The notes beneath the pieces were generated by a model. The model made no database searches. It was given only the letters and a program-made list of their open reading frames with translations, and was not told the origin of the DNA. Of a stretch of DNA of 64,000 nt, positions 1-64,000 are shown piece by piece. The DNA comes from Rhodococcus sp. ARC_M5. GTDB taxonomy: Bacteria > Actinomycetota > Actinomycetes > Mycobacteriales > Mycobacteriaceae. Every line of letters begins with the position of its first letter. Position 1 is the stretch's first letter. The stretch covers positions 1-64,000 of the forward strand of contig NZ_JALGQE010000015.1 of assembly GCF_022810405.1 (NCBI RefSeq). Direction: 5' to 3'. Both the position numbers and the translations under genes were made by a program.

Positions 1-109
1 TCCTACCGCCAACGCACCCGACCCGGAACAGTTGACCCCACCACCGACAACGAGCATCCTCAATAACGCGCCACGGTGGTCCCTACCCTCTGGCAACCAG
101 GTGGTCCCA

Positions 110-544
110 TCACCCTGGCAAGCGACAAATCGGCCGACTCAGATCAACGCCGAGCTCAGCCCACGTCTGAGTCGCGCTCACGATCGGGCTGCGCCGGGCC
201 ACCCCTGAGGTCAAGTCCCACTCGAATGCCCACGCCGAGGGCCGATCACGCAGAGGAGCCAGACGATTAGCAACCTGAACCCACACGCCATGAACGCGAC
301 CAGACACATCGTCGGCAATCGGATCAACGCCAACCGTCCGCGAACCATGACTACACCGAACAGGGCTCCCATTTCGGCACACCTGCATGACAGCATCCAG
401 TACGGCCTCGGAATCTCTACGCCAAGTATTTCGGTTGTCCTCATTCCTGGATATCTCGGAGTCGGACCCCGGTGTCATCGCGGGATCTCGTGGCGGGCCG
501 AACCCCAGGGGAGGAAGAGGGAGTAAGCCGCTCAACAGCGGCAA
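110..544 (-). pseudogene. Remnant of a DUF5593-type PAS/GAF-like gene
   Basis: The later two thirds of this frame matches the intact gene at 53586-54608. Shared blocks are VDPI-DD, VHGVWVQVAN (VYGVWVQVAH in the intact copy), PSAWAFEWDL (PSAWAFHWDL) and ELGVDLSRP (QLGVDLVRP). The frame stops right after the last block, so roughly 200 C-terminal residues present in the intact copy are missing. The N-terminal part before SEAVLDAVMQV does not align well in this frame. I read it as a truncated, diverged paralog rather than a working gene. Bases 1-109 to its left hold no gene I can support. Confidence 0.6.
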
Positions 545-630
545 GCGCCCGCATCAGCCGCGCGGGTGACCGCCTGCGGTCGCGTCGAAATGTCGCTATC
601 TGTTGTCGGGCTGGTCTCGACCGGGCCGAG

Positions 631-1440
631 TTACGTCAGTGTGTACAACGCCTGGGGGCTGGCTGCGTAGGCGGTGTCGTAGTCGACCGCGGTCAATGCC
701 TCGACGGACCCGGTTGCGGAACGCTTCTGCCAATCGGCGCCGTTGCGACTACGCCAGGCGTATCCGTCGGTGTCGATCCCCCACAGTGCATCGCCGGCAC
801 CGGCGAGCAATACCAAGTTCGGTGCGTCGAGGACAGGAGAGAATGTTCGGGCCGTGTCGGTGCTGTGCTGAAGTCCATCAGGTGTCACCGCCCATACTCC
901 GGAGCTCGTAATCGCCAACGACGCCGCGGGCGCAGCGGCGCCGGGAGTCCAGGTGGAGCCGCTGTCGGCGGAGACGAGTAGACCGGTACTGCCATCGAAT
1001 CCGACGAGGATGCGTCCATCGGCAGCCAGCGCGTGGAAGTCGACTTGTCCCTCCAGTGACCGATCCGACCACGACATTCCGCCGTCATTGCTGCTACGCA
1101 GTCCCAGTGGGTTCGCCGCCGTGCTGGATTCGCCGGGATGACCGGAGGTGAAGAGGGTATCGGTGGCCGGTACACCCGACAAACCCATGAAGTCATCGTC
1201 GGAAGAGCCGACCCTGGTCAGGTTTCCGGACGAACCGATGGCGAAGAGTCCTGTGTGGCTACCAGCGAGGACGGTGCCATCGGCGTTGACGTGCAATCCG
1301 TGCACATGAGCCAGTGAGGAGGTGAAGTCGACCACTGCCGGATCGGCCGCGCCGTCAGTCGCTGCCGGAGCGGAACATCCAACGAGGGACAGAGCTGCGA
1401 TCAGAGACGGCAGCAGGATGCGGGAAAGCGAGATGGACAT
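631..1440 (-). CDS. Exported beta-propeller lipoprotein (F510_1955/BNR-like)
   Basis: A 269-residue protein with a lipoprotein signal peptide: a charged start, a hydrophobic stretch, then the lipobox SLVGC at about residues 19-23. The rest is a repeated blade pattern with Asp-box-like motifs (SSNDGGMSW, SADSGSTW, STDTARTF, SRNGADW), typical of BNR/sialidase-type propellers without proven enzymatic activity. The HVHGLHV segment after the signal peptide is common in the F510_1955 group found in metal-resistance clusters. It lies downstream of a TACTA-N7-TAGTA dyad at 1767-1783 and a 41-codon frame at 1495-1620. Its role is unknown; a periplasmic-side metal or thiol function is an inference from context. 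Confidence 0.82.
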   Translation of the reverse strand: MSISLSRILLPSLIAALSLVGCSAPAATDGAADPAVVDFTSSLAHVHGLHVNADGTVLAGSHTGLFAIGSSGNLTRVGSSDDDFMGLSGVPATDTLFTSGHPGESSTAANPLGLRSSNDGGMSWSDRSLEGQVDFHALAADGRILVGFDGSTGLLVSADSGSTWTPGAAAPAASLAITSSGVWAVTPDGLQHSTDTARTFSPVLDAPNLVLLAGAGDALWGIDTDGYAWRSRNGADWQKRSATGSVEALTAVDYDTAYAASPQALYTLT

Positions 1441-1494
1441 AAAGTGCGGTTCTCGTTCTGTCGATGAGGGCTCGGTGATGTAATCGCTTGAGCG

Positions 1495-1620
1495 TCAACG
1501 CCAAGTGATCTCCCGGTCAGGCGCGGTGAACATGACCGGATACGGCGGCTGAGGTGGACGTGACTGCTCGGGCGGTATGTGCGGGACGACGTAGACGCAT
1601 CGACCTTCATCTCCATTCAC
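1495..1620 (-). CDS. Small hypothetical protein (41 aa)
   Basis: A GTG start (1620) preceded by GGAG in 'ttggagattaa' opens a 41-codon frame. It encodes a proline-rich, soluble peptide containing CVYVVPHIPPEQ and ending in DREITWR. The frame lies between the dyad operator at 1767-1783 and the propeller lipoprotein gene at 1440, on the same strand, so it may be the first gene of that transcript. Composition looks coding (few Arg/His runs). I do not recognise the family. Confidence 0.4.
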   Translation of the reverse strand: MNGDEGRCVYVVPHIPPEQSRPPQPPYPVMFTAPDREITWR

Positions 1621-1764
1621 TTAATCTCCAATCACTGAGGCGATGTACGAGCGCGGATCGTTCGGCGGCGAACAGCCGTGGCAGCGACATCGCACCGACG
1701 ATCGGTATCGGCTGAGTGCGAACAATTCCGACACCTTCACCCGCCTCGCCGTGGCGAGCACTCA

Positions 1765-1786
1765 ACTACTAACCAGCATAGTATTT
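1765..1786. promoter_or_regulatory. BlaI-type dyad operator 1
   Basis: TACTA at 1767-1771 and TAGTA at 1779-1783 are separated by 7 bases, the same geometry as seven other copies in the window. The only gene start it can serve is leftwards: the 41-codon frame and the propeller lipoprotein. The gene to its right (1824-2852) ends here and is read towards it. Confidence 0.75.
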
Positions 1787-1823
1787 CGGGCAGGTCAGGC
1801 CGAAGTGCCCATCCGGTTCGGTG

Positions 1824-2852
1824 TCATCGCAGATGCGCCGGTGCGTCGCCCGGGGTGATGCCGACGTGGACGTGGTCGCTGTGCACGTCGTCGGTGAAGA
1901 ATCCTGGACGGTCACCGTTGAGGTCGGTCGGACCTCCGACCTCGGTTGCGCCCAGTAGGGCTGCCGCAGTGACGAATTCGGAGATCGTTGGGTTGTTGAA
2001 GGGATCGTCGACAACGCGCCGACCGTTGATTTCTCGGATGTCCACCGCTCGTCCCACTGCGTGGTTGGACAAGCGCGGGTGCGGGAAGACGGTCTGGATG
2101 TGACCGGTGTGCATCACCTGCACTGCGTAGGTGAATCGATCGGCAAGTCCGAGCATGATCTGGAGCACATTGTTGTTGATGCGTCCGGTTCCGATGTCGA
2201 GTCGTGCAGGCTCGGAGAGCGTGATGCGAGGGCTGCTCAGCACCGACGACGCAGCGGCGGTCAGTGGTACTGGGGACCCAAGAGAGGTCAAAGGGTTGAT
2301 CTTTTCCACCGTCCAGGCCGCGCCAGCGGCGATGTCGCGCTTGAGCCGGATATCGAGTGCCATCTGCCGGGTCGTCTCAGCCGGCTGCGCGAGCGTGGGG
2401 CGTTGTAGGAGTTGGTCGAACAGCACGATCACTGCAGCACTCTCTGGACCGATTCCGGCGTACTGCGGATACACCACTCGCAGGGTGCTGGCGAGGGCCT
2501 CGTCGGGTTGAAGCAGTGCTGCCGTCGCCGCGACTTCGAGCGATACCCCTGCGGTGCGCAAGCTGTCGAGTACTCCTCCTCCCTCGCTCCAGCTGCCACC
2601 TGCTTCGAGGAAGCTCGTCGCTGCGCGTTTGATCTCGGGCATCACTTCGCCAGCTGTCGGCATCCACCGCCCCGGATTCACCGGGGCCGATGATCGACTG
2701 CTCGGTGCGCTCACGGCCGGGGACCGTGCGGGAGATGCGTTACTGCTCGGTGCGAGGCTGGGGGATTGTCTGTCGGCGGTGTTGATGGTGCAGCTGACTG
2801 TGAGCGGCAAAACCGCTGCGGCTGTGAGCAGTTGTCGACGGCTGACTGTGAT
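1824..2852 (-). CDS. Lipoprotein with M15-type peptidase-like domain
   Basis: A 342-residue exported protein. The N-terminus SRRQLLTAAAVLPLTVSC combines an RR motif with a lipobox ending in Cys. The C-terminal quarter has SNHAVGRAVDIREI and HSDHVHVG, which resemble the zinc-ligand motifs (HxxGxAxD and HxH) of M15 D,D-carboxypeptidases/VanY, so a peptidoglycan-related role is likely. No ATG, GTG or TTG fits the signal peptide. The best start is ATC at 2852-2850, six bases after AGGA in 'gaaaggaaacgcc'. It lies 50 bp after the PASTA remnant of the penicillin-binding protein gene and probably shares its transcript. Confidence 0.7.
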   Translation of the reverse strand: MTVSRRQLLTAAAVLPLTVSCTINTADRQSPSLAPSSNASPARSPAVSAPSSRSSAPVNPGRWMPTAGEVMPEIKRAATSFLEAGGSWSEGGGVLDSLRTAGVSLEVAATAALLQPDEALASTLRVVYPQYAGIGPESAAVIVLFDQLLQRPTLAQPAETTRQMALDIRLKRDIAAGAAWTVEKINPLTSLGSPVPLTAAASSVLSSPRITLSEPARLDIGTGRINNNVLQIMLGLADRFTYAVQVMHTGHIQTVFPHPRLSNHAVGRAVDIREINGRRVVDDPFNNPTISEFVTAAALLGATEVGGPTDLNGDRPGFFTDDVHSDHVHVGITPGDAPAHLR

Positions 2853-2901
2853 GGCGTTTCCTTTCGTGCGCGGGGGTCTCAAGGGTGAGTGTCGTGGGTG
2901 A

Positions 2902-3093
2902 TCACCGCGGCGGCGGTAGCGGCAGGCCGGGAATGTCGATACTGGGCGGCGCTGGCGTGGGCGTGCGGTCGGGGGCGGGGGAGCCGTCACTGATGTACAG
3001 CGTGATCAGCGATCCCGGGATCGCCGCGCCGGATGGGGATGTGCCGGTAGCGGTACCGCGAGCGCCCTGACCGGTGGTGGTGACGACGGTCAC
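2902..3093 (-). pseudogene. Detached PASTA tail of the penicillin-binding protein
   Basis: Directly after the TAG at 3096-3094 the same frame continues for 63 codons: a PASTA-like strand (VTVVTTTGQG), the helix-strand end (IPGSLITLYISDGS), then a proline-rich tail. This completes the PASTA domain that starts as VPEVSGMSQSSATSRLEAAEF in the upstream frame. It begins with GTG, but a free half PASTA domain has no obvious use. It would be made only by readthrough or reinitiation. Confidence 0.7.
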
Positions 3094-5247
3094 CTAGAAT
3101 TCTGCTGCTTCCAATCTCGATGTGGCCGACGACTGGCTCATGCCGCTGACCTCAGGTACTTGGCCGTTGGCGGAGCCGCGGACGTATTTGTCGTCGACCG
3201 GTGGCAGCTCGATGGGGCCGAAGTTCGTGGCGATTGGGTCCATCGCGTCGTACCAGGTTCGTGCGGGTTCGTTACCGCCGTAGAGGTTCCCGGAGCTGCA
3301 GGGCCGCAGTGGGAAGGAGCAGATCTGGCCCGGTGTCGGTGAGTCACCGTAGGTGTAGACGGCGGCGGCGTAGCGGTTGGTGAAGCCGAGGAAGCCCGAG
3401 GATCGGTTGGATTCGGTAGTGCCGGTTTTCCCGGACATCGGCAGCGTCCAGCCCACGGACCCGGCCGCCGATGCCGAGGTTCCTCCGGGTTGGTCGTCCT
3501 TGCTCATCGCGTTGGCGAGTGTGTTGGCCAGGCCGGGTTCGACGACCTGCTCGCACGCTTGTTGTGTGACCGGTACAGCTACACCCTCGCGGTCGGAGAT
3601 GGAGTCGATCGGGTTCGGCGGGCACCAAGTACCTCCCGAGGCGAGGGTAGCTGCGACGTTGGACAGCTCGAGCGGGTTGACCCAGGTAGGTCCGAGTGTG
3701 AACGAGCCGAGGCTTTGCTCTTTCTGGAGGTCGGCCATGCTCTGCTCGTCGAATCCAGACGAGCCGGGGAGGGTGTAGGAGCGAAGCCCTAGCCGCACTG
3801 CCATGTCGACTGTCGGTGTGACACCGACGGACTCGAGCAACTTCACGAACGCCGTGTTCGGTGATTGCGCCAGTGCGTCGGTGACCGTCAGCGCCGGTGG
3901 GTAGTTTCCGACGTTCTCCACGCAGTAAGCGCCCGCCGGGCAGTTACGCGCGCCGCCGTCGCCCAACCCCCTGACCTCGACGCGCCGGGGAACCTGCAGT
4001 GTGGCGTTGGTGCCGAGTCCGCGTTCCATCGCGGCGGCAGTGGTGAATATCTTGAAGATCGACCCGGCGCCGTTGCCTACGAGTGAATACGGTTGCGGCT
4101 GAACCGTTTCGTCGGCGTCGGCATCGAGTCCGTAGGTGCGACTACTGCCCATGGCGAGGATGCGGTGTTCGTCCTGTCCGGGTGCGACGACATTCATCAC
4201 GGTGGCGACACCGTCGAGGTCGGGATCTGTGTTCGCGGTCAGTGCGGCCTGGGTCGAGTTCTGCACCGCCGGGTCGAGAGTCGTTTTGATCAGATAACCG
4301 CCCTCGTCGATCTGCTCGCGGCTGATACCGGCGTCCTCAAGATATTGGAGTGCGTAGTCGCAGAAGAACCCTCGATCACCGGCGGCGATGCATCCACGTG
4401 GGAGGGTGTTGGGCTCGGCCAGCACCCCCAATGGCTCGGATTTGGCGGCCTCGAATTCTGCGGCTCGGTTCGGGATGGTTTCGATCATGTTGTCCAAGAC
4501 AAGGTTTCGGCGGCTTGTGACTCCCTCGACGTTGGTGTACGGGTTCAGTGCCGAACTGGACTGAACCATCCCTGCCAGCATCGCTGATTGCGTCGCCGTT
4601 AACTCGCTGGCATCGACACCGAAGTAGGTTTGCGCGGCGTCTTGGATGCCGAACGAGGCATTGCCGAACGGAACCAGGTTCAGATAGCGGGTCAATGTCT
4701 CGTCTTTGGTCAATTCTCTGTCCAAGGACAACGCCATTCGGATCTCGCGGATCTTGCGAGCCGGCGTGGTCTCGATCGCGGCACGCCGCTCGGCGTCGGT
4801 GTCAGCGACGACCAGTAATTGATAGTTCTTCACGTACTGCTGATCGAGTGTCGATGCGCCCTGCTCGACCTGCCCGCTGGTGGTGTTGGTCAAGAACGCT
4901 CGCAACGTTCCCTGCCAGTCCACGCCCTGGTGTTCTGCGAAGCGCCGGTCCTCGACGGAGACGATCGCAAGCTTCATCTCGTTGGAGATCTTCGCGCTCG
5001 GCACTTCGGAACGGCGTTGCTCGTATAGCCACGCGATCGGGTTGCCTGCCACGTCCGTCATCGTCGAGATGGCAGGAACTACGCCCTCGGCGAGTTCGCC
5101 GGAAACGTTGTCGTCGGTGTCAGCGGCGCGGTTCGAGACGTATCCCAGGCCACCGACGATGGGGAACAACACTCCTGCAAGCAGCACGCCTGCGAGCGCA
5201 GTGCATCCCACGAGTTCGAACACCGTTCGTCGGGTGCTTGACATCAT
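3094..5247 (-). CDS. Class A penicillin-binding protein, PASTA domain truncated by amber codon
   Basis: A bifunctional peptidoglycan synthase of 717 residues. It has one N-terminal membrane anchor (about residues 10-35), a transglycosylase domain with the catalytic segment VEDRRFAEHQG, and a transpeptidase domain with SIFK (about residue 395), SPN (about 462) and KTGT (about 605). It resembles actinobacterial PonA2-type proteins, which end in a PASTA domain. Here the PASTA domain breaks after EAAEF at a TAG (3096-3094), with the rest in frame downstream (2902-3093). The ATG at 5247 overlaps the stop of the acetyltransferase gene (ATGA), so translation is coupled. The catalytic domains are complete, so activity is expected even though the tail is lost. 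Confidence 0.88.
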   Translation of the reverse strand: MMSSTRRTVFELVGCTALAGVLLAGVLFPIVGGLGYVSNRAADTDDNVSGELAEGVVPAISTMTDVAGNPIAWLYEQRRSEVPSAKISNEMKLAIVSVEDRRFAEHQGVDWQGTLRAFLTNTTSGQVEQGASTLDQQYVKNYQLLVVADTDAERRAAIETTPARKIREIRMALSLDRELTKDETLTRYLNLVPFGNASFGIQDAAQTYFGVDASELTATQSAMLAGMVQSSSALNPYTNVEGVTSRRNLVLDNMIETIPNRAAEFEAAKSEPLGVLAEPNTLPRGCIAAGDRGFFCDYALQYLEDAGISREQIDEGGYLIKTTLDPAVQNSTQAALTANTDPDLDGVATVMNVVAPGQDEHRILAMGSSRTYGLDADADETVQPQPYSLVGNGAGSIFKIFTTAAAMERGLGTNATLQVPRRVEVRGLGDGGARNCPAGAYCVENVGNYPPALTVTDALAQSPNTAFVKLLESVGVTPTVDMAVRLGLRSYTLPGSSGFDEQSMADLQKEQSLGSFTLGPTWVNPLELSNVAATLASGGTWCPPNPIDSISDREGVAVPVTQQACEQVVEPGLANTLANAMSKDDQPGGTSASAAGSVGWTLPMSGKTGTTESNRSSGFLGFTNRYAAAVYTYGDSPTPGQICSFPLRPCSSGNLYGGNEPARTWYDAMDPIATNFGPIELPPVDDKYVRGSANGQVPEVSGMSQSSATSRLEAAEF

Positions 5248-6074
5248 CGTCTCGTTTCTGTCGACGGGGCAGTGCTCGCGGTCGTCCGGGTTGGTGGGAC
5301 CGACAAGGGGAGCGGAGCACGGCCGCAGCGGCCGTCTAGCTCTCGCCGGTAGGTCTGCATGGTCCGGCCATCTCGATCGAGACGGTTTCCGCTTTTCTGC
5401 CATCCGAGGCGCTCGTAGAAGCCGCCTGCATTGTCGGCCACCCCGAGATCGGTGGACAGCTCGGCGCAACGTGCACCTGCCCGCGCAGAGTCGGATTCGA
5501 ACCAGTCGAGCAACTGTGCACCCACTCCGATCCCTCGCACCCGTGGGCTCACCGCTATCGCAACGACGACGGCGACACTGTCGGCCGGGGGAGTCTCGGG
5601 TTCGCCGTTCGGCAGTGGGATGGGCCGAGCGCGCGCCACCGCTCTGCACCAGGGGCGAAGACGCGTACGAACGAACCGCATGGCGGTGCGCGGGCGGACT
5701 GCCATCGCCGCACCGGCGTGTGCAGCCAACGGCAGCACGGTCATCTTCTCGCGCAGTAGATCACCGATATGGGCATGGTGATCGAGGGTGCCGAGGAGGA
5801 ATCCGACGACGGCGCCTTCGCTATCGGTTGCGACAAGAGCGATGGCGTGTCGTCGGTTGACGAAGCTGCGGTGCCACCGGCGCAGGAACCGTGCTCCCAG
5901 CTCGGGGAGCAGGCCAATCGGTAGCTCGTCGAGGTGCAACTGCGCGCTCTGCGGTAGATCGTGCGGCCCGGCCTCGCGAAGGACGATCGCGACTCCGGGA
6001 GGAGGCGCGGCGGGGTTGGGATGAGGGAAACAAAGGTGCGGCGTAGACGATGAAACGTTGAAGAAGATATGCAT
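5244..6074 (-). CDS. GNAT family N-acetyltransferase
   Basis: A 276-residue protein. The acyl-CoA binding segment SPRVRGIGVGAQLL, followed by DNAGGFYERLGW, is the standard motif A/B pair of GNAT acetyltransferases. The N-terminal part (PHDLPQSAQLHL...LGARFLRRW) fits the first strand and helices. The ATG at 6074 gives MHIFFNV; an upstream start is possible. The stop overlaps the start of the penicillin-binding protein gene. The substrate is unknown; coupling suggests a small envelope precursor or a PBP-related substrate, which is inference. Confidence 0.8.
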   Translation of the reverse strand: MHIFFNVSSSTPHLCFPHPNPAAPPPGVAIVLREAGPHDLPQSAQLHLDELPIGLLPELGARFLRRWHRSFVNRRHAIALVATDSEGAVVGFLLGTLDHHAHIGDLLREKMTVLPLAAHAGAAMAVRPRTAMRFVRTRLRPWCRAVARARPIPLPNGEPETPPADSVAVVVAIAVSPRVRGIGVGAQLLDWFESDSARAGARCAELSTDLGVADNAGGFYERLGWQKSGNRLDRDGRTMQTYRRELDGRCGRAPLPLSVPPTRTTASTAPSTETRR

Positions 6075-6165
6075 GGCGTTGTCCTCGACGAGGCAGGCTC
6101 GCGCCCTCACCGCGGAGGCGGCGCGCGAGAAGAAAGGTGGACCGATCTGCGCAAACGCAGACCTC

Positions 6166-6597
6166 TCACACCCTCAGAAGGCATGCCGCGTCGAGCACGG
6201 ACATCGGCGCAGGGGGAGAGACCGACCTCTCAGTTGGCGACGATCTCGATGCCTGTAGACCTCGAAGCTGGTGCAGTAGCACTGTCCATCCGGTCCGGCG
6301 CAGCAACATTGCCAGCCCTAGCGCAAGGATCGCCACCGCTATGTGGACGGACCCGATCAGGGATCCGTGATTGTCGTGATGACTGGACGCGCTACCGCCG
6401 ATCCCCTCGTCCTGCTCCGGCGCCGACGTGTGCTCGATTTCCGGGACGCTCTCGATGACCGCAGCCAGCGGAGCGTGGCCGGGCTCTGCGGTGGTGTGTG
6501 CGACCTGCGACATCATCAGCACCGCCACTGCCGTGGCCGCCATGATGGACCAGAGCAGAATTCGGCGAATACACTCGCTCAACCGAATCGGACACAC
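6166..6597 (-). CDS. Histidine-rich small membrane protein (DUF6153-like)
   Basis: About 143 residues from a GTG at 6597; an ATG at 6543 is an alternative. It has an N-terminal hydrophobic segment (MAATAVAVLMMSQVAHTT), a middle loop with SHHDNHG, a second helix (VHIAVAILALGLAMLL) and a basic C-terminus ending in LLRV. The layout matches the DUF6153-like proteins at 12623 and 38560: two helices, a His/Met-rich extracytoplasmic loop and a short conserved end. It lies 91 bp upstream of the acetyltransferase gene on the same strand. Metal binding by the loop is an inference. Confidence 0.6.
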   Translation of the reverse strand: MCPIRLSECIRRILLWSIMAATAVAVLMMSQVAHTTAEPGHAPLAAVIESVPEIEHTSAPEQDEGIGGSASSHHDNHGSLIGSVHIAVAILALGLAMLLRRTGWTVLLHQLRGLQASRSSPTERSVSPPAPMSVLDAACLLRV

Positions 6598-6940
6598 ACG
6601 ACGAAAATAGCAGATCCATGTCGCCGTCTACCCGCGCTAGCGACGAATACCGTGTGCGGTGACGCCTCCAGCGTTCCATGCGGGCCGCACCCTCAACTGC
6701 CAGGCATTGTTGGGTTCGACGTTGGCGCAGGGCCGTGGTGACCCAGAGGGCGGCGGGCCCGTCATCGAGCAGGTGCGCGGCGGCGCGATCCACGGTGACC
6801 AGTACATCCTCGTAGGCCAGTCGTAGTGGCGCTCGCTCATCGAGTTGGGACATCGCGACATCCTCGATCAACTGCAGAGGGAACCGCGCCGCTTCGTACT
6901 CGGCACGCAAAACAGCTAGTGCAAGTGTGCCTGATCTCAC
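6392..6940 (-). CDS. Hypothetical protein, possibly frameshifted at its 3' end
   Basis: The first 110 or so codons read like a real soluble protein (LQLIEDVAMSQLDERAPLRLAYEDVLVTVD). The last 60 codons are Arg/His-rich and overlap the next gene (6166-6597) in another frame, which is typical of non-coding sequence. Either the true gene ends by a frameshift near 6600 or the overlap is real. I do not recognise the family. The confidence is for the N-terminal part only. Confidence 0.35.
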   Translation of the reverse strand: MRSGTLALAVLRAEYEAARFPLQLIEDVAMSQLDERAPLRLAYEDVLVTVDRAAAHLLDDGPAALWVTTALRQRRTQQCLAVEGAARMERWRRHRTRYSSLARVDGDMDLLFSSCVSDSVERVYSPNSALVHHGGHGSGGADDVAGRTHHRRARPRSAGCGHRERPGNRAHVGAGAGRGDRR

Positions 6941-7143
6941 CGCACAGGTATTACTCCGCGGGATGAAACGCGTTTGGACGGCATGAGTAGAAGAACCGAT
7001 CCGCGCCTACCGTGGGGCCGAAAGCGGCCTAAACCGAACCGCAGCCCGGCAGCGTTCCGGATGGACCAAGTACCACGTTTGTGGTTGCAGCACTTACCCT
7101 CTCGCCCAGGCGACTACCGCACACAACTGCACACGGCCCATCA

Positions 7144-7164
7144 ACTACTATGTTGCATAGTAAT
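7144..7164. promoter_or_regulatory. BlaI-type dyad operator 2 (resB promoter)
   Basis: TACTA at 7146-7150 and TAGTA at 7158-7162 with a 7-base spacer, 33 bases upstream of the GTG start chosen for resB. Its position suits repression of the cytochrome c biogenesis operon by blocking RNA polymerase. Confidence 0.8.
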
Positions 7165-7195
7165 TGAGATGCAATCGTCGAAAGGGTGTGGCGGT

Positions 7196-8821
7196 GTGAC
7201 AGCTGATCAAACCCCGGCGCTCACATCGCAGGGACGGTTACGCAGAGCAATCGCTGCGGTGCGCAACAGGTGGCGGCAACTGACCTCGATGCGAACGGCA
7301 CTGGTGCTGCTGTTTTTGCTCGCTATCGCAGCAATCCCAGGCGCCCTGCTGCCACAGCGCAATCTCAACACCCAGGCGGTTGATTCCTACATCGCAGCGC
7401 GCCCGGCTCTCGGGGCCGTCATGGACACGCTGGAATTGTTCGACGTATTCGGAAGCTTCTGGTTCACCGCCATCTACGTCCTACTGTTTGTGTCGTTGAT
7501 CGGCTGCCTGACTCCCCGAATGATCGAACACGGTAAAGCCCTTCGCGCACAGCCAGTTCGCGTACCCCGAAACCTTTCGCGACTACCGCTTCATCATTCG
7601 GGCGCTCTCGCCGGTAGCCCGAAAACCGTCATCGACGACATCGCGCCCCACTTGAGAGGGTGGCGTACTGCCGTTAGGCCCGAGCCCGATGGGGCGCTCA
7701 CCCTCTCCGCCGAGAAGGGCTATACCCGCGAAGCGGGAAACCTACTTTTTCATTTCTCGCTGATCGGTCTGCTCGCGGCCATCGCCATCGGCAAGCTCTT
7801 CGGTTACGAAGGATCGGTCATCGTCATCGCCGACAACGGGCCCGGTTTCTGCAACACCTCGCCCGCCATCTACGACTCCTTCCGGGCCGGCAACAGCACC
7901 GACGGAACCGGGCTGGAGCCGTTCTGCATCAGAGTCAAGGACTTCAACGCCGACTACCTTGAGAACGGCCAGGCAGAGATGTTCACCTCGAACATCTCCT
8001 ACCAGTCCGCCGACGACATCGCCGCAGACACCTGGCGCGACTATCAACTCAAAGTCAACGAACCCCTCCGGCTCGGAGATGAACGCATCTACCTCACCGG
8101 CCACGGATACGCCCCCGAATTCACCGTGACCTTCCCCGACGGTCAGAGTCGAACCGAGGCCCTGCAGTTCCGGCCCGACGACGCCACCACGTTCCTGAGT
8201 AGCGGGGCGTTGCGTTTCGATCCACCCGGCGGGACCTATGCCACCGCCGATGAGCGACGCCGCGGCCAGATCGCCATCGAAGGCCTCTTCGCTCCCACTG
8301 CGCAATTCAACGGAACCCTGCTCTCCTCCCGCTTCCCGGACTTGGTCGATCCTGCTGTGGCAGTGGATATCTACAAAGGAGATACCGGCCTCGACACCGG
8401 CATACCCCAGTCGATCTTCTCCCTGGACCAGGAGATGATCAACCAGGGCCGACTTGTCAAGCAGGATCGGGTGAACCTGCGTCCCGGTGAATCGACGACC
8501 CTCACCGACGGCACCAACATTCGATTCAACGGCGCCAAGGAATTCGCCAACCTGCAGGTCGGATACGACCCCGCACAGTTGTGGGTGCTCGTGTTCGCGA
8601 TCACGATGATGACCGGACTGTTGGTCTCGCTGGTGATCAAGCGACGTCGAGTCTGGTTCCGTGTACTCCCGGCCGAAACAGGCCGATCGAGCGTGGAGAT
8701 GGGCGGGCTCGCCCGTACCGATCACGCCGGATGGGGACCCGAATTCGAGACCCTCCGCACCGAAATCTGGACGCCGCGGACAAAGAACCACTCCGAGACC
8801 CTCGATACAGAAACGGTGTAG
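7196..8821 (+). CDS. resB: Cytochrome c biogenesis protein ResB
   Basis: A 541-residue membrane protein of the ResB/Ccs1 family. It is half of the system II haem exporter/cytochrome c synthetase and works with CcsB on the outer face of the membrane. Visible are paired N-terminal helices (ALVLLFLLAIAAIPGALLPQRN, then a second near FWFTAIYVLLFVSLIGCLTPR), a third helix (LLFHFSLIGLLAAIAIGKLFGYEG), a large external domain, and a last helix (LWVLVFAITMMTGLLVSLVI). The GTG at 7196 has AAAGGG eight bases upstream; an ATG at 7169 is the alternative. The next gene starts four bases after the stop. Confidence 0.92.
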   Translation: MTADQTPALTSQGRLRRAIAAVRNRWRQLTSMRTALVLLFLLAIAAIPGALLPQRNLNTQAVDSYIAARPALGAVMDTLELFDVFGSFWFTAIYVLLFVSLIGCLTPRMIEHGKALRAQPVRVPRNLSRLPLHHSGALAGSPKTVIDDIAPHLRGWRTAVRPEPDGALTLSAEKGYTREAGNLLFHFSLIGLLAAIAIGKLFGYEGSVIVIADNGPGFCNTSPAIYDSFRAGNSTDGTGLEPFCIRVKDFNADYLENGQAEMFTSNISYQSADDIAADTWRDYQLKVNEPLRLGDERIYLTGHGYAPEFTVTFPDGQSRTEALQFRPDDATTFLSSGALRFDPPGGTYATADERRRGQIAIEGLFAPTAQFNGTLLSSRFPDLVDPAVAVDIYKGDTGLDTGIPQSIFSLDQEMINQGRLVKQDRVNLRPGESTTLTDGTNIRFNGAKEFANLQVGYDPAQLWVLVFAITMMTGLLVSLVIKRRRVWFRVLPAETGRSSVEMGGLARTDHAGWGPEFETLRTEIWTPRTKNHSETLDTETV

Positions 8822-8825
8822 CGCC

Positions 8826-9797
8826 ATGCCGATCGACGACAACCTCGCCCGCTGGAGCGACATCAGTTTCGAGACCGCCTTCGTGGTCTACCTTCTCGCC
8901 GCGATCCTGTTCATCGCACAACTCGCAACGACACGAACAGCGACTCTGAGCCGGGCCTCGAGTCTGCATCCGCAACTGATCGCAGCGACATCATCGACAC
9001 CGGGATACGTGCCGGTCCCCGAGCGAAGAGCCCCGTCCGAACGCCTGGGCCGCACGGGACTCGCCCTGGTAATGCTCGCACTCACTTTGCATATCGGGTC
9101 GATCGTCCTGCGCGGGATCGCCACTGGCCGCCCGCCGTGGGGAAACATGTACGAATTCGTCTCCGTCACATGCGCGGCCGGCATACTTGCCGGACTGATC
9201 GTGCTGCGCTCGGAGCAACTGCGCACACTATGGTTGTTCGTCCTCGTGCCGACCTTGATCCTGCTCTTCATTGCCGGAACTGTGCTCTATGCCAACGCGG
9301 CGCCCGTCGTACCAGCCTTGCAGTCGTATTGGCTCCCCGTGCACGTCTCGGTCGTCTCGCTCGGCAGCGGGGTGTTCCTGATCTCCGGTGCAGCCAGCAC
9401 ATTGTTCCTGATCCGGATCCGATATCCCAACAACAACGCCGTCCCCGACAGCAGAGTGGGCCGGATCGTCGCTCGTCTCCCCTCGGCGCACTCGCTCGAC
9501 GTGCTGGCGTACAAGACCACCATCTTCGCGTTTCCCCTGTTCGGAATCGGTGTCATCCTCGGCGCGATCTGGGCGGAGGCCGCGTGGGGTCGGTTCTGGG
9601 GCTGGGACCCGAAAGAGACGGTCTCATTCATCGCGTGGATCATCTACGCCGCGTACCTGCACGCCCGGGCCACCAGCGGGTGGCGTGACACCCGGGCCGC
9701 GTGGATCAACATCGCCGGATTCGTGGCCATGCTGTTCAACCTGTTCATCATCAACATGGTGGTCTCCGGACTGCATTCGTACGCGGGTTTGAACTGA
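8826..9797 (+). CDS. ccsB: Cytochrome c biogenesis protein CcsB/ResC (haem handling)
   Basis: A 323-residue polytopic protein. The tryptophan-rich WWD-type motif appears as WGRFWGWDPKETVSFIAWIIY, followed by conserved His in YLHARAT, and MYEFVS precedes the middle helices. These mark the CcsA/CcsB/ResC family that presents haem to ResB for ligation to apocytochrome CXXCH motifs. It starts four bases after resB, consistent with one transcript and a stoichiometric complex. Bases 9798-10092 downstream hold no gene I can support. Confidence 0.93.
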   Translation: MPIDDNLARWSDISFETAFVVYLLAAILFIAQLATTRTATLSRASSLHPQLIAATSSTPGYVPVPERRAPSERLGRTGLALVMLALTLHIGSIVLRGIATGRPPWGNMYEFVSVTCAAGILAGLIVLRSEQLRTLWLFVLVPTLILLFIAGTVLYANAAPVVPALQSYWLPVHVSVVSLGSGVFLISGAASTLFLIRIRYPNNNAVPDSRVGRIVARLPSAHSLDVLAYKTTIFAFPLFGIGVILGAIWAEAAWGRFWGWDPKETVSFIAWIIYAAYLHARATSGWRDTRAAWINIAGFVAMLFNLFIINMVVSGLHSYAGLN

Positions 9798-10092
9798 TGT
9801 CGCCTGCTAGCCGCCGCCCTGTGCTTCGGCGAGGTCATGCGGCACCGGTCGCGTCAATCCCGCGTCGACCCGGCCGGTGTTGCCGACCGGGTATCGACCG
9901 GACCAGGATCCAGGAGCCACGACCACGATCCGAATCAACTGACTGCCTCGTGTCCGTAGTGCATTCCGGAGAGGGAAGTCACAGTGCCCCGAGCTTCGTC
10001 ACCGGCCAAGACTGGGGCATCGACCGCGTCACCGATCCCACGATGTTCGAGACATCGGCGCAGATCCGTACTGCAGCAAAGGCGTCGACTTC

Positions 10093-10725
10093 ATGAGACT
10101 CGGCCGCCCTACGGGGGCTCGCACACGCGAACAGAGCAGTCTGCCCGCCACGGCAACGGCATCCATCCTTGCCGTTGTACTCCTGGTCTCCGGATGTTCC
10201 GCAGGCGCCGACGCCGTGCCCTCCGGAGGTAGCTTCGATTTCGTTGCACCCGGTGGTCAAACCGACATCGTCTACGATCCCCCCGAAACGCGCGGAACCA
10301 TCGGTGAACTCGCCGGACCCGATCTGATGGAGGAAGGTAAGAACACCGCTCTGTCGGACTATGACGGCGAGGTGGTCGTGATCAATCTCTGGGGTCAGTG
10401 GTGCGGCCCCTGCCGCGGCGAAGCCGACGACCTCGAAGAGGTCTACGAAGCAACCCGCGAGCGCGGTGTGCAGTTCCTCGGTATCAATGTTCGAGATCCG
10501 CAGAAGGACAAAGCGCAGGACTTCGTTGTCGACAACAATGTCTCCTACGCCTCGATCTACGACCCCTCGATGCGGACGCTGATCGCCCTCGGCGGGAACT
10601 ACCCGACCAGCGTGATTCCCTCGACGCTGGTACTCGATCGAGAGCACCGGGTGGCGGCAGTGTTCATGCGTGCCCTCCTCGCCGAAGACCTGCTCCCTGT
10701 CGTCGAACGGATAGCAGACGAATGA
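10093..10725 (+). CDS. TlpA/ResA-type thioredoxin lipoprotein
   Basis: 210 residues: a signal peptide with lipobox LLVSGC, then a thioredoxin fold with the redox motif WCGPC in VVVINLWGQWCGPCRGE. The cis-Pro region is TSVIPSTLVL. Family members reduce the haem-binding cysteines of apocytochrome c or thiol groups outside the membrane, using electrons from CcdA. The stop overlaps the ccdA start (ATGA), so the pair is coupled. A decayed paralog lies at 31913-32229, with the same SVAPGG and GTIGEL-GPDL segments. Confidence 0.92.
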   Translation: MRLGRPTGARTREQSSLPATATASILAVVLLVSGCSAGADAVPSGGSFDFVAPGGQTDIVYDPPETRGTIGELAGPDLMEEGKNTALSDYDGEVVVINLWGQWCGPCRGEADDLEEVYEATRERGVQFLGINVRDPQKDKAQDFVVDNNVSYASIYDPSMRTLIALGGNYPTSVIPSTLVLDREHRVAAVFMRALLAEDLLPVVERIADE

Positions 10726-11543
10726 CTGTTCTTCTTGCCCAAGGCGGCGTTGGCTCGACGTTCCAAAATCTGGCATCGAGCGGACCTCTGGTACTGGCGA
10801 TCGCCGCATGTATGCTCGCCGGGCTGGTCTCGTTCGCGTCACCGTGCGTGGTGCCCCTGGTGCCGGGCTACCTGTCGTACCTGGCGGGCATCGCAGGTGC
10901 CGACGTGCCGTCGCTCGCCGCCGCCTCGACTGGTGAAGCACCGCCGAAGCTGGCAAGCCGCTGGCGCGTGGCAGGTGCAGCGGGGTTGTTCGTCGCCGGC
11001 TTCACCATCGTCTTCGTCCTCGCCACCGCCTCGATTTTCGGGGTCATCGGCACCCTGCGCATCAACGAACAGGTGCTTCAGCAGGTCGGCGGTGCCATCA
11101 CGATCATCATGGGCTTGACGTTCATCGGGTTCATTCCCGCATTCCAACGCGACACTCGATTCGCGCCGCAAACCATCTCGTCTCTTGCTGGAGCGCCGCT
11201 GCTCGGTGGCGTGTTCGCGCTCGGCTGGACGCCGTGCCTTGGCCCCACGCTCGCCGGGGTGTTGTCCGTTGCCGCTGGCACTGAAGGCGCAACCGCAGCG
11301 CGCGGCGTCACTCTCATCGTCGCCTACTGTCTGGGACTCGGTCTACCGTTCGTGGTCCTCGCGTTCGGCTCGAGTTCGGCGATGCGCGGTGTCGGCTGGC
11401 TACGGCGGAACTCGCAGAGAATCAAAGTGGCAGGCGGAGTGATCATGATCGCCGTCGGTGTCGCCCTGCTGACGGGGGTGTGGGGTCTGTTCATTGCCTG
11501 GATACGCAATGAATTCGTCAGTTCGGTTGTGTTACCCATCTGA
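10722..11543 (+). CDS. ccdA: Thiol:disulfide interchange membrane protein CcdA
   Basis: A 273-residue protein with about six helices. The two redox cysteines lie in FASPCVVPLVPGYLSYL and LGWTPCLGPTLAG, the duplicated P-C/PC motifs of CcdA. It moves reducing equivalents from cytoplasmic thioredoxin to the TlpA lipoprotein encoded just upstream. The ATG at 10722 overlaps the tlpA stop. With resB and ccsB it completes a system II set on this island. Confidence 0.93.
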   Translation: MTVLLAQGGVGSTFQNLASSGPLVLAIAACMLAGLVSFASPCVVPLVPGYLSYLAGIAGADVPSLAAASTGEAPPKLASRWRVAGAAGLFVAGFTIVFVLATASIFGVIGTLRINEQVLQQVGGAITIIMGLTFIGFIPAFQRDTRFAPQTISSLAGAPLLGGVFALGWTPCLGPTLAGVLSVAAGTEGATAARGVTLIVAYCLGLGLPFVVLAFGSSSAMRGVGWLRRNSQRIKVAGGVIMIAVGVALLTGVWGLFIAWIRNEFVSSVVLPI

Positions 11544-11798
11544 GAAGGAAGCCGAGCAGCCGCACGTGCAAGATCACGCCTCCCCAACTGCCAGTGCCGG
11601 TGGTATCGAACCCACTCTCTGTCGACGGCGCGCCCCCGCCGGGCCGCGATGACCCGATCCGAGAGCCGCCCCCTGTCCCTACCGCGGATCTGCGTGTCCC
11701 AAGGACCCCGCAGGCGGGTGCATCAGCAGGGGAGGGCATGTTTCCGGGGCCGTGTTGATCGGTGTGGCAGCTAAAAGGGCCAGGTCCTTCGAAACCGA

Positions 11799-11832
11799 AG
11801 GGCGGGGCTCGGTATCGGCCGAGCCCCGCCCT
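11799..11832. terminator. GC-rich hairpin between converging transcripts
   Basis: A 14-base stem (agggcggggctcgg at 11799-11812, its complement at 11819-11832) with a 6-base loop lies between ccdA, which ends at 11543 on the plus strand, and the DUF305 gene, which ends at 11860 on the minus strand. A U-run is weak on both sides, as is usual in actinomycetes. It probably serves both transcripts. No gene is visible in 11544-11798. Confidence 0.7.
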
Positions 11833-11859
11833 ACGGTTGATAGTTCCCAGAATTGAGAG

Positions 11860-12531
11860 TTACTGGGCGAGCAAACTTTCCATTGTGGAGATTTCGCTCT
11901 GCTGCGCATCGATGATTGTGGAGGCAAGCTCCTTGGCATCAGCATTGGAGCCGTCGGCCAACTCGATCTGAGCCATCTCGATTGCCCCCTTGTGGTGCTC
12001 GATCATCATGGTGAGCCACATGGAGTCGAACTCCGCTCCGTTGGCGGCCGACAACATGTCCATGTCTTCCTGGCTCATCATGCCGGTCATGCCACCGCTC
12101 CCCATGTCCATACCGCCCATGTCCATTCCGCCCATGTCCATTCCGCCCATGTCGGCGGACGCTGCGGGCTGTCCCCATGCGGTGAGCAGGGCATTCATCT
12201 GCTCCATCTCCGGTGCTTGAGCTGCTTCGATGGCCTGGGCCAGCTCGATGACCTGAGCATTCTCGGTTCGGCCGTCGACAAGTGAAGCCATCTCCACCGC
12301 TTGTGCATGGTGGGGGTACATCCCTTCGACGAACGTGACATCGGCATCGTTGAATTCGGCCGATGCTTCGGCGGAATTCTCGGAGGACGACGAGGCCGGT
12401 GTATCGCTGCTCGACATGCCGGGCATGTTCATTTCGCCGTCGTTACTGCTGCAGCCAGCGAGAACTGCGGCGGCGACAGCGGAGGCCGCCGTTATCGCGA
12501 TCGTGAAGCGGGTAGGTCGATTCGAACGCAT
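11860..12531 (-). CDS. DUF305 lipoprotein with Met-rich repeat
   Basis: 223 residues. The signal peptide ends in lipobox VLAGC. The DUF305 domain is marked by MYPHHAQAVEMA and, in the second half, MMIEHHKGAIEMAQ; these paired HH motifs form a four-helix bundle thought to bind metal. A loop of tandem MGGMDMGGMDMG units (15-bp DNA repeat near 12108-12155) adds many Met ligands suited to Cu(I). The ATG at 12531 follows CAGGAG. The gene lies immediately before a DUF6153-like gene on the same strand, an arrangement repeated at 37830-38982. Confidence 0.9.
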   Translation of the reverse strand: MRSNRPTRFTIAITAASAVAAAVLAGCSSNDGEMNMPGMSSSDTPASSSSENSAEASAEFNDADVTFVEGMYPHHAQAVEMASLVDGRTENAQVIELAQAIEAAQAPEMEQMNALLTAWGQPAASADMGGMDMGGMDMGGMDMGSGGMTGMMSQEDMDMLSAANGAEFDSMWLTMMIEHHKGAIEMAQIELADGSNADAKELASTIIDAQQSEISTMESLLAQ

Positions 12532-12622
12532 AACAAACTCCTGAAATTGTTGGGGGGTGGTTCGGATCGACAGGCGCACTGGCCTGTCGATATCTGTGTC
12601 TCACACAACGGTGAGTCACCTG

Positions 12623-13045
12623 TCAGATCCGAAGCACAGACAATTCGGAGAGAGTGAATATGGTCCAGGGTGGCGGGTGCCCGGTTCGATGACGAACTGC
12701 CGACAGTCGCGCAGCGTGGACGAGAGAACCGGCGAAGCCCACAACGATTGCCCGTAAGACGGCCAACGCCGCGACAGCACCGATGATAGCCAGACACAGA
12801 TGCATGACCGAGCTGTGATCGCCACAGCCGTTCCCGCAGTGTGCTGCGGAACCACTCTCCGATGCTGTCGCAGATGATGCTCCCGAATGCTCGTCGACGG
12901 CAGGTGGAGCGCTCACCGTCGAGGTCATCGAGTGTTCGCCGATACTCGTCGCCGTTGCGAACGACATCGGCGCAGAATGCATGAGAAGGACTCCGAACAG
13001 CACTATCGAAGCGCAAACAGCACCTAGGAGCCACTTCTGGTTCAT
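12623..13045 (-). CDS. DUF6153-like small membrane protein
   Basis: 140 residues from the ATG at 13045 (MNQKWLLG). It has an N-terminal helix (VCASIVLFGVLLMHSAPMS), an external loop with CGNGCGDHSS and several His/Met, a second helix (LAIIGAVAALAVLRAIVVGF), and a conserved end PPPWTIFTLSELSVLRI. The end matches PPWTLWELDRSVTLRV of the protein at 38560, so these are paralogs. It is upstream of the DUF305 lipoprotein gene, probably in one operon. A metal-handling role is inferred from the loop and the partner. Confidence 0.75.
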   Translation of the reverse strand: MNQKWLLGAVCASIVLFGVLLMHSAPMSFATATSIGEHSMTSTVSAPPAVDEHSGASSATASESGSAAHCGNGCGDHSSVMHLCLAIIGAVAALAVLRAIVVGFAGSLVHAARLSAVRHRTGHPPPWTIFTLSELSVLRI

Positions 13046-13145
13046 AGGTTCCGTGGCTGAAGTCCTCACCGGTTCGATCTTACCGGTCTGCCACACGGGC
13101 ATCCGGTCTCCTCGCAGTCGCGGCGTCCGGACCGTGGACATCGAA

Positions 13146-14213
13146 TCAGGTGGCGATGGGCCGGTTGATTGCGGTCACTTCATCCCAGGGAACGGGCGCG
13201 ACTTTGACGACGTCGCCGCCGGTGGGGGCGTTGACGTATTTCCCGTCGCCGATGTAGATCCCGATGTGTCCGATCGGTGAGTAGAGAGAGATGAAGTCAC
13301 CCGGTTGCACTGATTCGCGGGAGACAGGTGTGCCCGCTCGTGCTTGGTCTGCGGCCACGCGTGGAACGGTCAGTCCCAGTTGTTTGTAGGCGAAGTAGAT
13401 CAGTCCGGAGCAATCGAAGGACCCCGGCCCGGTAGCTCCCCAGGAATAGGGTTTGCCGAGTTGGTCGAGGGCGATGCGCATCGCCTCCGCTGATGTTCCA
13501 CTCGCAGCCGAGACGGCGGCGGGTAGCTCGGAAGGATTCGTGGTGCCGGGGCTGACGATGGCAGCTCGATCCGCATCGGTGAGGGCGGCGAATTGGTCGG
13601 TGATTTTGGCGATCTGATCGGCCAGGTCGGTCTGGCGTTGCTCGAGGTCGCGTTGTGTACGTGCGGCGTCCGCCTCGGCTACCGCAGCGGACGCCTGTGC
13701 TTGCCGGGCTTGTTCGAGCTGGTCTCGCGCTTCGTCGTCGATCTGTGTCGAGTCGGCGAGTGCAGCGGCTCGATCGGCGAGGATCCGGTCCAACAACACC
13801 ATCTGATCGAGTAGTTGCTGTGGGCTGTCCGCGACCAGAACGGCCCCGAGAGGGGATTGCGGTACACCTTTGTACGCGGCGTCGACAGCTGTGGCCAGTG
13901 CTCGACGGTTGGCAGATGCGGCCACTTCGGCTTCCCGAGCCGCCGCCGAGGTCTCGTGGGCGAATTGAACTGCGGTACTCAGTTCGCCGCGGCGACGATC
14001 GAGGGTGTCCTGCGCGGCGTACATGCTCTCGGTGAGAGTGAATGCGGTCGCATTGAGTTCAGTGAGTTGTCGTACGGCTTCGGATGCGTTCGCCGGGGGT
14101 GCAGCGGGGTCCGCCGAAGCTGGAGCATTTGCCGAAAATGCCGCGGCAGCAACGATGATCGAGGCGATGAGGGTAGCGCGGACACGCCGCGTCGGGCCTG
14201 AAGAAGAATGCAC
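13146..14213 (-). CDS. NlpC/P60 peptidoglycan hydrolase (RipA-like)
   Basis: 355 residues. A signal peptide (ATLIASIIVAAAAFSANAPASA) is followed by a long coiled-coil region rich in Ala, Glu, Gln and Arg (about residues 40-220) and a C-terminal NlpC/P60 domain. The catalytic Cys is in FDCSGLIYFAY and the His in GHIGIYIGDG; the product likely cuts stem peptides between D-iGlu and mDAP, as in RipA/RipB. The start is the GTG at 14213, preceded by GAGGATTTC. A TACTA-N7-TAGTA dyad lies in the divergent region (14444-14460). Confidence 0.9.
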   Translation of the reverse strand: MHSSSGPTRRVRATLIASIIVAAAAFSANAPASADPAAPPANASEAVRQLTELNATAFTLTESMYAAQDTLDRRRGELSTAVQFAHETSAAAREAEVAASANRRALATAVDAAYKGVPQSPLGAVLVADSPQQLLDQMVLLDRILADRAAALADSTQIDDEARDQLEQARQAQASAAVAEADAARTQRDLEQRQTDLADQIAKITDQFAALTDADRAAIVSPGTTNPSELPAAVSAASGTSAEAMRIALDQLGKPYSWGATGPGSFDCSGLIYFAYKQLGLTVPRVAADQARAGTPVSRESVQPGDFISLYSPIGHIGIYIGDGKYVNAPTGGDVVKVAPVPWDEVTAINRPIAT

Positions 14214-14441
14214 AGAAGAAATCCTCTGGGGTCGGTGTGGGTTCCCTGCGTCACCAGCGAAGGAAACGGAGCGCGGTGAGAGCCGCATGGGACTGTGTCC
14301 GGCCTCGCCGGCACCATTGTCGGGTATCGGCAGTCGTAGAGGGTTCCTCACGGTCGGCTGAGGCTTTCGCGTCGACGCTCGACGCCTGTGCCGTATGGGC
14401 GGCGAGTCGGCGTCGTTGACCCCGACTCACCGCACCTGCAA

Positions 14442-14462
14442 ACTACTATCATTCATAGTAGA
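14442..14462. promoter_or_regulatory. BlaI-type dyad operator 3
   Basis: TACTA at 14444-14448 and TAGTA at 14456-14460, spacer 7. It lies between divergent genes: the NlpC/P60 hydrolase (start 14213, leftwards) and a membrane protein (start 14495, rightwards). It is much closer to the rightward start (34 bases). Confidence 0.8.
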
Positions 14463-14494
14463 CGGTTGGGTGGTGTCCGCTGACCGGGAGAGGG

Positions 14495-14998
14495 ATGACG
14501 ACTGTGACGATGCGTGACTGGCCGGCGCGCCGTTGGGTGGCCGCGTTACTGGGCGCGATGGTGGCCGCGCTGGTCGTGGCGATCCCCACCGGGATCATCC
14601 ACACTGCGTTCTACGTTCGAATGACCCCGGTGTTGTGGTGGAACTATCCGGTGTGGATTGCCACCGCAGTTCTCAGTGGCCTCATTCTTGCGACATACGT
14701 GAGCACTGGGCTGGCGTCGTCGGTTTCTTCCCGTGTAGGGGTCAGTGCGAATGCGTTGTCGTTGTTGGCAGTCGGATGTCCGATATGCAACAAACTGGTA
14801 GTGGTGGCGGTCGGGGTGAGCGGTGCTCTGGATCTATGGGCACCCGTGCAGCCCGTAATCGGAGTGATGTCGGTGGGGGTGATGGTGTGGGCTCTTCGAC
14901 TGCGAATCCGCGGGGAACGCGCGTGCCCTACTTCTCGCGTAGGTCAGGAGTTCGGCAACTCCGCTGGCTTTGGCGGTGCAGGCGCAGCAAAATTGTAG
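14495..14998 (+). CDS. Small polytopic membrane protein with CPICNK motif
   Basis: 167 residues with four predicted helices (VAALLGAMVAALVVAIPTG, WIATAVLSGLILATYVS, ANALSLLAVGCPICNKLVV, PVIGVMSVGVMVWALRL). A CxxC pair sits at the start of the third helix in GCPICNKLVVVAVG. I do not know the family name. The CxxC in a membrane helix near thiol-redox and copper genes suggests a redox or metal site, which is inference. It is under dyad operator 3. Confidence 0.65.
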   Translation: MTTVTMRDWPARRWVAALLGAMVAALVVAIPTGIIHTAFYVRMTPVLWWNYPVWIATAVLSGLILATYVSTGLASSVSSRVGVSANALSLLAVGCPICNKLVVVAVGVSGALDLWAPVQPVIGVMSVGVMVWALRLRIRGERACPTSRVGQEFGNSAGFGGAGAAKL

Positions 14999-15014
14999 GA
15001 TTTCTCGCCACGTC

Positions 15015-15743
15015 CTATCCGCGGTCCGGCAGCAACAGACGACGAAGGCGACCGCTTCTCGATGCGCCATCTGCGGTGTTGGGCTGTGCCTGCGACACCG
15101 GCAGGCGGGCGTCGGCCAGCAATCCTGCCACCCCGGCGGCCACGCAGGCCGACGTCACCACTATCAATGCCGGATTCGTTCGCCCGGTCAAAGCGTCCCC
15201 GAACAGCACCGCGGCGATCGTACCGGGCAGAATCCCCACGACAGTGGCCGTCGTGTAGGGCAGCAGGCGCACCGCGGAGAGTCCGGAGCAGTAGTTGACC
15301 AGGGCGAACGGTGCCGGGGCAATGAGCCGCAAGGACCCGACGGCCAGCCACCCCCGCCGAGCCAACCGGGCATCGATGGACTTGACCGCAGGATTCGTCA
15401 GCCGCTCCTGCACCGCGGTGCGCCCGAGCGCGCGCACCAGCAGCAACGCCAGCACAGCGCTGACAGTTGTGGCGGCGATCGTGACGGCGACCCCGGTGGC
15501 GGGACCGAACAACAGTCCGGCGCTGAGGGTGAACACCGTGCGCGGTACCGGGGCAATCGTCAACACCGCCTGGGTCAGAAAGAACACCACCACGAACGAC
15601 GGGCCCATCGACTCCGCCCACTCGCGCACCACAATGATCGACGGGCGGGGTACGAGGGCGGCAGCCACTGCCAGTATTGCCAGCGCTGCCACGGTGGCGA
15701 GGACTCGGCGATCGCGCAGAATCGCCGATACGGTTTCGGTCAT
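15015..15743 (-). CDS. TVP38/TMEM64 (VTT/DedA-like) membrane protein
   Basis: 242 residues. The SNARE-associated/VTT core is visible as SAGLLFGPATGVAVTIAATTVSAVLALLLVRALGR and RLIAPAPFALVNYCSGLSAVR, typical of the TVP38 family linked to lipid scrambling in the membrane. The ATG at 15743 was chosen over a longer frame because it begins MTETVSAILRD just before the first helix. It is the last gene of the leftward copper operon (86 bp after csoR). It ends facing the CPICNK protein gene, with 16 bp between stops. Confidence 0.8.
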   Translation of the reverse strand: MTETVSAILRDRRVLATVAALAILAVAAALVPRPSIIVVREWAESMGPSFVVVFFLTQAVLTIAPVPRTVFTLSAGLLFGPATGVAVTIAATTVSAVLALLLVRALGRTAVQERLTNPAVKSIDARLARRGWLAVGSLRLIAPAPFALVNYCSGLSAVRLLPYTTATVVGILPGTIAAVLFGDALTGRTNPALIVVTSACVAAGVAGLLADARLPVSQAQPNTADGASRSGRLRRLLLPDRG

Positions 15744-15829
15744 GACGGTCTCTGCCTGCGCCGCCTCGCCGAGGTTTCCGACAAGCACGCGGGAGTGGAC
15801 GGCGAGGAATGGCTTCGCACTGCCGGTGC

Positions 15830-16168
15830 TCAGGAGCGGACGAGCCGTGAGATCGCGTCGGTGGCCTCTTTGATCTTCGCGTCGGCTTGGGGACCGCCGG
15901 CGATGGCGGCGTCGACCACGCAGTGGCTGATGTGAGCTTCGAGCAGGCCCATGGCCACCGCCTGCAAGGCTTTGGTCATCGCCGAGACCTGGGTGAGGAT
16001 GTCGATGCAGTACTTGTCTTCCTCGACCATGCGCTGCAGTCCTCGGGCCTGGCCTTCGATGCGCTTGAGGCGTTTGAGGTAGGCGTCCTTTTCGGTGATG
16101 TAGCCGTGCGCGGCGTGATCATGGCCGTCGGTCTCGGCGGGTGCCTGCGCGGCCGCGGGAGTGGCCAT
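15830..16168 (-). CDS. csoR: Copper-sensing repressor CsoR
   Basis: 112 residues, all-helical CsoR/RcnR family. Cu(I) ligands Cys54 (KYCID), His79 and Cys83 (AHISHCVV) have the 25- and 4-residue spacing of Mycobacterium tuberculosis CsoR (C36-H61-C65). The N-terminus adds a His-rich patch (GHDHAAHG). The likely operator is the TACC/GGTA palindrome upstream of copZ at 19325-19345, at the head of the same operon, giving negative autoregulation relieved by Cu(I). Confidence 0.93.
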   Translation of the reverse strand: MATPAAAQAPAETDGHDHAAHGYITEKDAYLKRLKRIEGQARGLQRMVEEDKYCIDILTQVSAMTKALQAVAMGLLEAHISHCVVDAAIAGGPQADAKIKEATDAISRLVRS

Positions 16169-16191
16169 GGTGTCCTCCTGGAATCCGAGTG

Positions 16192-16359
16192 TCATGCCGA
16201 GCATCCTCGATTATGCCCGCCCGGGGTATGGCGCGAGAGGGTCGGTCCGTCGAGTCGTCGCTGGGCCGCCGCCACAGCGCACATCACCGCGCAGCGGGCC
16301 ACCGCTCGGGTCGCCGGGTGCCGGGTGATCTGCACCAAGGTCGTTGTCACGAAGGACAT
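16192..16359 (-). CDS. Small hypothetical protein (55 aa) between copA and csoR
   Basis: The ATG at 16359 has a strong AAAGGAG nine bases upstream. The product is basic with two Cys in RCAVMCAVAAAQRR and an Ala-rich helix. It lies 108 bp after copA and 23 bp before csoR in the same direction. The ribosome site is the main support. Function unknown. Confidence 0.5.
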   Translation of the reverse strand: MSFVTTTLVQITRHPATRAVARCAVMCAVAAAQRRLDGPTLSRHTPGGHNRGCSA

Positions 16360-16467
16360 GGCCCTCTCCTTTCGTAGGCAGCATCGGGGTTGTAGCGGTG
16401 GGGTGGGGTGGCGCGCCTGCATGCCACGCCCACCCCAGCCTTTTGGGTGCTTGTTCTACCCGCGCGG

Positions 16468-18732
16468 TTATCCGGTGAGGGACTTGAACCGGCGCAACCG
16501 CAAGCTGTTGCTGACCACGAACACCGACGAGAACGCCATCGCTGCACCGGCCAGCATCGGATTGAGCAGCCCGGCCGCAGCCAAGGGGAGGGCAGCCACG
16601 TTGTAGGCGAACGCCCAGAACAAGTTGCCCTTGATGGTGCCCAACGTTCGGCGGGACAGGCGGATAGCATCCGCTGCTGCGCGCAGATCACCGCGCACCA
16701 ACGTCAGATCGCTGGCTTCGATCGCAACGTCGGTACCGGTGCCCATCGCCAGACCGAGGTCGGCCTGCGCCAACGCGGCGGCGTCGTTCACGCCGTCGCC
16801 GACCATCGCCACTACCTTGCCCTGCTCCTGCAGCCTTTTGACGACGTCCACCTTGTCTGCGGGCAGCACCTCCGCGATCACTTCGTGGATGCCGACCTGG
16901 TCGGCGATGGCACGCGCGGCGGCTGCGTTGTCGCCGGTGAGCATGATCGGCGTCAAACCCAGGCCCCGCAGCTGCTCGATCGCCTCGGCGGAGGTGGGTT
17001 TGACCGCGTCGGCGACGACCAGTACTCCGCGAGCCCGACCGTCCCAACCGACTGCGACGGCGGTCTTGCCCTCGGATTCGGCTGCACGCATCGCACTTTC
17101 GAGTTCGTCCGGCAGCTGCTGCGCCCGGTCGGCGAGGAGGCGGGCCCGTCCGACGATCATTGCGTGGTCGTCGACTATGCCCTGCACCCCGAGGCCTTCG
17201 ATATTTATAAACTGCTCTACCGGTGGCAGGGCTCCGACCTTCTCGCGGGCACCTTTGGCGATGGCCTGGGCGATGGGGTGCTCGGACGAATCTTCGAGTG
17301 CACCGGCCAGGCGCAGCACCTGCGCGGTGTCCTCGCCGTCGGCGGTGATCACGTCGAGCAGAGTCATCTTGCCGGTGGTGACGGTGCCGGTCTTGTCGAG
17401 TACCACGGTGTCGACACGGCGGGTCGATTCGAGCACTTCGGGACCCTTGATCAGGATGCCGAGCTGAGCGCCGCGGCCGGTGCCGACCATCAGCGCGGTC
17501 GGGGTGGCCAGGCCGAGGGCACACGGGCAGGCGATGATCAGGACGGCGACGGCTGCGGTGAACGCGGCCGCGATCCCACCGCCGGTGCCGATCCAGAAGC
17601 CGAGTGTCGCCGCGGCAAGGGCGATCACGATCGGGACGAAGACTCCGGAGATCTTGTCGGCCAGACGCTGAGCTTGGGCTTTACCGGTCTGAGCGTCTTC
17701 GACGAGTTTCGCCATCTGTGCGAGCTGGGTGTCCGAGCCGATGCGGGTCGCCCGGACCACGATTCGGCCACCGACGTTGACCGTCGCGCCGACGACCAGA
17801 TCATCGGGTCCTACCTCGACGGGCACGGATTCGCCGGTCAACATCGAATTGTCGACCGCGGAAGAGCCGTCGGCGACCACGCCGTCGGTGGCGATCTTCT
17901 CCCCGGGGCGGACGACGAACTCGTCACCGACGATGAGTTGATCGGTGGGGATGCGCTGTTCGACACCCTCGCGCAGGACGGAGACTTCCTTGGCACCGAG
18001 CTCGAGCAGGGCACGCAGGGCGGCACCGGCGCGTCGCTTGGAGCGTGCTTCGAAGTAGCGGCCGGCGAGGATGAAGGTGGTGACTCCGGCTGCGGCCTCG
18101 AGGTAGATGTTGCCGGCCCCGTCGGAGCGGGAGATGGTCAGCTCGAACGGGTGTGTCATGCCGGCCGTTCCGGCGGTGCCCCAGAACAGGGCATACAACG
18201 ACCACCCCAGTGCTGCGATGGTGCCCATCGAGATCAGGGTGTCCATCGTTGAGGTGGCGTGCCGCAGATTGGTGAAGGCGGCCTTGTGGAACGGCCATGC
18301 CCCCCACACCACCACGGGTGCGGCGAGGGTCAAGGAAAGCCACTGCCAGTTGGTGAACTGCAGTACCGGAACCATAGCCATCGCGATCACCGGCACGCTG
18401 AGCACCAGCGATATGAGCAGGCGTTGGCGCAGCGAGGCGGTGGGGTCGATCTCGGCTGGCCCGGCCGCGTCGGGGTCGGTGGAGGAGGCGGCGGGCGCGG
18501 GGACCGTGGCGGTGTAGCCGGCCTGCTCGACGGTGCCCACGAGATCCTCGGTCGAGACATCACCGACGTAGTCGACGCGTGCTTTTTCGGTGGCGTAGTT
18601 CACCGTCGCGGTGACACCGTCGAGCTTGTTGAGCTTTTTCTCGATCCGGTTCGCGCAGGAGGCGCAGGTCATACCACCGATGTCGAGTTCGACTCGGCCG
18701 TCGGCGGTGGGGTGGTGCGTGACGGGATTCAT
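16468..18732 (-). CDS. copA: Cu(I)-exporting P1B-type ATPase CopA
   Basis: 754 residues. An N-terminal HMA domain with GMTCASC (residues 20-26) is followed by eight helices with the transport motif CPC in [11 protein letters not shown] (about residue 401), the phosphorylation motif DKTGT (about 444), SSEHPIA, and the hinge [13 protein letters not shown] with a single HMA domain marks a P1B-1 Cu(I) exporter. The ATG at 18732 follows GAGAGGAG; a much longer upstream frame is Arg-rich and non-coding. It lies in the operon copZ - 87-aa exported protein - copA - small ORF - csoR - TVP38. Confidence 0.96.
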
Positions 18733-18761
18733 CGTCGCTCCTCTCGGGGTGTGGTGGTGTG

Positions 18762-19025
18762 TCAGTGTCCGTGCCCGGCGGGCATCGGCTCCGAGGCGGC
18801 GGGCACCGCGGCGTATCTGCTGTCGGTGACCATCAATCCTCCAGGTCTCTGATTGGCGACGGGCCCGCCCGCAGTGGACACCGCGGCGGCGTCGTGAGTC
18901 GAGGTGTCGTGTGTGTCGGGTGGTGCGGCACCTTCGGGGCCGAAGGCGTCCCCGGCTCCGAAGGCGAGCCCGAAGACCGCGGCTAGGGCGATGGTGAATC
19001 CGACGAACTTCGATGATGCGTTCAT
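18762..19025 (-). CDS. Small exported protein in the cop operon
   Basis: 87 residues. An N-terminal hydrophobic segment ([24 protein letters not shown]) is followed by an acidic/His loop with THDTSTHD and an end of PMPAGHGH. The ATG at 19025 has CAGGAG nine bases upstream. The [10 protein letters not shown] segment resembles the beginning of the longer metal-binding exported proteins that usually sit next to copZ in actinomycetes. This one stops soon after, so it may be a shortened version. Likely anchored outside, with His residues for metal; inference. Confidence 0.7.
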
Positions 19026-19057
19026 CGTGCGAATCTCCTGTCCGGGTCTGGTGTCGA

Positions 19058-19261
19058 TCAGGAGGCGAGCTGGTAGCCGGCCTCGTCGACTGCGTGGGCG
19101 ATGGCCGTCTGCTCGATCGGGGTGTCCGAGTCGATATCGACTCGGCCGCTCGCGAGGTCGACATTCACGGCGGTCACACCGGGGATGCCGCTGATCTCCT
19201 CTCGGACCGAGGAGACGCAGTGCCCGCAGGTCATTCCGGTGACGGTGACGGTGGTGTTCAT
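19058..19261 (-). CDS. copZ: Copper chaperone CopZ (HMA domain)
   Basis: 67 residues forming one HMA domain with the metal site GMTCGHC (Cys12, Cys15) and the typical ends [12 protein letters not shown] and AVDEAGY. It carries Cu(I) to CopA and CsoR in the cytoplasm. It is the first gene of the leftward copper operon, 64 bases from the CsoR-type palindrome. Confidence 0.95.
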
Positions 19262-19324
19262 CGATGCCCTTCTTTCTTCGATTCGGAATGTGATCGAGGT
19301 CGTCGCGACCCACTTACAGATTTA

Positions 19325-19345
19325 CCATACCCCCCTACGGTATGC
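19325..19345. promoter_or_regulatory. CsoR-type operator at copZ
   Basis: CCATAC at 19325-19330 pairs with GTATG at 19340-19344 around a C-rich centre (CCCCCTACG). This is the TACCCC-like dyad typical of CsoR sites in actinobacteria, placed at the copZ promoter. The remaining bases to the DUF4396 gene (19586) show nothing else. Confidence 0.75.
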
Positions 19346-19585
19346 AACGAGATGTGCCGCACCGGTGCTACGGCATGACCCTGGGCACTGACCGGAACAC
19401 CGCCCTCGGATGCGGGAGCGGCACCCAGAATCGAACGTCGCACCAGAGCCTGCATCGGCGGGCGTCCTCGACTCCGGCTACTACGAACGCGGATTACGCG
19501 CGCGCAGAGATGCCCACAATCTTCTCGATGATGTCGCTTCCGTCCTTGCCGACGTCGAATCTCGTGCGGACAGAGTGTTCTTTGG

Positions 19586-19903
19586 GTGATGATCATCGTC
19601 ATCGCCATACTGGCCACGATCATGCTCTTCGCATACGAGCGTTCGGCCATCACACCGGTAGTCGGTGCGCAGGCAATCCATCGGCGTTCTGTCCTGGCTG
19701 CGGTCGGCGTCGCCGCGTTGACCGTACTGGCGTTCGACCTCGGGATGGGTGGTTGGATGCTGCTGCTGCACTACACCGAGACCATGCCACCGGCCACCGA
19801 TGCTGCGTTCTGGATGCTCATGCAAATCGGTATCGTCCTCGGGGTGGTCACGGGTTACCCCGTCGTCCGTCGCCTCCAACGTCACCGCAGTACCCCCGCC
19901 TGA
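19586..19903 (+). CDS. DUF4396-like membrane protein
   Basis: 105 residues, three helices. The central and C-terminal part (FDLGMGGWMLLLHYTETMPP, then FWMLMQIGIVLGVVTGYPV) follows the DUF4396 pattern: MGGWM-LLH, M-QIG, and T-YP before a basic tail. Longer family members have extra N-terminal helices, so this is a short form. It stands alone in the plus direction, divergent from copZ. Function unknown; the family is frequent in metal-resistance clusters. Confidence 0.65.
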   Translation: MMIIVIAILATIMLFAYERSAITPVVGAQAIHRRSVLAAVGVAALTVLAFDLGMGGWMLLLHYTETMPPATDAAFWMLMQIGIVLGVVTGYPVVRRLQRHRSTPA

Positions 19904-20067
19904 GGTGTGGGTGGCCCGCATTCGCGTGAATGCGGGCCACCGGTCGGTGGATAGACGTGAACGGTGCCGCGTCGATACCCTCGTGTTCGGCAATCATCGT
20001 CGAGGTCTTGGGTGTGGGCAGTGCATGGGTGTGGGCAGTGCAGGCCATTTCCCGGCGTGCACTGCCG

Positions 20068-21357
20068 CTAGCCGGTGGCCGGTACCTCGCCGCTTTCGGT
20101 CACTGTGGTCTCGGTGGGGGGTGGGGTGAGCCGGTCGGATCGATCGAGCGCATAGAGAGCGGCCACAGATGCCGCCCCGACCAGGGTCAGTATCGCCCAG
20201 ATCAGTGCACCCAGATGCGCGTCGCTGAGAAGCCCGAAGACGGCTCCTGTACCCAGATTACCGAGCAGGATGCCGACCCCGACGATGGTGTTGTAGAACC
20301 CGTAATGGGTGGCCACCAGCTTCCCGCCCGACAGGGTCACCACCGTGTCCATCTCGAACGGAAACACCGCGGCGGTGCCGACCGCCAACAGTGCAGCGGT
20401 GAACACCAGGGCGCCGGCGGCGGCCCACCCGCCCAGCGCGGCCGGGCTCGGCAGCACGATCAGCGGGAGGAACGCCAGCGCCATGATTGCCATACCGACC
20501 ACCACGCTTCGCCCCGAACCCCACCTGCGGGACAACCAGGACGTGATCCGGAACTGCCCGGCGATCGCGACCACGCCGGAGACCACGAACAACGAGGTCA
20601 CCAGAGCGGTGTCGGACCTGCCGTCACCGACTACTACCGCCGCCTGCAGCGGCAGCGCAAGATAGATCTGGAACGAAAGCACGTAGGATCCGATCATCGC
20701 CAGCGCGAACAGCACGAAGGGTCGGTTGGACATCACCACCCGCCAGTCCTCGAGTACCGATGTCGTGGCCCCGGCAGTTTCGGCCCGGTGCGCGGGGAGC
20801 GTCCAGATCTGCACGATCGTCAGCACAGCAAAAATCGCGGCCGCGGCCAGTGAGGTGACTCGGAAGTCGAGGGTGGTCAGCGCGAGACCGATCAACGGGC
20901 CCAGCAGAATCCCGGCCTGATAGAACACGTTGAACACCGCGAACGCCTCGACCCGCCGTGGACCGGCGTCGGCGGCCAGGTACGCCCGTACGGCCGGGTT
21001 GAACAGCGCACCGGCGAACCCGGTTGCGGCCGAGGCGAGCAGGATCGCCGGCAGCGATTCCGCGGCCGCGAGCAGTACGAAACCGGCGACCCGCAGCAGG
21101 CAGCCGGCGACGATCAAGGGTTTGTATCCGAGGCGGTCGGCGAGGGTGCCGCCGAGCAGGAACATCCCTTGCTGGGAGAAGTTGCGCATACCCAGCACCA
21201 GCCCGACCGCCCACGCCGCCAGGCCCAGGGGACCGGCCAGATACCCGGCCAGGTACGGCATCAGCATGTAGAAACCGACGTTGATGGAGAACTGGTTGAC
21301 CATCAACACCTGGCTGGGCCGGTCGAAGCTACGGAACTGAGTCAGAAGGGTTTTCAT
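20068..21357 (-). CDS. Major facilitator superfamily transporter
   Basis: 429 residues, about 12 helices. The MFS loop motif appears as [17 protein letters not shown] between helices 2 and 3, and [21 protein letters not shown] lies in the second half. The ATG at 21357 overlaps the stop of the cysteine-synthase-like gene (ATGA), so the two are translated together. That pairing suggests it exports the product of the upstream PLP enzyme or a related amino-acid derivative. The substrate is not evident from sequence. Confidence 0.85.
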
Positions 21358-22499
21358 CGAACGCTTTCGGTGGGATCGACGACGGTGGGATCGACGACGG
21401 TGGGATCGACGACGGTGGCGCACCGCGTCCACGACGTCACAGTCTCATCGGTGGGGTGGGCGATGGTCGTCGGCTCGGTCGGCGGGTCAACGTCGAGCAG
21501 GCCATGCTCGGTGCAGTACTCGTCGTTGTAGATGGTGTCGAAGTAGCGCTGCGGTCCGTCGGGGAAGACCGCCGCGACCCGGGTCTCCGGCGGGCTGGTG
21601 CGAGCGATCCAGCCGGCCGCGAGGGCCACGGCCCCGACGCTCCAGCCGCCGCTGGCGTGGTGCGTCGCCGCCAGGGTGCGGCACGACCACACCGCTTCGT
21701 GCGGGGCCACCCAGTGCACCTCGTCGAAGGCGGGATAGTCGATATTGTCGGGATAGATGCTCGAACCCAACCCGCGCATGAGCCGAGTGCTGGCGGGTTG
21801 CCCGAAGATCGTCGATCCGATGGTGTCGACACCGACCAGTTTCAGGTCGGGGCAGAACTGCCGGAGCACCCGGGCCACCCCGGCGGAGTGCCCTCCGGTA
21901 CCCACCGAGCAAACCAAGGTGTCGACGCGGCCGAGCTGGGCGATGAGTTCGTGAGCGAGCGACTCGTACGCCTCGACATTGTCCGGGTTGGTGTACTGAT
22001 CCGGGCACCACGACCCTGGATGTGTATCGAGGAGTTCACGGACCTTCTCACGCCGGGCCTGCTGCCAGCCGCCGTCGGGGTGCGGTGTGGTGACCAGTTC
22101 GACGCGGGCACCGTACGCGGCGAGCATCCGGTGCACGATCGGTTCCAGTCCCGGGTCGGTGACGAGGGTGACGGGGTGGTGATGGGTGATCCCGGCCAGG
22201 GCCAAACCCAGGCCGAGGGTTCCGCTGGTGGATTCGATGATCATCGAACCGGGAGCGAGGTCGCCGCGGGCCTTTGCTTTCTCGACCATGTGCAGCGCGG
22301 GGCGGTCTTTCATCCCGCCGGGATTGCTGCCTTCGAGTTTCGCCCAGAAACCGCGGCCGGAGTCCGCGAACGGTTCACCGATCCACAGAACGGGCGTGTT
22401 GCCGACCATCGTGCTCGGTTCCGGGCAGTTCTTGGCGGTCGCCAACATGTGGCCGGCGGAGGACGGTGGCACGAGTGTGGAGCGAACAGCACTGTTCAT
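21354..22499 (-). CDS. PLP-dependent cysteine synthase-like enzyme
   Basis: 381 residues of the CysK/CysM/CBS fold. The PLP lysine is in [13 protein letters not shown], the substrate-binding loop is [12 protein letters not shown], and the phosphate-binding Gly-rich segment is [10 protein letters not shown]. The protein is longer than CysK (about 310) by a C-terminal extension that ends in three VVDPT units encoded by a 15-bp tandem repeat. The stop overlaps the MFS gene start. It could make cysteine for thiol-based metal buffering or a small secreted chelator exported by the MFS protein; both are inference. Confidence 0.85.
21371..21415. repeat. Three tandem 15-bp repeats at the cysteine synthase 3' end
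   Basis: The unit tgggatcgacgacgg occurs three times without a mismatch at 21371, 21386 and 21401. Read on the minus strand it encodes repeated VVDPT in the last 20 residues of the enzyme, just 14 bp before the coupled MFS start. Copy number could vary by slippage without changing frame. Confidence 0.9.
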
Positions 22500-22603
22500 G
22501 AGTAATCCCTGTATGTGACCTGCGAGGGCGCAGTAAGTGAGTGATGGGCAGCACGAACTGGGCCATGAGAAGAGGAGTCCTCGGATGGCCCGCGGGCTGC
22601 TGA

Positions 22604-23023
22604 TCAGCACCTGTTGATACAGAGTTCGTTCAAGACGGTTCGGCCGTGCCGGATCGGAATGGGTAGATCCGGTGGGGCTCGCGGGTTGCGCGGGGCAGAC
22701 ATCGCCACCAACACCACAGCGAAGGCCATCGCTGCGACCGCGGCGATGGTCGATGGGCGGGGCGGGTTGTCGGATCGGGGCATTGCGATGACGGTGTTCG
22801 TATCGTGCGCCATGTGGGGCGATCCGACGTCGATGTGCGCGTGGTTCGGGGAGAGTTCCGCGGCGGCCTGAGACGAGGACGAAACGATGTGTACGCCGTC
22901 GCTGTGATGGTCCTGTTCCCAGGCGATGCCGCATTGAGCGATGGTGTGAGCCAACAAATACAGGACAGCGGCGACTGCGATAACCGTCCGCAGGCGCGGC
23001 GGGCCCAGCGCAGAGATTCTCAC
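22604..23023 (-). CDS. Small His-rich membrane protein
   Basis: 139 residues. A first helix ([21 protein letters not shown]), an external loop with [20 protein letters not shown] and SPHMAHD, a second helix ([19 protein letters not shown]) and a cytoplasmic tail ending CINRC. The architecture is that of the DUF6153-like proteins elsewhere in the window, but the conserved PPWT end is absent. It precedes the cysteine-synthase-like gene by 104 bp on the same strand. Confidence 0.6.
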
Positions 23024-23069
23024 AACGCCTCGACGGTAGCAGCCGGAAACTGGGTTGGCCCAAACCCAT

Positions 23070-23270
23070 TCAGGGTGCCCCTGATGTGCCGCCGCCGAAT
23101 CGGGCGGTCACACCGCCCGCCCGCAGGCACCACATGTTTCTGGTCACGTCGAACACGGCCAGGACGATCGGGGCGGTGATCATGATGGCCGCCAGAGCAG
23201 ATGCACCCGCATATGTCGGCGTGCTGCGGCGCGGTAGAAGCCAGTCTCCATCCCGGGGTCCAGCACGCAT
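23070..23270 (-). CDS. Possible small single-helix membrane protein
   Basis: A 66-codon frame from an ATG at 23270 with one clear hydrophobic segment (SALAAIMITAPIVLAVFDV) and a Gly-rich tail. It lies 46 bp upstream of the His-rich protein gene. No good ribosome site is visible. Apart from this and the dyad at 23439, bases 23024-23542 hold nothing I recognise. Confidence 0.3.
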   Translation of the reverse strand: MRAGPRDGDWLLPRRSTPTYAGASALAAIMITAPIVLAVFDVTRNMWCLRAGGVTARFGGGTSGAP

Positions 23271-23436
23271 CTTGTGCGAGCCGAGGGTGGTCCGTGCACC
23301 GGTCGATGCCCGGCCACGAAGGGCACCGCGAAGGACAAAGGGCACAGCGAAGGTGCGCGGTCGATATCCCGGGGTATGCATCGACGTCGCAGAGGCGCGG
23401 TGTCGGCGGGGGAGCCGGTCCGGGCTCACCGCTGTT

Positions 23437-23457
23437 ACTACTATCGTGCATAGTAGC
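23437..23457. promoter_or_regulatory. BlaI-type dyad operator 4 (lnt promoter)
   Basis: TACTA at 23439-23443 and TAGTA at 23451-23455, spacer 7, extended to CTACTAT/ATAGTAG. It lies 87 bases upstream of the lnt start on the plus strand. Confidence 0.8.
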
Positions 23458-23542
23458 AACCGAGGGTGGTCAGGTGGCGCTATGCCGTACATGAGAAAAG
23501 AGCCATGCAGGCATGCTCGATATCGAGTCCAGCGCAACAACA

Positions 23543-25108
23543 ATGAACCGTCACCGACGAACCCGACGTCGTGCGTTCACCGCGATAGCAGGCAGGTCAT
23601 CGTCCGCGGTATCTGCTGGTGTGCTGTTGTACGCGGGCTTTCCACCTCGGTCGCTGTGGTTCCTCGCGCCGCTGGGTATCGGGGTTCTTGTTCTCGTCAT
23701 CCGCGGCCGTTCCATCCGGGCGGCATTCTTCTACGGGTATCTGTCGGGGCTTGCGTTCTTTCTGCCCCTTCTGCCCTGGGTGGGCGTCTACGTCGGCGCC
23801 CCGCCGTGGCTGGCGCTCGCGGCGATCCAAGCGATAGCAGTGGCACTGTTCTGCGCTGCAGCGGCCGCAGTGTCCGGGTTGCGCTTCGAAGCGCTGTGGA
23901 TCGCCGCGATCTGGACCGCCACCGAAGGTCTGCGCGCACGGATTCCGTTCGGGGGATTTCCGTGGGGGAGATTAGCTTTCGCCCAAGCAGACGGCCCTCT
24001 GCTCTCGCTTGCCGCGTTCGCCGGTGCGCCCGGTGTATCTTTCGCAGTCGCAGTGATCGGCGCGGCACTGGCAAGTGTGGTCCGCCAGGTACGCTCGCCG
24101 ACGTCGCGATTCGCAGTCGGATCGGTGGCCACTGTAGTGATCGTGCCAGCTCTGGCTTTCGCGCTCACTCCCGCTGGCGACGCAGGCGCAGCGCGTGCGA
24201 CGGTCGCCGTTGTGCAAGGCAACGTTCCGCGGTTGGGTCTGGACTTCAACTCGCAACGTCGAGCAGTTCTCGACAATCACATCGAGCGAACAAGGCAACT
24301 CGGGGACGACATCACCGTCGGCAGTGTGCCCGCTCCCGACCTGGTGATCTGGCCGGAGAATGCATCCGATATCGATCCGCTGCGCAATGCCGACGCCACT
24401 GCCGGGATCGACGCTGCAGCGCGGTCGGTCGGGGTGCCGATTCTGGTCGGTGCGGTCCTTGGCAACGACGACGGCACCTCGACGAATACCTCGATCGTGT
24501 GGGATCCGGTACTCGGACCGGGGGAGCGACACGACAAACGCAAACTTGTTCCTTTCGGAGAGTATCTCCCGATGCGATCTGTGATGACGGCGTTGTCCTC
24601 GTACGCCTCGCAGGCCGGTAACTTCGTTCCCGGGTCGGGCGACGGTGTCGTCGATATCGCCGGAATTCCGACGGCCGTCGCCACGTGTTACGAGGTCGCG
24701 TTCGATGACCTGGTCACCGAGTCCGTGCGTGCGGGGGCGCAGCTGATCACGGTCCCCACCAACAATGCGACGTTCGGGCGCACCGACATGACCTACCAGC
24801 AGTTGGCGATGTCGCGGCTGCGGGCGGTCGAGCACAACAGGACTGTTCTCGTTGCGGCGACCAGTGGGGTCAGTGCCGTCATCGACCCACAGGGGAAGGT
24901 CGCAGATCGTTCGGGCTTGTTCACTGCGCAGACGTTGGTCGCTGATGTTGCCCTGGAAACGAGATCGACGTGGGCGACAAAGCTGGGACCGCTTCCGGAG
25001 TACGCCGCGGTCGTTCTTGCTGTCGTGGGGTGTGCTCTCGCATGGAGAAGGCAGCGTTCGCCGGCCGATGGTCTCCGACCGTCGACGTCCGGTGCTACCG
25101 CGCTGTGA
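23543..25108 (+). CDS. lnt: Apolipoprotein N-acyltransferase Lnt
   Basis: 521 residues. N-terminal membrane helices carry the FPWGRLAFAQ segment, followed by an external nitrilase-like domain. The catalytic triad is visible: Glu in WPENASD, Lys in DKRKLVPFGEYLP, and Cys in ATCYEVAFDD. It adds the third acyl chain to lipoproteins after Lgt and signal peptidase II. The ATG at 23543 (MNRHRRTRRRAF) was preferred to one ten codons upstream. Actinomycete chromosomes normally have their own lnt, so this is an additional copy dedicated to the island. Confidence 0.93.
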   Translation: MNRHRRTRRRAFTAIAGRSSSAVSAGVLLYAGFPPRSLWFLAPLGIGVLVLVIRGRSIRAAFFYGYLSGLAFFLPLLPWVGVYVGAPPWLALAAIQAIAVALFCAAAAAVSGLRFEALWIAAIWTATEGLRARIPFGGFPWGRLAFAQADGPLLSLAAFAGAPGVSFAVAVIGAALASVVRQVRSPTSRFAVGSVATVVIVPALAFALTPAGDAGAARATVAVVQGNVPRLGLDFNSQRRAVLDNHIERTRQLGDDITVGSVPAPDLVIWPENASDIDPLRNADATAGIDAAARSVGVPILVGAVLGNDDGTSTNTSIVWDPVLGPGERHDKRKLVPFGEYLPMRSVMTALSSYASQAGNFVPGSGDGVVDIAGIPTAVATCYEVAFDDLVTESVRAGAQLITVPTNNATFGRTDMTYQQLAMSRLRAVEHNRTVLVAATSGVSAVIDPQGKVADRSGLFTAQTLVADVALETRSTWATKLGPLPEYAAVVLAVVGCALAWRRQRSPADGLRPSTSGATAL

Positions 25109-25136
25109 GGCACGAAACCACTGCGGGGGACATCGA

Positions 25137-25157
25137 ACTACTAACCATGATAGTAAT
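25137..25157. promoter_or_regulatory. BlaI-type dyad operator 5
   Basis: TACTA at 25139-25143 and TAGTA at 25151-25155, spacer 7, between lnt (ends 25108) and the M23 peptidase gene (starts 25272) on the same strand. Confidence 0.8.
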
Positions 25158-25271
25158 TACCCCACTCGTCGTGTATCTTTTCGTTATCGCGTCGTGATCC
25201 GTTCGATACATCAGTGAGGTGCGCACGTCGATGATTACGCCTCGCTCCATTCGATTACCGAGGACTCTGCT

Positions 25272-26057
25272 GTGGCACAACACCGTATGACCCGCATGAC
25301 CGACCGACGTCGACAGTTGATGGACTGTGACGTGCAGGGAGTGGCGGTGACGCCGAGAGGGCGGCATCGCGCTCGGGCGCGCGCCACCGAGCGCCGCGGC
25401 AGTGTCGCTGTCGGTATTGCGGTGGCAGCGGGCGCTCTGGTCACGGCGGGTGCCCAATATGCGAGTCCCGCACAGGCGCAGGCAGTCCCCGTGCACGAAG
25501 CGACACCGATGCAGGACCCGGTGGCCGAATACTTGCCTCAGATCCTCGCCATACCGGAGATCTCCAATATCAACGATGCGATCGAGCAGTTGGCGAAGGG
25601 GCAACGAAGGGCAGAGGAGAGCGCTGCGCGTGATGCAGCGGCGCTGCGACCACTCGTCGTTCGTCCGGTCGCCGGGACCCTGACCTCGGATTTCGGTCCA
25701 CGATGGGGGACTACGCACACCGGGCTCGACATCGCCAACGCTATCGGAACTCCCGTCTACGCGGCAGCCGACGCTACCGTGCTCGACTCCGGTCCTGCAG
25801 ACGGATTCGGCCTCTGGGTACGTCTTCAACATGACGATGGAACGACAACGGTCTACGGGCACATCGATCAAACCTTGGTGACAGTGGGGCAACGAGTACA
25901 AGCCGGTGAGCAGATCGCCACCGTCGGCAATCGTGGCCAATCGACCGGGCCTCACCTGCATTTCGAGGTCGTCGACGCGGCGGGGAGCAAGGTCGATCCT
26001 CAGGAGTGGCTCGCCTCTCGGGGTGTCGCGCTGTCCGACGCGGCTGTTCGGTCGTAG
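25272..26057 (+). CDS. M23 family peptidase (secreted)
   Basis: About 261 residues. A basic N-terminus and hydrophobic segment (VAVGIAVAAGALVTAGAQYA) precede a linker and a C-terminal M23/LytM domain. Zinc ligands are in HTGLDIANAIG, the second motif in TVYGHID, and GPHLHFEV. The start is uncertain; GTG 25272 follows GAGG, and ATG 25287 is the next choice. It probably cuts peptidoglycan cross-bridges or activates amidases. It is a close paralog of the convergent gene at 26259-27446: both share GFGLWVR, HDDGT and VGQRV. Confidence 0.85.
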   Translation: MAQHRMTRMTDRRRQLMDCDVQGVAVTPRGRHRARARATERRGSVAVGIAVAAGALVTAGAQYASPAQAQAVPVHEATPMQDPVAEYLPQILAIPEISNINDAIEQLAKGQRRAEESAARDAAALRPLVVRPVAGTLTSDFGPRWGTTHTGLDIANAIGTPVYAAADATVLDSGPADGFGLWVRLQHDDGTTTVYGHIDQTLVTVGQRVQAGEQIATVGNRGQSTGPHLHFEVVDAAGSKVDPQEWLASRGVALSDAAVRS

Positions 26058-26258
26058 GCCCCCGTTTCACCTCTCGGGCTCGCAGTAGGTACGGCGAACT
26101 TACCGGAATGCGGGCGATCGTACTGCGCTCCCGCTGAACATGTCGAGGCACCGAGGGTTCAGGTCCGATGGTGAAAACGAGACCGCAGAGACGCATCCGA
26201 AGTCAGTGCAACAGTGCGGAATTCGTTCCCATCGGCGGGCCGTGCGGTCGAGGCTCGA

Positions 26259-27446
26259 CTACGAGTCACGGTCCGAACCGGTGATGGTGGCTCCGCGTTC
26301 CGCGAGCCAAAGTCTGGGGTCGACCTTGTTGCCGGCGGGTGTGTCGACCTCGAAGTGCAGATGTGGACCGGTGGAGATACCCCGGTTTCCTACCGTCGCA
26401 ATTTCTTCACCAGCAGTGACGCGTTGACCTACGGTCACGAGGTTGTCGTTGTTGTGCCCGTAGGTCGTTACGGTGCCGTCATCGTGGCGTATACGCACCC
26501 AGAGTCCGAAGCCCTGGGCCGGTCCCGCGCTGATCACCTCGCCGTCCGCAACGGCGACGATCGGTGTACCGGTGGAGTTGGCGATGTCGATTCCTTGATG
26601 GGCGCGGCCGTCGCCGAAGGTCGAGGTCAACGTTCCTGTTGTCGGCGCACGATACTTTCCGTTGCTCGACCCTGTTGTGCCGGTAGGGGATTGCGGGGCG
26701 GCCGACGGATGATCGCCCGCCTCGGGTGTCGTGGTTTCGGGTGTCGTTGTTTCAGATGTCGTGCCGGGTGCCGACGTTTCAGGCACAGTGGCGTCGGGTT
26801 CGAGCGCGGGCAGTTCGGGCGTCGACGGGTCGGCGGCCGACTCGGGGTCCTGAGTGTCCTGAGTGTCCTGAGTGTCCTGGGTGCCTTGGGCGGTCGGTTG
26901 TTCGGTCGAGGGCTCGGCGTTCGACCTGCCGGGTGGGACCGCCGCATGTCCGCGCGACGAGGTGTGCGGGGTGGCCGGATCGTGGGGAGTCTCGGCGGCC
27001 GCGAGTGTGGATGCAAGTGTGGCGACGTCCATCGACGACACCAGTCGGGGGAGAACTGTGGGGTCGATGTCGTCGATCGGCGCGAGACAGGGGATCAGTC
27101 GCGAAAGGGCTCCCGTTGGTCCGTCAGCTGTATCGGTGGCTCCGATCGTGCCCACGAGGCAGGAGACGATGCGGCTCTGTGGGCCGGCCAGGTCGTCGAG
27201 AGCGCCGTTGGCGCGAATCTCGCGTAGTGCGCCGACGACGAGATCGAGGACCTCCTGTTGGACGTGCGGGTCCGATTGGGCCTGCGCGGGGAAGGCAGGC
27301 GGCGGCGCAGCCGGATCGGCGTCCGGGGCTGCAGACGCCGTGGGTGCCAGCGCGAGGATGCCTCCCACGAACGCGGTACCGACGAGGATGCGAGTACCCC
27401 ACCGAGTTCGGTGCGCCATGTACGAGGACGAGGGCAGAGGTCTCAT
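26259..27446 (-). CDS. M23 family peptidase with long repetitive linker
   Basis: 395 residues. The signal peptide ends ALAPTASA-AP. A helical N-terminal domain (about residues 40-150) is followed by a long Pro/Thr/Glu-rich linker containing four TQD units, then the M23 domain with HQGIDIANSTG, TTYGHN and GPHLHFEV. The ATG at 27446 follows AGGAGGA. The gene converges on its paralog at 25272-26057. The linker would let the domain span the cell wall. Divergent upstream lies dyad operator 6, 369 bases away. Confidence 0.87.
   Translation of the reverse strand: MRPLPSSSYMAHRTRWGTRILVGTAFVGGILALAPTASAAPDADPAAPPPAFPAQAQSDPHVQQEVLDLVVGALREIRANGALDDLAGPQSRIVSCLVGTIGATDTADGPTGALSRLIPCLAPIDDIDPTVLPRLVSSMDVATLASTLAAAETPHDPATPHTSSRGHAAVPPGRSNAEPSTEQPTAQGTQDTQDTQDTQDPESAADPSTPELPALEPDATVPETSAPGTTSETTTPETTTPEAGDHPSAAPQSPTGTTGSSNGKYRAPTTGTLTSTFGDGRAHQGIDIANSTGTPIVAVADGEVISAGPAQGFGLWVRIRHDDGTVTTYGHNNDNLVTVGQRVTAGEEIATVGNRGISTGPHLHFEVDTPAGNKVDPRLWLAERGATITGSDRDS
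26847..26882. repeat. Four tandem 9-bp repeats in the M23 linker
   Basis: The unit gtcctgagt is repeated at 26847, 26856 and 26865, and with one change at 26874. It encodes the TQD triplets in the linker of the minus-strand M23 protein. The unit is a multiple of three, so copy change would only alter linker length. Confidence 0.85.
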
Positions 27447-27814
27447 GTCGGTGGTCCTCCTGGACGGCAACTGCATACCTGGCAGTAATTCAGGTCGCCT
27501 TCGAGTCAAGGCGACACGCCGCATCACTATTACACCCTTTCCGCACAAGCACCATCAGTCACAGTGAATTACATCGGTAACATTCGCACCCTGCGACCCA
27601 TTTCGATCGTCGGGTTGTTTCTCGGGAGCCGAAGTTCATGTACGTAATATCTTCTGCGCCAGAAGGACTCGGCGTCGCTGGACGGCCTTCATCGTGCGCC
27701 TCGATGGGGACGGTCGTCTTCGGCGAACGGCCGGAGAGCTGTGTGCTGGCACTGTGAGGCCCGAGGGCGAAGGGGACCGCGAAAGCGTTGACGGCGTGCA
27801 GGATCCACGTTGCT
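27447..27814. other. Intergenic region without a supported gene
   Basis: Between the leftward M23 gene and dyad operator 6 I see no frame with a credible start or composition, and no strong hairpin. It contains the divergent promoter of the M23 gene near 27447-27500. Confidence 0.5.
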
Positions 27815-27842
27815 ACTATCGAAGATAGTAGATCGTGTAGTA
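27813..27842. promoter_or_regulatory. BlaI-type dyad operator 6 with an extra half-site
   Basis: TACTA at 27815-27819 and TAGTA at 27827-27831 with a 7-base spacer (CTACTATCGAAGATAGTAG, a near-perfect palindrome). A further TAGTA follows at 27838-27842. It is 64 bases before the TlpA start at 27896. Confidence 0.8.
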
Positions 27843-27895
27843 TGACGCTGACAGACCGGAAGACATCGTCGAGGTGAACGAGACAGAGGTGCAGG

Positions 27896-28531
27896 GTGCA
27901 GCGGGTGACGACACGCTGGTCCCTACTTGCGATCATCGTCATCGTGACAGTTGTTGGAGCGCTGGCATTGTGGTCTCGAGATCCCTCGACCCAGTCGGTG
28001 GGGTCCGCAGGATCGGCACCTCACGTCGAGGACGAGGATCTCCCGTCGGCAGTGATCGCTACCCGTGCTGCCCTCGAGCCGTGCCCGACCTCGTCGCCGG
28101 TTCCGTCCCCCGTAACTGGCGAGCTCGTCGGTACGTCCGCACGATGCTTGGGAACGTCGGACTTATCCGATCTGGGGACCTCCCTGGCTGGGCAACCCAC
28201 ATTGCTCAATGTCTGGGCGTCGTGGTGCGGTCCGTGTAGACAGGAGATTCCGGTTCTGGCCCAGTACGCCGCAGAACCGGATGCGGTTCGGGTCGTCGGT
28301 CTCAACGTCCAAGACGATGCCGATGCGGCATTGAGCCTGCTCACCGAGCTGGGAGTGCACTATCCCTCGTTCGATCAGGCCGACGCGGCGTTGCAGACAC
28401 TTGACGCGCCCCCTGTCCTGCCCCTGAGTTTCTTGGTCCAGAGCGATGGAACGATCGAGCGCATCACCTCGACGCCGGTGTTCTACGACCCGAGTCAGGT
28501 GCGGGAGGCGGTAACAGCGCTTGTGCGCTGA
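27896..28531 (+). CDS. TlpA-type thioredoxin, membrane anchored
   Basis: 211 residues from the GTG at 27896; a second GTG lies at 27905. It has one N-terminal anchor (SLLAIIVIVTVVGALALW), not a lipobox, then a thioredoxin fold with WCGPC in LLNVWASWCGPCRQEIPVL and cis-Pro in VLPLSFLV. A CPTSS...RCLG pair of Cys before the fold may form a disulfide. It is the first gene after dyad operator 6 and precedes the multicopper oxidase by 97 bp, so it may help fold or reduce extracytoplasmic copper proteins. Confidence 0.88.
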   Translation: MQRVTTRWSLLAIIVIVTVVGALALWSRDPSTQSVGSAGSAPHVEDEDLPSAVIATRAALEPCPTSSPVPSPVTGELVGTSARCLGTSDLSDLGTSLAGQPTLLNVWASWCGPCRQEIPVLAQYAAEPDAVRVVGLNVQDDADAALSLLTELGVHYPSFDQADAALQTLDAPPVLPLSFLVQSDGTIERITSTPVFYDPSQVREAVTALVR

Positions 28532-28534
28532 TCT

Positions 28535-28570
28535 CAGCACGAGCACGAGCACGAGCACCAGCACCAGCAA
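28535..28570. repeat. Short hexamer repeat (gagcac/cagcac)
   Basis: Six imperfect copies of a GC-rich hexamer immediately follow the TlpA stop. They lie between genes and encode nothing credible. A simple slippage repeat. Confidence 0.7.
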
Positions 28571-28628
28571 CGCGGCGAGGATCGAACGCCCGCCGGCGGA
28601 CGGACTTCTACAGAATTGGGAGATGTGT

Positions 28629-30128
28629 ATGACCGGGCAGCGGGCAGGTGCGTTCTCGCTCACGCGCCGCAACTTTCTCGCGCTGAGCGCGGCCGGAACG
28701 AGTGCCGTCGTGTTGGGGGCATGCGGCAATGGCTCGTCCGCAACAGCAGTCGTCGGACCGGACTCCGATGTGGTGGGACAGGCCGAGGACGCGCGCCGCT
28801 CGGCTACCGGCAGACAAGTCGATATTTCCTTGAGTGCTCAGCCCAGCACGATCGACCTCGGCGGAGTGCAGGTACAGACCTGGACTTTCGGCGACAGACT
28901 CCCCGGTGCCGAGATTCGCCTGAGCCGAGGTGATGTGTTGCGCGCACAGCTCGACAACCGCCTCGAGCAGGAGACGACGATCCATTGGCACGGAATCGCC
29001 TTGCGCAACGACATGGACGGAGTGCCGGGCCTGACTCAGCCGGCTGTGGCTTCCGGTGACTCGTTCGGCTACGACTTCACCGTGCCCGACGCGGGCACGT
29101 ACTTCTTTCACCCTCACGTCGGTACCCAACTCGACAGAGGACTGTATGCACCGCTGATCGTCGAGGACCCCGCCGACGGCTCGGACTACGACCTCGAAGC
29201 CGTCCTGGTCCTCGACGACTGGCTCGACGGGGTAGCCGGCGACCCCGATCGAGAACTCGAACGGCTGCGCAGCGAGGGCATGTCGATGGGCGGCATGTCG
29301 ATGAGCGCGCCCACCGCCCAGTCGCCTCTCGGTGGCGACACCGGCGACGTGAGCTACCCGTACTACCTGATCAACGGCAAGATCGGGGCCGATCCCATCG
29401 TGCTCGGCGGACGGCCGGGCCAGCGGCTGCGCCTGCGCATCATCAACGCAGCTGCCGACACGGCCTTCCGTTTCGCAGTGGGGGGGCATCCTCTCACTGT
29501 TACTCACAGCGACGGATTTCCGGTTCAGCCCGAGCAGGCGCAATGCTTGTTGATAGGGATGGGAGAGCGTTACGACGCAATCATCACCTTGCAGGACGGG
29601 GCGTTTCCGATTGTCGCCGCCGCGGAAGGTAAGGACGGGAGCGGGTTCGCTGTGTTGCGTACCGGGCCAGGCGCCGCGCCGCAGTCCTCAGTCCGGCCTG
29701 CCGAACTCTCTGCAGCCCCGGTGATGGCTGATCGACTGAGGTCGCTCGATACGGTCCGCTTGTCCGCACGCGAGCCGGATCGCACGTACGACATCGCTCT
29801 CGGGATGGAGATGGGCGGGTACACCTGGACGCTCAACGGTGAGACGTACGAGCAGCACACCCCCCTCGACGTTCGCGAAGGCGAAAGAGTACGACTTCGC
29901 TTCGTCAACGCCACCACGATGTTTCATCCCATGCATCTGCACGGACACACCTTCGAGGTTGTCAACGGTGCCGGATCAGGCCCCCGGAAGGACACCTCGC
30001 TGGTCTTGCCGAACCAAACTGTCGAAGTCGACTTCGACACCGACAATCCCGGCCAGTGGCTTCTGCACTGCCACAACCTCTATCACGGGGAAGCGGGAAT
30101 GATGACATCGGTGTCCTACCTGGCGTGA
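28629..30128 (+). CDS. Tat-exported multicopper oxidase lipoprotein
   Basis: 499 residues. The twin-arginine signal LTRRNFLALSAAG ends with lipobox VLGAC, so the folded enzyme is probably exported and lipid-anchored. Copper ligands: HWHG (about residues 119-122), HPH (161-163), HPMHLHGH (about 433-440) and HCHNLYHGEAGMM (about 479-491), which together form the T1 and trinuclear T2/T3 sites of a CueO/CopA-type oxidase. A Met-rich stretch (MSMGGMSMSAP) suits Cu(I) oxidation. The ATG at 28629 follows GGGAG. It detoxifies Cu(I) to Cu(II) outside the membrane. Confidence 0.93.
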   Translation: MTGQRAGAFSLTRRNFLALSAAGTSAVVLGACGNGSSATAVVGPDSDVVGQAEDARRSATGRQVDISLSAQPSTIDLGGVQVQTWTFGDRLPGAEIRLSRGDVLRAQLDNRLEQETTIHWHGIALRNDMDGVPGLTQPAVASGDSFGYDFTVPDAGTYFFHPHVGTQLDRGLYAPLIVEDPADGSDYDLEAVLVLDDWLDGVAGDPDRELERLRSEGMSMGGMSMSAPTAQSPLGGDTGDVSYPYYLINGKIGADPIVLGGRPGQRLRLRIINAAADTAFRFAVGGHPLTVTHSDGFPVQPEQAQCLLIGMGERYDAIITLQDGAFPIVAAAEGKDGSGFAVLRTGPGAAPQSSVRPAELSAAPVMADRLRSLDTVRLSAREPDRTYDIALGMEMGGYTWTLNGETYEQHTPLDVREGERVRLRFVNATTMFHPMHLHGHTFEVVNGAGSGPRKDTSLVLPNQTVEVDFDTDNPGQWLLHCHNLYHGEAGMMTSVSYLA

Positions 30129-30249
30129 GCCTACGGCCGCATTCGTGTTCGAGGCATGCAAACCTCTCGGACCAGGGTGCTCGCTACCGAAGGATCACGT
30201 AGCTGGCTCGTTCGACGGGATAGAGTGAACACGCGCCTAGGAGGCACTC

Positions 30250-30606
30250 ATGCAGGGTTTGGGAGAGCTCGAAGCTCTGGTGATGGACGTGGTGTGGAAT
30301 ACCAGCGCCGCAGTCCGGGTTCGTGATGTCATCGATCAACTCGAGGACGGTCGAGAACCGGCGTACACCACGATTCAGACGGTGCTCGACAATTTGCACC
30401 GTAAAGGCTGGGTACACCGACAACGCAACGGACGGGCATATTGGTACGAAGCCACCCGAAGCAGGGAAGAAGCCGCCTCCGACGCCTTGCGAATACTTCT
30501 CGAATCGACCGGCGACCCGACGAGCGTGCTGCTGCACTTCGCCCGCGGCGCTTCCGATGACGAATCGAAGGTGCTCACCCGCGGTCTGAAAGAGCGTAAG
30601 AGGTGA
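30250..30606 (+). CDS. BlaI/MecI/CopY family transcriptional repressor
   Basis: 118 residues. A winged-helix N-terminal domain (LGELEALVMDVVWN, then YTTIQTVLDNLHRKGWVHRQRNGRAYWYEA) and a dimerisation/cleavage tail follow the BlaI/MecI pattern exactly. The ATG at 30250 has GGAGG eight bases upstream. The stop overlaps the GTG of the M56 protease gene. Such repressors bind short dyads as dimers and are removed by proteolysis. The eight TACTA-N7-TAGTA sites in this window are the obvious candidate targets. None lies in front of this gene itself. Confidence 0.93.
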   Translation: MQGLGELEALVMDVVWNTSAAVRVRDVIDQLEDGREPAYTTIQTVLDNLHRKGWVHRQRNGRAYWYEATRSREEAASDALRILLESTGDPTSVLLHFARGASDDESKVLTRGLKERKR

Positions 30607-31565
30607 CTGCCGTACTCCTGTGGGCCCTCGGTGGGCTGTTGGTTGCGGCTGCCGCGCCATTGCTGATGAGGTCGATGATCGACAGAGGTATCGATGCGCA
30701 CGTCACGCTCTTGACGTGGTCGGCGCTCGTTGTGGGCACCTTGGTCAGCATTGCGGTACCGGTCGTGCTCAGTGCGATCCCCAGTCATGGGGGCGTGACG
30801 ACCCTGGTCGACATCGCACACCAATGCTGGCTCGCCCTTCAGGGCGACATACCTGCCCGCGTCGAGGCCATCGTCGGGGTTGTCGGGATTGCGATGTTGG
30901 GCTGCGGCGCAGTCCGCTGGATCATTCACCTGAGGCGCGCAGTGTGTGAGCGACGGCGAGTGTACGAGCGGCACATCGATCTGCTGCGCATCATCGCTGG
31001 AGGCGTCGGGTTTTCCGGTTCGAATCAACCCGCGTCGACCTTGTGGCTTCCGTTGGACAGTCCTCTCGCGTACAGCGTCGCGGGACGACCGGCGATGGTC
31101 GTGGCCAGCGAGGGGCTACGTACGCAGTTGACGCCTGCTGAAGTCGAGGCGGTCCTCGCACACGAACGTGCACACATCGATGGCCGGCATCATCTGCTCG
31201 TAGGCATTGCCGAGTCGGTGGCCTATGCGTTTCCGTGGCTACCGATCATGCGAGCGTCACCTTCGCTCGTGCGCGCTCTGGTCGAACTCGACGCGGACGC
31301 CCGCGCAGCCCGCTCGCACGGACGAGACCCCGTGCGGCGCGCTCTGACTTCGCTGCGCCCGCACCCTGTTCCTCTGCCCGCCCTCGGTATGGTTTCCGAT
31401 GCCACCGTTGTGCGGCTCGATCGTCTCGCCGTGGACCGAGTGATCCCGCATGCTCCCCTCCGGTGGGCGCGGGCGTTCGTAGCGTGCACCGCCGTTGCCC
31501 TGCCTGCGTTACCAGTAGTGGCCCTGCTGGGGGCCATGACGTTGGCATCCTGCGCGGTGGGATGA
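30603..31565 (+). CDS. M56 family membrane metalloprotease (BlaR1-like sensor without ligand domain)
   Basis: 320 residues with four hydrophobic segments: VLLWALGGLLVAAAAPLLM, ALVVGTLVSIAVPVVLSAI, AIVGVVGIAMLGCGAVRW and a C-terminal AFVACTAVALPALPVVALLGA. The cytoplasmic zinc motif is HERAH in VLAHERAHIDGRHHLLVG, with a conserved ELDADARA downstream. It lacks the C-terminal penicillin-binding domain of BlaR1/MecR1, so the signal is not an external beta-lactam domain. The GTG start overlaps the blaI stop, so repressor and protease are made together. Confidence 0.9.
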   Translation: MTAVLLWALGGLLVAAAAPLLMRSMIDRGIDAHVTLLTWSALVVGTLVSIAVPVVLSAIPSHGGVTTLVDIAHQCWLALQGDIPARVEAIVGVVGIAMLGCGAVRWIIHLRRAVCERRRVYERHIDLLRIIAGGVGFSGSNQPASTLWLPLDSPLAYSVAGRPAMVVASEGLRTQLTPAEVEAVLAHERAHIDGRHHLLVGIAESVAYAFPWLPIMRASPSLVRALVELDADARAARSHGRDPVRRALTSLRPHPVPLPALGMVSDATVVRLDRLAVDRVIPHAPLRWARAFVACTAVALPALPVVALLGAMTLASCAVG

Positions 31566-31887
31566 AATGCCCCGCGCGGCACTACAGATCACGGGAGCGA
31601 GTCCGCAATACTCGCCCCTCGGCTTTCGGGTGCGGGAAGCGATCATCATGAGACCGACGAGCGCGAGGACCATCGCCATCGGATAGCCGACCGCGAGATC
31701 CTGCCATCCGGCGCTCGGAAGTGACCCGAAGCTGCCCGAGATGAATTACGACGTGGGTCGCACCGATCACGACACCCGCCATCAGGACCACCCAACCCCG
31801 ACCTTGACGGCGGCGCTCACGCTTGTACTCCTCGGTGTAGAGCGCCCGCGTCCTCCGGCGGCCGCCGTCTCGTTTTTGGCCTGTCAT
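31560..31887 (-). pseudogene. Frameshifted small membrane protein
   Basis: From the ATG at 31887 the frame reads a basic N-terminus and a helix (GWVVLMAGVVIGATHVVIHLGQL). It then slips near 31712 into a neighbouring frame that continues sensibly as GSLPSAGWQDLAVGYPMAMVLALVGLMMIASRTRK, a second helix and tail. One extra base explains the break. Without it the product would be a two-helix protein of about 100 residues. I do not recognise the family name. Confidence 0.6.
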
Positions 31888-31912
31888 CGCGCGCCTGCAC
31901 GTCCACACGCTA

Positions 31913-32229
31913 TTGCTCGTGAGCGAGTTGGCCGACGGAGCCGAAGCACCGCCGAGAAGGCATTCCGCAAGCGGCGGCATCCCTGCGCTGGTAGCGCTGA
32001 GCGGGACAGCATGCGCGAGAGGTTCTGATTCGGCGGTACGGGGAGGGGGCCCGTTCGACTCCGTTGCGCCCGGTGGCAAACCGATATCGACTACTTCCCG
32101 GCAGTAGCGGGACCATCGGCGAATTGTCCGGTCCCGACCTGGTAAACCCTGACCAAGACGATCTCGGCATTCGATTTCATCGGACACGTTCTGGTGATCA
32201 ACCTCCGGGGTCGGCACTGCGGAAGGTGA
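31913..32229 (+). pseudogene. Decayed TlpA lipoprotein gene
   Basis: Three frames in succession match the TlpA lipoprotein at 10093-10725: IPALVALSGTACARG with GPFDSVAPGGKP (VVLLVSGCSAG, SFDFVAPGGQ), then GTIGELSGPDL (GTIGELAGPDL), then GHVLVINLRGRHCGR (GEVVVINLWGQWCGPC). The redox motif is lost and the frame ends at 32229. At least two frameshifts are needed, so it is dead. Confidence 0.75.
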
Positions 32230-32233
32230 TTGA

Positions 32234-32710
32234 TCATTCTTCGATGGTTCGTCCGGTGTGTCGCCACGCGAGCATGCCGCCTTGTAGTTCGACGACATCG
32301 GTGTAGCCGAGAGCGGCCAGGTCTTTCGCCGCGGTGGCGCTCATTGTCCCGGTACGGCAGTAGATCGCCAGCGGTGTGGTCCGGTCGGGCGGCAACGTCG
32401 CGGCCTGTTGTCGGATCTGGTCGAAGGGAAGGCTCGAGTCGGTTCCAGGGAGCTGGCCCTCGTTGGGGGTATGGACGTTGATCGTGACTCGGCCGGGATC
32501 GGCGATTGCGGCGGCGAAGTCAGCGGGATCGAGCAGTTCTGCCCGTGTAGCAACGGGCATTGACGCGGTGGGCTCAGTGGCCTCGCCGCCGGTACATCCA
32601 GCGAGTGCAAGGACGAGGACAGTCAGTATCGATGCCGGACTACGGAGCGTCGATCGGGACACCGAATGCGGTGCCATCGCATCGAGGTGATCACCGAAAG
32701 GCACACGCAT
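32234..32710 (-). CDS. Rhodanese-domain lipoprotein
   Basis: 158 residues. The signal peptide ends in lipobox LALAGC. The single rhodanese domain has the active cysteine in AIYCRTGTMSA and the C-terminal end VVELQGGMLAWRHTGR. It likely moves sulfane sulfur outside the membrane, or binds soft metals through its active Cys. The ATG at 32710 (MRVPFGD) was taken; an ATG at 32677 is also possible. It lies 17 bp after the Lgt-like gene on the same strand and probably shares its dyad-controlled promoter. Confidence 0.85.
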   Translation of the reverse strand: MRVPFGDHLDAMAPHSVSRSTLRSPASILTVLVLALAGCTGGEATEPTASMPVATRAELLDPADFAAAIADPGRVTINVHTPNEGQLPGTDSSLPFDQIRQQAATLPPDRTTPLAIYCRTGTMSATAAKDLAALGYTDVVELQGGMLAWRHTGRTIEE

Positions 32711-32727
32711 AAAAATACGTTCGGTGA

Positions 32728-34161
32728 TCACGAGAGCACCTGCGACGCTGCGAGGACGCCGATGAGGACCGCGCAGCAGATGAGCGAGACAGTGAGTCGG
32801 CCTCGACGAGTGTGCGCGTCCACTCGAAACAGAAACAGGCCTTGCCGGACCAATGTGTATGCGGCAATACTCCCCAGGAAGACCAGCCCTCCGACGGGAA
32901 GGTCGACCTGAAGTACCGCGGCGAGCGCAACTCCCGCGATCAACAGGGCTGCAGCGGCCTCGTAGAGCTGAACCGGAATCCTCCTCGTCGCCAGGGTGCG
33001 ATCGGACGAAAACAGGCCCCACCGAGATCGAGTCGGACGCCCCGAACAGCAGCCCGCCAAGAAGCATCCCGGACGACCGATCGCCATGCCGAGAAACAAT
33101 CCCGGGGTGGTTGCATCCAGGACTGCGCCGACGTCCATACCCCCGAGTGCTCCGCCGATGACCAAGGTGCCGAGCGAAACGAGGAGGAAGCCTTGTATGC
33201 ACGCTCCTGCGCGGATGAAAGTAGATATCGGTCGACGGTGCAAGATCAAGTACCAAACCTTGGCACCGATATATCCCAAAACGCAACTCAGAGCTGAAAT
33301 TGCAACAGCAGCAGCAACATTGGCATCCATGCGTGAGAGCAGGAATCCCTGAACAATCAATGCAACCACCGCTCCCGCGGCTACCAACGCCGGCCAACTC
33401 CACACCCGCACAGCGGGACCGTATGTCAGTAGCGCAGTGCGCGCGGTGAGCACAGAGTTCTGCTGCCGTTCGCTACTGTCTGCGCCCCCGTCGATGCGTC
33501 GCGCACTCACCTCCCACTCCCCGCTGGCAATGCCCTGAATACGGGTGGTCGCGGCGAACCGGCCTCCAGCGGCAGGACGTGATTTCACGACCAGAGTCCG
33601 ATCGAAACCGACCTTCTCGGTCGATGCATGGCCCTCGACTTCCACCCGCGATCCAGTGAAGCGAATCGCCACGTCGTGGCTGGGCTCGGCATCGGCCCCG
33701 CCGACACCCCAGTACGTCACCGCAAGCCCCAGCGGCTCGACCTGGGAAATCTCATCGGTACAACTGGTGGCTGGTGAGCGCTTGGGTGCGTAACTCTGCG
33801 GTGCGGGCGCAACAGCTTCAGGCGTGCGGGCACGTGGGCGCTCCGGCGGCGCTGCAGTATCGATCGTCGGTTCTGCGGCCTGGGCCGACGCTCGCGGTGG
33901 GGTAGTGGAGGCCGGCGCGAAAGCCCGGGCGACAGTGGGATGGAGTGCACCGCTGCCGGGCGAGTGGCCCCTGCTTCGAAGATAATCGGCGGCGGCGACG
34001 CTGACCGCAGAATGTGGGGCCACCGCTGAGAGGGGATGCCTTGGCTGGGGCTCAGTACGTATGGCACCGGGGTGGGGAGCCGGTGGGCCGCCCCCGGATC
34101 GTGTCGCCGTGGTTCGTCGTTTGTGCGCTTTCGATCGCGACTTGCTGGATTTCTTTCCCAC
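32728..34161 (-). CDS. Divergent Lgt-family protein with an N-terminal extension
   Basis: 477 residues. The C-terminal 260 residues form a polytopic domain with the Lgt signature region GLFLGMAIGRPGCFLAGCCSGRPT and the later PVQLYEA, as in prolipoprotein diacylglyceryl transferases. The usual HGG segment is replaced by ACIQGF, so activity is uncertain. The first 110 residues are basic then Pro/Ala-rich and disordered. Residues about 115-240 look like a beta domain (VTYWGVGG, VAIRFTGSRVEV) before the first helix. The start is the ATG at 34161; two dyad operators lie 55-95 bases upstream. Confidence 0.8.
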   Translation of the reverse strand: MGKKSSKSRSKAHKRRTTATRSGGGPPAPHPGAIRTEPQPRHPLSAVAPHSAVSVAAADYLRSRGHSPGSGALHPTVARAFAPASTTPPRASAQAAEPTIDTAAPPERPRARTPEAVAPAPQSYAPKRSPATSCTDEISQVEPLGLAVTYWGVGGADAEPSHDVAIRFTGSRVEVEGHASTEKVGFDRTLVVKSRPAAGGRFAATTRIQGIASGEWEVSARRIDGGADSSERQQNSVLTARTALLTYGPAVRVWSWPALVAAGAVVALIVQGFLLSRMDANVAAAVAISALSCVLGYIGAKVWYLILHRRPISTFIRAGACIQGFLLVSLGTLVIGGALGGMDVGAVLDATTPGLFLGMAIGRPGCFLAGCCSGRPTRSRWGLFSSDRTLATRRIPVQLYEAAAALLIAGVALAAVLQVDLPVGGLVFLGSIAAYTLVRQGLFLFRVDAHTRRGRLTVSLICCAVLIGVLAASQVLS

Positions 34162-34213
34162 AGGTTGCCTCCATCATCGCCTGTCCGGGCGACGGCGTCT
34201 CGACAGCAGTCAA

Positions 34214-34258
34214 CTACTATGCTCGATAGTAGCTGAACTACTAAGCGTTATAGTAGGA
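34214..34258. promoter_or_regulatory. BlaI-type dyad operators 7 and 8 in tandem
   Basis: Two complete dyads: TACTA 34216-34220 with TAGTA 34228-34232, and TACTA 34240-34244 with TAGTA 34252-34256. Their centres are 24 bp apart, near two helical turns. They lie between the divergent Lgt-like gene (start 34161) and the SHOCT gene (start 34320), and could control both and bind cooperatively. Confidence 0.85.
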
Positions 34259-34319
34259 GCTGCGGGATGACCACACTCCGCAGGTCAGCAGGTGGCTGGT
34301 GCGAGAGTGAGGAGCAGCA

Positions 34320-34571
34320 ATGATGAATATGGGCACCATGAGTGGCGGATGGACGATGATGGCAGGAATGGCCGCGTTCTGGCTGGTCGTGATCGCTCTG
34401 TTGATCTGGGGTGCGGTTCGGCTGATGTCCGCTCGCCCGCAATCGGGGGAGGACGCGCAGGAAATCCTCGATCGTAGATTCGCGGCCGGGGAGATAGATC
34501 GAGATTTCTATCGCGCAGCGGTCGCAGAATTGGCGACCGCTGCGCTGCGCAAGCGTGCCGACACTCGGTAA
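34320..34571 (+). CDS. Small membrane protein with SHOCT domain
   Basis: 83 residues: a Met-rich start (MMNMGTMSGGWTMM), one helix (AAFWLVVIALLIWGAVRLM) and a C-terminal SHOCT motif (DAQEILDRRFAAGEIDRDFYRAAV). GAGGAGCA lies upstream of the ATG. SHOCT proteins of this form are common in copper clusters, but their role is unknown. Under operators 7/8. Confidence 0.88.
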   Translation: MMNMGTMSGGWTMMAGMAAFWLVVIALLIWGAVRLMSARPQSGEDAQEILDRRFAAGEIDRDFYRAAVAELATAALRKRADTR

Positions 34572-35216
34572 AGAGCAACTGCGGTGTGACGGGCAGGCAT
34601 TTTCACCGCATGTGACCGAGTTTGCGGACTGGATATGTCGGTGCGCGCCGGCTGGCCGGTAGGGCAGGGCTCGCCCGGGGCCGGTGAGCGGCAACTGTCG
34701 GCGCGTTCGAAGGCGCACCGAAACGATCAGATCGAAAGTGGAACCGAACGTGAGTGATACACCCATCTACGACTTACTCAACGCTACATCGGCGTCGCCG
34801 CAGCCCCATGGTGAACGAGACAGTATCGCTCCACCGTCCGATCTGCGGCGTCAGCGATCGACCGAACGAGCAGTTCCGCGATCTTCGAGAGTCGACACGC
34901 GGGCTCGCCATGCGCGCCGTGACATGGCGTAATTCGCCCTGCCCTGCCTCCAGTCGGTGAGAAGACTCGTAACGGAAATCGCAGCGAACGCCGATGATCC
35001 ACGCGCGTGTGCAGGTACGCCCGTCGCTGTAAGGCTCAGCTGTGCCGCGGATGCATGCGCCCCTTGACCGAATCGGTATCGACATCCATGCCCGTCCGTG
35101 AGCATGACAGCGACCGCGGGTGCACCTGGTGGCCAGCCGACTGGCGCTCACGCGTTGACAACACCCTGACGGTTCTTCCCAATGAGATCAGGAAGGGGTA
35201 TGGTTCGACTTGATCG
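34572..35216. other. Probable decayed region between SHOCT and copB operon
   Basis: No convincing gene. A GTG at 34749 opens a 61-codon frame starting with SDTPIYDLLNATSA that turns Arg-rich and stops at 34932; it may be the head of a lost gene. Minus-strand frames here are Arg/Cys/Ser-rich without starts. I take this as eroded sequence. Confidence 0.4.
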
Positions 35217-35241
35217 ACATATACCCCTATGGGGTATATGT
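35217..35241. promoter_or_regulatory. CsoR/CstR-type operator at the copB operon
   Basis: A perfect 11-bp inverted repeat (acatatacccc and its complement) with a 3-base centre. TACCCC/GGGGTA cores match the other GC-centred palindromes at 39.0 and 44.8 kb. It lies just before the start of the HMA-like peptide and would block its transcription. Confidence 0.85.
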
Positions 35242-35249
35242 TGTCCGAG

Positions 35250-35531
35250 ATGTCGAAAGCTACGCATGATCATCACGCACTGTCAGTTACGCCGGTATCG
35301 ATGTACGGCCACTGTGAGTCGTCGGTCCGCAACGACGTCAACGCCGTGATCGGAATGGACACTGTCGCGTTATCGGCGGCGGCAGGGACATTCACGGTCA
35401 CCAGTGCAGCCGCGCTCGTCCAGGCGCAGATCATTGTCGCCCTCGACGCCGAATACACAGCCGAACCAGAACCCACGAGTTCATGGGATGAATGGATATC
35501 GAACTCGATGGATGAGAGGACTGCACGATGA
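35250..35531 (+). CDS. Degenerate HMA (CopZ-like) peptide
   Basis: 93 residues. From residue 12 it follows an HMA domain: SVTPVSMYGHCESSVRNDV, then the strand-helix-strand pattern to AQIIVALDAEY. A normal site would read SGMTCGHC; here two residues are gone and the first Cys is replaced, leaving MYGHC with a single Cys. It also carries a His cluster (HDHH) before the domain and an acidic tail. The stop overlaps the copB start (ATGA). It may have become a translational leader or a sensor rather than a chaperone. Confidence 0.65.
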   Translation: MSKATHDHHALSVTPVSMYGHCESSVRNDVNAVIGMDTVALSAAAGTFTVTSAAALVQAQIIVALDAEYTAEPEPTSSWDEWISNSMDERTAR

Positions 35532-37723
35532 ACGATCACACACACTCCGACGTCGACTCCGCGCGGACGGATCCGCCGAACAGACTGCAGCACAGCGGGC
35601 ATGAAGAAGGACCCGAAATGCACACGGACGGGGCAGAGAAGGCGACTCCGCAGTCGGACCACGACACCGGCGGGCACAACGCAGAGCACGGCGGGCACAC
35701 CGGTCACGGTGATCACGTCGGTATGTTTCGTCGCCTGTTCTGGGTCATGCTGGTCCTTGCCGTTCCGGTGATCGTTGCCTCGAACATGTTCGCGATGCTC
35801 CTCGGCTACTCATTGCCCGACGCAGCGTGGATTGCCTGGGTCTCTCCGGTGTTCGGAACGGTGATGTACGCCTGGGGCGGGTCTCCGTTCCTCTCCGGAG
35901 CAGTCAGCGAAATCCGTTCCCGTGCACCGGGAATGATGCTGCTCATCGCCCTCGCGATCACCGTCGCATTCATTGCGTCGATGGGAGCGAGCCTCGGCCT
36001 GCTCGATCATCAGCTCGACTTCTGGTGGGAACTGGCCCTGCTGATCGTGATCATGCTGCTCGGGCACTGGATCGAGATGAGATCACTCGCCCAGACCACC
36101 TCCGCTCTGGACTCGTTGGCGGCGTTGCTCCCGGATGTCGCCGAACGCGTCGAGGGCGACGATGTGGTGCCGGTGCCCCCGTCCGAGCTGCAGCTCGGTG
36201 ATGTCGTTGTCGTCCGCCCCGGCGGCCGCGTACCGGCGGACGGCACCATCGTCTCCGGATCGGCGAGCATGGACGAATCGATGATCACCGGGGAATCACG
36301 CACCGTCCGCCGCAGCGACGGCGATCAAGTCGTCGCCGGCACTGTCGCCACCGACTCAGGTCTGCGCGTCCAGGTCACTGCAGTAGGGGAGGACACCGCC
36401 CTCGCCGGCATCGGCCGCTTGGTCGCCGACGCCCAGAACTCGACCTCGCGCGCTCAGCGCATCGCGGACACCGCCGCTGGCTGGCTGTTCTGGTTCGCTC
36501 TCGGTGCCGCGATCATCACCGCTGCGGTGTGGACTCTGGTCGGGATGCCCGACGACGCCGTCATCCGCACCATCACCGTGTTGGTCATCGCCTGCCCGCA
36601 CGCACTCGGACTCGCGATCCCGCTGGTGGTCTCCATCGCCACCGAACGTGCCGCCCGCGGCGGGGTTCTGGTCAAGGACCGGCTCGCACTCGAAACCATG
36701 CGCACGGTGGACACCGTGCTGTTCGACAAGACCGGGACCCTCACCAAGGGTGAACCCACCGTCACCGCAGTCGAGGTGACCGGCGGGCGCACCGCCGACA
36801 ACGTTCTCGCGCTGGCCGCTGCCGCAGAAGCAGATTCCGAACATCCACTCGCCCGTGCCATCGTCGAGGCCGCACGCGCGCGGAACCTGACGGTCCCGGC
36901 TGCAGCCGGCTTTCAGTCGTCCCCCGCCGTCGGGGTCGCAGCCGACGTCGACGGCGTCCGGATCCAGGTCGGCGGGCCGGCACTGCTCGAGCAGGAACAC
37001 GGATCCGAACTCGCTGTCGCCGACCGGTGGCGCGGGGACGGGGCGATCATCCTGCACGTCCTCGCCGACGGGGCCGTGATCGGTGCCCTCGCGCTCGCCG
37101 ATGAGATCCGGTCCGAGTCACGCACTGCGGTAGACGCGCTGCACGCGCGAGGAATCGCGGTCGTGATGATCACCGGTGATGCCGACGCCGTCGCGAAGTC
37201 CGTCGCCACCGAGCTCGGTGTGGACCGCTACTTCGCCGGGGTGAAACCGGAAGACAAGTCGCACAACGTCGCTGAACTCCAGAGCGAAGGCCGTACGGTG
37301 GCGATGGTCGGCGACGGAGTCAACGACGCCCCGGCTCTGGCGCAGGCCGATGTCGGTATCGCGATCGGGGCCGGCACCGACGTCGCAATCGCATCGGCCG
37401 GAGTGATCCTCGCCAGCGACGACCCGAGGTCGGTGTTGTCGGTGATCGAACTCTCGCGCGCCTCGTACCGAAAGATGAAGCAAAACCTCTGGTGGGCAGC
37501 GGGATACAACCTCATCTCGGTTCCGCTCGCGGCAGGAGTGCTCGCGCCGGTCGGGTTCGTGCTGCCGATGTCGATCGGCGCGATCCTGATGTCGCTGTCG
37601 ACGATCATCGTCGCTGCGAACGCACAATTACTGCGTCGACTCGACCTCACACCCGACACCATCACCGGAGCGGTGAACGAGGGGAGTTCCAACCCTCCGT
37701 CGCAGCGCACACCGTCACTGTGA
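35528..37723 (+). CDS. copB: CopB-type P1B ATPase
   Basis: 731 residues. A His-rich N-terminus (HTHSD, HSGHEEG, HNAEHGGHTGHGDH) takes the place of an HMA domain. Eight helices carry the transport motif CPH in IACPHALGLAIP (about residue 356), then DKTGTLTKGE (about 400), SEHPLARA, and GDGVNDAPALAQAD. CPH with a His-rich tail marks the P1B-3 group, which exports Cu(II)/Ag(I). The ATG overlaps the stop of the HMA-like peptide. Together with CopA it gives export of both copper oxidation states. Confidence 0.94.
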   Translation: MNDHTHSDVDSARTDPPNRLQHSGHEEGPEMHTDGAEKATPQSDHDTGGHNAEHGGHTGHGDHVGMFRRLFWVMLVLAVPVIVASNMFAMLLGYSLPDAAWIAWVSPVFGTVMYAWGGSPFLSGAVSEIRSRAPGMMLLIALAITVAFIASMGASLGLLDHQLDFWWELALLIVIMLLGHWIEMRSLAQTTSALDSLAALLPDVAERVEGDDVVPVPPSELQLGDVVVVRPGGRVPADGTIVSGSASMDESMITGESRTVRRSDGDQVVAGTVATDSGLRVQVTAVGEDTALAGIGRLVADAQNSTSRAQRIADTAAGWLFWFALGAAIITAAVWTLVGMPDDAVIRTITVLVIACPHALGLAIPLVVSIATERAARGGVLVKDRLALETMRTVDTVLFDKTGTLTKGEPTVTAVEVTGGRTADNVLALAAAAEADSEHPLARAIVEAARARNLTVPAAAGFQSSPAVGVAADVDGVRIQVGGPALLEQEHGSELAVADRWRGDGAIILHVLADGAVIGALALADEIRSESRTAVDALHARGIAVVMITGDADAVAKSVATELGVDRYFAGVKPEDKSHNVAELQSEGRTVAMVGDGVNDAPALAQADVGIAIGAGTDVAIASAGVILASDDPRSVLSVIELSRASYRKMKQNLWWAAGYNLISVPLAAGVLAPVGFVLPMSIGAILMSLSTIIVAANAQLLRRLDLTPDTITGAVNEGSSNPPSQRTPSL

Positions 37724-37770
37724 GAGCTGATCTCGTACCGGGAACGCAGCCCTGACAATTGTGGAACGTT

Positions 37771-37809
37771 GATGGCCGCACCTTCTCCGCCGGAGAGGAT
37801 GCGGCCATC
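37771..37809. terminator. Hairpin between copB and the DUF305 gene
   Basis: gatggccgca at 37771-37780 pairs with its complement at 37800-37809, and TCTCC/GGAGA extends the stem inside to a 3-base loop. It lies between two converging genes (copB stop 37723, DUF305 stop 37830), as does the hairpin at 11799-11832. Confidence 0.7.
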
Positions 37810-37829
37810 GTTGTCTATAGCGGGCCGGG

Positions 37830-38474
37830 TCAGCCGAGCAGCCGCTGCATGGTGTCGATTTCCTGCTGCTGGGTGGCGACGATGGTGCGGGCCATCTCCA
37901 GGGCGTCAGGATTGGAACCGTCTGCGATTTCGGTGTTGGCCATCTCGATGGCGCCGGTGTGGTGGGCGATCATCATCGTCAACCACTGGCGGTCGAATTC
38001 CGGTCCCGACGCTGCCATCAACGCGTCCATGTCCTGAGCGGTCATCATGCCGCTGCCGGAGTTGTGGTCCATCCCGCCCATGTCACCCATGTCACCCATG
38101 TCACCCCTGTCCATGTCGGGCATGGGCTGGCCCCACTCGGTGAGCCAGGTGGTCATCTGGTCCATCTCGGGCTGTTGCGCGGCGGCGATCGCCGATGCCA
38201 GCGACAGCACCTCCGGGTTGTCGGTGCGGCCGTTCGCCATGTCGGCCATCTCGACTGCTTGGGCGTGATGCGGGTACATCATCTGCGCGAACATCACGTC
38301 GGCATCGTTGAACTCTGCGGACGCGCTTGCTTGGGCCGAGGACATCGGTGCCGAGGACATCGATCCCATCGCATGGCCGTCCATCGACGAATCGGCCGCG
38401 TTGTCGCTACAGCCGACGACGAGGAACGCGCTCGCGGCGGCAGCAGCGATCGAGGCAATGACTTTGGTACGCAT
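37830..38474 (-). CDS. DUF305 lipoprotein (second copy)
   Basis: 214 residues, paralog of 11860-12531. Lipobox LVVGC; DUF305 motifs MYPHHAQAVEMAD and MMIAHHTGAIEMAN; a Met/Asp repeat (MGDMGDMGGMDHN) in the same loop as the Met repeat of the other copy. The ATG at 38474 follows AAGGAG. Downstream partner of the DUF6153-like gene at 38560, repeating the arrangement at 11.9-13.0 kb. Extracytoplasmic copper binding is the likely role. Confidence 0.92.
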   Translation of the reverse strand: MRTKVIASIAAAAASAFLVVGCSDNAADSSMDGHAMGSMSSAPMSSAQASASAEFNDADVMFAQMMYPHHAQAVEMADMANGRTDNPEVLSLASAIAAAQQPEMDQMTTWLTEWGQPMPDMDRGDMGDMGDMGGMDHNSGSGMMTAQDMDALMAASGPEFDRQWLTMMIAHHTGAIEMANTEIADGSNPDALEMARTIVATQQQEIDTMQRLLG

Positions 38475-38559
38475 GAGGAAACTCCTTGCAAGAGTGGGTA
38501 GTGCAGAGAATTGGATGTCGTTCGATCCGCCGACAGACACGCGTCTGCCGGGCTCCCTG

Positions 38560-38982
38560 TCACACTCGCAAGGTCACCGATCTGTCCAACTCCCATAACG
38601 TCCACGGCGGCGCACGCTCAAGCGTGGAGTCGGCCCGTCCAATGATCCGGTTCACCGATGTCGGCGCCAGGTCGAGGGCTGCGCTCATCGCCGGGACCGT
38701 CAGCGCGGGCCACGACACCGTCGTGCCGACGCAGGGATGCATCATCTGGTGCCCCGACGGGCAGTCATGTTCCCCGGTCATCACCGGAACCGTGGCGTCC
38801 GTGTGGGACGGTGCTGCGAACGAGGCATGGCCGCCGCTCATCGATGTGGACATCGAGCCGGTCACGGGCATCGACATCGGTGTCACCGAATGCATCAACA
38901 GGACACCGAACACCGTCAGTGCAATCAGTAAAGCTGCCGTCGGAGCTGTGCCCCGTCGACCGTGCCGATTCACTGAGTGCAT
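38560..38982 (-). CDS. DUF6153-like small membrane protein (second copy)
   Basis: 140 residues. First helix ALLIALTVFGVLLMHSV, a loop with many Met, His and two Cys (MSMPVTGSMSTSMSGG, DCPSGHQMMHPC), second helix-like region, and the conserved end APPWTLWELDRSVTLRV. Paralog of 12623-13045. Just upstream is a TACCCCC/GGGGGTA palindrome at 39004-39018, so the DUF6153-DUF305 pair here is under CsoR/CstR-type control. Confidence 0.78.
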   Translation of the reverse strand: MHSVNRHGRRGTAPTAALLIALTVFGVLLMHSVTPMSMPVTGSMSTSMSGGHASFAAPSHTDATVPVMTGEHDCPSGHQMMHPCVGTTVSWPALTVPAMSAALDLAPTSVNRIIGRADSTLERAPPWTLWELDRSVTLRV

Positions 38983-39003
38983 GCGGCCGATGATACCAAC
39001 ATA

Positions 39004-39018
39004 TACCCCCTGGGGGTA
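39004..39018. promoter_or_regulatory. CsoR/CstR-type operator upstream of DUF6153-DUF305
   Basis: TACCCCC-T-GGGGGTA, a perfect 7-bp inverted repeat with one central base, 22 bases upstream of the DUF6153-like start at 38982 and 37 bases after the cstB stop at 39056. Confidence 0.8.
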
Positions 39019-39055
39019 CGCCTGTCTCGTCGCGTTCGGTCGTCGAAGCATTTCG

Positions 39056-40417
39056 TCATGTCTTCGAGGTGTCGAGTCCGAGATCTGTTGCGCGGTTGTA
39101 GTCGTCGTCGATGAGCACCACGCTGCGATGTTCCCGGTCGAGTAGTGAGGCCGCGATCGAGGCGCGATAGCCGGAGGCGCAGTGCACCCACACTTTGCCG
39201 TCGGGAACTTCTGCGAGTCGGTGCGGCAGTTCGTGGAGGGGAATGTTGATCGCACCGGGGATGTGGCCGTCCGCGTATTCGGACTGTTGACGGGTGTCGA
39301 GCACTGCAATGTCCGAGTCCTCTGCGGCGAGTCCGGCGAAGTCGGACACTTCGTAGGACCGTACGCGCCCGTCGCTGGCGAGCGAATGAATCTCTCCGAC
39401 AGCGGAGCCGGAGGGGTGGTCGATGCCGATACGTGCCAACTCCCTTGTGGCCTCGTCGATTTGATCGGATGTGTCGCCGATCAAGGTCAGCGGCGCACCC
39501 CACTGGTAGAGCCAGCCGAGGTAGGTGACGAATGTCGTCGACAGCTCGAAGCCGAGGGAACCGTCGAGATGTCCGGCAGCGAAGGCGGTGCGTGCGCGGA
39601 GGTCGACGACCCATTGTCCGTCGTCGATGCGGCGGCGTAGTTCGTCGGGGTCGACGGGTTCTGGGGTGGACAGGTCGATCGGTGCGGGGCCTTCGGTGTT
39701 GATGACGCCCATGTGGGCGTAGTACGCGGGGTAGGCCGACAGTCCTGCGATCAACTCGTCGACGTAGGTTTGTTCGTCCTGGGTCAGCGCGGGATTGGAC
39801 TGTTGCTGTTCACCGATGGTCGACGAGTCGCCGCTGGTGGGGGTCGCGGAGCAGAAGCTACCGAATCCGTGGGTGGGGTAGACCTCGACGTCGGCGGGGA
39901 GTTCGGCGGCGATTCGACGGACCGAGTGGAACTGGGCATGGGTGAGCTCGTCGGTGTGTTCGGAGCCGAGTAGGTCGGTGCGGCCGGTGGATCCGTAGAG
40001 CATCGAGCCGCCGGTGAAGATCGCGATCGGTTCGTCTCCGAGTTGCAGTACGTAGCTGACGTGATGATGTGTATGGCCCGGGGTGTGCATGACCTGAAAC
40101 GTCGCCGATCCCGCGTCGACGACATCGCCGTCCCCCACTGCCCGTCGCTCGAATTCGACCGGGTCACCCTCGGGCACAACGTATTCGGCTCCGGTGGCGC
40201 GTGCGAGTTCGAGTCCGCCGGTGACGTAGTCGTTGTGGATGTGGGTTTCGAGTACGTGGGTGATGGTGGCGTTCTTCTCCGTGGCCAGTGCCAGGACGCG
40301 GTCGATGTCACGTTGGGGATCGATCACGACGGCGATGCCGTCGTGGCTGATCAGGTAGCTGCGGTCGCCGAGGCTCGACGTTTCGATGATGGCGATGTCT
40401 GGATCGGTGGTGCTCAC
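39056..40417 (-). CDS. cstB: Persulfide dioxygenase-rhodanese fusion CstB
   Basis: 453 residues. The N-terminal metallo-beta-lactamase domain has ETHIHNDYVTGG (mononuclear iron site of ETHE1-like persulfide dioxygenases) and TPGHTHHHVSYV. It is followed by a rhodanese-like domain whose Cys position reads LIGDT, so it lacks the nucleophile. A second rhodanese has the active Cys in VWVHCASGYRASIA. This three-domain order is that of Staphylococcus aureus CstB, which oxidises low-molecular-weight persulfide and transfers sulfur to give thiosulfate. It follows cstR by 57 bp. Start GTG at 40417. Confidence 0.93.
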   Translation of the reverse strand: MSTTDPDIAIIETSSLGDRSYLISHDGIAVVIDPQRDIDRVLALATEKNATITHVLETHIHNDYVTGGLELARATGAEYVVPEGDPVEFERRAVGDGDVVDAGSATFQVMHTPGHTHHHVSYVLQLGDEPIAIFTGGSMLYGSTGRTDLLGSEHTDELTHAQFHSVRRIAAELPADVEVYPTHGFGSFCSATPTSGDSSTIGEQQQSNPALTQDEQTYVDELIAGLSAYPAYYAHMGVINTEGPAPIDLSTPEPVDPDELRRRIDDGQWVVDLRARTAFAAGHLDGSLGFELSTTFVTYLGWLYQWGAPLTLIGDTSDQIDEATRELARIGIDHPSGSAVGEIHSLASDGRVRSYEVSDFAGLAAEDSDIAVLDTRQQSEYADGHIPGAINIPLHELPHRLAEVPDGKVWVHCASGYRASIAASLLDREHRSVVLIDDDYNRATDLGLDTSKT

Positions 40418-40474
40418 GGGGTACTCCTACGGTGTAATCGGGTCGGCCTCGTTTCTGACGTGAAACGTCCTCGT

Positions 40475-40786
<312 letters not shown>

Positions 40787-40787
40787 T

Positions 40788-40801
40788 TACCCCCGGGGGC
40801 A
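40788..40801. promoter_or_regulatory. CstR-type operator upstream of cstR
   Basis: TACCCCCGGGGGCA, nearly symmetrical, between tauE and cstR. It gives cstR-cstB a second control point inside the operon. Confidence 0.7.
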
Positions 40802-40823
40802 TCGGTTCGGTGTGTGCAGTCGG

Positions 40824-41597
40824 TCATGAAAGAACGAGGGTGTCGACAAGTACATAGCCCGCGACGGCGAACACCAGGTAGGCGAACCACGTGCGCAGCT
40901 TGTCGGTGTCGATGCGTGTGCTCAGTTTTCCGGCGACCAGCGAGCCTGCGATCGCCGCACCGGCGAACGCGGCTGTCAGTGGCCAGTTCCCGCCGAGCCC
41001 GTCGGCCTGAGCGATCAGTCCGGCGGCGGAGTTGGCGACGATGACCACCAGCGACGTTCCGACAGCGACACTCATCTCGATTCCCAGCAACAGCACCAGA
41101 GCGGGGATGATCAGAAATCCTCCGCCGACGCCGAACAGTCCGGTGAGGACACCGACCCCGAACCCGGTCGGTATGGACCGTGGTGCGCATCGCCGCCAAT
41201 CGATCCCGGAACTTCCTGTCTTGCAAGCGGTTCCGACATCGTCGGTGCTGCGCAGCATCCGCGCCCCGGCGATGATCATGACGATCGCGAAGCCGATCAT
41301 CACTGCGGCCTCGGGCAGATGCCTGCCCAGGACGCTGCCGACCAGCGTGCCGACGATACCGGTGGCCGCGAAGATCGCCGCCAGTCGCCATTCGACGAGC
41401 TTCGCCCGCACCTTGGGGATGGCCCCGGTCGCCGAGGCGACACCGATCACCAGCAACGATGTCGGTATCGCCTCCGACAGGTCCATTCCCAGGGCGTAGA
41501 CGAGAACCGGGACGGCGACGATCGACCCACCGCCGCCGAGGAGACCGAGCAGGATGCCGACGGCGACGCCGAGGACCAGGGCCAGCGTCAGGGTCAT
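40824..41597 (-). CDS. TauE/SafE family sulfite/anion exporter
   Basis: 257 residues, about eight helices in two halves. The duplicated glycine motif appears as GLLGGGGSIVAVPVLVY and GLFGVGGGFLIIPALVLLLG. TauE proteins in cst-like operons are thought to export sulfite or thiosulfate made during sulfide oxidation. The ATG at 41597 shares one base with the stop of the DUF302 gene. A longer upstream frame is Arg-rich and not used. Confidence 0.9.
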   Translation of the reverse strand: MTLTLALVLGVAVGILLGLLGGGGSIVAVPVLVYALGMDLSEAIPTSLLVIGVASATGAIPKVRAKLVEWRLAAIFAATGIVGTLVGSVLGRHLPEAAVMIGFAIVMIIAGARMLRSTDDVGTACKTGSSGIDWRRCAPRSIPTGFGVGVLTGLFGVGGGFLIIPALVLLLGIEMSVAVGTSLVVIVANSAAGLIAQADGLGGNWPLTAAFAGAAIAGSLVAGKLSTRIDTDKLRTWFAYLVFAVAGYVLVDTLVLS

Positions 41598-42016
41598 CAG
41601 CTGTGTGCTGTGTCCTGGCCACCGAGTGCGTCGATGGCGGCCTGGAGCTTGGTGGTGGCCTCCGCCGCGACGTCGGAGAGTGCTGGTTCGCCTGTCGCTT
41701 GTACCATGATGTCGGGGTTCATGGCTTCGACGATGATCGATCCGGGTGCGCTCGTGTCGGCGCGGACGACGACATTGCACGGCAGCAGCAACCCGATCTG
41801 GCGCATGACTCCGACGGCGCGGTGCGCGAGGGTGGGATTGCAGGCACCGAGGATCAGATACTGCTCCATGTCCTCGTCGAGTTTGGCCTTCAACGTGGCC
41901 TGCATGTCGATTTCGGTGAGAACACCGAATCCCTGATCTGCGAGGGAGGCTTTGACGGCGTCGACTGCGGTGTCGAAGTCGGTGTCGGTCAGAGTGGTCG
42001 AGAGTGCGATGTTCAT
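41597..42016 (-). CDS. DUF302 protein
   Basis: 139 residues. The pattern FDTAVDAVKASLADQGFGVLTEID, then YLILGACNPTLAHRAV and GLLLPCNVVV, is the DUF302 domain, with conserved Cys in GACNP and LPCNV. Family members sit in sulfur-oxidation and metal operons. No enzymatic role is established. Coupled with tauE by TGATG. Confidence 0.9.
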   Translation of the reverse strand: MNIALSTTLTDTDFDTAVDAVKASLADQGFGVLTEIDMQATLKAKLDEDMEQYLILGACNPTLAHRAVGVMRQIGLLLPCNVVVRADTSAPGSIIVEAMNPDIMVQATGEPALSDVAAEATTKLQAAIDALGGQDTAHS

Positions 42017-42058
42017 AAGGGAAGTTCCTTTCGGTCGTCGAACTGCGGTGATCTGGGC

Positions 42059-42310
42059 CTACCCGATTCGGGGCTGGCGAATACTCGGCACGCCCACCCT
42101 GGTGAGAAGCGCGCTGGCCGGGCACCAGCCGACCGCTGCGTAAAGGGCGAGGTTCGCGGCAGCGAACGCGCTGAGCAGTCGCCACTGCGGTGCGTGGAGT
42201 TCGCCGAGGGCCAGGCCGGTGGCGGTGACGCCGGCGGCGAGGGCGGGGACGATACGTTCGATCGGCCAGCCCGCGAACGCGGACGAGCGAGTGGTGTTCG
42301 GATCGATCAT
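42059..42310 (-). CDS. DUF2892 inner-membrane protein
   Basis: 83 residues with two short helices (VPALAAGVTATGLALG and LSAFAAANLALYAAVG), followed by GWCPASALLTRVGV, the usual DUF2892 end with a Cys. The same unit is the membrane tail of YgaP-type rhodaneses, which fits the sulfur context. Second gene of the leftward operon. Confidence 0.88.
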   Translation of the reverse strand: MIDPNTTRSSAFAGWPIERIVPALAAGVTATGLALGELHAPQWRLLSAFAAANLALYAAVGWCPASALLTRVGVPSIRQPRIG

Positions 42311-42338
42311 GATTGCTCCGTTCGGGTTGTAAGGGTGG

Positions 42339-44495
42339 TCAGTGCGAGAAGCTGATCGAGGGCAACACCTTGCGCAGCCAGGCCGGTGACCACCATGCGG
42401 CGTGTCCGCTCAAACGCAGCAGGACCGGCAGCAGGATCAGCCTGATCAAGAAGGCGTCGAGCAGTACCGCGACGCCGAGGATGATGCCCATCTCCTTCGG
42501 TGGGAGCGGATCGGAGAGTGCGAAGGTGAAGAACACTGCGACCATGACCGCGGCGGCGGCGAAGATGACCCGGCCGGAGTGGGCGAGGCCGTCGACCTGA
42601 GCGGCTTTCGGGTCCCCGGTCTTCTCGTAGTGCTCTTTCGCGGTGGCGAGCAGGAACACGGTGTAGTCCATGGCGATGGCGAAGATCATCGCGAAGAAGA
42701 ACACCGGACCCCAGCCGTCGAGGAAGCCTTGCGGGGTGAATCCGAGCAGTGATGCGCCGTGCCCGTCCTGGAAGATCAGTTTCGCGACCCCGAACGCTGC
42801 GGCGGTCGAGAGCAGACTGACGGCGGTGCCGAGGATCGCGATCAGGGGTGCTTGGAGTGCGACGAGCAGCAGGATGAAACCGAGCGCCAGAATGATGCCG
42901 ATCACCAGCGGTAGGTAGTCGTTCAGTGCTTGCTGTAGATCGAGGTTCTCCGCTGGGGCACCGCCGACCAACGCCGACTCCGGGAGTTCGGCGCGCAGGT
43001 CACCGAGGATGGTGCCCATTCTCTCGTCCGAGGGGTCAACGGTGGGAAGTGCTTGTAGCAGTGAGTAGTTTGAGCCGTCCGCGGCAGGCTGGGGCGGGGT
43101 GACCATCGAGATTCCGTCGACGGTAGTGGCTGCGGTGGCGGTCGCGGCGGCATCCGCGGACGGGACGACGATCTGCAGTGCGCCGGGTGCGCCGTCACCG
43201 AACTGGGCCTGGACGAGCTCGTAGCCCTGGCGAACCGGTGCGTCTTCGGGGACGACGGAGATCGAGGGCATTGCCACTTTCAGTCCGAGGACCGGAAGGG
43301 CCAGCGCAATGAGGATGCCGACGGACACCAGAGCGAACGGCCAGGGGTGCTTGTGGAGCAGTTCACCCCAGGCTGCGAATTTCGGGGAGCGGTGCTGCTG
43401 ACGCTTGGCGTAGGGCAAGGATGCGGCGTTGACCTTGGAGCCGAGTGCACCCAGGGTTGCGGGGAGCAGGGTCATGGTGGCGATCAGCACGAACGTCACT
43501 GCGAGCATGATGCCGACGGCCATGGTGCGCACCGCCGGTGCGGGAACGAGCAGGACGGCCGAGAGGCTCACCAGGACGGTCAGTCCGGACAGGACCACGG
43601 CTTTGCCTGCGGTGTCCATGGTTTCGGCGACCGCGGCACGCGGATCGGCGTTGCGCAGTGCGTCGCGGAACCTGGCGACGATGAACAGGGCGTAGTCGAT
43701 TCCGAGGGCGAGGGCGAACATCATCGCGAAGTTCATCGCCCACACCGAGATCGGCGTGACGCCGTTGAGCAGAACAAGTCCGCCTGCGGATGCGACCAGG
43801 CCGGCGACGGTGAGTAGCAGCGGCAATCCCGCGGCGACGAGAGAGCCGAACGCGAGCACCATGATCGCCAAAGTGACCGGCCAGGAGAACAATTCGGCCT
43901 GGATCATGGCGTCGTGGTTGGCTTTGTTGAAGTCCGACCACAGTGCTGACGACCCGGTGGGGTAGATCTCGATACCGTTGCCGGACAGTGCGGTCAGCTC
44001 GCCTTTGACCTCGTCGACGGCTTTGACCATGTCGTCGGTACTCGTGTCTGCGCCGGCGATGAGGATGCCGGTGTGACGGTCGGGGCTGATGGTCATGCCC
44101 GGCTGGGGGGCGACGATCTCGCCGAAGCGGGTGTCGCTGTCGAACACAGCCGCGACGTCGGTGAGTGTCTGCTGCATCGCCGGGTCTTCGATCGAGGCGG
44201 TGTCGGAGTGAACGACGACCTGCACTGCTGCAGAGGAGTTGCCGCCGAAATGCTGCTGGGCGAGTTCGCGTACCTGGACGGATTCGGATCCGTTGGCCTG
44301 CCAGCCGGCCCCGGCCAACGACGAAAACACCGTTGGTGCAGCTGATCCAAGGGCGATTAGGGTGATCAGCCAGATACCGAACACCCAGCGGCGACGCGTG
44401 ACCATCGCGCTCCCCAGGCGGCCGAGTGCGCCAGGTGCAGGTGGCCGGTCACGGTCGTGTCGGTCGGTAGCCGCCGCGGTAGCGGGCACGGACAT
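42339..44495 (-). CDS. MmpL-type RND transporter
   Basis: 718 residues: helix 1 (WVFGIWLITLIALGSAAP), two external porter loops, and two five-helix bundles with FAMMFALALGIDYALFIVARFRDAL and FFAMIFAIAMDYTVFLLATAKE, the MMPL signature with paired Asp-Tyr proton relay residues. Short members of this size are broad exporters. First gene of the sulfide operon, with an imperfect GC-centred palindrome 15 bases upstream. The substrate is unknown; export of sulfur- or thiol-linked compounds is inference. Confidence 0.9.
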   Translation of the reverse strand: MSVPATAAATDRHDRDRPPAPGALGRLGSAMVTRRRWVFGIWLITLIALGSAAPTVFSSLAGAGWQANGSESVQVRELAQQHFGGNSSAAVQVVVHSDTASIEDPAMQQTLTDVAAVFDSDTRFGEIVAPQPGMTISPDRHTGILIAGADTSTDDMVKAVDEVKGELTALSGNGIEIYPTGSSALWSDFNKANHDAMIQAELFSWPVTLAIMVLAFGSLVAAGLPLLLTVAGLVASAGGLVLLNGVTPISVWAMNFAMMFALALGIDYALFIVARFRDALRNADPRAAVAETMDTAGKAVVLSGLTVLVSLSAVLLVPAPAVRTMAVGIMLAVTFVLIATMTLLPATLGALGSKVNAASLPYAKRQQHRSPKFAAWGELLHKHPWPFALVSVGILIALALPVLGLKVAMPSISVVPEDAPVRQGYELVQAQFGDGAPGALQIVVPSADAAATATAATTVDGISMVTPPQPAADGSNYSLLQALPTVDPSDERMGTILGDLRAELPESALVGGAPAENLDLQQALNDYLPLVIGIILALGFILLLVALQAPLIAILGTAVSLLSTAAAFGVAKLIFQDGHGASLLGFTPQGFLDGWGPVFFFAMIFAIAMDYTVFLLATAKEHYEKTGDPKAAQVDGLAHSGRVIFAAAAVMVAVFFTFALSDPLPPKEMGIILGVAVLLDAFLIRLILLPVLLRLSGHAAWWSPAWLRKVLPSISFSH

Positions 44496-44509
44496 AGCAT
44501 TCTCCTAAA

Positions 44510-44523
44510 TACGGGTGGGGGTA
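44510..44523. promoter_or_regulatory. Imperfect CsoR/CstR-type site at the mmpL start
   Basis: TACGGGTGGGGGTA lies directly upstream of the mmpL ATG. It keeps the TA ends and G-run of the other sites but only one C-rich arm is lost. Probably the operator of the mmpL-cstB operon. Confidence 0.5.
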
Positions 44524-44577
44524 TATGACAAGGCCACGAAGGCCCAAAAGCTTCCTCGAAGACTTAAAGGTGAGGTG

Positions 44578-44754
44578 TCAGCGATGAAACAGGGAGTGAA
44601 AAAAGCCGGTGCGCCTAGCTGGATCGGGTGCCTCGCTCGACGAGCAGGTGCACTGCTGCGGCGGTGGGACATTCTTCATGACGCTGTCGATGTGGCGCCC
44701 GCAGCCGGCCCAGGTGGTCTTACCGCATGTCGGGCATGCGACGGGGTAGCACAT
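44578..44754 (-). CDS. Cys-rich small protein (58 aa)
   Basis: The ATG at 44754 has GGAAGGA upstream. The product starts MCYPVACPTCGKTTWAGCGRH and contains a later CTC, giving seven Cys in 36 residues arranged like a small zinc-ribbon or metal-binding knuckle. Similar tiny CPTCGKTTWAGCG proteins occur widely in actinomycetes, with unknown role. Two strong palindromes (44791-44808, 44813-44826) sit upstream, so it is probably metal- or sulfide-induced. Confidence 0.8.
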   Translation of the reverse strand: MCYPVACPTCGKTTWAGCGRHIDSVMKNVPPPQQCTCSSSEAPDPARRTGFFHSLFHR

Positions 44755-44790
44755 GGCAATCCTTCCTGGCGGGGTGTACCTACTGTTGCA

Positions 44791-44826
44791 CATACCTAGG
44801 GGGGTATGCAAGTACCCCTAGGGGTA
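44791..44826. promoter_or_regulatory. Two adjacent CsoR/CstR-type palindromes
   Basis: CATACC-TAGGGG-GGTATG at 44791-44808 and TACCCC-TA-GGGGTA at 44813-44826 (perfect). They lie 37 bases upstream of the Cys-rich gene. Between here and the resolvase (44827-45098) I see no gene. Confidence 0.8.
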
Positions 44827-45098
44827 TAAATCATCGATGCGAGGGTGATGAATGGGAAGGTTCACCGCCGCGGGCGAAAGGGGAACGTTCGCATTTCGTG
44901 TAGGAAGACCGCGACTGCTCGAGACGGACTACAGGTCTACCTTTAACAGTGGCTGTATGACACCCACTTCTGAACAAGTGCAGCTGACTTCTGAAACTGA
45001 CAATTCGATCGACGCTCGGACCAGCCTGTCGGTGTCCTGGTAGATAGTGTTGGAAGTAATCCCAGTTTGATCGCAGATTCCGAGACGAAGGGCTCCAG

Positions 45099-45719
45099 GT
45101 GGACGAAAACCTCATCGGGTACGCCCGGTGCTCCACGCGAGGACAGGATCTACGAGCGCAGCGCACAGCCCTTCGCAAGATGGGCGTCGACACCGGCAAC
45201 ATCTACACCGACCGCGGATACACCGGTCGCAACCGGGAACGTCCCGGCCTCACCGAAGCCCTCGCGGCAGTGGGGGAGGGGGACACCTTGGTGGTCACCA
45301 AACTGGACAGACTCGGTCGATCGGTCACGGACCTGAACGCCATCGTCACTGAGCTCGACGCAAAAGGTGCACGGTTGATCTACGGTGGCCAGGTCTACAG
45401 CCCTGGTGATCCGTCGAGCAAGATGTTCTTCACCGTCCTCGGTGCGATGGCCGAGTTCGAGGCCGACCTGACCCGCGCACGCACCCGTGAGGGCGTCGCG
45501 ATCGCCAAAGAGCAGGGCCGGATGACCGGACGCAAGCCCAAACTCACTGCACTGCAACACGAACGCATCCTCAAGGACTACGAATCCGGCGAGTTCGGTG
45601 CCGTGAAACTCATGGAGCTGTACGGCCTGAGCCGATCAGCTGTCTACGCCGCCCTCATTCGGGCCCGCGAGCAACGCGACGGAGCACCCACACCCCGCGC
45701 TACAACTGCCAGGAGCTGA
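45099..45719 (+). CDS. Serine recombinase (resolvase/invertase)
   Basis: 206 residues. The catalytic Ser12 is in IGYARCSTRGQDL; the R-rich active site is completed by KLDRLGRSVTDL and MAEFEADLTRARTREG; the C-terminal HTH is SGEFGAVKLMELYGLSRSAVYAALIRARE. Size and motifs fit small resolvases of Tn3-type elements or plasmid multimer resolution. No transposase or 38-bp ends are visible nearby, so plasmid resolution is the better guess. The start is GTG at 45099. Confidence 0.92.
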   Translation: MDENLIGYARCSTRGQDLRAQRTALRKMGVDTGNIYTDRGYTGRNRERPGLTEALAAVGEGDTLVVTKLDRLGRSVTDLNAIVTELDAKGARLIYGGQVYSPGDPSSKMFFTVLGAMAEFEADLTRARTREGVAIAKEQGRMTGRKPKLTALQHERILKDYESGEFGAVKLMELYGLSRSAVYAALIRAREQRDGAPTPRATTARS

Positions 45720-45725
45720 CACACA

Positions 45726-45806
45726 ATGAGCACCGACGCCAATCTCCACACCATCGACACGATCGGTGGCGCTCAGTTCGGCCTCGCCGCCGAGGCGACT
45801 TCATGA
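45726..45806 (+). CDS. Tiny ORF (26 aa) after the resolvase
   Basis: Seven bases after the resolvase stop, an ATG opens a 26-codon frame (MSTDANLHTIDTIGG...) whose stop overlaps the next ATG (ATGA). It may be a coupling peptide rather than a functional protein. Confidence 0.4.
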   Translation: MSTDANLHTIDTIGGAQFGLAAEATS

Positions 45807-45979
45807 CCGCCGAACGGGTGGTCGCACGATGCGCCTGGTGCGACCAGTGGCACTCCGAGACTCCAGCGAATTTGGTGCCGGCCGATCCGGTCTATCACGA
45901 CGAGTGCCGCCCAGCCGGCGTGCACGGCTGGACCGCCGCCGATGCTAAGGCTGCTGGCACTGCTCGGCCCAGTCGATAG
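45803..45979 (+). CDS. Small zinc-ribbon-like protein (58 aa)
   Basis: The ATG at 45803 overlaps the previous stop. The product has CAWC, then a His and HDEC about 20 residues later, which could form a zinc knuckle, and a tail GVHGWTAADAK. Short proteins of this kind are common in actinomycete plasmids and phages. Function unknown. Confidence 0.55.
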   Translation: MTAERVVARCAWCDQWHSETPANLVPADPVYHDECRPAGVHGWTAADAKAAGTARPSR

Positions 45980-46117
45980 ACCCTGTACACCGAAGTGGTT
46001 GTAATGCAATGACTTCGGCCGCGACGTCCATTTCCCGATCGCGCAACAAGAAGCGCAGAGATCTGCGGATCTCCTCGCGCACGTGTGGCCACACCGAATA
46101 CATCATCCGACCGCGAA

Positions 46118-46149
46118 GGCCCCGGCAGTGCTCCAACACCGCCGGGGCC
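46118..46149. terminator. Perfect 9-bp hairpin upstream of the DUF2637 gene
   Basis: GGCCCCGGC at 46118-46126 pairs with its complement at 46141-46149 around a 14-base loop. It lies 29 bases before the DUF2637 start. It may end the resolvase transcript or act in the DUF2637 leader. Confidence 0.45.
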
Positions 46150-46177
46150 GGTCGATCACAGAACGGACCTGCGATCA

Positions 46178-47116
46178 ATGAACAACGCTAATACCCACCC
46201 TGATCAGAACACCACCGAGGACACCCGCGAGATTCACCCTGCTGTCATCACCTGGGCGCTCGTCATCGGATTGATCGTCGCCTTTGCGGTTACCGCGTCC
46301 AGTTTCAAGTTGAGCTTCACTACCCTTCTCGACTTGGGGTCCATGGCCGGGCTACGCGATTCCGCGTGGGTCATACCGGTAGTGCTCGACGGACCGATCC
46401 TGGCGGCCAGCATCTTCCGTATCGCGCTGTCCCAGCACACAGACCGCGCCACCGTTCGCGGCCGCCGATTCATCATCGCCGTCTTTGCCCTCGCTGGAGT
46501 GGCCAGCATGGCAGGAAACGCCTACCACGCCGTCCTCACCGTCACCGACCTAAATGCGGCCGTCGCTGCCATGATGGGTGCCCTCGCTCCGCTGATGGTG
46601 ATGACCATGGGCGAGATGATGTCCGTCGCCATCAGTGCTCCCCGTCGACGCATCATCACCGCGGCACCGGTTGCAGGCGATAATGCTTCGATCGGGCCGG
46701 CCTCCATCGCCGCCACACAGGACCCGGCCGTCGAGCGCCCTGCATCGCGGCCTTTCGAGGCTATGGGAGTGGAGGAAGACTTGGACAACGGCCTGCTCAA
46801 GCCTGCCGTGTGGACCAGTGTCCATCTCTACCTCGCGAACCCCGACTGGTCATTCAGTGATATCGCACGCCACCTCGAGCTCCACACCTCGACTGTCTCG
46901 CGGCACATCAAGACCTGGACTCAGGTACAGCAGAACATCGCCGCCGAACGCAGCACCGCAGCCCCCACCGTCGCAGCTGACCAGGCGCACAGCGCCACCA
47001 CCGATGTCGATGGCGACCATAGCGCCGACGAAGCCATCGAAGCGGGTTCGGGGTACGACGCGGACGATTACGACTCGATAGCTGCCGGTCGTGACTACGC
47101 GGGCGCGACGCGGTGA
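46178..47116 (+). CDS. DUF2637 membrane protein with C-terminal HTH
   Basis: 312 residues. Four helices (VITWALVIGLIVAFAVTASSF, SAWVIPVVLDGPILAASIF, RFIIAVFALAGVASMAGNAYH, AAMMGALAPLMVMTMGEMM) form the DUF2637 domain, typical of actinomycete plasmids and integrative elements where it sits near transfer or replication genes. The C-terminal part has a helix-turn-helix (WSFSDIARHLELHTSTVSRHIKTW) and an acidic tail. The ATG at 46178 was chosen because the upstream extension is Pro/Arg-rich. Confidence 0.85.
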   Translation: MNNANTHPDQNTTEDTREIHPAVITWALVIGLIVAFAVTASSFKLSFTTLLDLGSMAGLRDSAWVIPVVLDGPILAASIFRIALSQHTDRATVRGRRFIIAVFALAGVASMAGNAYHAVLTVTDLNAAVAAMMGALAPLMVMTMGEMMSVAISAPRRRIITAAPVAGDNASIGPASIAATQDPAVERPASRPFEAMGVEEDLDNGLLKPAVWTSVHLYLANPDWSFSDIARHLELHTSTVSRHIKTWTQVQQNIAAERSTAAPTVAADQAHSATTDVDGDHSADEAIEAGSGYDADDYDSIAAGRDYAGATR

Positions 47117-47343
47117 CCGAAGAGCGCTCCGCCAGAACAATTGCCGACGTACTGAACTGAGCGGCAACAGAATTCACGCCTGACTCGGTGATCGCGATAC
47201 CTGCCCACTTGCGGGCGGCGTCTGTAAGTGTCCCGTTGGATTGTGTGACCCGTTGTGGGAGTGAGAGATCGTCGTGTCGTGCGTTTGCGTCGATGGGGCC
47301 CGACTCGATGCGATGTACCGCCCGTGCGTCCTATAGTGCGGAC

Positions 47344-48156
47344 ATGACGCGAGAACTGCCCGACGGGGAATCGTTGTTGATCCGCACAGACTTCTCCGAC
47401 AACGCCCGGTGGAGTGACACTGTCGAGGCGGCGACGCAGCCGACAGATGAGGGGTTTGTCGCCGGTTTGACCGTGGTCGACGACGCGGAGTTCGACCGAC
47501 TCACGCTCGGCGAGTTGGCCGTGATCATCGGGTCCCCACCGCCGTACTACGTGTTTCTCGCCGACGCTGCGACGATCACCGATCCGGAACACGCGATCCT
47601 TGCCGTGGACACCGCAGACGGTTCGTCGGGCTACCCTAGTTTCCGGGTGCATCCGTCGCAGATGGCGTCGGTGGAGAACAACCTGTCGTTGGCGAACATG
47701 GACTTCGAGGACTTCTCGTCGGCGGTCGGTGCGGATGGGGTGTTTCGCGGATTCGAGCCACCGGCTACGACGCGCACTCCATCCACGGCAGCACTGCTCG
47801 ACGCCATCGAGCAGTCCTCGCTGTCGCCGGAGGCGATCGAGGTGTACCGCGCCTCGCTGGAGCAGTGGCCTCGACCGGATGTGGACGGGAACTACATCCC
47901 GGACGTCGCAGTGGGTCAGGCCGAGTTGGTCGGTCAGCAGCAACGCAACGAGTACCGGTACAACTCGTGGGTGATCGGACTGGAGGAGTCGATCGCGGCC
48001 CTCGCCGGTGGCGGCGCAGCCATCGGATTCGCCATCGTCGCCGCGAGTATTCGCGATCGCGTCGGTGGTTACTGCAGTGCGTGGGTAGACCCTGTCACCC
48101 TGGCACCGGTCGCGATTCTGGCGACGGGGCATCCGCCGCAGCGGACGCGCACCTGA
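47344..48156 (+). CDS. DUF6924-type protein A
   Basis: 270 residues. The N-terminal half (LPDGESLLIRTDFSDNARW, FLADAATITDPEHAILAVD, VENNLSLANMDFEDF) matches the paralog at 50388-51164 and the DUF6924 domain. The C-terminal half is helical (TPSTAALLDAIEQSSLSPEAIEVY) and ends in an Ala/Gly-rich stretch. No catalytic motif is visible. It lies in the plasmid-type region before a membrane protein and lsr2. 47117-47343 holds no gene. Confidence 0.75.
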   Translation: MTRELPDGESLLIRTDFSDNARWSDTVEAATQPTDEGFVAGLTVVDDAEFDRLTLGELAVIIGSPPPYYVFLADAATITDPEHAILAVDTADGSSGYPSFRVHPSQMASVENNLSLANMDFEDFSSAVGADGVFRGFEPPATTRTPSTAALLDAIEQSSLSPEAIEVYRASLEQWPRPDVDGNYIPDVAVGQAELVGQQQRNEYRYNSWVIGLEESIAALAGGGAAIGFAIVAASIRDRVGGYCSAWVDPVTLAPVAILATGHPPQRTRT

Positions 48157-48337
48157 GCGAGGCGGCCGCTCTCAAAGTGCTTTCGGCGACAACACCGCTC
48201 CGGTAACGCCGGTCCTGGTGACTGCTGCGCGCTATCACCGAACACTATTCGGGGCGAGCACCGTAGGAGCACTGCCACTCGCATCACGGTATGCCGGGGT
48301 CGACCCGCATCACCACTATCGAAGAACGGGAAGAGAC

Positions 48338-49150
48338 ATGGACGCCGAACAGGCGCGGTACGAGGTCACCGAGATCAAGGTGATCCGGGGTGCTGAGTCG
48401 AAAATAATCGCAGGTAAGCAGCAGGAAGGTTGGGAGCTGGTCGACCGACAGGATGGCATCCTGCGAACCACCTTGACCTTCCGTCGGCCAAAGCCGAAGC
48501 CCCCCTGGCGATTGTGGGCCGCACTGGGAGGGGTCGGGGTCATCCTGGCGGGCATCATCACCGTCGGGGCGCTCACGGAGGATGACGATGCGTCCACGAC
48601 CGACGCCGCAGCGGCCTCGAGCGCCGAACAATCCTCTCCGCAGCCTGATCCGGAACAGGAAGCGGAACTTTCCCCGGCTGACCCGATGATTTGCGATACA
48701 ACGGGAATCGAACTGTTTCCCGAACCATGCAAGTTCGGGCAGACCGCGATCTACAGCAGGAAGGTGCGATCGGGCCAGGTCCAGCTGGAGATCACAGTGG
48801 GCGCACCGGTCGAGTTCATCATGAGTGAAGACGCGAGGATCCCGTACGACCTTCCGCCGCAGCCTGTGAGCGTCTACTTCCCGGTCACCGTGAAGAACAC
48901 ATCGCCCGACTCAACCATGCCGGATATGGTCTCTACCCAGGCGACAAACGCCGAACAGGGTGCGTACGACGGCATCCGGGAAGTGCGAGACGGCGACGTC
49001 GGCTTGCGTTCGGTCACCTCCGCTCTCAGCCTGCCCGTGGGCGAGACGCTGACCGTCAAGGAAGGCTGGAACATGACAACGCTCGATGGTGTGCAGTACA
49101 GCCTGTCGATCGACGGTCAGGCCGGATACACCGTCGAGTTCGCGCGGTGA
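48338..49150 (+). CDS. Single-pass membrane protein with exported C-terminal domain
   Basis: 270 residues. An N-terminal cytoplasmic domain (ARYEVTEIKVIRGAESK...QQEGWELVDRQDG, DUF4177-like) is followed by one helix (ALGGVGVILAGIITVGAL) and an external domain after a Pro/Glu/Ser linker. The external part resembles DUF4352-type immunoglobulin folds (LEITVGAPVEFIM, YFPVTVKNTS). Two Cys (MICD, EPCK) may form a disulfide. Role unknown. Confidence 0.7.
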   Translation: MDAEQARYEVTEIKVIRGAESKIIAGKQQEGWELVDRQDGILRTTLTFRRPKPKPPWRLWAALGGVGVILAGIITVGALTEDDDASTTDAAAASSAEQSSPQPDPEQEAELSPADPMICDTTGIELFPEPCKFGQTAIYSRKVRSGQVQLEITVGAPVEFIMSEDARIPYDLPPQPVSVYFPVTVKNTSPDSTMPDMVSTQATNAEQGAYDGIREVRDGDVGLRSVTSALSLPVGETLTVKEGWNMTTLDGVQYSLSIDGQAGYTVEFAR

Positions 49151-49164
49151 TCCTGAAGTAATGA

Positions 49165-49536
49165 TCAGTGTGCAGCGTTGAATGCTTCTTCGATCGCAGC
49201 GGGAATGCGGCCCCGATCGTTGATCTCGTAACCGTTGTCTGCGGCCCATTGCCGGACAGCTCTGGTCTGAGCCGGATCACGTGTGGCTCGGCTGTTCGAG
49301 GGTGCTGCAGATGGAGCCGTGGAGGTGGGGGTGTGTCGACGCTTACGCCCGCCGACACGGGTTGCGTGCTCGATGTAGTAGCCGATCTTCCGATGAAACT
49401 CGCTGGCGTTCTTCGCCTTCAGATCTACGAGGTAGTCGACACCGTTGACGGAGAATTCGATCGTCTCGCCTGATTCGTCGTCGATGACCGAGCCATCGAT
49501 ATCGTCGACCAATTGGGTGAATACTTTTTTTGCCAC
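49165..49536 (-). CDS. lsr2: Lsr2 family nucleoid-associated protein
   Basis: 123 residues. N-terminal dimerisation domain (KKVFTQLVDDIDGSVIDDESGETIEFSVNGVDY), linker, and C-terminal AT-hook-like DNA-binding domain with the RGR core in NGYEINDRGRIPAAIEEAF. Lsr2 silences AT-rich foreign DNA, as H-NS does; plasmid copies help the element escape or imitate host silencing. It is transcribed towards the membrane protein gene, with 14 bp between stops. Confidence 0.95.
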   Translation of the reverse strand: MAKKVFTQLVDDIDGSVIDDESGETIEFSVNGVDYLVDLKAKNASEFHRKIGYYIEHATRVGGRKRRHTPTSTAPSAAPSNSRATRDPAQTRAVRQWAADNGYEINDRGRIPAAIEEAFNAAH

Positions 49537-49686
49537 GGTTCGATGCGGCCTCTCTCGAGTAGAAACACATTGCTGTCGACAACCACCCTAACCAGACCGA
49601 ACCCGCAGGCAGATGCACCAGATGAGGAATGTGGAATAGGCACTTCCTCCGTGTCGACCACCGCACCGCCACTCAGCCAAATTTTG

Positions 49687-49732
49687 TCTAGTCAACTTGA
49701 CTAGAAAGTGTCCAGTCGGATAGACTAAAATC
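49687..49732 (+). promoter_or_regulatory. hicAB promoter with overlapping operator
   Basis: A perfect palindrome TCTAGTCAA-C-TTGACTAGA (49687-49705) overlaps a -35 box TTGACT (49697-49702). It is followed after 18 bases by TAGACT (49721-49726), and the hicA ATG is at 49733. The transcript would be almost leaderless. The palindrome is the likely HicB site for autorepression. Confidence 0.75.
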
Positions 49733-49933
49733 ATGGTTACCGAGCAGCCCACGCGGAAAGTGGTCAAGGCCCTCAAGGCGGCCGGGTTCGCCTCGGTCCG
49801 CACGGTCGGCTCGCACAGCACGTGGGTGTCGGCCGATGGCGCAGTCAAGGTGACTGTTCCGGATGGGCACCGGACGATCTCGCCCGGCGTCTACCGCAAG
49901 ATCCTCGCAGCCATGAAGGAGGCGCAGCAGTGA
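49733..49933 (+). CDS. hicA: HicA mRNA interferase toxin
   Basis: 66 residues with the double-stranded-RNA-binding-like fold of HicA: KVVKALKAAGFASVRTVGSHSTW, containing the catalytic His in GSHS, then VTVPDGHRTISPGVYRKILAAM. Overlap of stop and next start (GTGA) couples it to the antitoxin gene. Cuts mRNA when the antitoxin is lost, stabilising the element. Confidence 0.93.
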   Translation: MVTEQPTRKVVKALKAAGFASVRTVGSHSTWVSADGAVKVTVPDGHRTISPGVYRKILAAMKEAQQ

Positions 49934-50316
49934 GCAAGACCTACACGGTGTCGGTGACCCGAGACGGCAAGTGGTGGATGATCGCCGTCCCCGAACTCGA
50001 CGCCCTCACTCAAGCCCGTCGCATCGATGATGTCCCCACCGCGGCGAAAGAACTCATCGCCCTCGAAACCGGAGTCGCCCTCGCCGATGTCGAGATCGAG
50101 CAGCACATCGAACTCGAACCCGGGGGAGAGGATCTCGCGGTCCGCATCGCCGAGATCGCGACACAGCGAGCACGTCTGGCCGAGGACGAAGCCCGCGTCA
50201 AAGCCAGCACCGAGGCCTTCGCGAAGAAACTCGCCACCGCTCAGGTACCCGTCCGAGACATCGGATCACTTCTCGGCGTGACCTTTCAGCGAGCCAGCCA
50301 ACTCGTCAACAACTGA
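49930..50316 (+). CDS. hicB: HicB antitoxin
   Basis: 128 residues from the GTG at 49930. The N-terminal HicB fold (YTVSVTRDGKWWMIAVPELDALTQARRIDD) is followed by a long helix and a C-terminal DNA-binding segment (VPVRDIGSLLGVTFQRASQLVN, HTH-like). Binds HicA and probably the palindrome at 49687-49705. Confidence 0.93.
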   Translation: MSKTYTVSVTRDGKWWMIAVPELDALTQARRIDDVPTAAKELIALETGVALADVEIEQHIELEPGGEDLAVRIAEIATQRARLAEDEARVKASTEAFAKKLATAQVPVRDIGSLLGVTFQRASQLVNN

Positions 50317-50387
50317 CCTGCGCATCGAAAGTTCGGTCCCTGGCAACTGCACCGGTTTCACAGTTGAGAACGACTAGAGTCGGTACC

Positions 50388-51164
50388 ATGCCAACTCTGC
50401 CAGAAGGCCAATCCCTGCTCATCCGTACGTACTTCGGCAATGACGGTGCCTGGGAACAGGTCGCGCGAGAGGCCCAAGCGTCGCACGTACAAGACAGTGG
50501 TTATGAGGCTCAAGCCTTTCTGACGACGGTCGATGACCCGGAGTTTGCCGACATGTCGGTGTCACGCATTGTCGGCCTGGTGGAATCTCCGCCGCCGGAC
50601 TATCTCTTCGTAGTCGACCAGCGGGCATGTGACGAGCCGGAACATCCAGTGCTCGTTGTGGATACAAGTGCCGATCCGGAAGACGAGGCAGCTACTTTTC
50701 GGGTTGTACCGAGCAGGCTCGCGGTAATCGAGAACAACTTGTCCATCGCAAATCTGAGCTTCGACGACCTCCGTTCCGGCTCTGATCCTGACGGGGTCTA
50801 CCGCGGAACCCGAAAGCAATCCACTGAAAAGAGCCAAGTCCGTCGCGAGGATTTGATCGCCGCAGCTGACAACGCAGAAGACTCGCCGACGGTCCAGCAA
50901 TTGCGAAAAGACCTGAGGACAAGGTCTGTGCCGGTCTGGCCGGCAAAAGTTGTCGATGATCTCCGGGACAGGTACGACTCGATTACCGGACAGACCTATG
51001 ACTTGAAGCTGACCGTGGGATACAAAGAAGCGCTCGATGTTCTCGCTGAGGGCGGTTCCGCGCTGGGCATCCACTTCGCTGCCACCAACAGCTACTGGAC
51101 TATCTACCTGGATCCGAACAATCTGAGCTTGCTGGCCGCCATGAAGGTGATCTATCCGTCGTGA
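50388..51164 (+). CDS. DUF6924-type protein B
   Basis: 258 residues, paralog of 47344-48156: LPEGQSLLIRTYFGNDGAW, FVVDQRACDEPEHPVLVVDT, VIENNLSIANLSFDDL. The C-terminal half differs in sequence but is again helical (LIAADNAEDSPTVQQLRKDL) and ends with GYKEALDVLAEGGSALGI, comparable to GLEESIAALAGGGAAIGF in the other copy. Stands 71 bp after hicB. No known function. Confidence 0.75.
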   Translation: MPTLPEGQSLLIRTYFGNDGAWEQVAREAQASHVQDSGYEAQAFLTTVDDPEFADMSVSRIVGLVESPPPDYLFVVDQRACDEPEHPVLVVDTSADPEDEAATFRVVPSRLAVIENNLSIANLSFDDLRSGSDPDGVYRGTRKQSTEKSQVRREDLIAAADNAEDSPTVQQLRKDLRTRSVPVWPAKVVDDLRDRYDSITGQTYDLKLTVGYKEALDVLAEGGSALGIHFAATNSYWTIYLDPNNLSLLAAMKVIYPS

Positions 51165-51262
51165 TCGCCGCCCGCCCGGGATTCCGTGACCGACCACAAA
51201 ATCACCAGAGGCGCGCTAGTCCTCAAATTGATGCAGGGACCGGCGCGCCTCAGGGAGCGGGA

Positions 51263-52039
51263 TCAGGAGATGGTGAACTCGCTGATCTGTGTTGTTCCAT
51301 CGCTGGCGTAGACAGGAACCGTCTTCGGAGCCGATCCGAGGACATCGGTACCGCCGACGTTCTGCTTTTCGAGCGCCGTCGCCTCGTCGGGTGATGCTGC
51401 GGCCGTGTCGAGTGCGGACTTCTCGATGAAACCTTGGACCCCGTCGGTACCGATTGCAGCGACCAGATCAGGCAGTTCTGCGTCATTCGCAGCAGTGTCG
51501 CCTGCGCCGTACGACTGCCCGGAGGCGTTTGTTCCTGATTCGACGGTGGTTTCGTCCGTGGCACTTGGCGCTGCCGAGCGGGCCGCCGGGGCGGTCCAGT
51601 TGACGGGATTACTGGGGAAGGTGAGAGCTTCGCGGTACGCGCTCACTCCGTCCCACACCGCGGTGAAGCCGTGGCTGTTGTACGAGCCGGTGCCGCATGT
51701 TGCGGTGGTGCCGATTGTCAGTGATGCGGCACCGGTGAAGCTGTACTTGTAGCCCACGGCTTCACATAGAGCGCCGCTTTTGAACAACCGAGCCCGTACC
51801 CCGATGTCACCGGGTGCTACCTGCTGACCGAAGACCGAGTAGATCTTGGACTGCGCCGTTAGGTTCGGTGAGTTGATGATGGTGGAGGTGTTCAGAAACT
51901 GAACGCCGGCTCCGTTGCTGCCTGCCGGTCCGACCCATCCGGTGACCGTCTCCGCGTGCGCGGCACCGGGTACAGCGAGCGTCACAGCACCGAGTAGCGC
52001 GGTGATCGTCAAGGTCTTGCGAAGTGCGTGAATTTTCAT
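51263..52039 (-). CDS. Secreted protein next to the NucA/NucB nuclease
   Basis: 258 residues. A signal peptide (TITALLGAVTLAVPGAAHA-E) precedes a Ser/Thr/Gly-rich beta-type domain (GWVGPAGSNGAGVQF, VGYKYSFTGAASLTIG), with two Cys likely disulfide-bonded, and an acidic Ala-rich C-terminus with Asp/Glu helices (ELPDLVAAIG). The ATG at 52039 follows AAAGG. The gene is 31 bp downstream of the nuclease gene on the same strand. It might be a carrier or immunity partner; that is inference. Confidence 0.7.
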   Translation of the reverse strand: MKIHALRKTLTITALLGAVTLAVPGAAHAETVTGWVGPAGSNGAGVQFLNTSTIINSPNLTAQSKIYSVFGQQVAPGDIGVRARLFKSGALCEAVGYKYSFTGAASLTIGTTATCGTGSYNSHGFTAVWDGVSAYREALTFPSNPVNWTAPAARSAAPSATDETTVESGTNASGQSYGAGDTAANDAELPDLVAAIGTDGVQGFIEKSALDTAAASPDEATALEKQNVGGTDVLGSAPKTVPVYASDGTTQISEFTIS

Positions 52040-52070
52040 TCTATGGAGCCTTTCGTGAGGGGTTCGGAGC

Positions 52071-53384
52071 TCAGCTTTGAGCGTTGACGTAGAAGCCGTC
52101 ACCAGGCATGACCCGGTTTGTGCGGTAGAACTCGGCCATGAAAGTGCCTTGGTCGGTGTTTTCTGCAAGTGGAACCCACCTGACGGTTGATCCGTACCCT
52201 CCTTGTTCCGTGGACGCGAACGGGTACTCGTCGCACGAGGGGCTATCCATGTCAGTGGGTTTGTCTCCCAATAGGTTCAACCGCTGCAGAGACGAGGAGG
52301 GGCATGCCGCCTCTCGGTTCGCTGCGTTGTTTGCCGATGGACCGCGAACAAGTGGGTTTCCCGAACCGGGAATGCCTGACTCGTATGCTGCCTGACCATC
52401 CAGAATGGTTCCTGTGATTGTGGGGAACCGCGCGGCGGTGTACGTGACCGTGGGTATGAACGACGGGTTGACGCAGCCAGTGCCGTAGTTGACCGCCGTG
52501 GCGGCGTCGCACCTGATCTTTTGGTTGGTCGTGCGGGTCCGTCTCGGCTCGTCCAAGTCAGGCACGGGGGTATTGCCCTGATAGTCGAAACGCATTGTCG
52601 TTACATCGGTGTTGGAAGTTGCGTTGCCCTGGGTGTAGTGCTCCCATTGGTTGAAGGCGGTCGATCCGACTGCCATAGGGAACCTGAAAGGCGTCCACCC
52701 CTGGGAAGTATTGCCCGATCCCCTCAGCGCGATGAGCTCGAACTCGAAGATTCCGGGAACCGTCAGTTCGGGGTTGGTCGAGACGACGTTGGCGTACATC
52801 GTGATGACGGACTCTTTGGTGGGTGTTTGAACCGGTGAGCGAACATGCAAGATGATGTTCGTGAGCCAGCTGCCGATCGGGGTCAATGGCCCACTGGGAG
52901 GGTTGTACTGCACGTACTGAGTCACCGTTGCCTGGTACGTCTTGCAGGACTGGAATCGGGTGTCGCGGCAGTCGAGTGGGGGTGCTTGGCGAGCTCCAGG
53001 GCCGGCCTGTGTACTGCGGCTCTGCATCACCTGGTTGTAGATCGCCGCCGCTTCGGCGGGATCGGTCACTTCTCGGGAAGATCGGTCCTCGGTCAGCGGC
53101 TCACCGGTCGGAGTGCGCGGAATTTCTTCCGGTGGAACAGCTGGGATCGAGTCCGAACTTTGAGGTATGGGAACGTCGCCAGGTTCGGGACTGCTTGACG
53201 ATTCAGGTACTCCGGATTCGAGCTGGCTAGCTTCTGGATCTGTAGGTGCTGGATCCACTGGTTGAGCATTGACGGCGACGTTGGGGCCGATTGCGAATGC
53301 AATCACAGCTACGCAAACGAATGCACGATGCGACCAGCGCGATCGAGGACGAGGTTGCAGTGTTTCTACACCTGAATTCTTCAA
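52071..53384 (-). CDS. Secreted NucA/NucB-type deoxyribonuclease
   Basis: 437 residues from a TTG start (53384) placed five bases after AGGA; no ATG or GTG fits the signal peptide (FVCVAVIAFAIGPNVAVNAQ). A Pro/Ser-rich linker and a middle beta domain (about residues 120-310) are followed by a C-terminal domain with SPSCDEYPFASTEQGG and VPLAENTDQG, the catalytic CDEYPFA segment and later Asn of NucA/NucB nucleases. Likely degrades DNA outside the cell, for biofilm, competence or competition. Confidence 0.8.
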   Translation of the reverse strand: MKNSGVETLQPRPRSRWSHRAFVCVAVIAFAIGPNVAVNAQPVDPAPTDPEASQLESGVPESSSSPEPGDVPIPQSSDSIPAVPPEEIPRTPTGEPLTEDRSSREVTDPAEAAAIYNQVMQSRSTQAGPGARQAPPLDCRDTRFQSCKTYQATVTQYVQYNPPSGPLTPIGSWLTNIILHVRSPVQTPTKESVITMYANVVSTNPELTVPGIFEFELIALRGSGNTSQGWTPFRFPMAVGSTAFNQWEHYTQGNATSNTDVTTMRFDYQGNTPVPDLDEPRRTRTTNQKIRCDAATAVNYGTGCVNPSFIPTVTYTAARFPTITGTILDGQAAYESGIPGSGNPLVRGPSANNAANREAACPSSSLQRLNLLGDKPTDMDSPSCDEYPFASTEQGGYGSTVRWVPLAENTDQGTFMAEFYRTNRVMPGDGFYVNAQS

Positions 53385-53585
53385 CGGATTCCTCGTAATG
53401 CGTATGCCGATCGTTGCACGCGCACAGCGCTTTACAGCGCTGGACGACGTGATGCGATCGAGTAGCATGAACGCCCGATGGAGGGCGTGGAGGAGGCCCC
53501 GACTGCTACAAGGTACCTACCTCAGGCGCTGGTTGAGCGTGGATCAAACGCTATCAAGATCCGACATATCTGGCAACGAAACAGC

Positions 53586-54608
53586 TCATGCGGTCTGTGG
53601 TCGCAGAATCCACAGTATGGCGCGCGAGTCGTCGGCGAGGTCGATTGCCCTCGCCGTGACCGGGACCGACGCGTACTCGTCTGCATTGGTGAGAAGACGC
53701 AAGCTCAGTGCTTGTGTTGCACCCAGGGGCGCGGTCAGCAGTGCCTGTGCGGACGCCCTCGCGTTCTTTCTGTCCCCTGGATGAAGAACAGGCTTTCCGT
53801 CCGCAAGGTGGTCGGTTTGCCAGGCTATGTCCGACGGAGAGTCGCCGTACCAGTACAGGAGCCGGAGCGAGTCCGGATCTGCAATCGCGCGGTATTCATT
53901 GGGATCGCAAAGTGATTGAGCGACAAGCTCACCCATGTTGGCGGCGTCGCGATCGGAATGTTCGGGGTTGTTCGAGGGTCCGAGGTCGACGGACACGCCT
54001 CGAATGAACCGGCCGGAGTGTTCCGTGTCGTGGGCTGGATCGCCGTAGAAGTGTGCGGTGAACTGAATCTTGCGATGAAGGCCCGATGGGCGTCGTTCGA
54101 TACCGATCTCTTGCAGCACGGTTCCGGTGCCACCCGACACCAACCGTGCCAGCACCGATGCTGTTGCGTCACCGAGGTCCAACTTCGCCAAGCCGTCCGG
54201 AATCGGTCGGACGAGATCGACCCCGAGCTGTGCCCATGACTGGGATTCGCTCACGATCGCGCTGCGCCGTGCGATACCTGCGTTCAAGTCCCAATGGAAG
54301 GCCCACGCCGAGGGTCGCCCGGTTGGCTCGGCGGAGCGGTGTGCGACCTGCACCCAGACTCCGTACACCACACCCGATTCGTCGTCTTTGATCGGGTCTA
54401 CCGATACCTGACGCGATCCCGAAGCGACTCGGACAGGATCTGTGGACCGTACGGCTCGAGTGACCGCAGCGAGCACGACGTCACGATCGGACTCACGGAT
54501 GAACGTCCTCAACGCCACACGGCTCTTGGCGCGGGCACCGACTGCCACCACAGTCGGGCGGCGCGGATCCATGACGTCAACGAGTAGCCAACTGTTAGGT
54601 GACGGCAT
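53586..54608 (-). CDS. DUF5593-type PAS/GAF-like protein
   Basis: 340 residues. N-terminal sensory-like domain (SWLLVDVMDPRRPTVVAVG, VASGSRQVSVDPIKDDESGVVYGVWVQV, PSAWAFHWDLNAGIARRS), a second domain with FTAHFYGD and RGVSVDLG, and a C-terminal part (LYWYGDSPSDIAWQTD). Family members occur in mycobacteria and rhodococci with unknown ligand. No catalytic residues seen. It follows the 70-aa gene by 20 bp. A truncated relative lies at 110-544. Confidence 0.8.
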   Translation of the reverse strand: MPSPNSWLLVDVMDPRRPTVVAVGARAKSRVALRTFIRESDRDVVLAAVTRAVRSTDPVRVASGSRQVSVDPIKDDESGVVYGVWVQVAHRSAEPTGRPSAWAFHWDLNAGIARRSAIVSESQSWAQLGVDLVRPIPDGLAKLDLGDATASVLARLVSGGTGTVLQEIGIERRPSGLHRKIQFTAHFYGDPAHDTEHSGRFIRGVSVDLGPSNNPEHSDRDAANMGELVAQSLCDPNEYRAIADPDSLRLLYWYGDSPSDIAWQTDHLADGKPVLHPGDRKNARASAQALLTAPLGATQALSLRLLTNADEYASVPVTARAIDLADDSRAILWILRPQTA

Positions 54609-54628
54609 TTGTGTGCCTTTTCCTAGCC

Positions 54629-54841
54629 TCATCGCTGCGCGTGGCACACCGAGTCCAGGTGCCCACGCAACTGTGCATCTGTGACCGAAGTGACCAAACC
54701 AACCAGCAGCTCACAATAATGGCGCTCAGAGTTCGAGGCAGCTGATTCGAGAGGTGTGATCGAGATTTCAGCAGTGATCGGACCGGCCGACTCGGCGAAC
54801 TTTTTGACAGCCCTTCGGGACCGTTCGCGCATGGGACGCAA
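54629..54841 (-). CDS. Small hypothetical helical protein (70 aa)
   Basis: TTG at 54841 has GGGAG five bases before it. The product is a charged helical protein (RERSRRAVKKFAESAGPITAE, then HYCELLVGLVTSVTDAQLRGHLDSVCHAQR). It precedes the DUF5593 gene by 20 bp, so it is probably co-transcribed. Not recognised. Confidence 0.55.
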   Translation of the reverse strand: MRPMRERSRRAVKKFAESAGPITAEISITPLESAASNSERHYCELLVGLVTSVTDAQLRGHLDSVCHAQR

Positions 54842-54851
54842 TACTGCTCCC

Positions 54852-55000
54852 GTGACAAGTGACCGCAACTTCGACCCTGATTCCGACCATGGGCAGGCAG
54901 GATGACGCTGCCGAGCGGACAGCGCGCGTACCGCTACGACGGCTCTGACGACCTGATCTACGACACGGGAACCACGCCCGACGCCGCTGCGTCGAACTAG
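54852..55000 (+). CDS. Two tiny coupled ORFs
   Basis: A GTG at 54852 opens a 17-residue frame whose TGA overlaps the ATG at 54902 of a second, 32-residue frame (MTLPSGQRAYRYDGSDDLIYD...) ending at 55000, two bases before the next gene. The second looks coding by composition (acidic, Tyr-rich). They may be leader peptides for the gene at 55003. Weak support. Confidence 0.35.
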
Positions 55001-55002
55001 GC

Positions 55003-55203
55003 ATGGACCCCATCGAACGCGCGGCCATCATCGACGAGGGCTACGACCCCGACGACCCGGCCGTGCGCGCTGACCTCGATCACGTCAGGCGTCTGCTCGC
55101 CGAACATCGCCACCTGACGGCCGACCCCGAACTCTCCCTCGACCACCTCGTGAACGCCGCCAGGGTTCGCGAACCAGGGCCAGCTGCGGGCGTACGCAGG
55201 TAG
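55003..55203 (+). CDS. Small hypothetical protein (66 aa)
   Basis: An acidic, helical protein (MDPIERAAIIDEGYDPDDPAVRADLDHVRRLLAEH...) with coding-like composition. It follows a 32-codon frame by two bases and precedes the ImuA'-like gene by 65 bp. Not recognised. Confidence 0.65.
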   Translation: MDPIERAAIIDEGYDPDDPAVRADLDHVRRLLAEHRHLTADPELSLDHLVNAARVREPGPAAGVRR

Positions 55204-55268
55204 TTCGACATCGAACGTATGTTCGCATAGATTGAGGGCACTGATCCGTTCGGCGAAAGGTCGCACTC

Positions 55269-56120
55269 ATGGCCGGTACCGCCGACACGATCCCCGACCT
55301 GACCAGCCTGGACAAGGCTGCACAGCTCGCCGCTCTTCGCCGCAGCATGGCCGCGATCCCCGGACGCCGCGACCACGCACCCACCGACTCCGACGACTCG
55401 CCCGCATTCGCCCCCTCGCAGCCGAACGCGCAGGCCGCCGCGACCGACGGCGATGAGCGAGCCCTGAGCGGCCCCGTGCGCTCACGAACCCTCAAAACCC
55501 TGCCGGTACCCATGCCGCTGTCGGAACTGCTCCCGCGCGGCGCGTTGGCCCGGGGAACGGCCCTGTCGATCACCGGTGCCGGATCGATTCTCGTCGGACT
55601 CGTCGCCACCGCCACCGCGGCCGGCCACCACGTCGCCCTGATCGGTCAACCCAAGTTCGGGCTCCTCGCCGTCCACGAACACGGCGGGGACTTGTCGAAG
55701 ATCGCCCTGATCGACCCCGGCCAAGCAGACCCTCTCGACGCCTCAAATATCTGCATCGATGGGATCGATCTGGTCATCAGTACCGTCCACGGTCGCGACG
55801 TGCCGCCGACCCGTGCGCGTGCCCTGTTGGCCCGAAACCGTACTCACGCAGGGATATTCGTAATCACGGACGGTCGAATGCCTGGTCTCGATCTGACGAT
55901 TTCCTCTCGGCCGGTCGGCTACGGGGGCATCGAGCAAGGCAGGGGCCGTATCCGCTCGATCACCGTCGAGACCACCGTTCACGGACGCGGAATCACCCAG
56001 CGCACAGGCCGTTACACCCTCACCGCACCCATGTTCGGCGAACACGGCTTACGTTGGACCCCCGCGGTCACCGACGCAGTCGCCGAACATGGGCCGCACC
56101 GATTGGCGGTCGCGCAATGA
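55269..56120 (+). CDS. ImuA'-like RecA-fold protein
   Basis: 283 residues. A disordered N-terminus (about 75 residues) precedes a domain resembling mycobacterial ImuA': LPVPMPLSELLPRGALARGTALSITGAG, VALIGQPKFGLLAVHEHGGDLSKIALIDPG, and DGIDLVISTVHGRDVPPTRARALLARNRTHAG. In mutasome cassettes it is followed by the Y-family polymerase gene imuB; here that gene is missing and only a 32-codon frame follows. It may join the host's ImuB/DnaE2 during mutagenic repair, or be a relic. Confidence 0.8.
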   Translation: MAGTADTIPDLTSLDKAAQLAALRRSMAAIPGRRDHAPTDSDDSPAFAPSQPNAQAAATDGDERALSGPVRSRTLKTLPVPMPLSELLPRGALARGTALSITGAGSILVGLVATATAAGHHVALIGQPKFGLLAVHEHGGDLSKIALIDPGQADPLDASNICIDGIDLVISTVHGRDVPPTRARALLARNRTHAGIFVITDGRMPGLDLTISSRPVGYGGIEQGRGRIRSITVETTVHGRGITQRTGRYTLTAPMFGEHGLRWTPAVTDAVAEHGPHRLAVAQ

Positions 56121-56215
56121 CCCCCGACCTGTACGAGAACTGGCCCGTGAGCTTCGATCCCCCCACGCGCCGTATCGTCGATCCACCTCGGAGAGTCCTG
56201 GTCAACATATTGTAG
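56117..56215 (+). CDS. Short frame after the ImuA'-like gene (32 aa)
   Basis: The ATG overlaps the ImuA' stop (ATGA) and encodes MTPDLYENWPVSFDPP..., ending at 56215. It does not resemble the start of ImuB. It may be the head of a gene cut off by a rearrangement. The next 263 bases (56216-56478) hold no gene. Confidence 0.4.
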   Translation: MTPDLYENWPVSFDPPTRRIVDPPRRVLVNIL

Positions 56216-56478
56216 ACGGGGTTTGCCTCTGACCACTGTGCATCCGATTAGTATCCCGCTGTTTCGGGCCATCACCAACGAGGGTTCGACACCTGCCCGA
56301 ATCACGCTCGGACCATGAGCTGCCGCTGTAGCGGAGCCACCGCGGATGAGGATTTGGCCCGTCGACAGCCAAGACAGGCTAAAACGTCAGTGCAGTTCGG
56401 GAATAAGTCATACACCCCCGAACTGCACTGGTGGGACGTGAAGATCAGCTTCCGGTCCAGTCGACTGAAGTCACACAC

Positions 56479-57135
56479 CTACCTTGGTGGCACTGGCGGT
56501 TCGGAGCTGACGGGCTCCGATTCGCGGTTCGGATCGAACGGAATCTCGTTGTCGATGGCATCTCGCATTGTTGCGACCGGCGCTGGCTCATCGGTTGATC
56601 GCCGCGCAGTTCCATCGCTGACGGCAGCAACTTCCTCTGCTGACAACGTCACTTTGCCCGCGCGTGGAGCGACCGTGTACCAGTTTTCGGACGGCAAGAA
56701 GCCAGCCGACATAAGGTATGTTGCTCCCGGCTCGATCAGTGGGTCATCGTCCAGTAAGTACAACGTACCGTCGGTGCCATACCCGCCTTGCTGATTGACG
56801 AGTATTTGGCCCGCGACGTCACCCTTTAGGGTCTGAAGCACCTCAACAGAAAACTGCGTCTCGGGAAACGGCCCAACTGCCTTCGTACCGACTTGCTCAA
56901 TCACTGTTCCGACGAAGACCGCGTCGGCCCAACCGGCAAGCTGCTGAGGGTCTGTCACATCGAAAGCCGAGTCCATTTCCACTGCTTGTGTGCGCGTAGT
57001 CACGCTGGCAGTCGTGCCAGCATCTCCAGGTTGCGTGCCTGCCGAAGTGCTGCAGCCAACTAATACAATGCAGGCGAATAAGCTCGCAACGCCCACCGTG
57101 CCGTACTTTGATCCTAAACTTCTGACCTTCATCAT
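56479..57135 (-). CDS. Lipoprotein, function unknown
   Basis: 218 residues. Lipobox VLVGC after a hydrophobic stretch (VASLFACIVLVGC). The body is a beta-rich domain (ADAVFVGTVIEQVG, FSVEVLQTLKGDVAGQILVNQQGG, GATYLMSAGFLPSENWY) with a disordered acidic tail. Several exported actinomycete proteins share the VFVGTV...VLKG...L-NQGG pattern. The ATG at 57135 lies two bases after the stop of the matrixin gene, so it belongs to that operon. Confidence 0.75.
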   Translation of the reverse strand: MMKVRSLGSKYGTVGVASLFACIVLVGCSTSAGTQPGDAGTTASVTTRTQAVEMDSAFDVTDPQQLAGWADAVFVGTVIEQVGTKAVGPFPETQFSVEVLQTLKGDVAGQILVNQQGGYGTDGTLYLLDDDPLIEPGATYLMSAGFLPSENWYTVAPRAGKVTLSAEEVAAVSDGTARRSTDEPAPVATMRDAIDNEIPFDPNRESEPVSSEPPVPPR

Positions 57136-57136
57136 G

Positions 57137-58353
57137 TCATCCCCAGAGTTGACGGTAGGCGGCTTGATCCATGAACTGCGGCGCAAAAACCGATGAGTTT
57201 GAAATCGGATCCATCAGCTGACTTTTGCAGTTATGCGCCAAACCGAGCGCATGACCCATCTCGTGTGTCATAACGTTCCGTTGATTACTGGCGTTACCGA
57301 GCTTCGCTGTATTCATTTGAATAGTGTCCACCCCAAAGTCGGTGTTGCTGTATAGCCCGGCCCATGTGACGTCCGGACGGTTGGCGTCGGAAATTTCCAC
57401 ATTAGTGAGCGTCGGGTTCACAGGGTCATAGGGGGTAACCTGGACGCTCCCAAGTGCATTCCAAGCAGTGGATGCCTGCGAAATTGCGGTCGTGTATTGG
57501 GAAGATGACTGATAGGTGAGTTTGGAGAAGAGGACTGAGCTGTAGCCCAATGTCGGCGGCCTGCGTCCTGACGTCAGATACTGGCCGTTCTGGAAGTTCT
57601 GTCCGGAGCGCCATATGACTCGTAACCATCATTGGACGTTGTTCCATCTTGACACAGGTACTCATCACTGCTCGGGAAGCCCAAGGGTCCAAGCTCGTAG
57701 TTCTGCGCAGCCCACTGATCGCGAATGTTACCCCAGGTGGCATAGGCAGATGTGGCTCCGAACTTGTATGTAATCGCGCCGCCCTGGAAGTTGTTGTACC
57801 GCCCGCCAGAAGCAGGGCTCTCACGTGTGACCGGGTACCCGAGTCGTCCACGTTCGTCGCTTCGCTTCTCGTACTGATACGGGCCGTTGACATACGTTCT
57901 GTACTGACGCGATGGCAAATTAAGCCACTTGTTCATGATCAAGCCGCCGATTTGACGACCTTTGTTTGGGTCGACATTCGGCGACCAGTAAATGCGATTA
58001 GTAAACCCGAATTCCTGCCACCGCCCCTCGTTGCTGTTTCCTGCGTAAAGCTCGCCACTGGTGGGTTCTCCGATACTCGAGGTGCCGCCTTGGCCGTATT
58101 GGTTAGCACCAGAAAGGAAATCGATAAATTCGCGTTCGATGGAGCCGAATACCCACTGGTTGTTGCGAAATTGATCGGCGTTCGCAACGCCAGGTGTAGA
58201 AACTAGCAATGCAAGGGATGTAATTAACGCACCGATAAGTGACATTCTTCGAGCGACAATTTGATTTCGCGTCCGATGCTGCCTGAAGCGGACATTGATC
58301 AATGGGCTTGGATCGCCAATATGCGACTTGAGAGGTAGCCTGCTCGGTTTCAT
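57137..58353 (-). pseudogene. LGFP-repeat matrixin metalloprotease split by a frameshift
   Basis: The frame starting at 58353 has a signal peptide (ALITSLALLVSTPGVANA) and four LGFP-type repeats (GEPTSGELYAGN, LGYPVTRESPASGG, LGFPSSDEYLCQDG) that bind cell-wall arabinogalactan or mycolate layers. It stops at 57574. One base position change near 57612 joins ESYGAP to GQNFQNGQYLTSG in the second frame, which carries the matrixin zinc motif HEMGHALGLAH and ends at 57137. Together they make a 405-residue secreted protease. As it stands the protease domain is separated. Confidence 0.7.
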
Positions 58354-58498
58354 GGAGCTCCCACAGTGAAGGGCATCAAGGACGAACCGAACAGTACGGT
58401 CAGTTTGCCCACCGTTGGAGAGACACGCGAACACGAGTTTGGTCACAATTCGGTCACCGTGACCGCCGCCAACTCGACGGCGGCTAGACTTCGAACGC

Positions 58499-58852
58499 AT
58501 GAGCAATACAGGTTCTCGGTGGCTACGGCCAGCTGTCCTGCTGGTTCTAATCGGCGTCTTGCTCGTTGGTGTTGCATTTGGGGCGACCAGCCAGGTTGGG
58601 CTCGGTCGCTCGGCCTCAGAAATTTGCGAGAATGCTTATCCGGGGGCTGTCGACGTCGAGTCCAGTCGTCCCCTCCTACCGCTAGTCGTCGTGCGTTGCG
58701 CTGCACAGGATTTTGACACGCGTGTGGAGACTCATGAATTTGATCCGCTGTCAACGCTTGTCCTCGCGGCTGGGATCGCAAGCATTGTCGTTGGTGTATC
58801 TGCCATCCGACGTCAAAAGCTGAACGAGTCATCTCAAAAAGGACAGCGGTGA
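58499..58852 (+). CDS. Two-helix membrane protein, unknown
   Basis: 117 residues: helix AVLLVLIGVLLVGVAFG, an external loop with ENAYPGAVDVES and two Cys, and helix LSTLVLAAGIASIVVGVSAI before a basic tail. Divergent from the LGFP-matrixin gene. Not recognised. Confidence 0.65.
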   Translation: MSNTGSRWLRPAVLLVLIGVLLVGVAFGATSQVGLGRSASEICENAYPGAVDVESSRPLLPLVVVRCAAQDFDTRVETHEFDPLSTLVLAAGIASIVVGVSAIRRQKLNESSQKGQR

Positions 58853-58967
58853 ACATACTCGGAGTGGTCTGGTCTGATTCGCTGTGTGAGAACTCGAATT
58901 AATTCTGGTCGGAGGATACTTCCTCCCCGACGCCCAGTATCTTGCAGCTTTATCGGTGGATCGAGGC

Positions 58968-59402
58968 TTAGCGGTCCTGCCGGCCACACGCGCCCACGAC
59001 AGCGTCCGCGGAGCTCGAGCGTGACTGCAGGGAGGTCACCCCTGACGTTGTTTCCAGTTCTTTCCGTAGGGCGTGGTTGTCGAGTGTTAGCCGCTGGATG
59101 ACGGCCAGTGCGAGGGTGAGGTCTTGAGTCAGCGCCGCGTTGTCTCGTTGCACGCGTTTGTTGGAGGCAAGGAGTTCGGTCCGGTCGTCATGCCGTGTGG
59201 CGACGGGAGCTGCGACGGAAGCGGCTCTGAGTTCGGCAGCGATAGCGGGGTAGTGCCGCCAGAAGGTTGCGTTGGACAGACCCAGTCGACGGGCAAGGCC
59301 GATGACAGTGGCGCGGCCGCCGGCCGATGCTGCGTCTTCGATGTGCTCTGTCATCACTCGACGGACGTCCTGCTCGCTCGGGAGGTCGATGCGTTTACTC
59401 AT
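58968..59402 (-). CDS. DUF6262/TnpC-like accessory protein of the recombinase trio
   Basis: 144 residues. An HTH-like segment (VIGLARRLGLSNATFWRHYPAIAAELR) precedes a coiled coil (NKRVQRDNAALTQDLTLALAVIQRLTLDNHALRKEL). This is the layout of the small DUF6262/TnpC protein found after the two large recombinases of Tn554-like elements. The ATG overlaps the stop of the upstream recombinase (ATGA). In Tn554 the equivalent protein helps choose orientation and raises transposition efficiency. Confidence 0.85.
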   Translation of the reverse strand: MSKRIDLPSEQDVRRVMTEHIEDAASAGGRATVIGLARRLGLSNATFWRHYPAIAAELRAASVAAPVATRHDDRTELLASNKRVQRDNAALTQDLTLALAVIQRLTLDNHALRKELETTSGVTSLQSRSSSADAVVGACGRQDR

Positions 59403-61504
59403 CGGATTGAGTTCGGATCGTGTCGGTCGACGAACTGATTTATCTGCTCACTCCGTTGCCGTAGTCGATGCTGCAGCAACGGAGGCAGCGACGGTGTTCG
59501 TTCGAGCTCGCGCTCGATATCGGAGCTCTCCGAACGCAACTCGTCGAGGTTGCCTGAGGTGAGCGCGACGTTGCGGCATTCGAGAGGTCGACAACCACCG
59601 AGCGTCGGCGCGTTCTGGCCCGAAAGGTTTTGTGCGCGTGTGCACAGTGCCTTGTCCGGATCGTAGACGCAGGTGGCGTATCGGCCTGGATAGATTGCTG
59701 GGTCGAATCGGCGTATCAAGCGGTCGTGCCGACGCCGGTCGGTGACGACCTGTCCTTGGTATCGGATATTCGACTCGAGCTCGCTCAGACGTCGGCGGGC
59801 TTCGTCGGCGGCGGGTCCAACGAGATCGGTGTGTTCGTGGGCATCGATCATTGCCATCAGACCCTCCCCTCGGGCAAGGGCCTCCTCTGACTCGACTTCG
59901 GCGCGGAAACCGCTATCCGATGTGCCGGCGTAGCCCTCGAACATCTGGACAGCTTGGTGGCGATATTGAATTGCCCCGGCAATGGATCCGCCGGGTTGGC
60001 GTGCGATGAACCAGGCGAGTGTTCGTCTGAACTGGCGGGTTGTCAGCCGCCACGTTTGGGCATTCACAGCCGGAATGTCCTCTGCGAGATCATGTGCGCG
60101 ACAATAGCCATCGATCCAGGACACCAGATTGTTGATGTGGTCGTTCGTGGTCTTGGTCAAATTGACGTGAGCGGCGGTTTTGCCGATCCGCACAGCGGTG
60201 CCATGAGTTGAGGGTGCGAACAGCCGGGTTTCGTTACGGGGTTGGAGGAGTTCGAGGACCGCCACGGCGCGGGCGGCCGGAGCGCCGACAACCCAGGTCG
60301 CTTGCACTCCGGTGGGGTCGCGTTCACCTTTGAACGCCAGGCTGGTGATCATCCACCGGTAGGGCCTGCCGTGAGGGTCACGTTTGACGCTGATGCAGCC
60401 CCGCTGCAGATGCTTGATCTCGCTGTCACGCATGCCGGACAGGAACGCGATGATCACGTAGCAGGCTGCGCTCAGCGCCGACAGCAGGTGCAAGATCCCG
60501 GCCTGCCGATCACGCCGATTGAACAGGATGCGGTCAATCCAGGGGGACCCGTTGATCCGCCCGTTGATCACCACGTCACACGAGACATCGTTGTCGACCC
60601 CGACCAGTCGAGCTGTGTCCTCGATGAGGTCATGGTAAGTCCGCAAGGTCGAGCGATCGCATCCAAGCAGGCGGGACAGGTGGCGAAAGCTCGGTTGGCC
60701 GTTGTGTCCCGGTAGTGGGCGTTCTGCGTCACGGTATTCAGCTAACAGATGGACCAGATCCTTCTCTACCCAACGCCTTGCCTCGGGCGGAACTACCCCT
60801 TCTTGCAATCGAACTCGTCGCCACTCGCGGTCTGCCGCGAGAATGTCCGATGCAAACTCATCGACGAACCGCAGACTCCAGGTGAGTAGGGGTCCGAGCA
60901 CCGCCTCCGGAATTCTGGCGGTCGCGTTGTCTGGCCCGCTCCTGTCGCCGGACTCGCTCCAACCATCGATGTGGTACGGGTCGAAAGTCAGCTGATCGGT
61001 AACCATGAGTCCGCGGTAGCGATAGAGCGACCGAACCGAACTGCGATAGCGATCACGAACCGTGAGAGTGGGTTGCGTCGCGAGCAAATGCAGTTGGTAC
61101 GCAATCAAATCGGAAGGTTGCAACTCCGATAGCAGCGGCTGGCGCAGGTTGGGTCGCGAAGCGAGCCAGGAGAAGAAGTGGCGGAGCGTGGGCAACATCG
61201 AGGCAATCGTCGCTACCTTCGGTAAGCCGCGTCCTCTGGCGGGTGCAGGCCCGCCCAGCAGCCCGATGAAAAGTTCTTTGGCCACGGTGCGATAGACAGA
61301 CGGCACGGATGTGAAGTCGAGGATCAGAGCAACATGATGTTGCTGAAAGAAAGCTGGACTGAGATCCCAGACGTCCTCTACGAATCGGGAAGCTCGGCTG
61401 AGTTCTGTCTCCGGGCGCACCGGCCGCCCGTTCAGTACGCATCGTTCGTCGAACGGGTGCGACGTCGACGGTTGAGGGTGGGCGTTGGTCATGTTTGCTC
61501 CCAT
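59399..61504 (-). CDS. Large tyrosine recombinase (third of the trio)
   Basis: 701 residues. The C-terminal catalytic domain has the first Arg in SGMRDSEIKHLQRG, the RxxR-type second motif in LTTRQFRRTLAWFIARQPG, then YRHQAVQMFEGYAG with the candidate Tyr nucleophile. The N-terminal 300 residues form a SAM-like arm-binding region (FFSWLASRPNLRQPLLSEL). A Cys cluster follows (CVYDPDKALC, CRPLECRN), as in TnpB-type recombinases. It overlaps the preceding gene by 16 bp. Confidence 0.88.
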   Translation of the reverse strand: MGANMTNAHPQPSTSHPFDERCVLNGRPVRPETELSRASRFVEDVWDLSPAFFQQHHVALILDFTSVPSVYRTVAKELFIGLLGGPAPARGRGLPKVATIASMLPTLRHFFSWLASRPNLRQPLLSELQPSDLIAYQLHLLATQPTLTVRDRYRSSVRSLYRYRGLMVTDQLTFDPYHIDGWSESGDRSGPDNATARIPEAVLGPLLTWSLRFVDEFASDILAADREWRRVRLQEGVVPPEARRWVEKDLVHLLAEYRDAERPLPGHNGQPSFRHLSRLLGCDRSTLRTYHDLIEDTARLVGVDNDVSCDVVINGRINGSPWIDRILFNRRDRQAGILHLLSALSAACYVIIAFLSGMRDSEIKHLQRGCISVKRDPHGRPYRWMITSLAFKGERDPTGVQATWVVGAPAARAVAVLELLQPRNETRLFAPSTHGTAVRIGKTAAHVNLTKTTNDHINNLVSWIDGYCRAHDLAEDIPAVNAQTWRLTTRQFRRTLAWFIARQPGGSIAGAIQYRHQAVQMFEGYAGTSDSGFRAEVESEEALARGEGLMAMIDAHEHTDLVGPAADEARRRLSELESNIRYQGQVVTDRRRHDRLIRRFDPAIYPGRYATCVYDPDKALCTRAQNLSGQNAPTLGGCRPLECRNVALTSGNLDELRSESSDIERELERTPSLPPLLQHRLRQRSEQINQFVDRHDPNSIR

Positions 61505-63309
61505 GGTGATTCGACGAGATCGAGAAGTGCATCGGTGGGTTTGATCTCCGTTGCCGCCAGGATCTCGGACCGATTGAACTTCGAGAGAACGTCATGGCGG
61601 ATGGCCGCCCACGTCGGTCCGTATCGGACCCACCAATCGGCCTCCGACAGCTGATCGCGGCGGGCCGCCAGCGCATCGAGCAATCCGAGCAGTCCAGGAA
61701 GGTGATCAGGCGTGATCACGCAGTTTCCGCAGTGAAAGCAGTCGAGAAACGATGCGCGACAGCTTCTCCCGGTGGCGGGATGGTGGTCGTGATCCCGGCA
61801 GGCTGACCAGGCGGTATCGGCTGCGTCTGTGTGCGTCGGCGGGGTATCCCCGTGAGGATTGGTGGCGGAGCGTTCCGGCTGCACGTTCAGTGTGCCTCCT
61901 GCAACGTGCAGCGCCCGTCTGTGTGCTGCCAGAGCGCTCGATTCGGCGTCGCTGACGGCAGCCGCAACAACGGTGTGTGCCCATTCCTGTGTTGTCGGGT
62001 CTCCGCGTAGATAGTTCCGGAACAGAACCGGGATGGTGTTGCTCCGGGCAGCGGACGGGAGGTGACCGCCGATCTGTTTGGTACGGCGCACGTCTGCCGT
62101 GGTCTTGATCCGGTTGCCGGTGACCGCAAGCGGAGCCGGGGGCGTTCCGTCGACGACGTCAGCGTGGAGGCAATGCCGGGTGCGCCATCCGGCAAGGTTG
62201 ATTGCTGTCGCGGTCAGTTCGCGAGCGAATGGGTCGAAATGTTCTTCGATACCGCGAAGGCCGGTGTTGTGGCCGCTACGCCAGATCGACCAAACGGATG
62301 CGCTGCCAGAAGTGTTCCTGCTGCGAGTGGTCAGTTCGTGTAGCAGTAGGTAAAGACCGCCGGGATAGTGCAGTTCGCGACCCGGTGGCCCGATCTCCCA
62401 CGTCGCGGTCTCGAACCATCGGTGATTGCCGCGGCGGCGTTTGATGACACGGACTTCGACGGCGCGTGTCTCCAGGATTCGGTGTTCCCAGGGGAGCTCT
62501 TTGATGGTTTCGATATTGCGGCCGGTCAGCGCCACCATCAACACGAGCATTGGCGCGAGGTCCCGGATCGTCATATAGAGCCGGCTCGCAAGCTCCAGTC
62601 TGACGACGTGCGCGCTGAAGCTCCGGCTCGGGGGTACGACTCCTGATTCCGCAATCGCGACGAGCTCTTTGTCGCCCTCCAAGCCTTCCTGTTCACCCGT
62701 TTGTCCTATTGCAGCTTCCGAGAGTCGAATTCGATCGCGCAATGCGGTGATGTCTGACCGAGCGGCTGAGAGAATACGATCGAACTCTCCGTCCGAGTAG
62801 CCAGGTTGGCCAATCCGGGTCTGCCCGATTTGGCGGCAGGTGTAGTCGATCACTGATGAATTCACCGTATCGACCAGCGGTGGCAACGTCAGGAACTGTC
62901 CGAAAAGTGCGATGCCTCGCCAGGCGTAGACGTCCTTCTGCGTGATTCTGCGCTGGTTGTAGACAGATTGGAGGTGGGCGGTCTCCAGCAACGGTGGTCC
63001 GGTCGGTGGATCCGGCAGTTCCGAGAGGGATCGCAGCATGGATCGCACCCTCGTAACCAGTCCCTTCGCTGAGCTGAGCGTCCTGCTGCGTCCCGTCGCC
63101 CCGAGGGCAAGGGCCAGAGCCTCTGCAACTGCCGTGTGCCAACCGGGCAGCGCCATCTTCGCGACGTCCACCAGCAGAGTCCGGCCGTCTTCACCATCGA
63201 ATCGGACCGTGAGGCCGGAGGCGATGGCGTGTTCGCCTTCGGTCGGTGTGTACGGGCCAGATGGGAGCATCGCGCGGCGCCCGGTGCCGGTACTGCCGCG
63301 ACCGTTCAC
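61489..63309 (-). CDS. Large tyrosine recombinase (second of the trio)
   Basis: 606 residues. The catalytic half shows ALTGRNIETIKELPWEHRIL (first Arg region), INLAGWRTRHCLHADV, and RTKQIGGHLPSAARSNTIPVLFRNYLRGD, ending near a Tyr. The N-terminal region is helical. A Cys/His cluster (ACRDHDHH, SFLDCFHCGNC) follows, probably zinc-binding. Start and stop overlap its neighbours, so three proteins are made in fixed ratio. Confidence 0.82.
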   Translation of the reverse strand: MNGRGSTGTGRRAMLPSGPYTPTEGEHAIASGLTVRFDGEDGRTLLVDVAKMALPGWHTAVAEALALALGATGRSRTLSSAKGLVTRVRSMLRSLSELPDPPTGPPLLETAHLQSVYNQRRITQKDVYAWRGIALFGQFLTLPPLVDTVNSSVIDYTCRQIGQTRIGQPGYSDGEFDRILSAARSDITALRDRIRLSEAAIGQTGEQEGLEGDKELVAIAESGVVPPSRSFSAHVVRLELASRLYMTIRDLAPMLVLMVALTGRNIETIKELPWEHRILETRAVEVRVIKRRRGNHRWFETATWEIGPPGRELHYPGGLYLLLHELTTRSRNTSGSASVWSIWRSGHNTGLRGIEEHFDPFARELTATAINLAGWRTRHCLHADVVDGTPPAPLAVTGNRIKTTADVRRTKQIGGHLPSAARSNTIPVLFRNYLRGDPTTQEWAHTVVAAAVSDAESSALAAHRRALHVAGGTLNVQPERSATNPHGDTPPTHTDAADTAWSACRDHDHHPATGRSCRASFLDCFHCGNCVITPDHLPGLLGLLDALAARRDQLSEADWWVRYGPTWAAIRHDVLSKFNRSEILAATEIKPTDALLDLVESPWEQT

Positions 63310-64000
63310 TGTGTTTTGTTCTCAGTGGCGACGTCGAAGACGTCGAGTGGAGTGTCGCGGGGATCTTCCCATGTGTTGGGCACCAACATCATTCGCGTTT
63401 CCATTTCCAATTCCGACAGCGCGTGTAAGTAGATCTGTGTTGTCACCACGGAGCGGTGTCCGAGGCGACGTCGCACCCAGTCCAGAGGGTCACCGAAGAT
63501 CTGTGTCCATTGCCCTCGCTGTTCGGCAGTCATTTCGGTCATCGCGCTGATATGTCCGCGCTGTAGCTGTTCCAGAGTCACCACCGCGAACGTGTGCCGC
63601 AGGAGGTGAGCATGTGCAGTCAGAGGAACTCCTGCTCGACGACACCGTGTGTTGGCGACTGCGAACATGTCTTTCCAGGTCGAGACCGCGATGGGGGTGC
63701 CGAACTCCGACAGCCAGAACGCGGCCGGCGTCAAGCCATCGGGCCCGTCGATGAGCAAGCGGCGTCGTTCGTCGGCATCGAGGTTGGAAACTTTCACGGT
63801 CGATCGCAGACCGGACCGAGTCTGTACGACGACCGGCGAATGCGGATCAGGGATCACGAGCGGGCGGCGAACCTGTTCGTACCGTCCGCAGGCGCGTGCG
63901 CGGGCGATGACCTCCGCGCGATCGAGTGTCGCGTACCCGATCAGGTCGGCGATCACGGATTCAGGAACGTAGACTCGGCGGGCCGAACGACCTTTGGCGA
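63306..64000 (-). CDS. Tyrosine recombinase (first of the trio), partial
   Basis: The frame is open to the window end; about 231 C-terminal residues are visible. It has the classical motifs HAHLLRHTFAVVTLEQ (H-x-x-R) and VRRRLGHRSVVTTQIYLHAL (LGH and nucleophile Tyr). The visible N-terminal part includes the sheet before the first Arg (RRVYVPES, VSNLDADERRRLLI). This is the TnpA-type member of a Tn554-like set; its N-terminus lies beyond the window. Confidence 0.9.
   Translation of the reverse strand, partial: AKGRSARRVYVPESVIADLIGYATLDRAEVIARARACGRYEQVRRPLVIPDPHSPVVVQTRSGLRSTVKVSNLDADERRRLLIDGPDGLTPAAFWLSEFGTPIAVSTWKDMFAVANTRCRRAGVPLTAHAHLLRHTFAVVTLEQLQRGHISAMTEMTAEQRGQWTQIFGDPLDWVRRRLGHRSVVTTQIYLHALSELEMETRMMLVPNTWEDPRDTPLDVFDVATENKTQ

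Follow-up and report, generated by a model that had tools for sequence, protein, structure and literature searches.

A copper-resistance island in the soil bacterium Rhodococcus sp. ARC_M5 carries spare copies of surface-assembly machines of the kind that copper poisons, most of them behind a shared DNA switch that a repressor and a membrane protease apparently work. We consider it fairly probable (about 0.62) that the BlaI-family repressor and M56-type protease of this island control operators of the form TACTA-N7-TAGTA and that copper opens this second set of extracytoplasmic assembly machines. The window, that is the whole 64-kb stretch of DNA analysed, lies on contig C7.

An exact search of the window found eight TACTA-N7-TAGTA dyads, against 0.00 expected from dinucleotide-preserving shuffles (n = 100); allowing one mismatch added a single dyad, at 27826, which overlaps the one at 27814. 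All eight had been pointed out in a sequence-only reading of this DNA, the first five at the positions found here and the last three (given as 27815, 34216 and 34240) one base too high. The sites, listed without strand, are:

1767..1783: dyad 1 (TACTAACCAGCATAGTA), probably serving the gene for the F510_1955 propeller lipoprotein; exact match
7146..7162: dyad 2, probable operator for resB-ccsB-tlpA-ccdA; exact match
14444..14460: dyad 3, flanked by divergent genes; exact match
23439..23455: dyad 4, probable operator for lnt; exact match
25139..25155: dyad 5, probable operator for an M23 gene; exact match, with a corresponding site upstream of the R. erythropolis M23 gene
27814..27830: dyad 6, predicted divergent operator, with the 1-mismatch copy at 27826; exact and 1-mismatch search
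34215..34231: dyad 7, predicted tandem operator; exact match
34239..34255: dyad 8, 24 bp past dyad 7; exact match

By gene models all eight are intergenic, although only 14.5% of positions 1-34600 is (P ~2e-7), a count that presumes that ResB starts 3' of its dyad (candidates ATG 7169 and GTG 7196) and that the ORF at 25095-25961 (minus strand) is spurious. The earlier statement that no dyad falls inside a gene thus stands, and promoter proximity holds for seven of the eight, which have a supported gene start within about 120 bp; the site at 1767 is 327 bp from its likely target. Flanking A/T extensions, also described earlier, are present only in part, and 'aac' directly precedes six of the eight sites. 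The 24-bp tandem of dyads 7 and 8 recurs before Lgt in R. erythropolis, where the second copy has one mismatch. Beside the dyads lie the following genes:

631..1440, minus strand: F510_1955 family glycosylhydrolase (propeller lipoprotein); NCBIfam NF045728 above cut-off; an annotated gene of this family on an R. erythropolis plasmid has a dyad 62 bp upstream
7169..8821, plus strand: ResB, cytochrome c biogenesis, start uncertain; PF05140, E 1.9e-148
8661..9797, plus strand: CcsB (Cytochrom_C_asm), start overestimated; PF01578
10093..10725, plus strand: TlpA-like thioredoxin; PF00578
10398..11543, plus strand: CcdA, start overestimated; PF02683, 77% to annotated CcdA
13146..14351, minus strand: NlpC/P60 hydrolase; PF00877
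14495..14998, plus strand: conserved protein of no assigned family, with no match in a Pfam scan; its R. erythropolis counterpart likewise has a dyad 27 bp upstream
23513..25108, plus strand: Lnt, apolipoprotein N-acyltransferase, accessory copy; PF20154, PF00795
25272..26057, plus strand: M23 metallopeptidase; PF01551, E 9e-32
26259..27548, minus strand: M23-domain endopeptidase; PF01551
27896..28531, plus strand: TlpA-like thioredoxin; PF08534
28521..30128, plus strand: multicopper oxidase; PF07731/PF07732/PF00394
32728..34161, minus strand: Lgt, accessory prolipoprotein diacylglyceryl transferase; PF01790
34320..34571, plus strand: small membrane protein; weak SHOCT match, 16.1 bits, below the cut-off of 27

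These assignments bear out the linkage, proposed from the sequence alone, of cytochrome c and thiol redox, lipoprotein acylation, wall hydrolases and copper oxidation. The set named at that time proved too small: contig C39, which we infer to belong to the same island, adds LspA, a second Lnt, CtaD, CopC/CopD/CtaG and DUF3105. The island also encodes a class A penicillin-binding protein with a PASTA-like end (3094-5649), with no dyad directly upstream, and IS21-like genes are found on C39.

The putative switch is encoded by two overlapping genes, surrounded by the copper oxidase and P-type ATPases:

30250..30606, plus strand: BlaI-family repressor, no cysteine in 118 residues; PF03965, E 2.3e-25, 89.6 bits, cut-off 22.6
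30603..31565, plus strand: M56-type membrane metalloprotease, HERAH at 187-191, C75 and C317; Pfam peptidase match, alignment and model

The match places the C7 repressor within PF03965 (Penicillinase_R). Its partner ends at residue 320, just past the last helix, and carries no penicillin-binding sensor domain, the peptidase match being the only one from Pfam. HExAH is invariant in M56 alignments of 39 and 35 rows; the HExxH probably faces the cytoplasm, a placement that the helix layout of the structural model fits. Two cysteines co-vary and are probably extracytoplasmic: C75 belongs to a PxHG...HxxC loop, while C317 is part of a lipobox-like LASC at the C-terminal end. Their invariance in the 39-row alignment is partly by choice, because its rows were picked from proteins with both cysteines, together with plasmid ones. 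A C-terminal lipobox was rejected as a strict motif, as it fits 10/20 dyad-locus and 3/10 dyad-free proteins in a faulty extraction that missed many loci, and we therefore claim only the C-terminal cysteine. A separate M56 survey of the 76 loci yielded no M56 protein for 20 of them; L014, L052 and L067 were omitted from this survey and from a less selected cysteine count, and L029, a wrong ORF, from that count as well.

A single repressor, as first proposed, probably does not account for all sites. In the window a dyad heads the tlpA-multicopper oxidase-blaI-M56 operon, and on C39, which holds another BlaI/M56 pair besides the one reported at 30250-31565, a 1-mismatch dyad heads an M23-blaI-M56 operon, whose blaI occupies C39:6546-6887. 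Eight of 13 genus genomes with tight dyads lack a C7-type BlaI and show only C39-type matches. At least two BlaI/M56 pairs (C7 and C39) thus seem to share the operator.

The whole Rhodococcus genome contains 16 exact dyads (backwards-pattern control, 5 matches), of which the eight in the window are therefore part of a larger set: five more lie on C39, one on C2 and two, overlapping, on C58. By the sequence-only reading's own criterion, dyads common elsewhere in the chromosome would have counted against it, and this check favoured the reading: 13 of 16 are confined to the island (C7 and C39), and the three others stand before another blaI (C2, about 45 bp from this chromosomal match) and before cydAB (C58). 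Spacing is strict: when k was varied from 0 to 20 in three sets, k = 7 gave 93, 13 and 27 matches and any other k at most 10, 3 and 4, the first set being 76 BlaI loci with the near-identical L013-L015 left out, and swapping the half-site order gave at most one match. The tight motif has 200 matches across 401 genomes, against 5 for the reversed pattern (table summed by hand). When 394 genomes across the class were scanned, 136 had a match, but the loose motif did not rise above the backwards control. We rejected the reversed pattern as a genome-wide null for the loose motif, because ATC and ATG are common codons that inflate this control, and replaced it with the spacing and order controls.

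Dyad and repressor occur together across the family. Among Mycobacteriaceae genomes, a close BlaI is found in 63/72 with a tight dyad (9/72 without one) and in 35/329 lacking the dyad; all 37 genus genomes agree, including 24 with no BlaI match at E 1e-25 and no tight dyad. Part of this co-occurrence is simply genetic linkage on islands. An exact dyad lies within 300 bp upstream of blaI at 22/79 loci versus 23/1168 control tiles. In the three loci nearest the window (L013-L015) no dyad stands immediately ahead of blaI; there, as in the window, blaI would depend on the operator at the head of the upstream operon. L093, a plasmid stretch from Rhodococcus that combines BlaI/M56 with copper genes, is free of dyads. 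Co-occurrence, a spacing of seven and proximity to blaI support the earlier proposal of a BlaI-type site, and TACTA-N7-TAGTA looks like the predicted operator of an actinobacterial BlaI/M56 clade.

Overlapping dyad target sets occur in plasmids of R. erythropolis, Rhodococcus sp. WAY2, M. gilvum, M. chubuense and R. fascians, in gene lists that omit some features, such as a small gene at L095 33259. Subsets of Lnt, Lgt, LspA, ResB, TlpA, M23, NlpC/P60, CtaD, multicopper oxidase and BlaI follow the dyad in plasmids and other loci from further species. Enriched beside dyads in 76 other loci, again excluding the near-identical L013-L015, are BlaI, multicopper oxidase, NlpC/P60, M23, CsoR and CcdA; Lnt and CtaD occur once each, which is not significant, and Lgt, LspA and ResB never do outside that trio, so the lipoprotein part appears to belong mainly to Rhodococcus and Mycolicibacterium. 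Two dyads, at L092 42551 and at L135 2865, are not intergenic but overlap lnt at its 3' end.

The Rhodococcus genome also has dyad-free housekeeping versions of Lgt, LspA, Lnt, ResB and CtaD. Such versions are present in genomes G000 and G314, and in G000 no exact or 1-mismatch dyad lies near them. Loss of cysteines from the accessory copies was considered and set aside, with no clear loss in three aligned pairs (LspA, ResB and CtaD). According to passages of PMC6538781 and PMC6593411, copper blocks both the acylation of lipoproteins and the L,D-transpeptidases, and a reference in PMC7558416 reports the same of cytochrome c biogenesis and assembly; on this ground we read the dyad regulon as a copper-induced replacement of poisoned extracytoplasmic machinery. 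Of the distinct stress system first proposed, the linked regulon is retained; as inducer, gene context makes copper our best guess over general envelope stress.

In the resting cell, winged-helix dimers of BlaI would sit on TACTAT-N5-ATAGTA and keep about a dozen promoters shut, BlaI's own among them. Copper, or thiols damaged by it, accumulating outside the membrane would activate the M56 protease, which would remove BlaI and open the dyad genes: Lgt, LspA and Lnt for lipoprotein maturation; ResB, CcsB, CcdA and TlpA for cytochrome c maturation and a thiol relay; CtaD, a haem-copper oxidase subunit, with the copper-insertion helpers CtaG and CopC/CopD; and wall hydrolases and the copper oxidase. 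Export of cytosolic copper would probably be left to CsoR. More tentatively, the island may spread copper resistance by 'target replacement': besides clearing copper, the cell would bring in a complete spare set of the thiol-dependent machines behind lipoproteins, cytochromes c, the oxidase and the wall. M56 would then sense extracytoplasmic copper or oxidised thiols through C75 and C317, possibly gauging whether lipoproteins are still acylated. If true, a defined operator, a repressor/protease pair and a gene list would name extracytoplasmic copper targets in actinobacteria, the case for which, in the passages cited, has come mostly from single enzymes in Gram-negative bacteria; resistance would extend beyond export to replacing the victims; M56 proteases without a penicillin sensor would gain a candidate sensing site; and the regulon could be tested directly in non-pathogenic Rhodococcus.

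The same BlaI regulon might instead serve a self-sufficient cargo kit, its accessory genes maturing, in whatever host, the lipoproteins and cytochromes that the island itself encodes and not standing in for poisoned host machines. The propeller protein, the M23 proteins and CtaD are such cargo for envelope and respiration, and plasmids of several genera carry similar clusters, but we think this unlikely: the copies already in G000 and G314 would make a kit redundant unless they fail, and the machines chosen coincide with reported copper targets. Somewhat less likely again is that the chromosomal C2 BlaI is the main reader of the dyads, or that several BlaIs read them interchangeably, so that island and chromosome form one network that includes cydAB. 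The C2 and C58 sites share the core, the C58 site precedes cydAB, and the presumed recognition helix of the C2 BlaI shows the same 'TV' residues; against this, the base that follows TACTA is C in both C2 half-sites and T in 22/26 island half-sites, and none of the 24 genus genomes that lack a BlaI match at E 1e-25 has a tight dyad.

A response to cell-wall damage or beta-lactams, as in classic BlaI/BlaR1, would suit the BlaI/M56 kinship, the several M23 and NlpC/P60 hydrolases of the regulon and the island's penicillin-binding protein, though the latter has no dyad directly upstream. It seems improbable given an M56 protein without the sensor domain, the copper oxidase and P-type ATPases nearby, and no serine beta-lactamase family among Pfam-scanned window proteins. 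It is highly implausible that mobile elements left the dyads behind as a repeat with no regulatory role: the island is plasmid-like and has IS21-like genes on C39, but dyads are nearly always intergenic, precede similar kinds of gene from one species to another, and vary in N7 and flanks while keeping a strict spacing.

Among known systems, the BlaI (Rv1846c)/BlaR pair of Mycobacterium tuberculosis was reportedly studied by Sala et al. in 2009, and this BlaI is the nearest solved relative of the C7 repressor (2g9w, E 6e-13). Passages on its regulon name, beyond beta-lactamase, atpH and sigC (PMC8265638), rv1305 and atpE (PMC7924339) and binding to the Rv1303 and Rv2151c promoters (PMC12565901); they name no lipoprotein, cytochrome c or copper genes, whereas the window regulon includes these. 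Staphylococcal BlaI/BlaR1 and MecI/MecR1 likewise adjoin a Penicillinase_R repressor to a membrane zinc protease, and BlaR1 (8exp) is the top structural match of the M56 model (prob 1.00, but E 0.027 and TMq 0.34); unlike BlaR1 and MecR1, the window protein lacks the sensor, and the regulon differs. In the lit2-lgt2 operon of Listeria and Enterococcus, passages of PMC8275575 and PMC7387801 describe copper-induced second lipoprotein-modifying enzymes, among them, as on the island, a second Lgt, encoded by a mobile element for copper resistance; that is one Firmicutes operon with Lit2 chemistry, whereas the island joins Lgt, LspA and Lnt to cytochrome c, oxidase and wall genes behind many promoters. 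NlpE/Cpx of E. coli also ties copper to failed lipoprotein acylation, but is a two-component system for which the passages of PMC6538781 and PMC6593411 describe no replacement set. For actinobacteria, neither a copper regulon under BlaI nor accessory lipoprotein genes appeared among the matches listed in a literature search.

The copper repressors CopY/TcrY of Firmicutes belong to the same superfamily, and CopY_TcrY (TIGR02698) is the best NCBIfam match of the C7 BlaI, at 44.4 bits against a cut-off of 121.95. CopY binds metal through C-terminal cysteines, a site that the C7 BlaI, having no cysteine, cannot use. CsoR/RicR operators are GC-rich palindromes of the TACCCC/GGGGTA type, which the dyads are not; such palindromes stand at 35222, 39004 and 44813 in the window. 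CsoR, CysK2, an MFS protein and a gene in the LpqS position there resemble rv0846-rv0850 as presented, for the mycobacterial RicR/CsoR copper regulon, in passages of PMC7924339, with another repressor and operator and a link to cytosolic copper. The window also encodes an MBL-fold/rhodanese protein at 39056-40417.

The dyad TACTA-N7-TAGTA, a putative operator of a BlaI-family repressor paired with an M56 membrane protease, has eight exact matches in the window where none is expected. The sequence-only reading had proposed these eight sites; its positions are right for the first five and one base too high for each of the last three. All eight are intergenic by the gene models, as it had also claimed; intergenic sequence makes up 14.5% of the stretch they occupy. 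A scan of the whole Rhodococcus draft genome, suggested there as a check, found 16 exact dyads: eight on C7, the 98-kb contig whose bases 1-64000 form the window, five on a 40.7-kb contig (C39), one on C2 and two overlapping on C58, placing 13 of the 16 on C7 and C39. Allowing one mismatch added ten scattered sites besides C39:3074, C39:5335 and C7:27826. C39 very probably belongs to the same island as C7, because C7-type and C39-type dyads share one contig in two relatives (G299, C8; G314, C1 of 4.46 Mb). The closest BlaI loci, in Rhodococcus sp. KRD162 and KRD197, show 99% identity. At L013 and L014, from two other Rhodococcus genomes (BlaI identity 99%), five of the window dyads are found again with their N7 unchanged, which fits a recent spread of the island.

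Genes behind the dyads of the window and C39 (gene starts approximate throughout)
Window: propeller lipoprotein (F510_1955)
Window: ResB-CcsB-TlpA-CcdA
Window: between an NlpC/P60 gene and a divergent gene without assigned family
Window: Lnt
Window: one M23 peptidase gene
Window: between divergent M23 and TlpA-multicopper oxidase-BlaI-M56
Window, two dyads in tandem: flanked by the genes for Lgt and a small membrane protein
C39:630: LspA with divergent Lnt
C39:3074, one mismatch: CDF transporter and divergent CopD/CtaG protein
C39:5335, one mismatch: M23-BlaI-M56
C39:7864: CtaD
C39:9749: CopC-CtaG
C39:15210: M23 gene
C39:16805: DUF3105

Dyad 1767 is separated by 327 bp from its likely target gene, and sites 3074 and 9749 lie inside or at the start of the longest ORFs called there, whose real starts must therefore be further in. 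Lgt, LspA and Lnt make up the whole lipoprotein maturation route, and each is preceded by a dyad on C7 or C39; no dyad precedes a further LspA at C39:25419. Separate copies of Lgt, LspA (both C78), Lnt (C74), ResB (C47) and CtaD (C12) exist elsewhere in the genome, on contigs free of exact dyads and tens of kb from any one-mismatch dyad. G314 likewise has separate copies of all five, and G299 of Lgt, LspA, ResB and CtaD, with six Lnt matches among which no housekeeping copy could be told apart. One M23 peptidase gene of C39 (11447-11683 and 14079-14969) is apparently split by an IS21-like istA/istB pair (11789-14019), with dyad 15210 still upstream. A class A penicillin-binding protein of the island (window 3094-5649, minus strand; transglycosylase and transpeptidase, PASTA-like end) has no dyad directly before it.

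Several comparisons link the dyad to BlaI. An exact dyad lies within 300 bp upstream of blaI at 22 of 79 loci, against 23 of 1168 control tiles drawn from those loci. When spacings of 0-20 were scanned, spacing 7 gave 93 matches in 76 loci (next best 10, at spacing 10), 13 in the window plus C39 (next 3) and 27 in five plasmid stretches (next 4); half-sites in swapped order gave at most one match. Across 401 Mycobacteriaceae genomes, the stricter motif occurs 200 times in 72 genomes, with five matches for the reversed pattern, and a BlaI match at E 1e-25 or better is found in 63/72 of these genomes versus 35/329 others (Fisher 5e-38). Within Rhodococcus, dyad and BlaI are both present in 13 genomes and both absent from 24. 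This co-occurrence is partly linkage on islands. Single matches to the laxer motif are uninformative, because in a class-wide scan (136/394 genomes matched) the reversed control was commoner.

The presumed recognition helix reads TTIQTVLDNL in the C7 repressor, TTILTVVTHL in that at C39:6546, and TTVMTVLDNL in seven of eight repressors with a dyad directly upstream. TTVMSTMDNL is the helix of a second BlaI subclade, to which dyad-free L093 and the island's third BlaI (C39:21510) belong, and the dyad plasmids L092 and L094-L096 each carry at least one ‘TV’ repressor. ‘TV’ versus ‘ST’ may set the operator. The chromosomal C2 BlaI is also ‘TV’, with a C-form dyad close upstream. The third island BlaI has an M56 partner and lies beside ArsR, a P-type ATPase, a second LspA and CadD; its surrounding stretch (L006) has no dyad, and its presumed helix differs. 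At C58:183014-183033 (about 3015 in L097), overlapping C/G-form dyads (TACTACTACTCGTAGTAGTA) stand immediately upstream of cydAB; chromosomal BlaI may thus control cytochrome bd oxidase too.

Overlapping sets of targets recur in other species. On an R. erythropolis plasmid (L092), dyads precede TlpA, a PASTA protein, F510_1955, Lgt, TlpA-CcdA-ResB-CcsB, M23, Lnt and the counterpart of window gene 14495-14998; those before Lgt are in tandem 24 bp apart, as in the window, the second with one mismatch. In Rhodococcus sp. WAY2 (L094) they precede GNAT, two CtaD genes, DUF3105, rhodanese and NlpC/P60, and one (21163) has no annotated target. In M. gilvum (L095), a dyad lies 51 bp before hyp-TlpA-BlaI-M56, and others lie between RipA and that operon, before M23 and before rhodanese; two one-mismatch sites precede Lnt, and four further dyads lie near Ig-like, L,D-transpeptidase or small genes without assigned function. 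M. chubuense (L096) has two exact dyads, before Ig-like-hyp-TlpA-BlaI-M56 and before Lnt, and six more with one mismatch. R. fascians (L135) has one between LspA and Lnt and one before ResB at the Lnt end, with no BlaI annotated in the 42-kb stretch; the Rhodococcus sp. ZPP stretch (L093) has no dyads. Unlike the 24-bp tandem before Lgt, overlapping pairs on the Mycolicibacterium plasmids are exactly 15 bp apart (L095 33087/33102, 35136/35151; L096 35704/35719, 47925/47940), each with at least one mismatched member.

A further set of 76 BlaI loci, most of them from Pseudonocardiales, has 85 context-unique dyads, 73 of which lie near a gene start. Labels enriched beside them relative to 1358 background genes were BlaI (15), MCO (8), NlpC/P60 (8), M23 (4), CsoR (4), CcdA (3) and F510_1955 (2; p 0.03), with crude gene calls and 37 of 102 adjacent labels unmatched in the reference set. 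DUF305 (5), Lnt, CtaD and DUF3105 (1 each) were not significant against that background, and Lgt, LspA and ResB were absent from the adjacent labels; the lipoprotein part of the proposed regulon is thus seen mainly in Rhodococcus and Mycolicibacterium.

Two papers report that in E. coli copper impairs the Lgt step of lipoprotein acylation and inhibits L,D-transpeptidases (PMC6538781, PMC6593411), and a review names cytochrome c biogenesis as a potent periplasmic copper target (PMC7558416). In Listeria and Enterococcus, the copper-induced operon lit2-lgt2 offers the closest precedent for the proposed regulon (PMC8275575, PMC7387801). The dyad-associated functions include the maturation of lipoproteins and of cytochrome c as well as wall remodelling. 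CsoR/RicR-like, GC-rich palindromes (TACCCC..GGGGTA) at window 35222, 39004, 44813 and, imperfectly, 19328 would form a second operator class on the island. In the window, two regions with copper-ATPase genes have such palindromes nearby instead (19328, 35222), which suggests a division of labour in which CsoR would serve the cytosol and BlaI/M56 the outside.

Direct copper sensing by BlaI, as in CopY, is unlikely: the C7 repressor contains no cysteine and falls far under the CopY cut-off. The signal should then reach BlaI through the M56 protease, in which no penicillin sensor was found. Its predicted model (mean pLDDT 84.8, pTM 0.84; residues 63-68 under 50) has BlaR1 as top structural match, but a weak one. 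The model sets C75 on a short helix that lies between long helices two and three, and C317 close to where the final helix ends; if the protease domain faces the cytoplasm, the predicted topology would put both outside. Among 62 M56 proteins, 50 have both cysteines and 11 neither, the sole exception being a truncated sequence, and both are present at 38/40 dyad loci versus 12/22 dyad-free loci, counts inflated by shared ancestry; the chromosomal C2 and C5 proteins have neither. We read the pair as a candidate copper or thiol-redox sensor. C317 (window 31551-31553) is the cysteine of a LASC sequence that follows a basic stretch and a hydrophobic helix; this resembles a lipobox, but at the wrong end of the protein.
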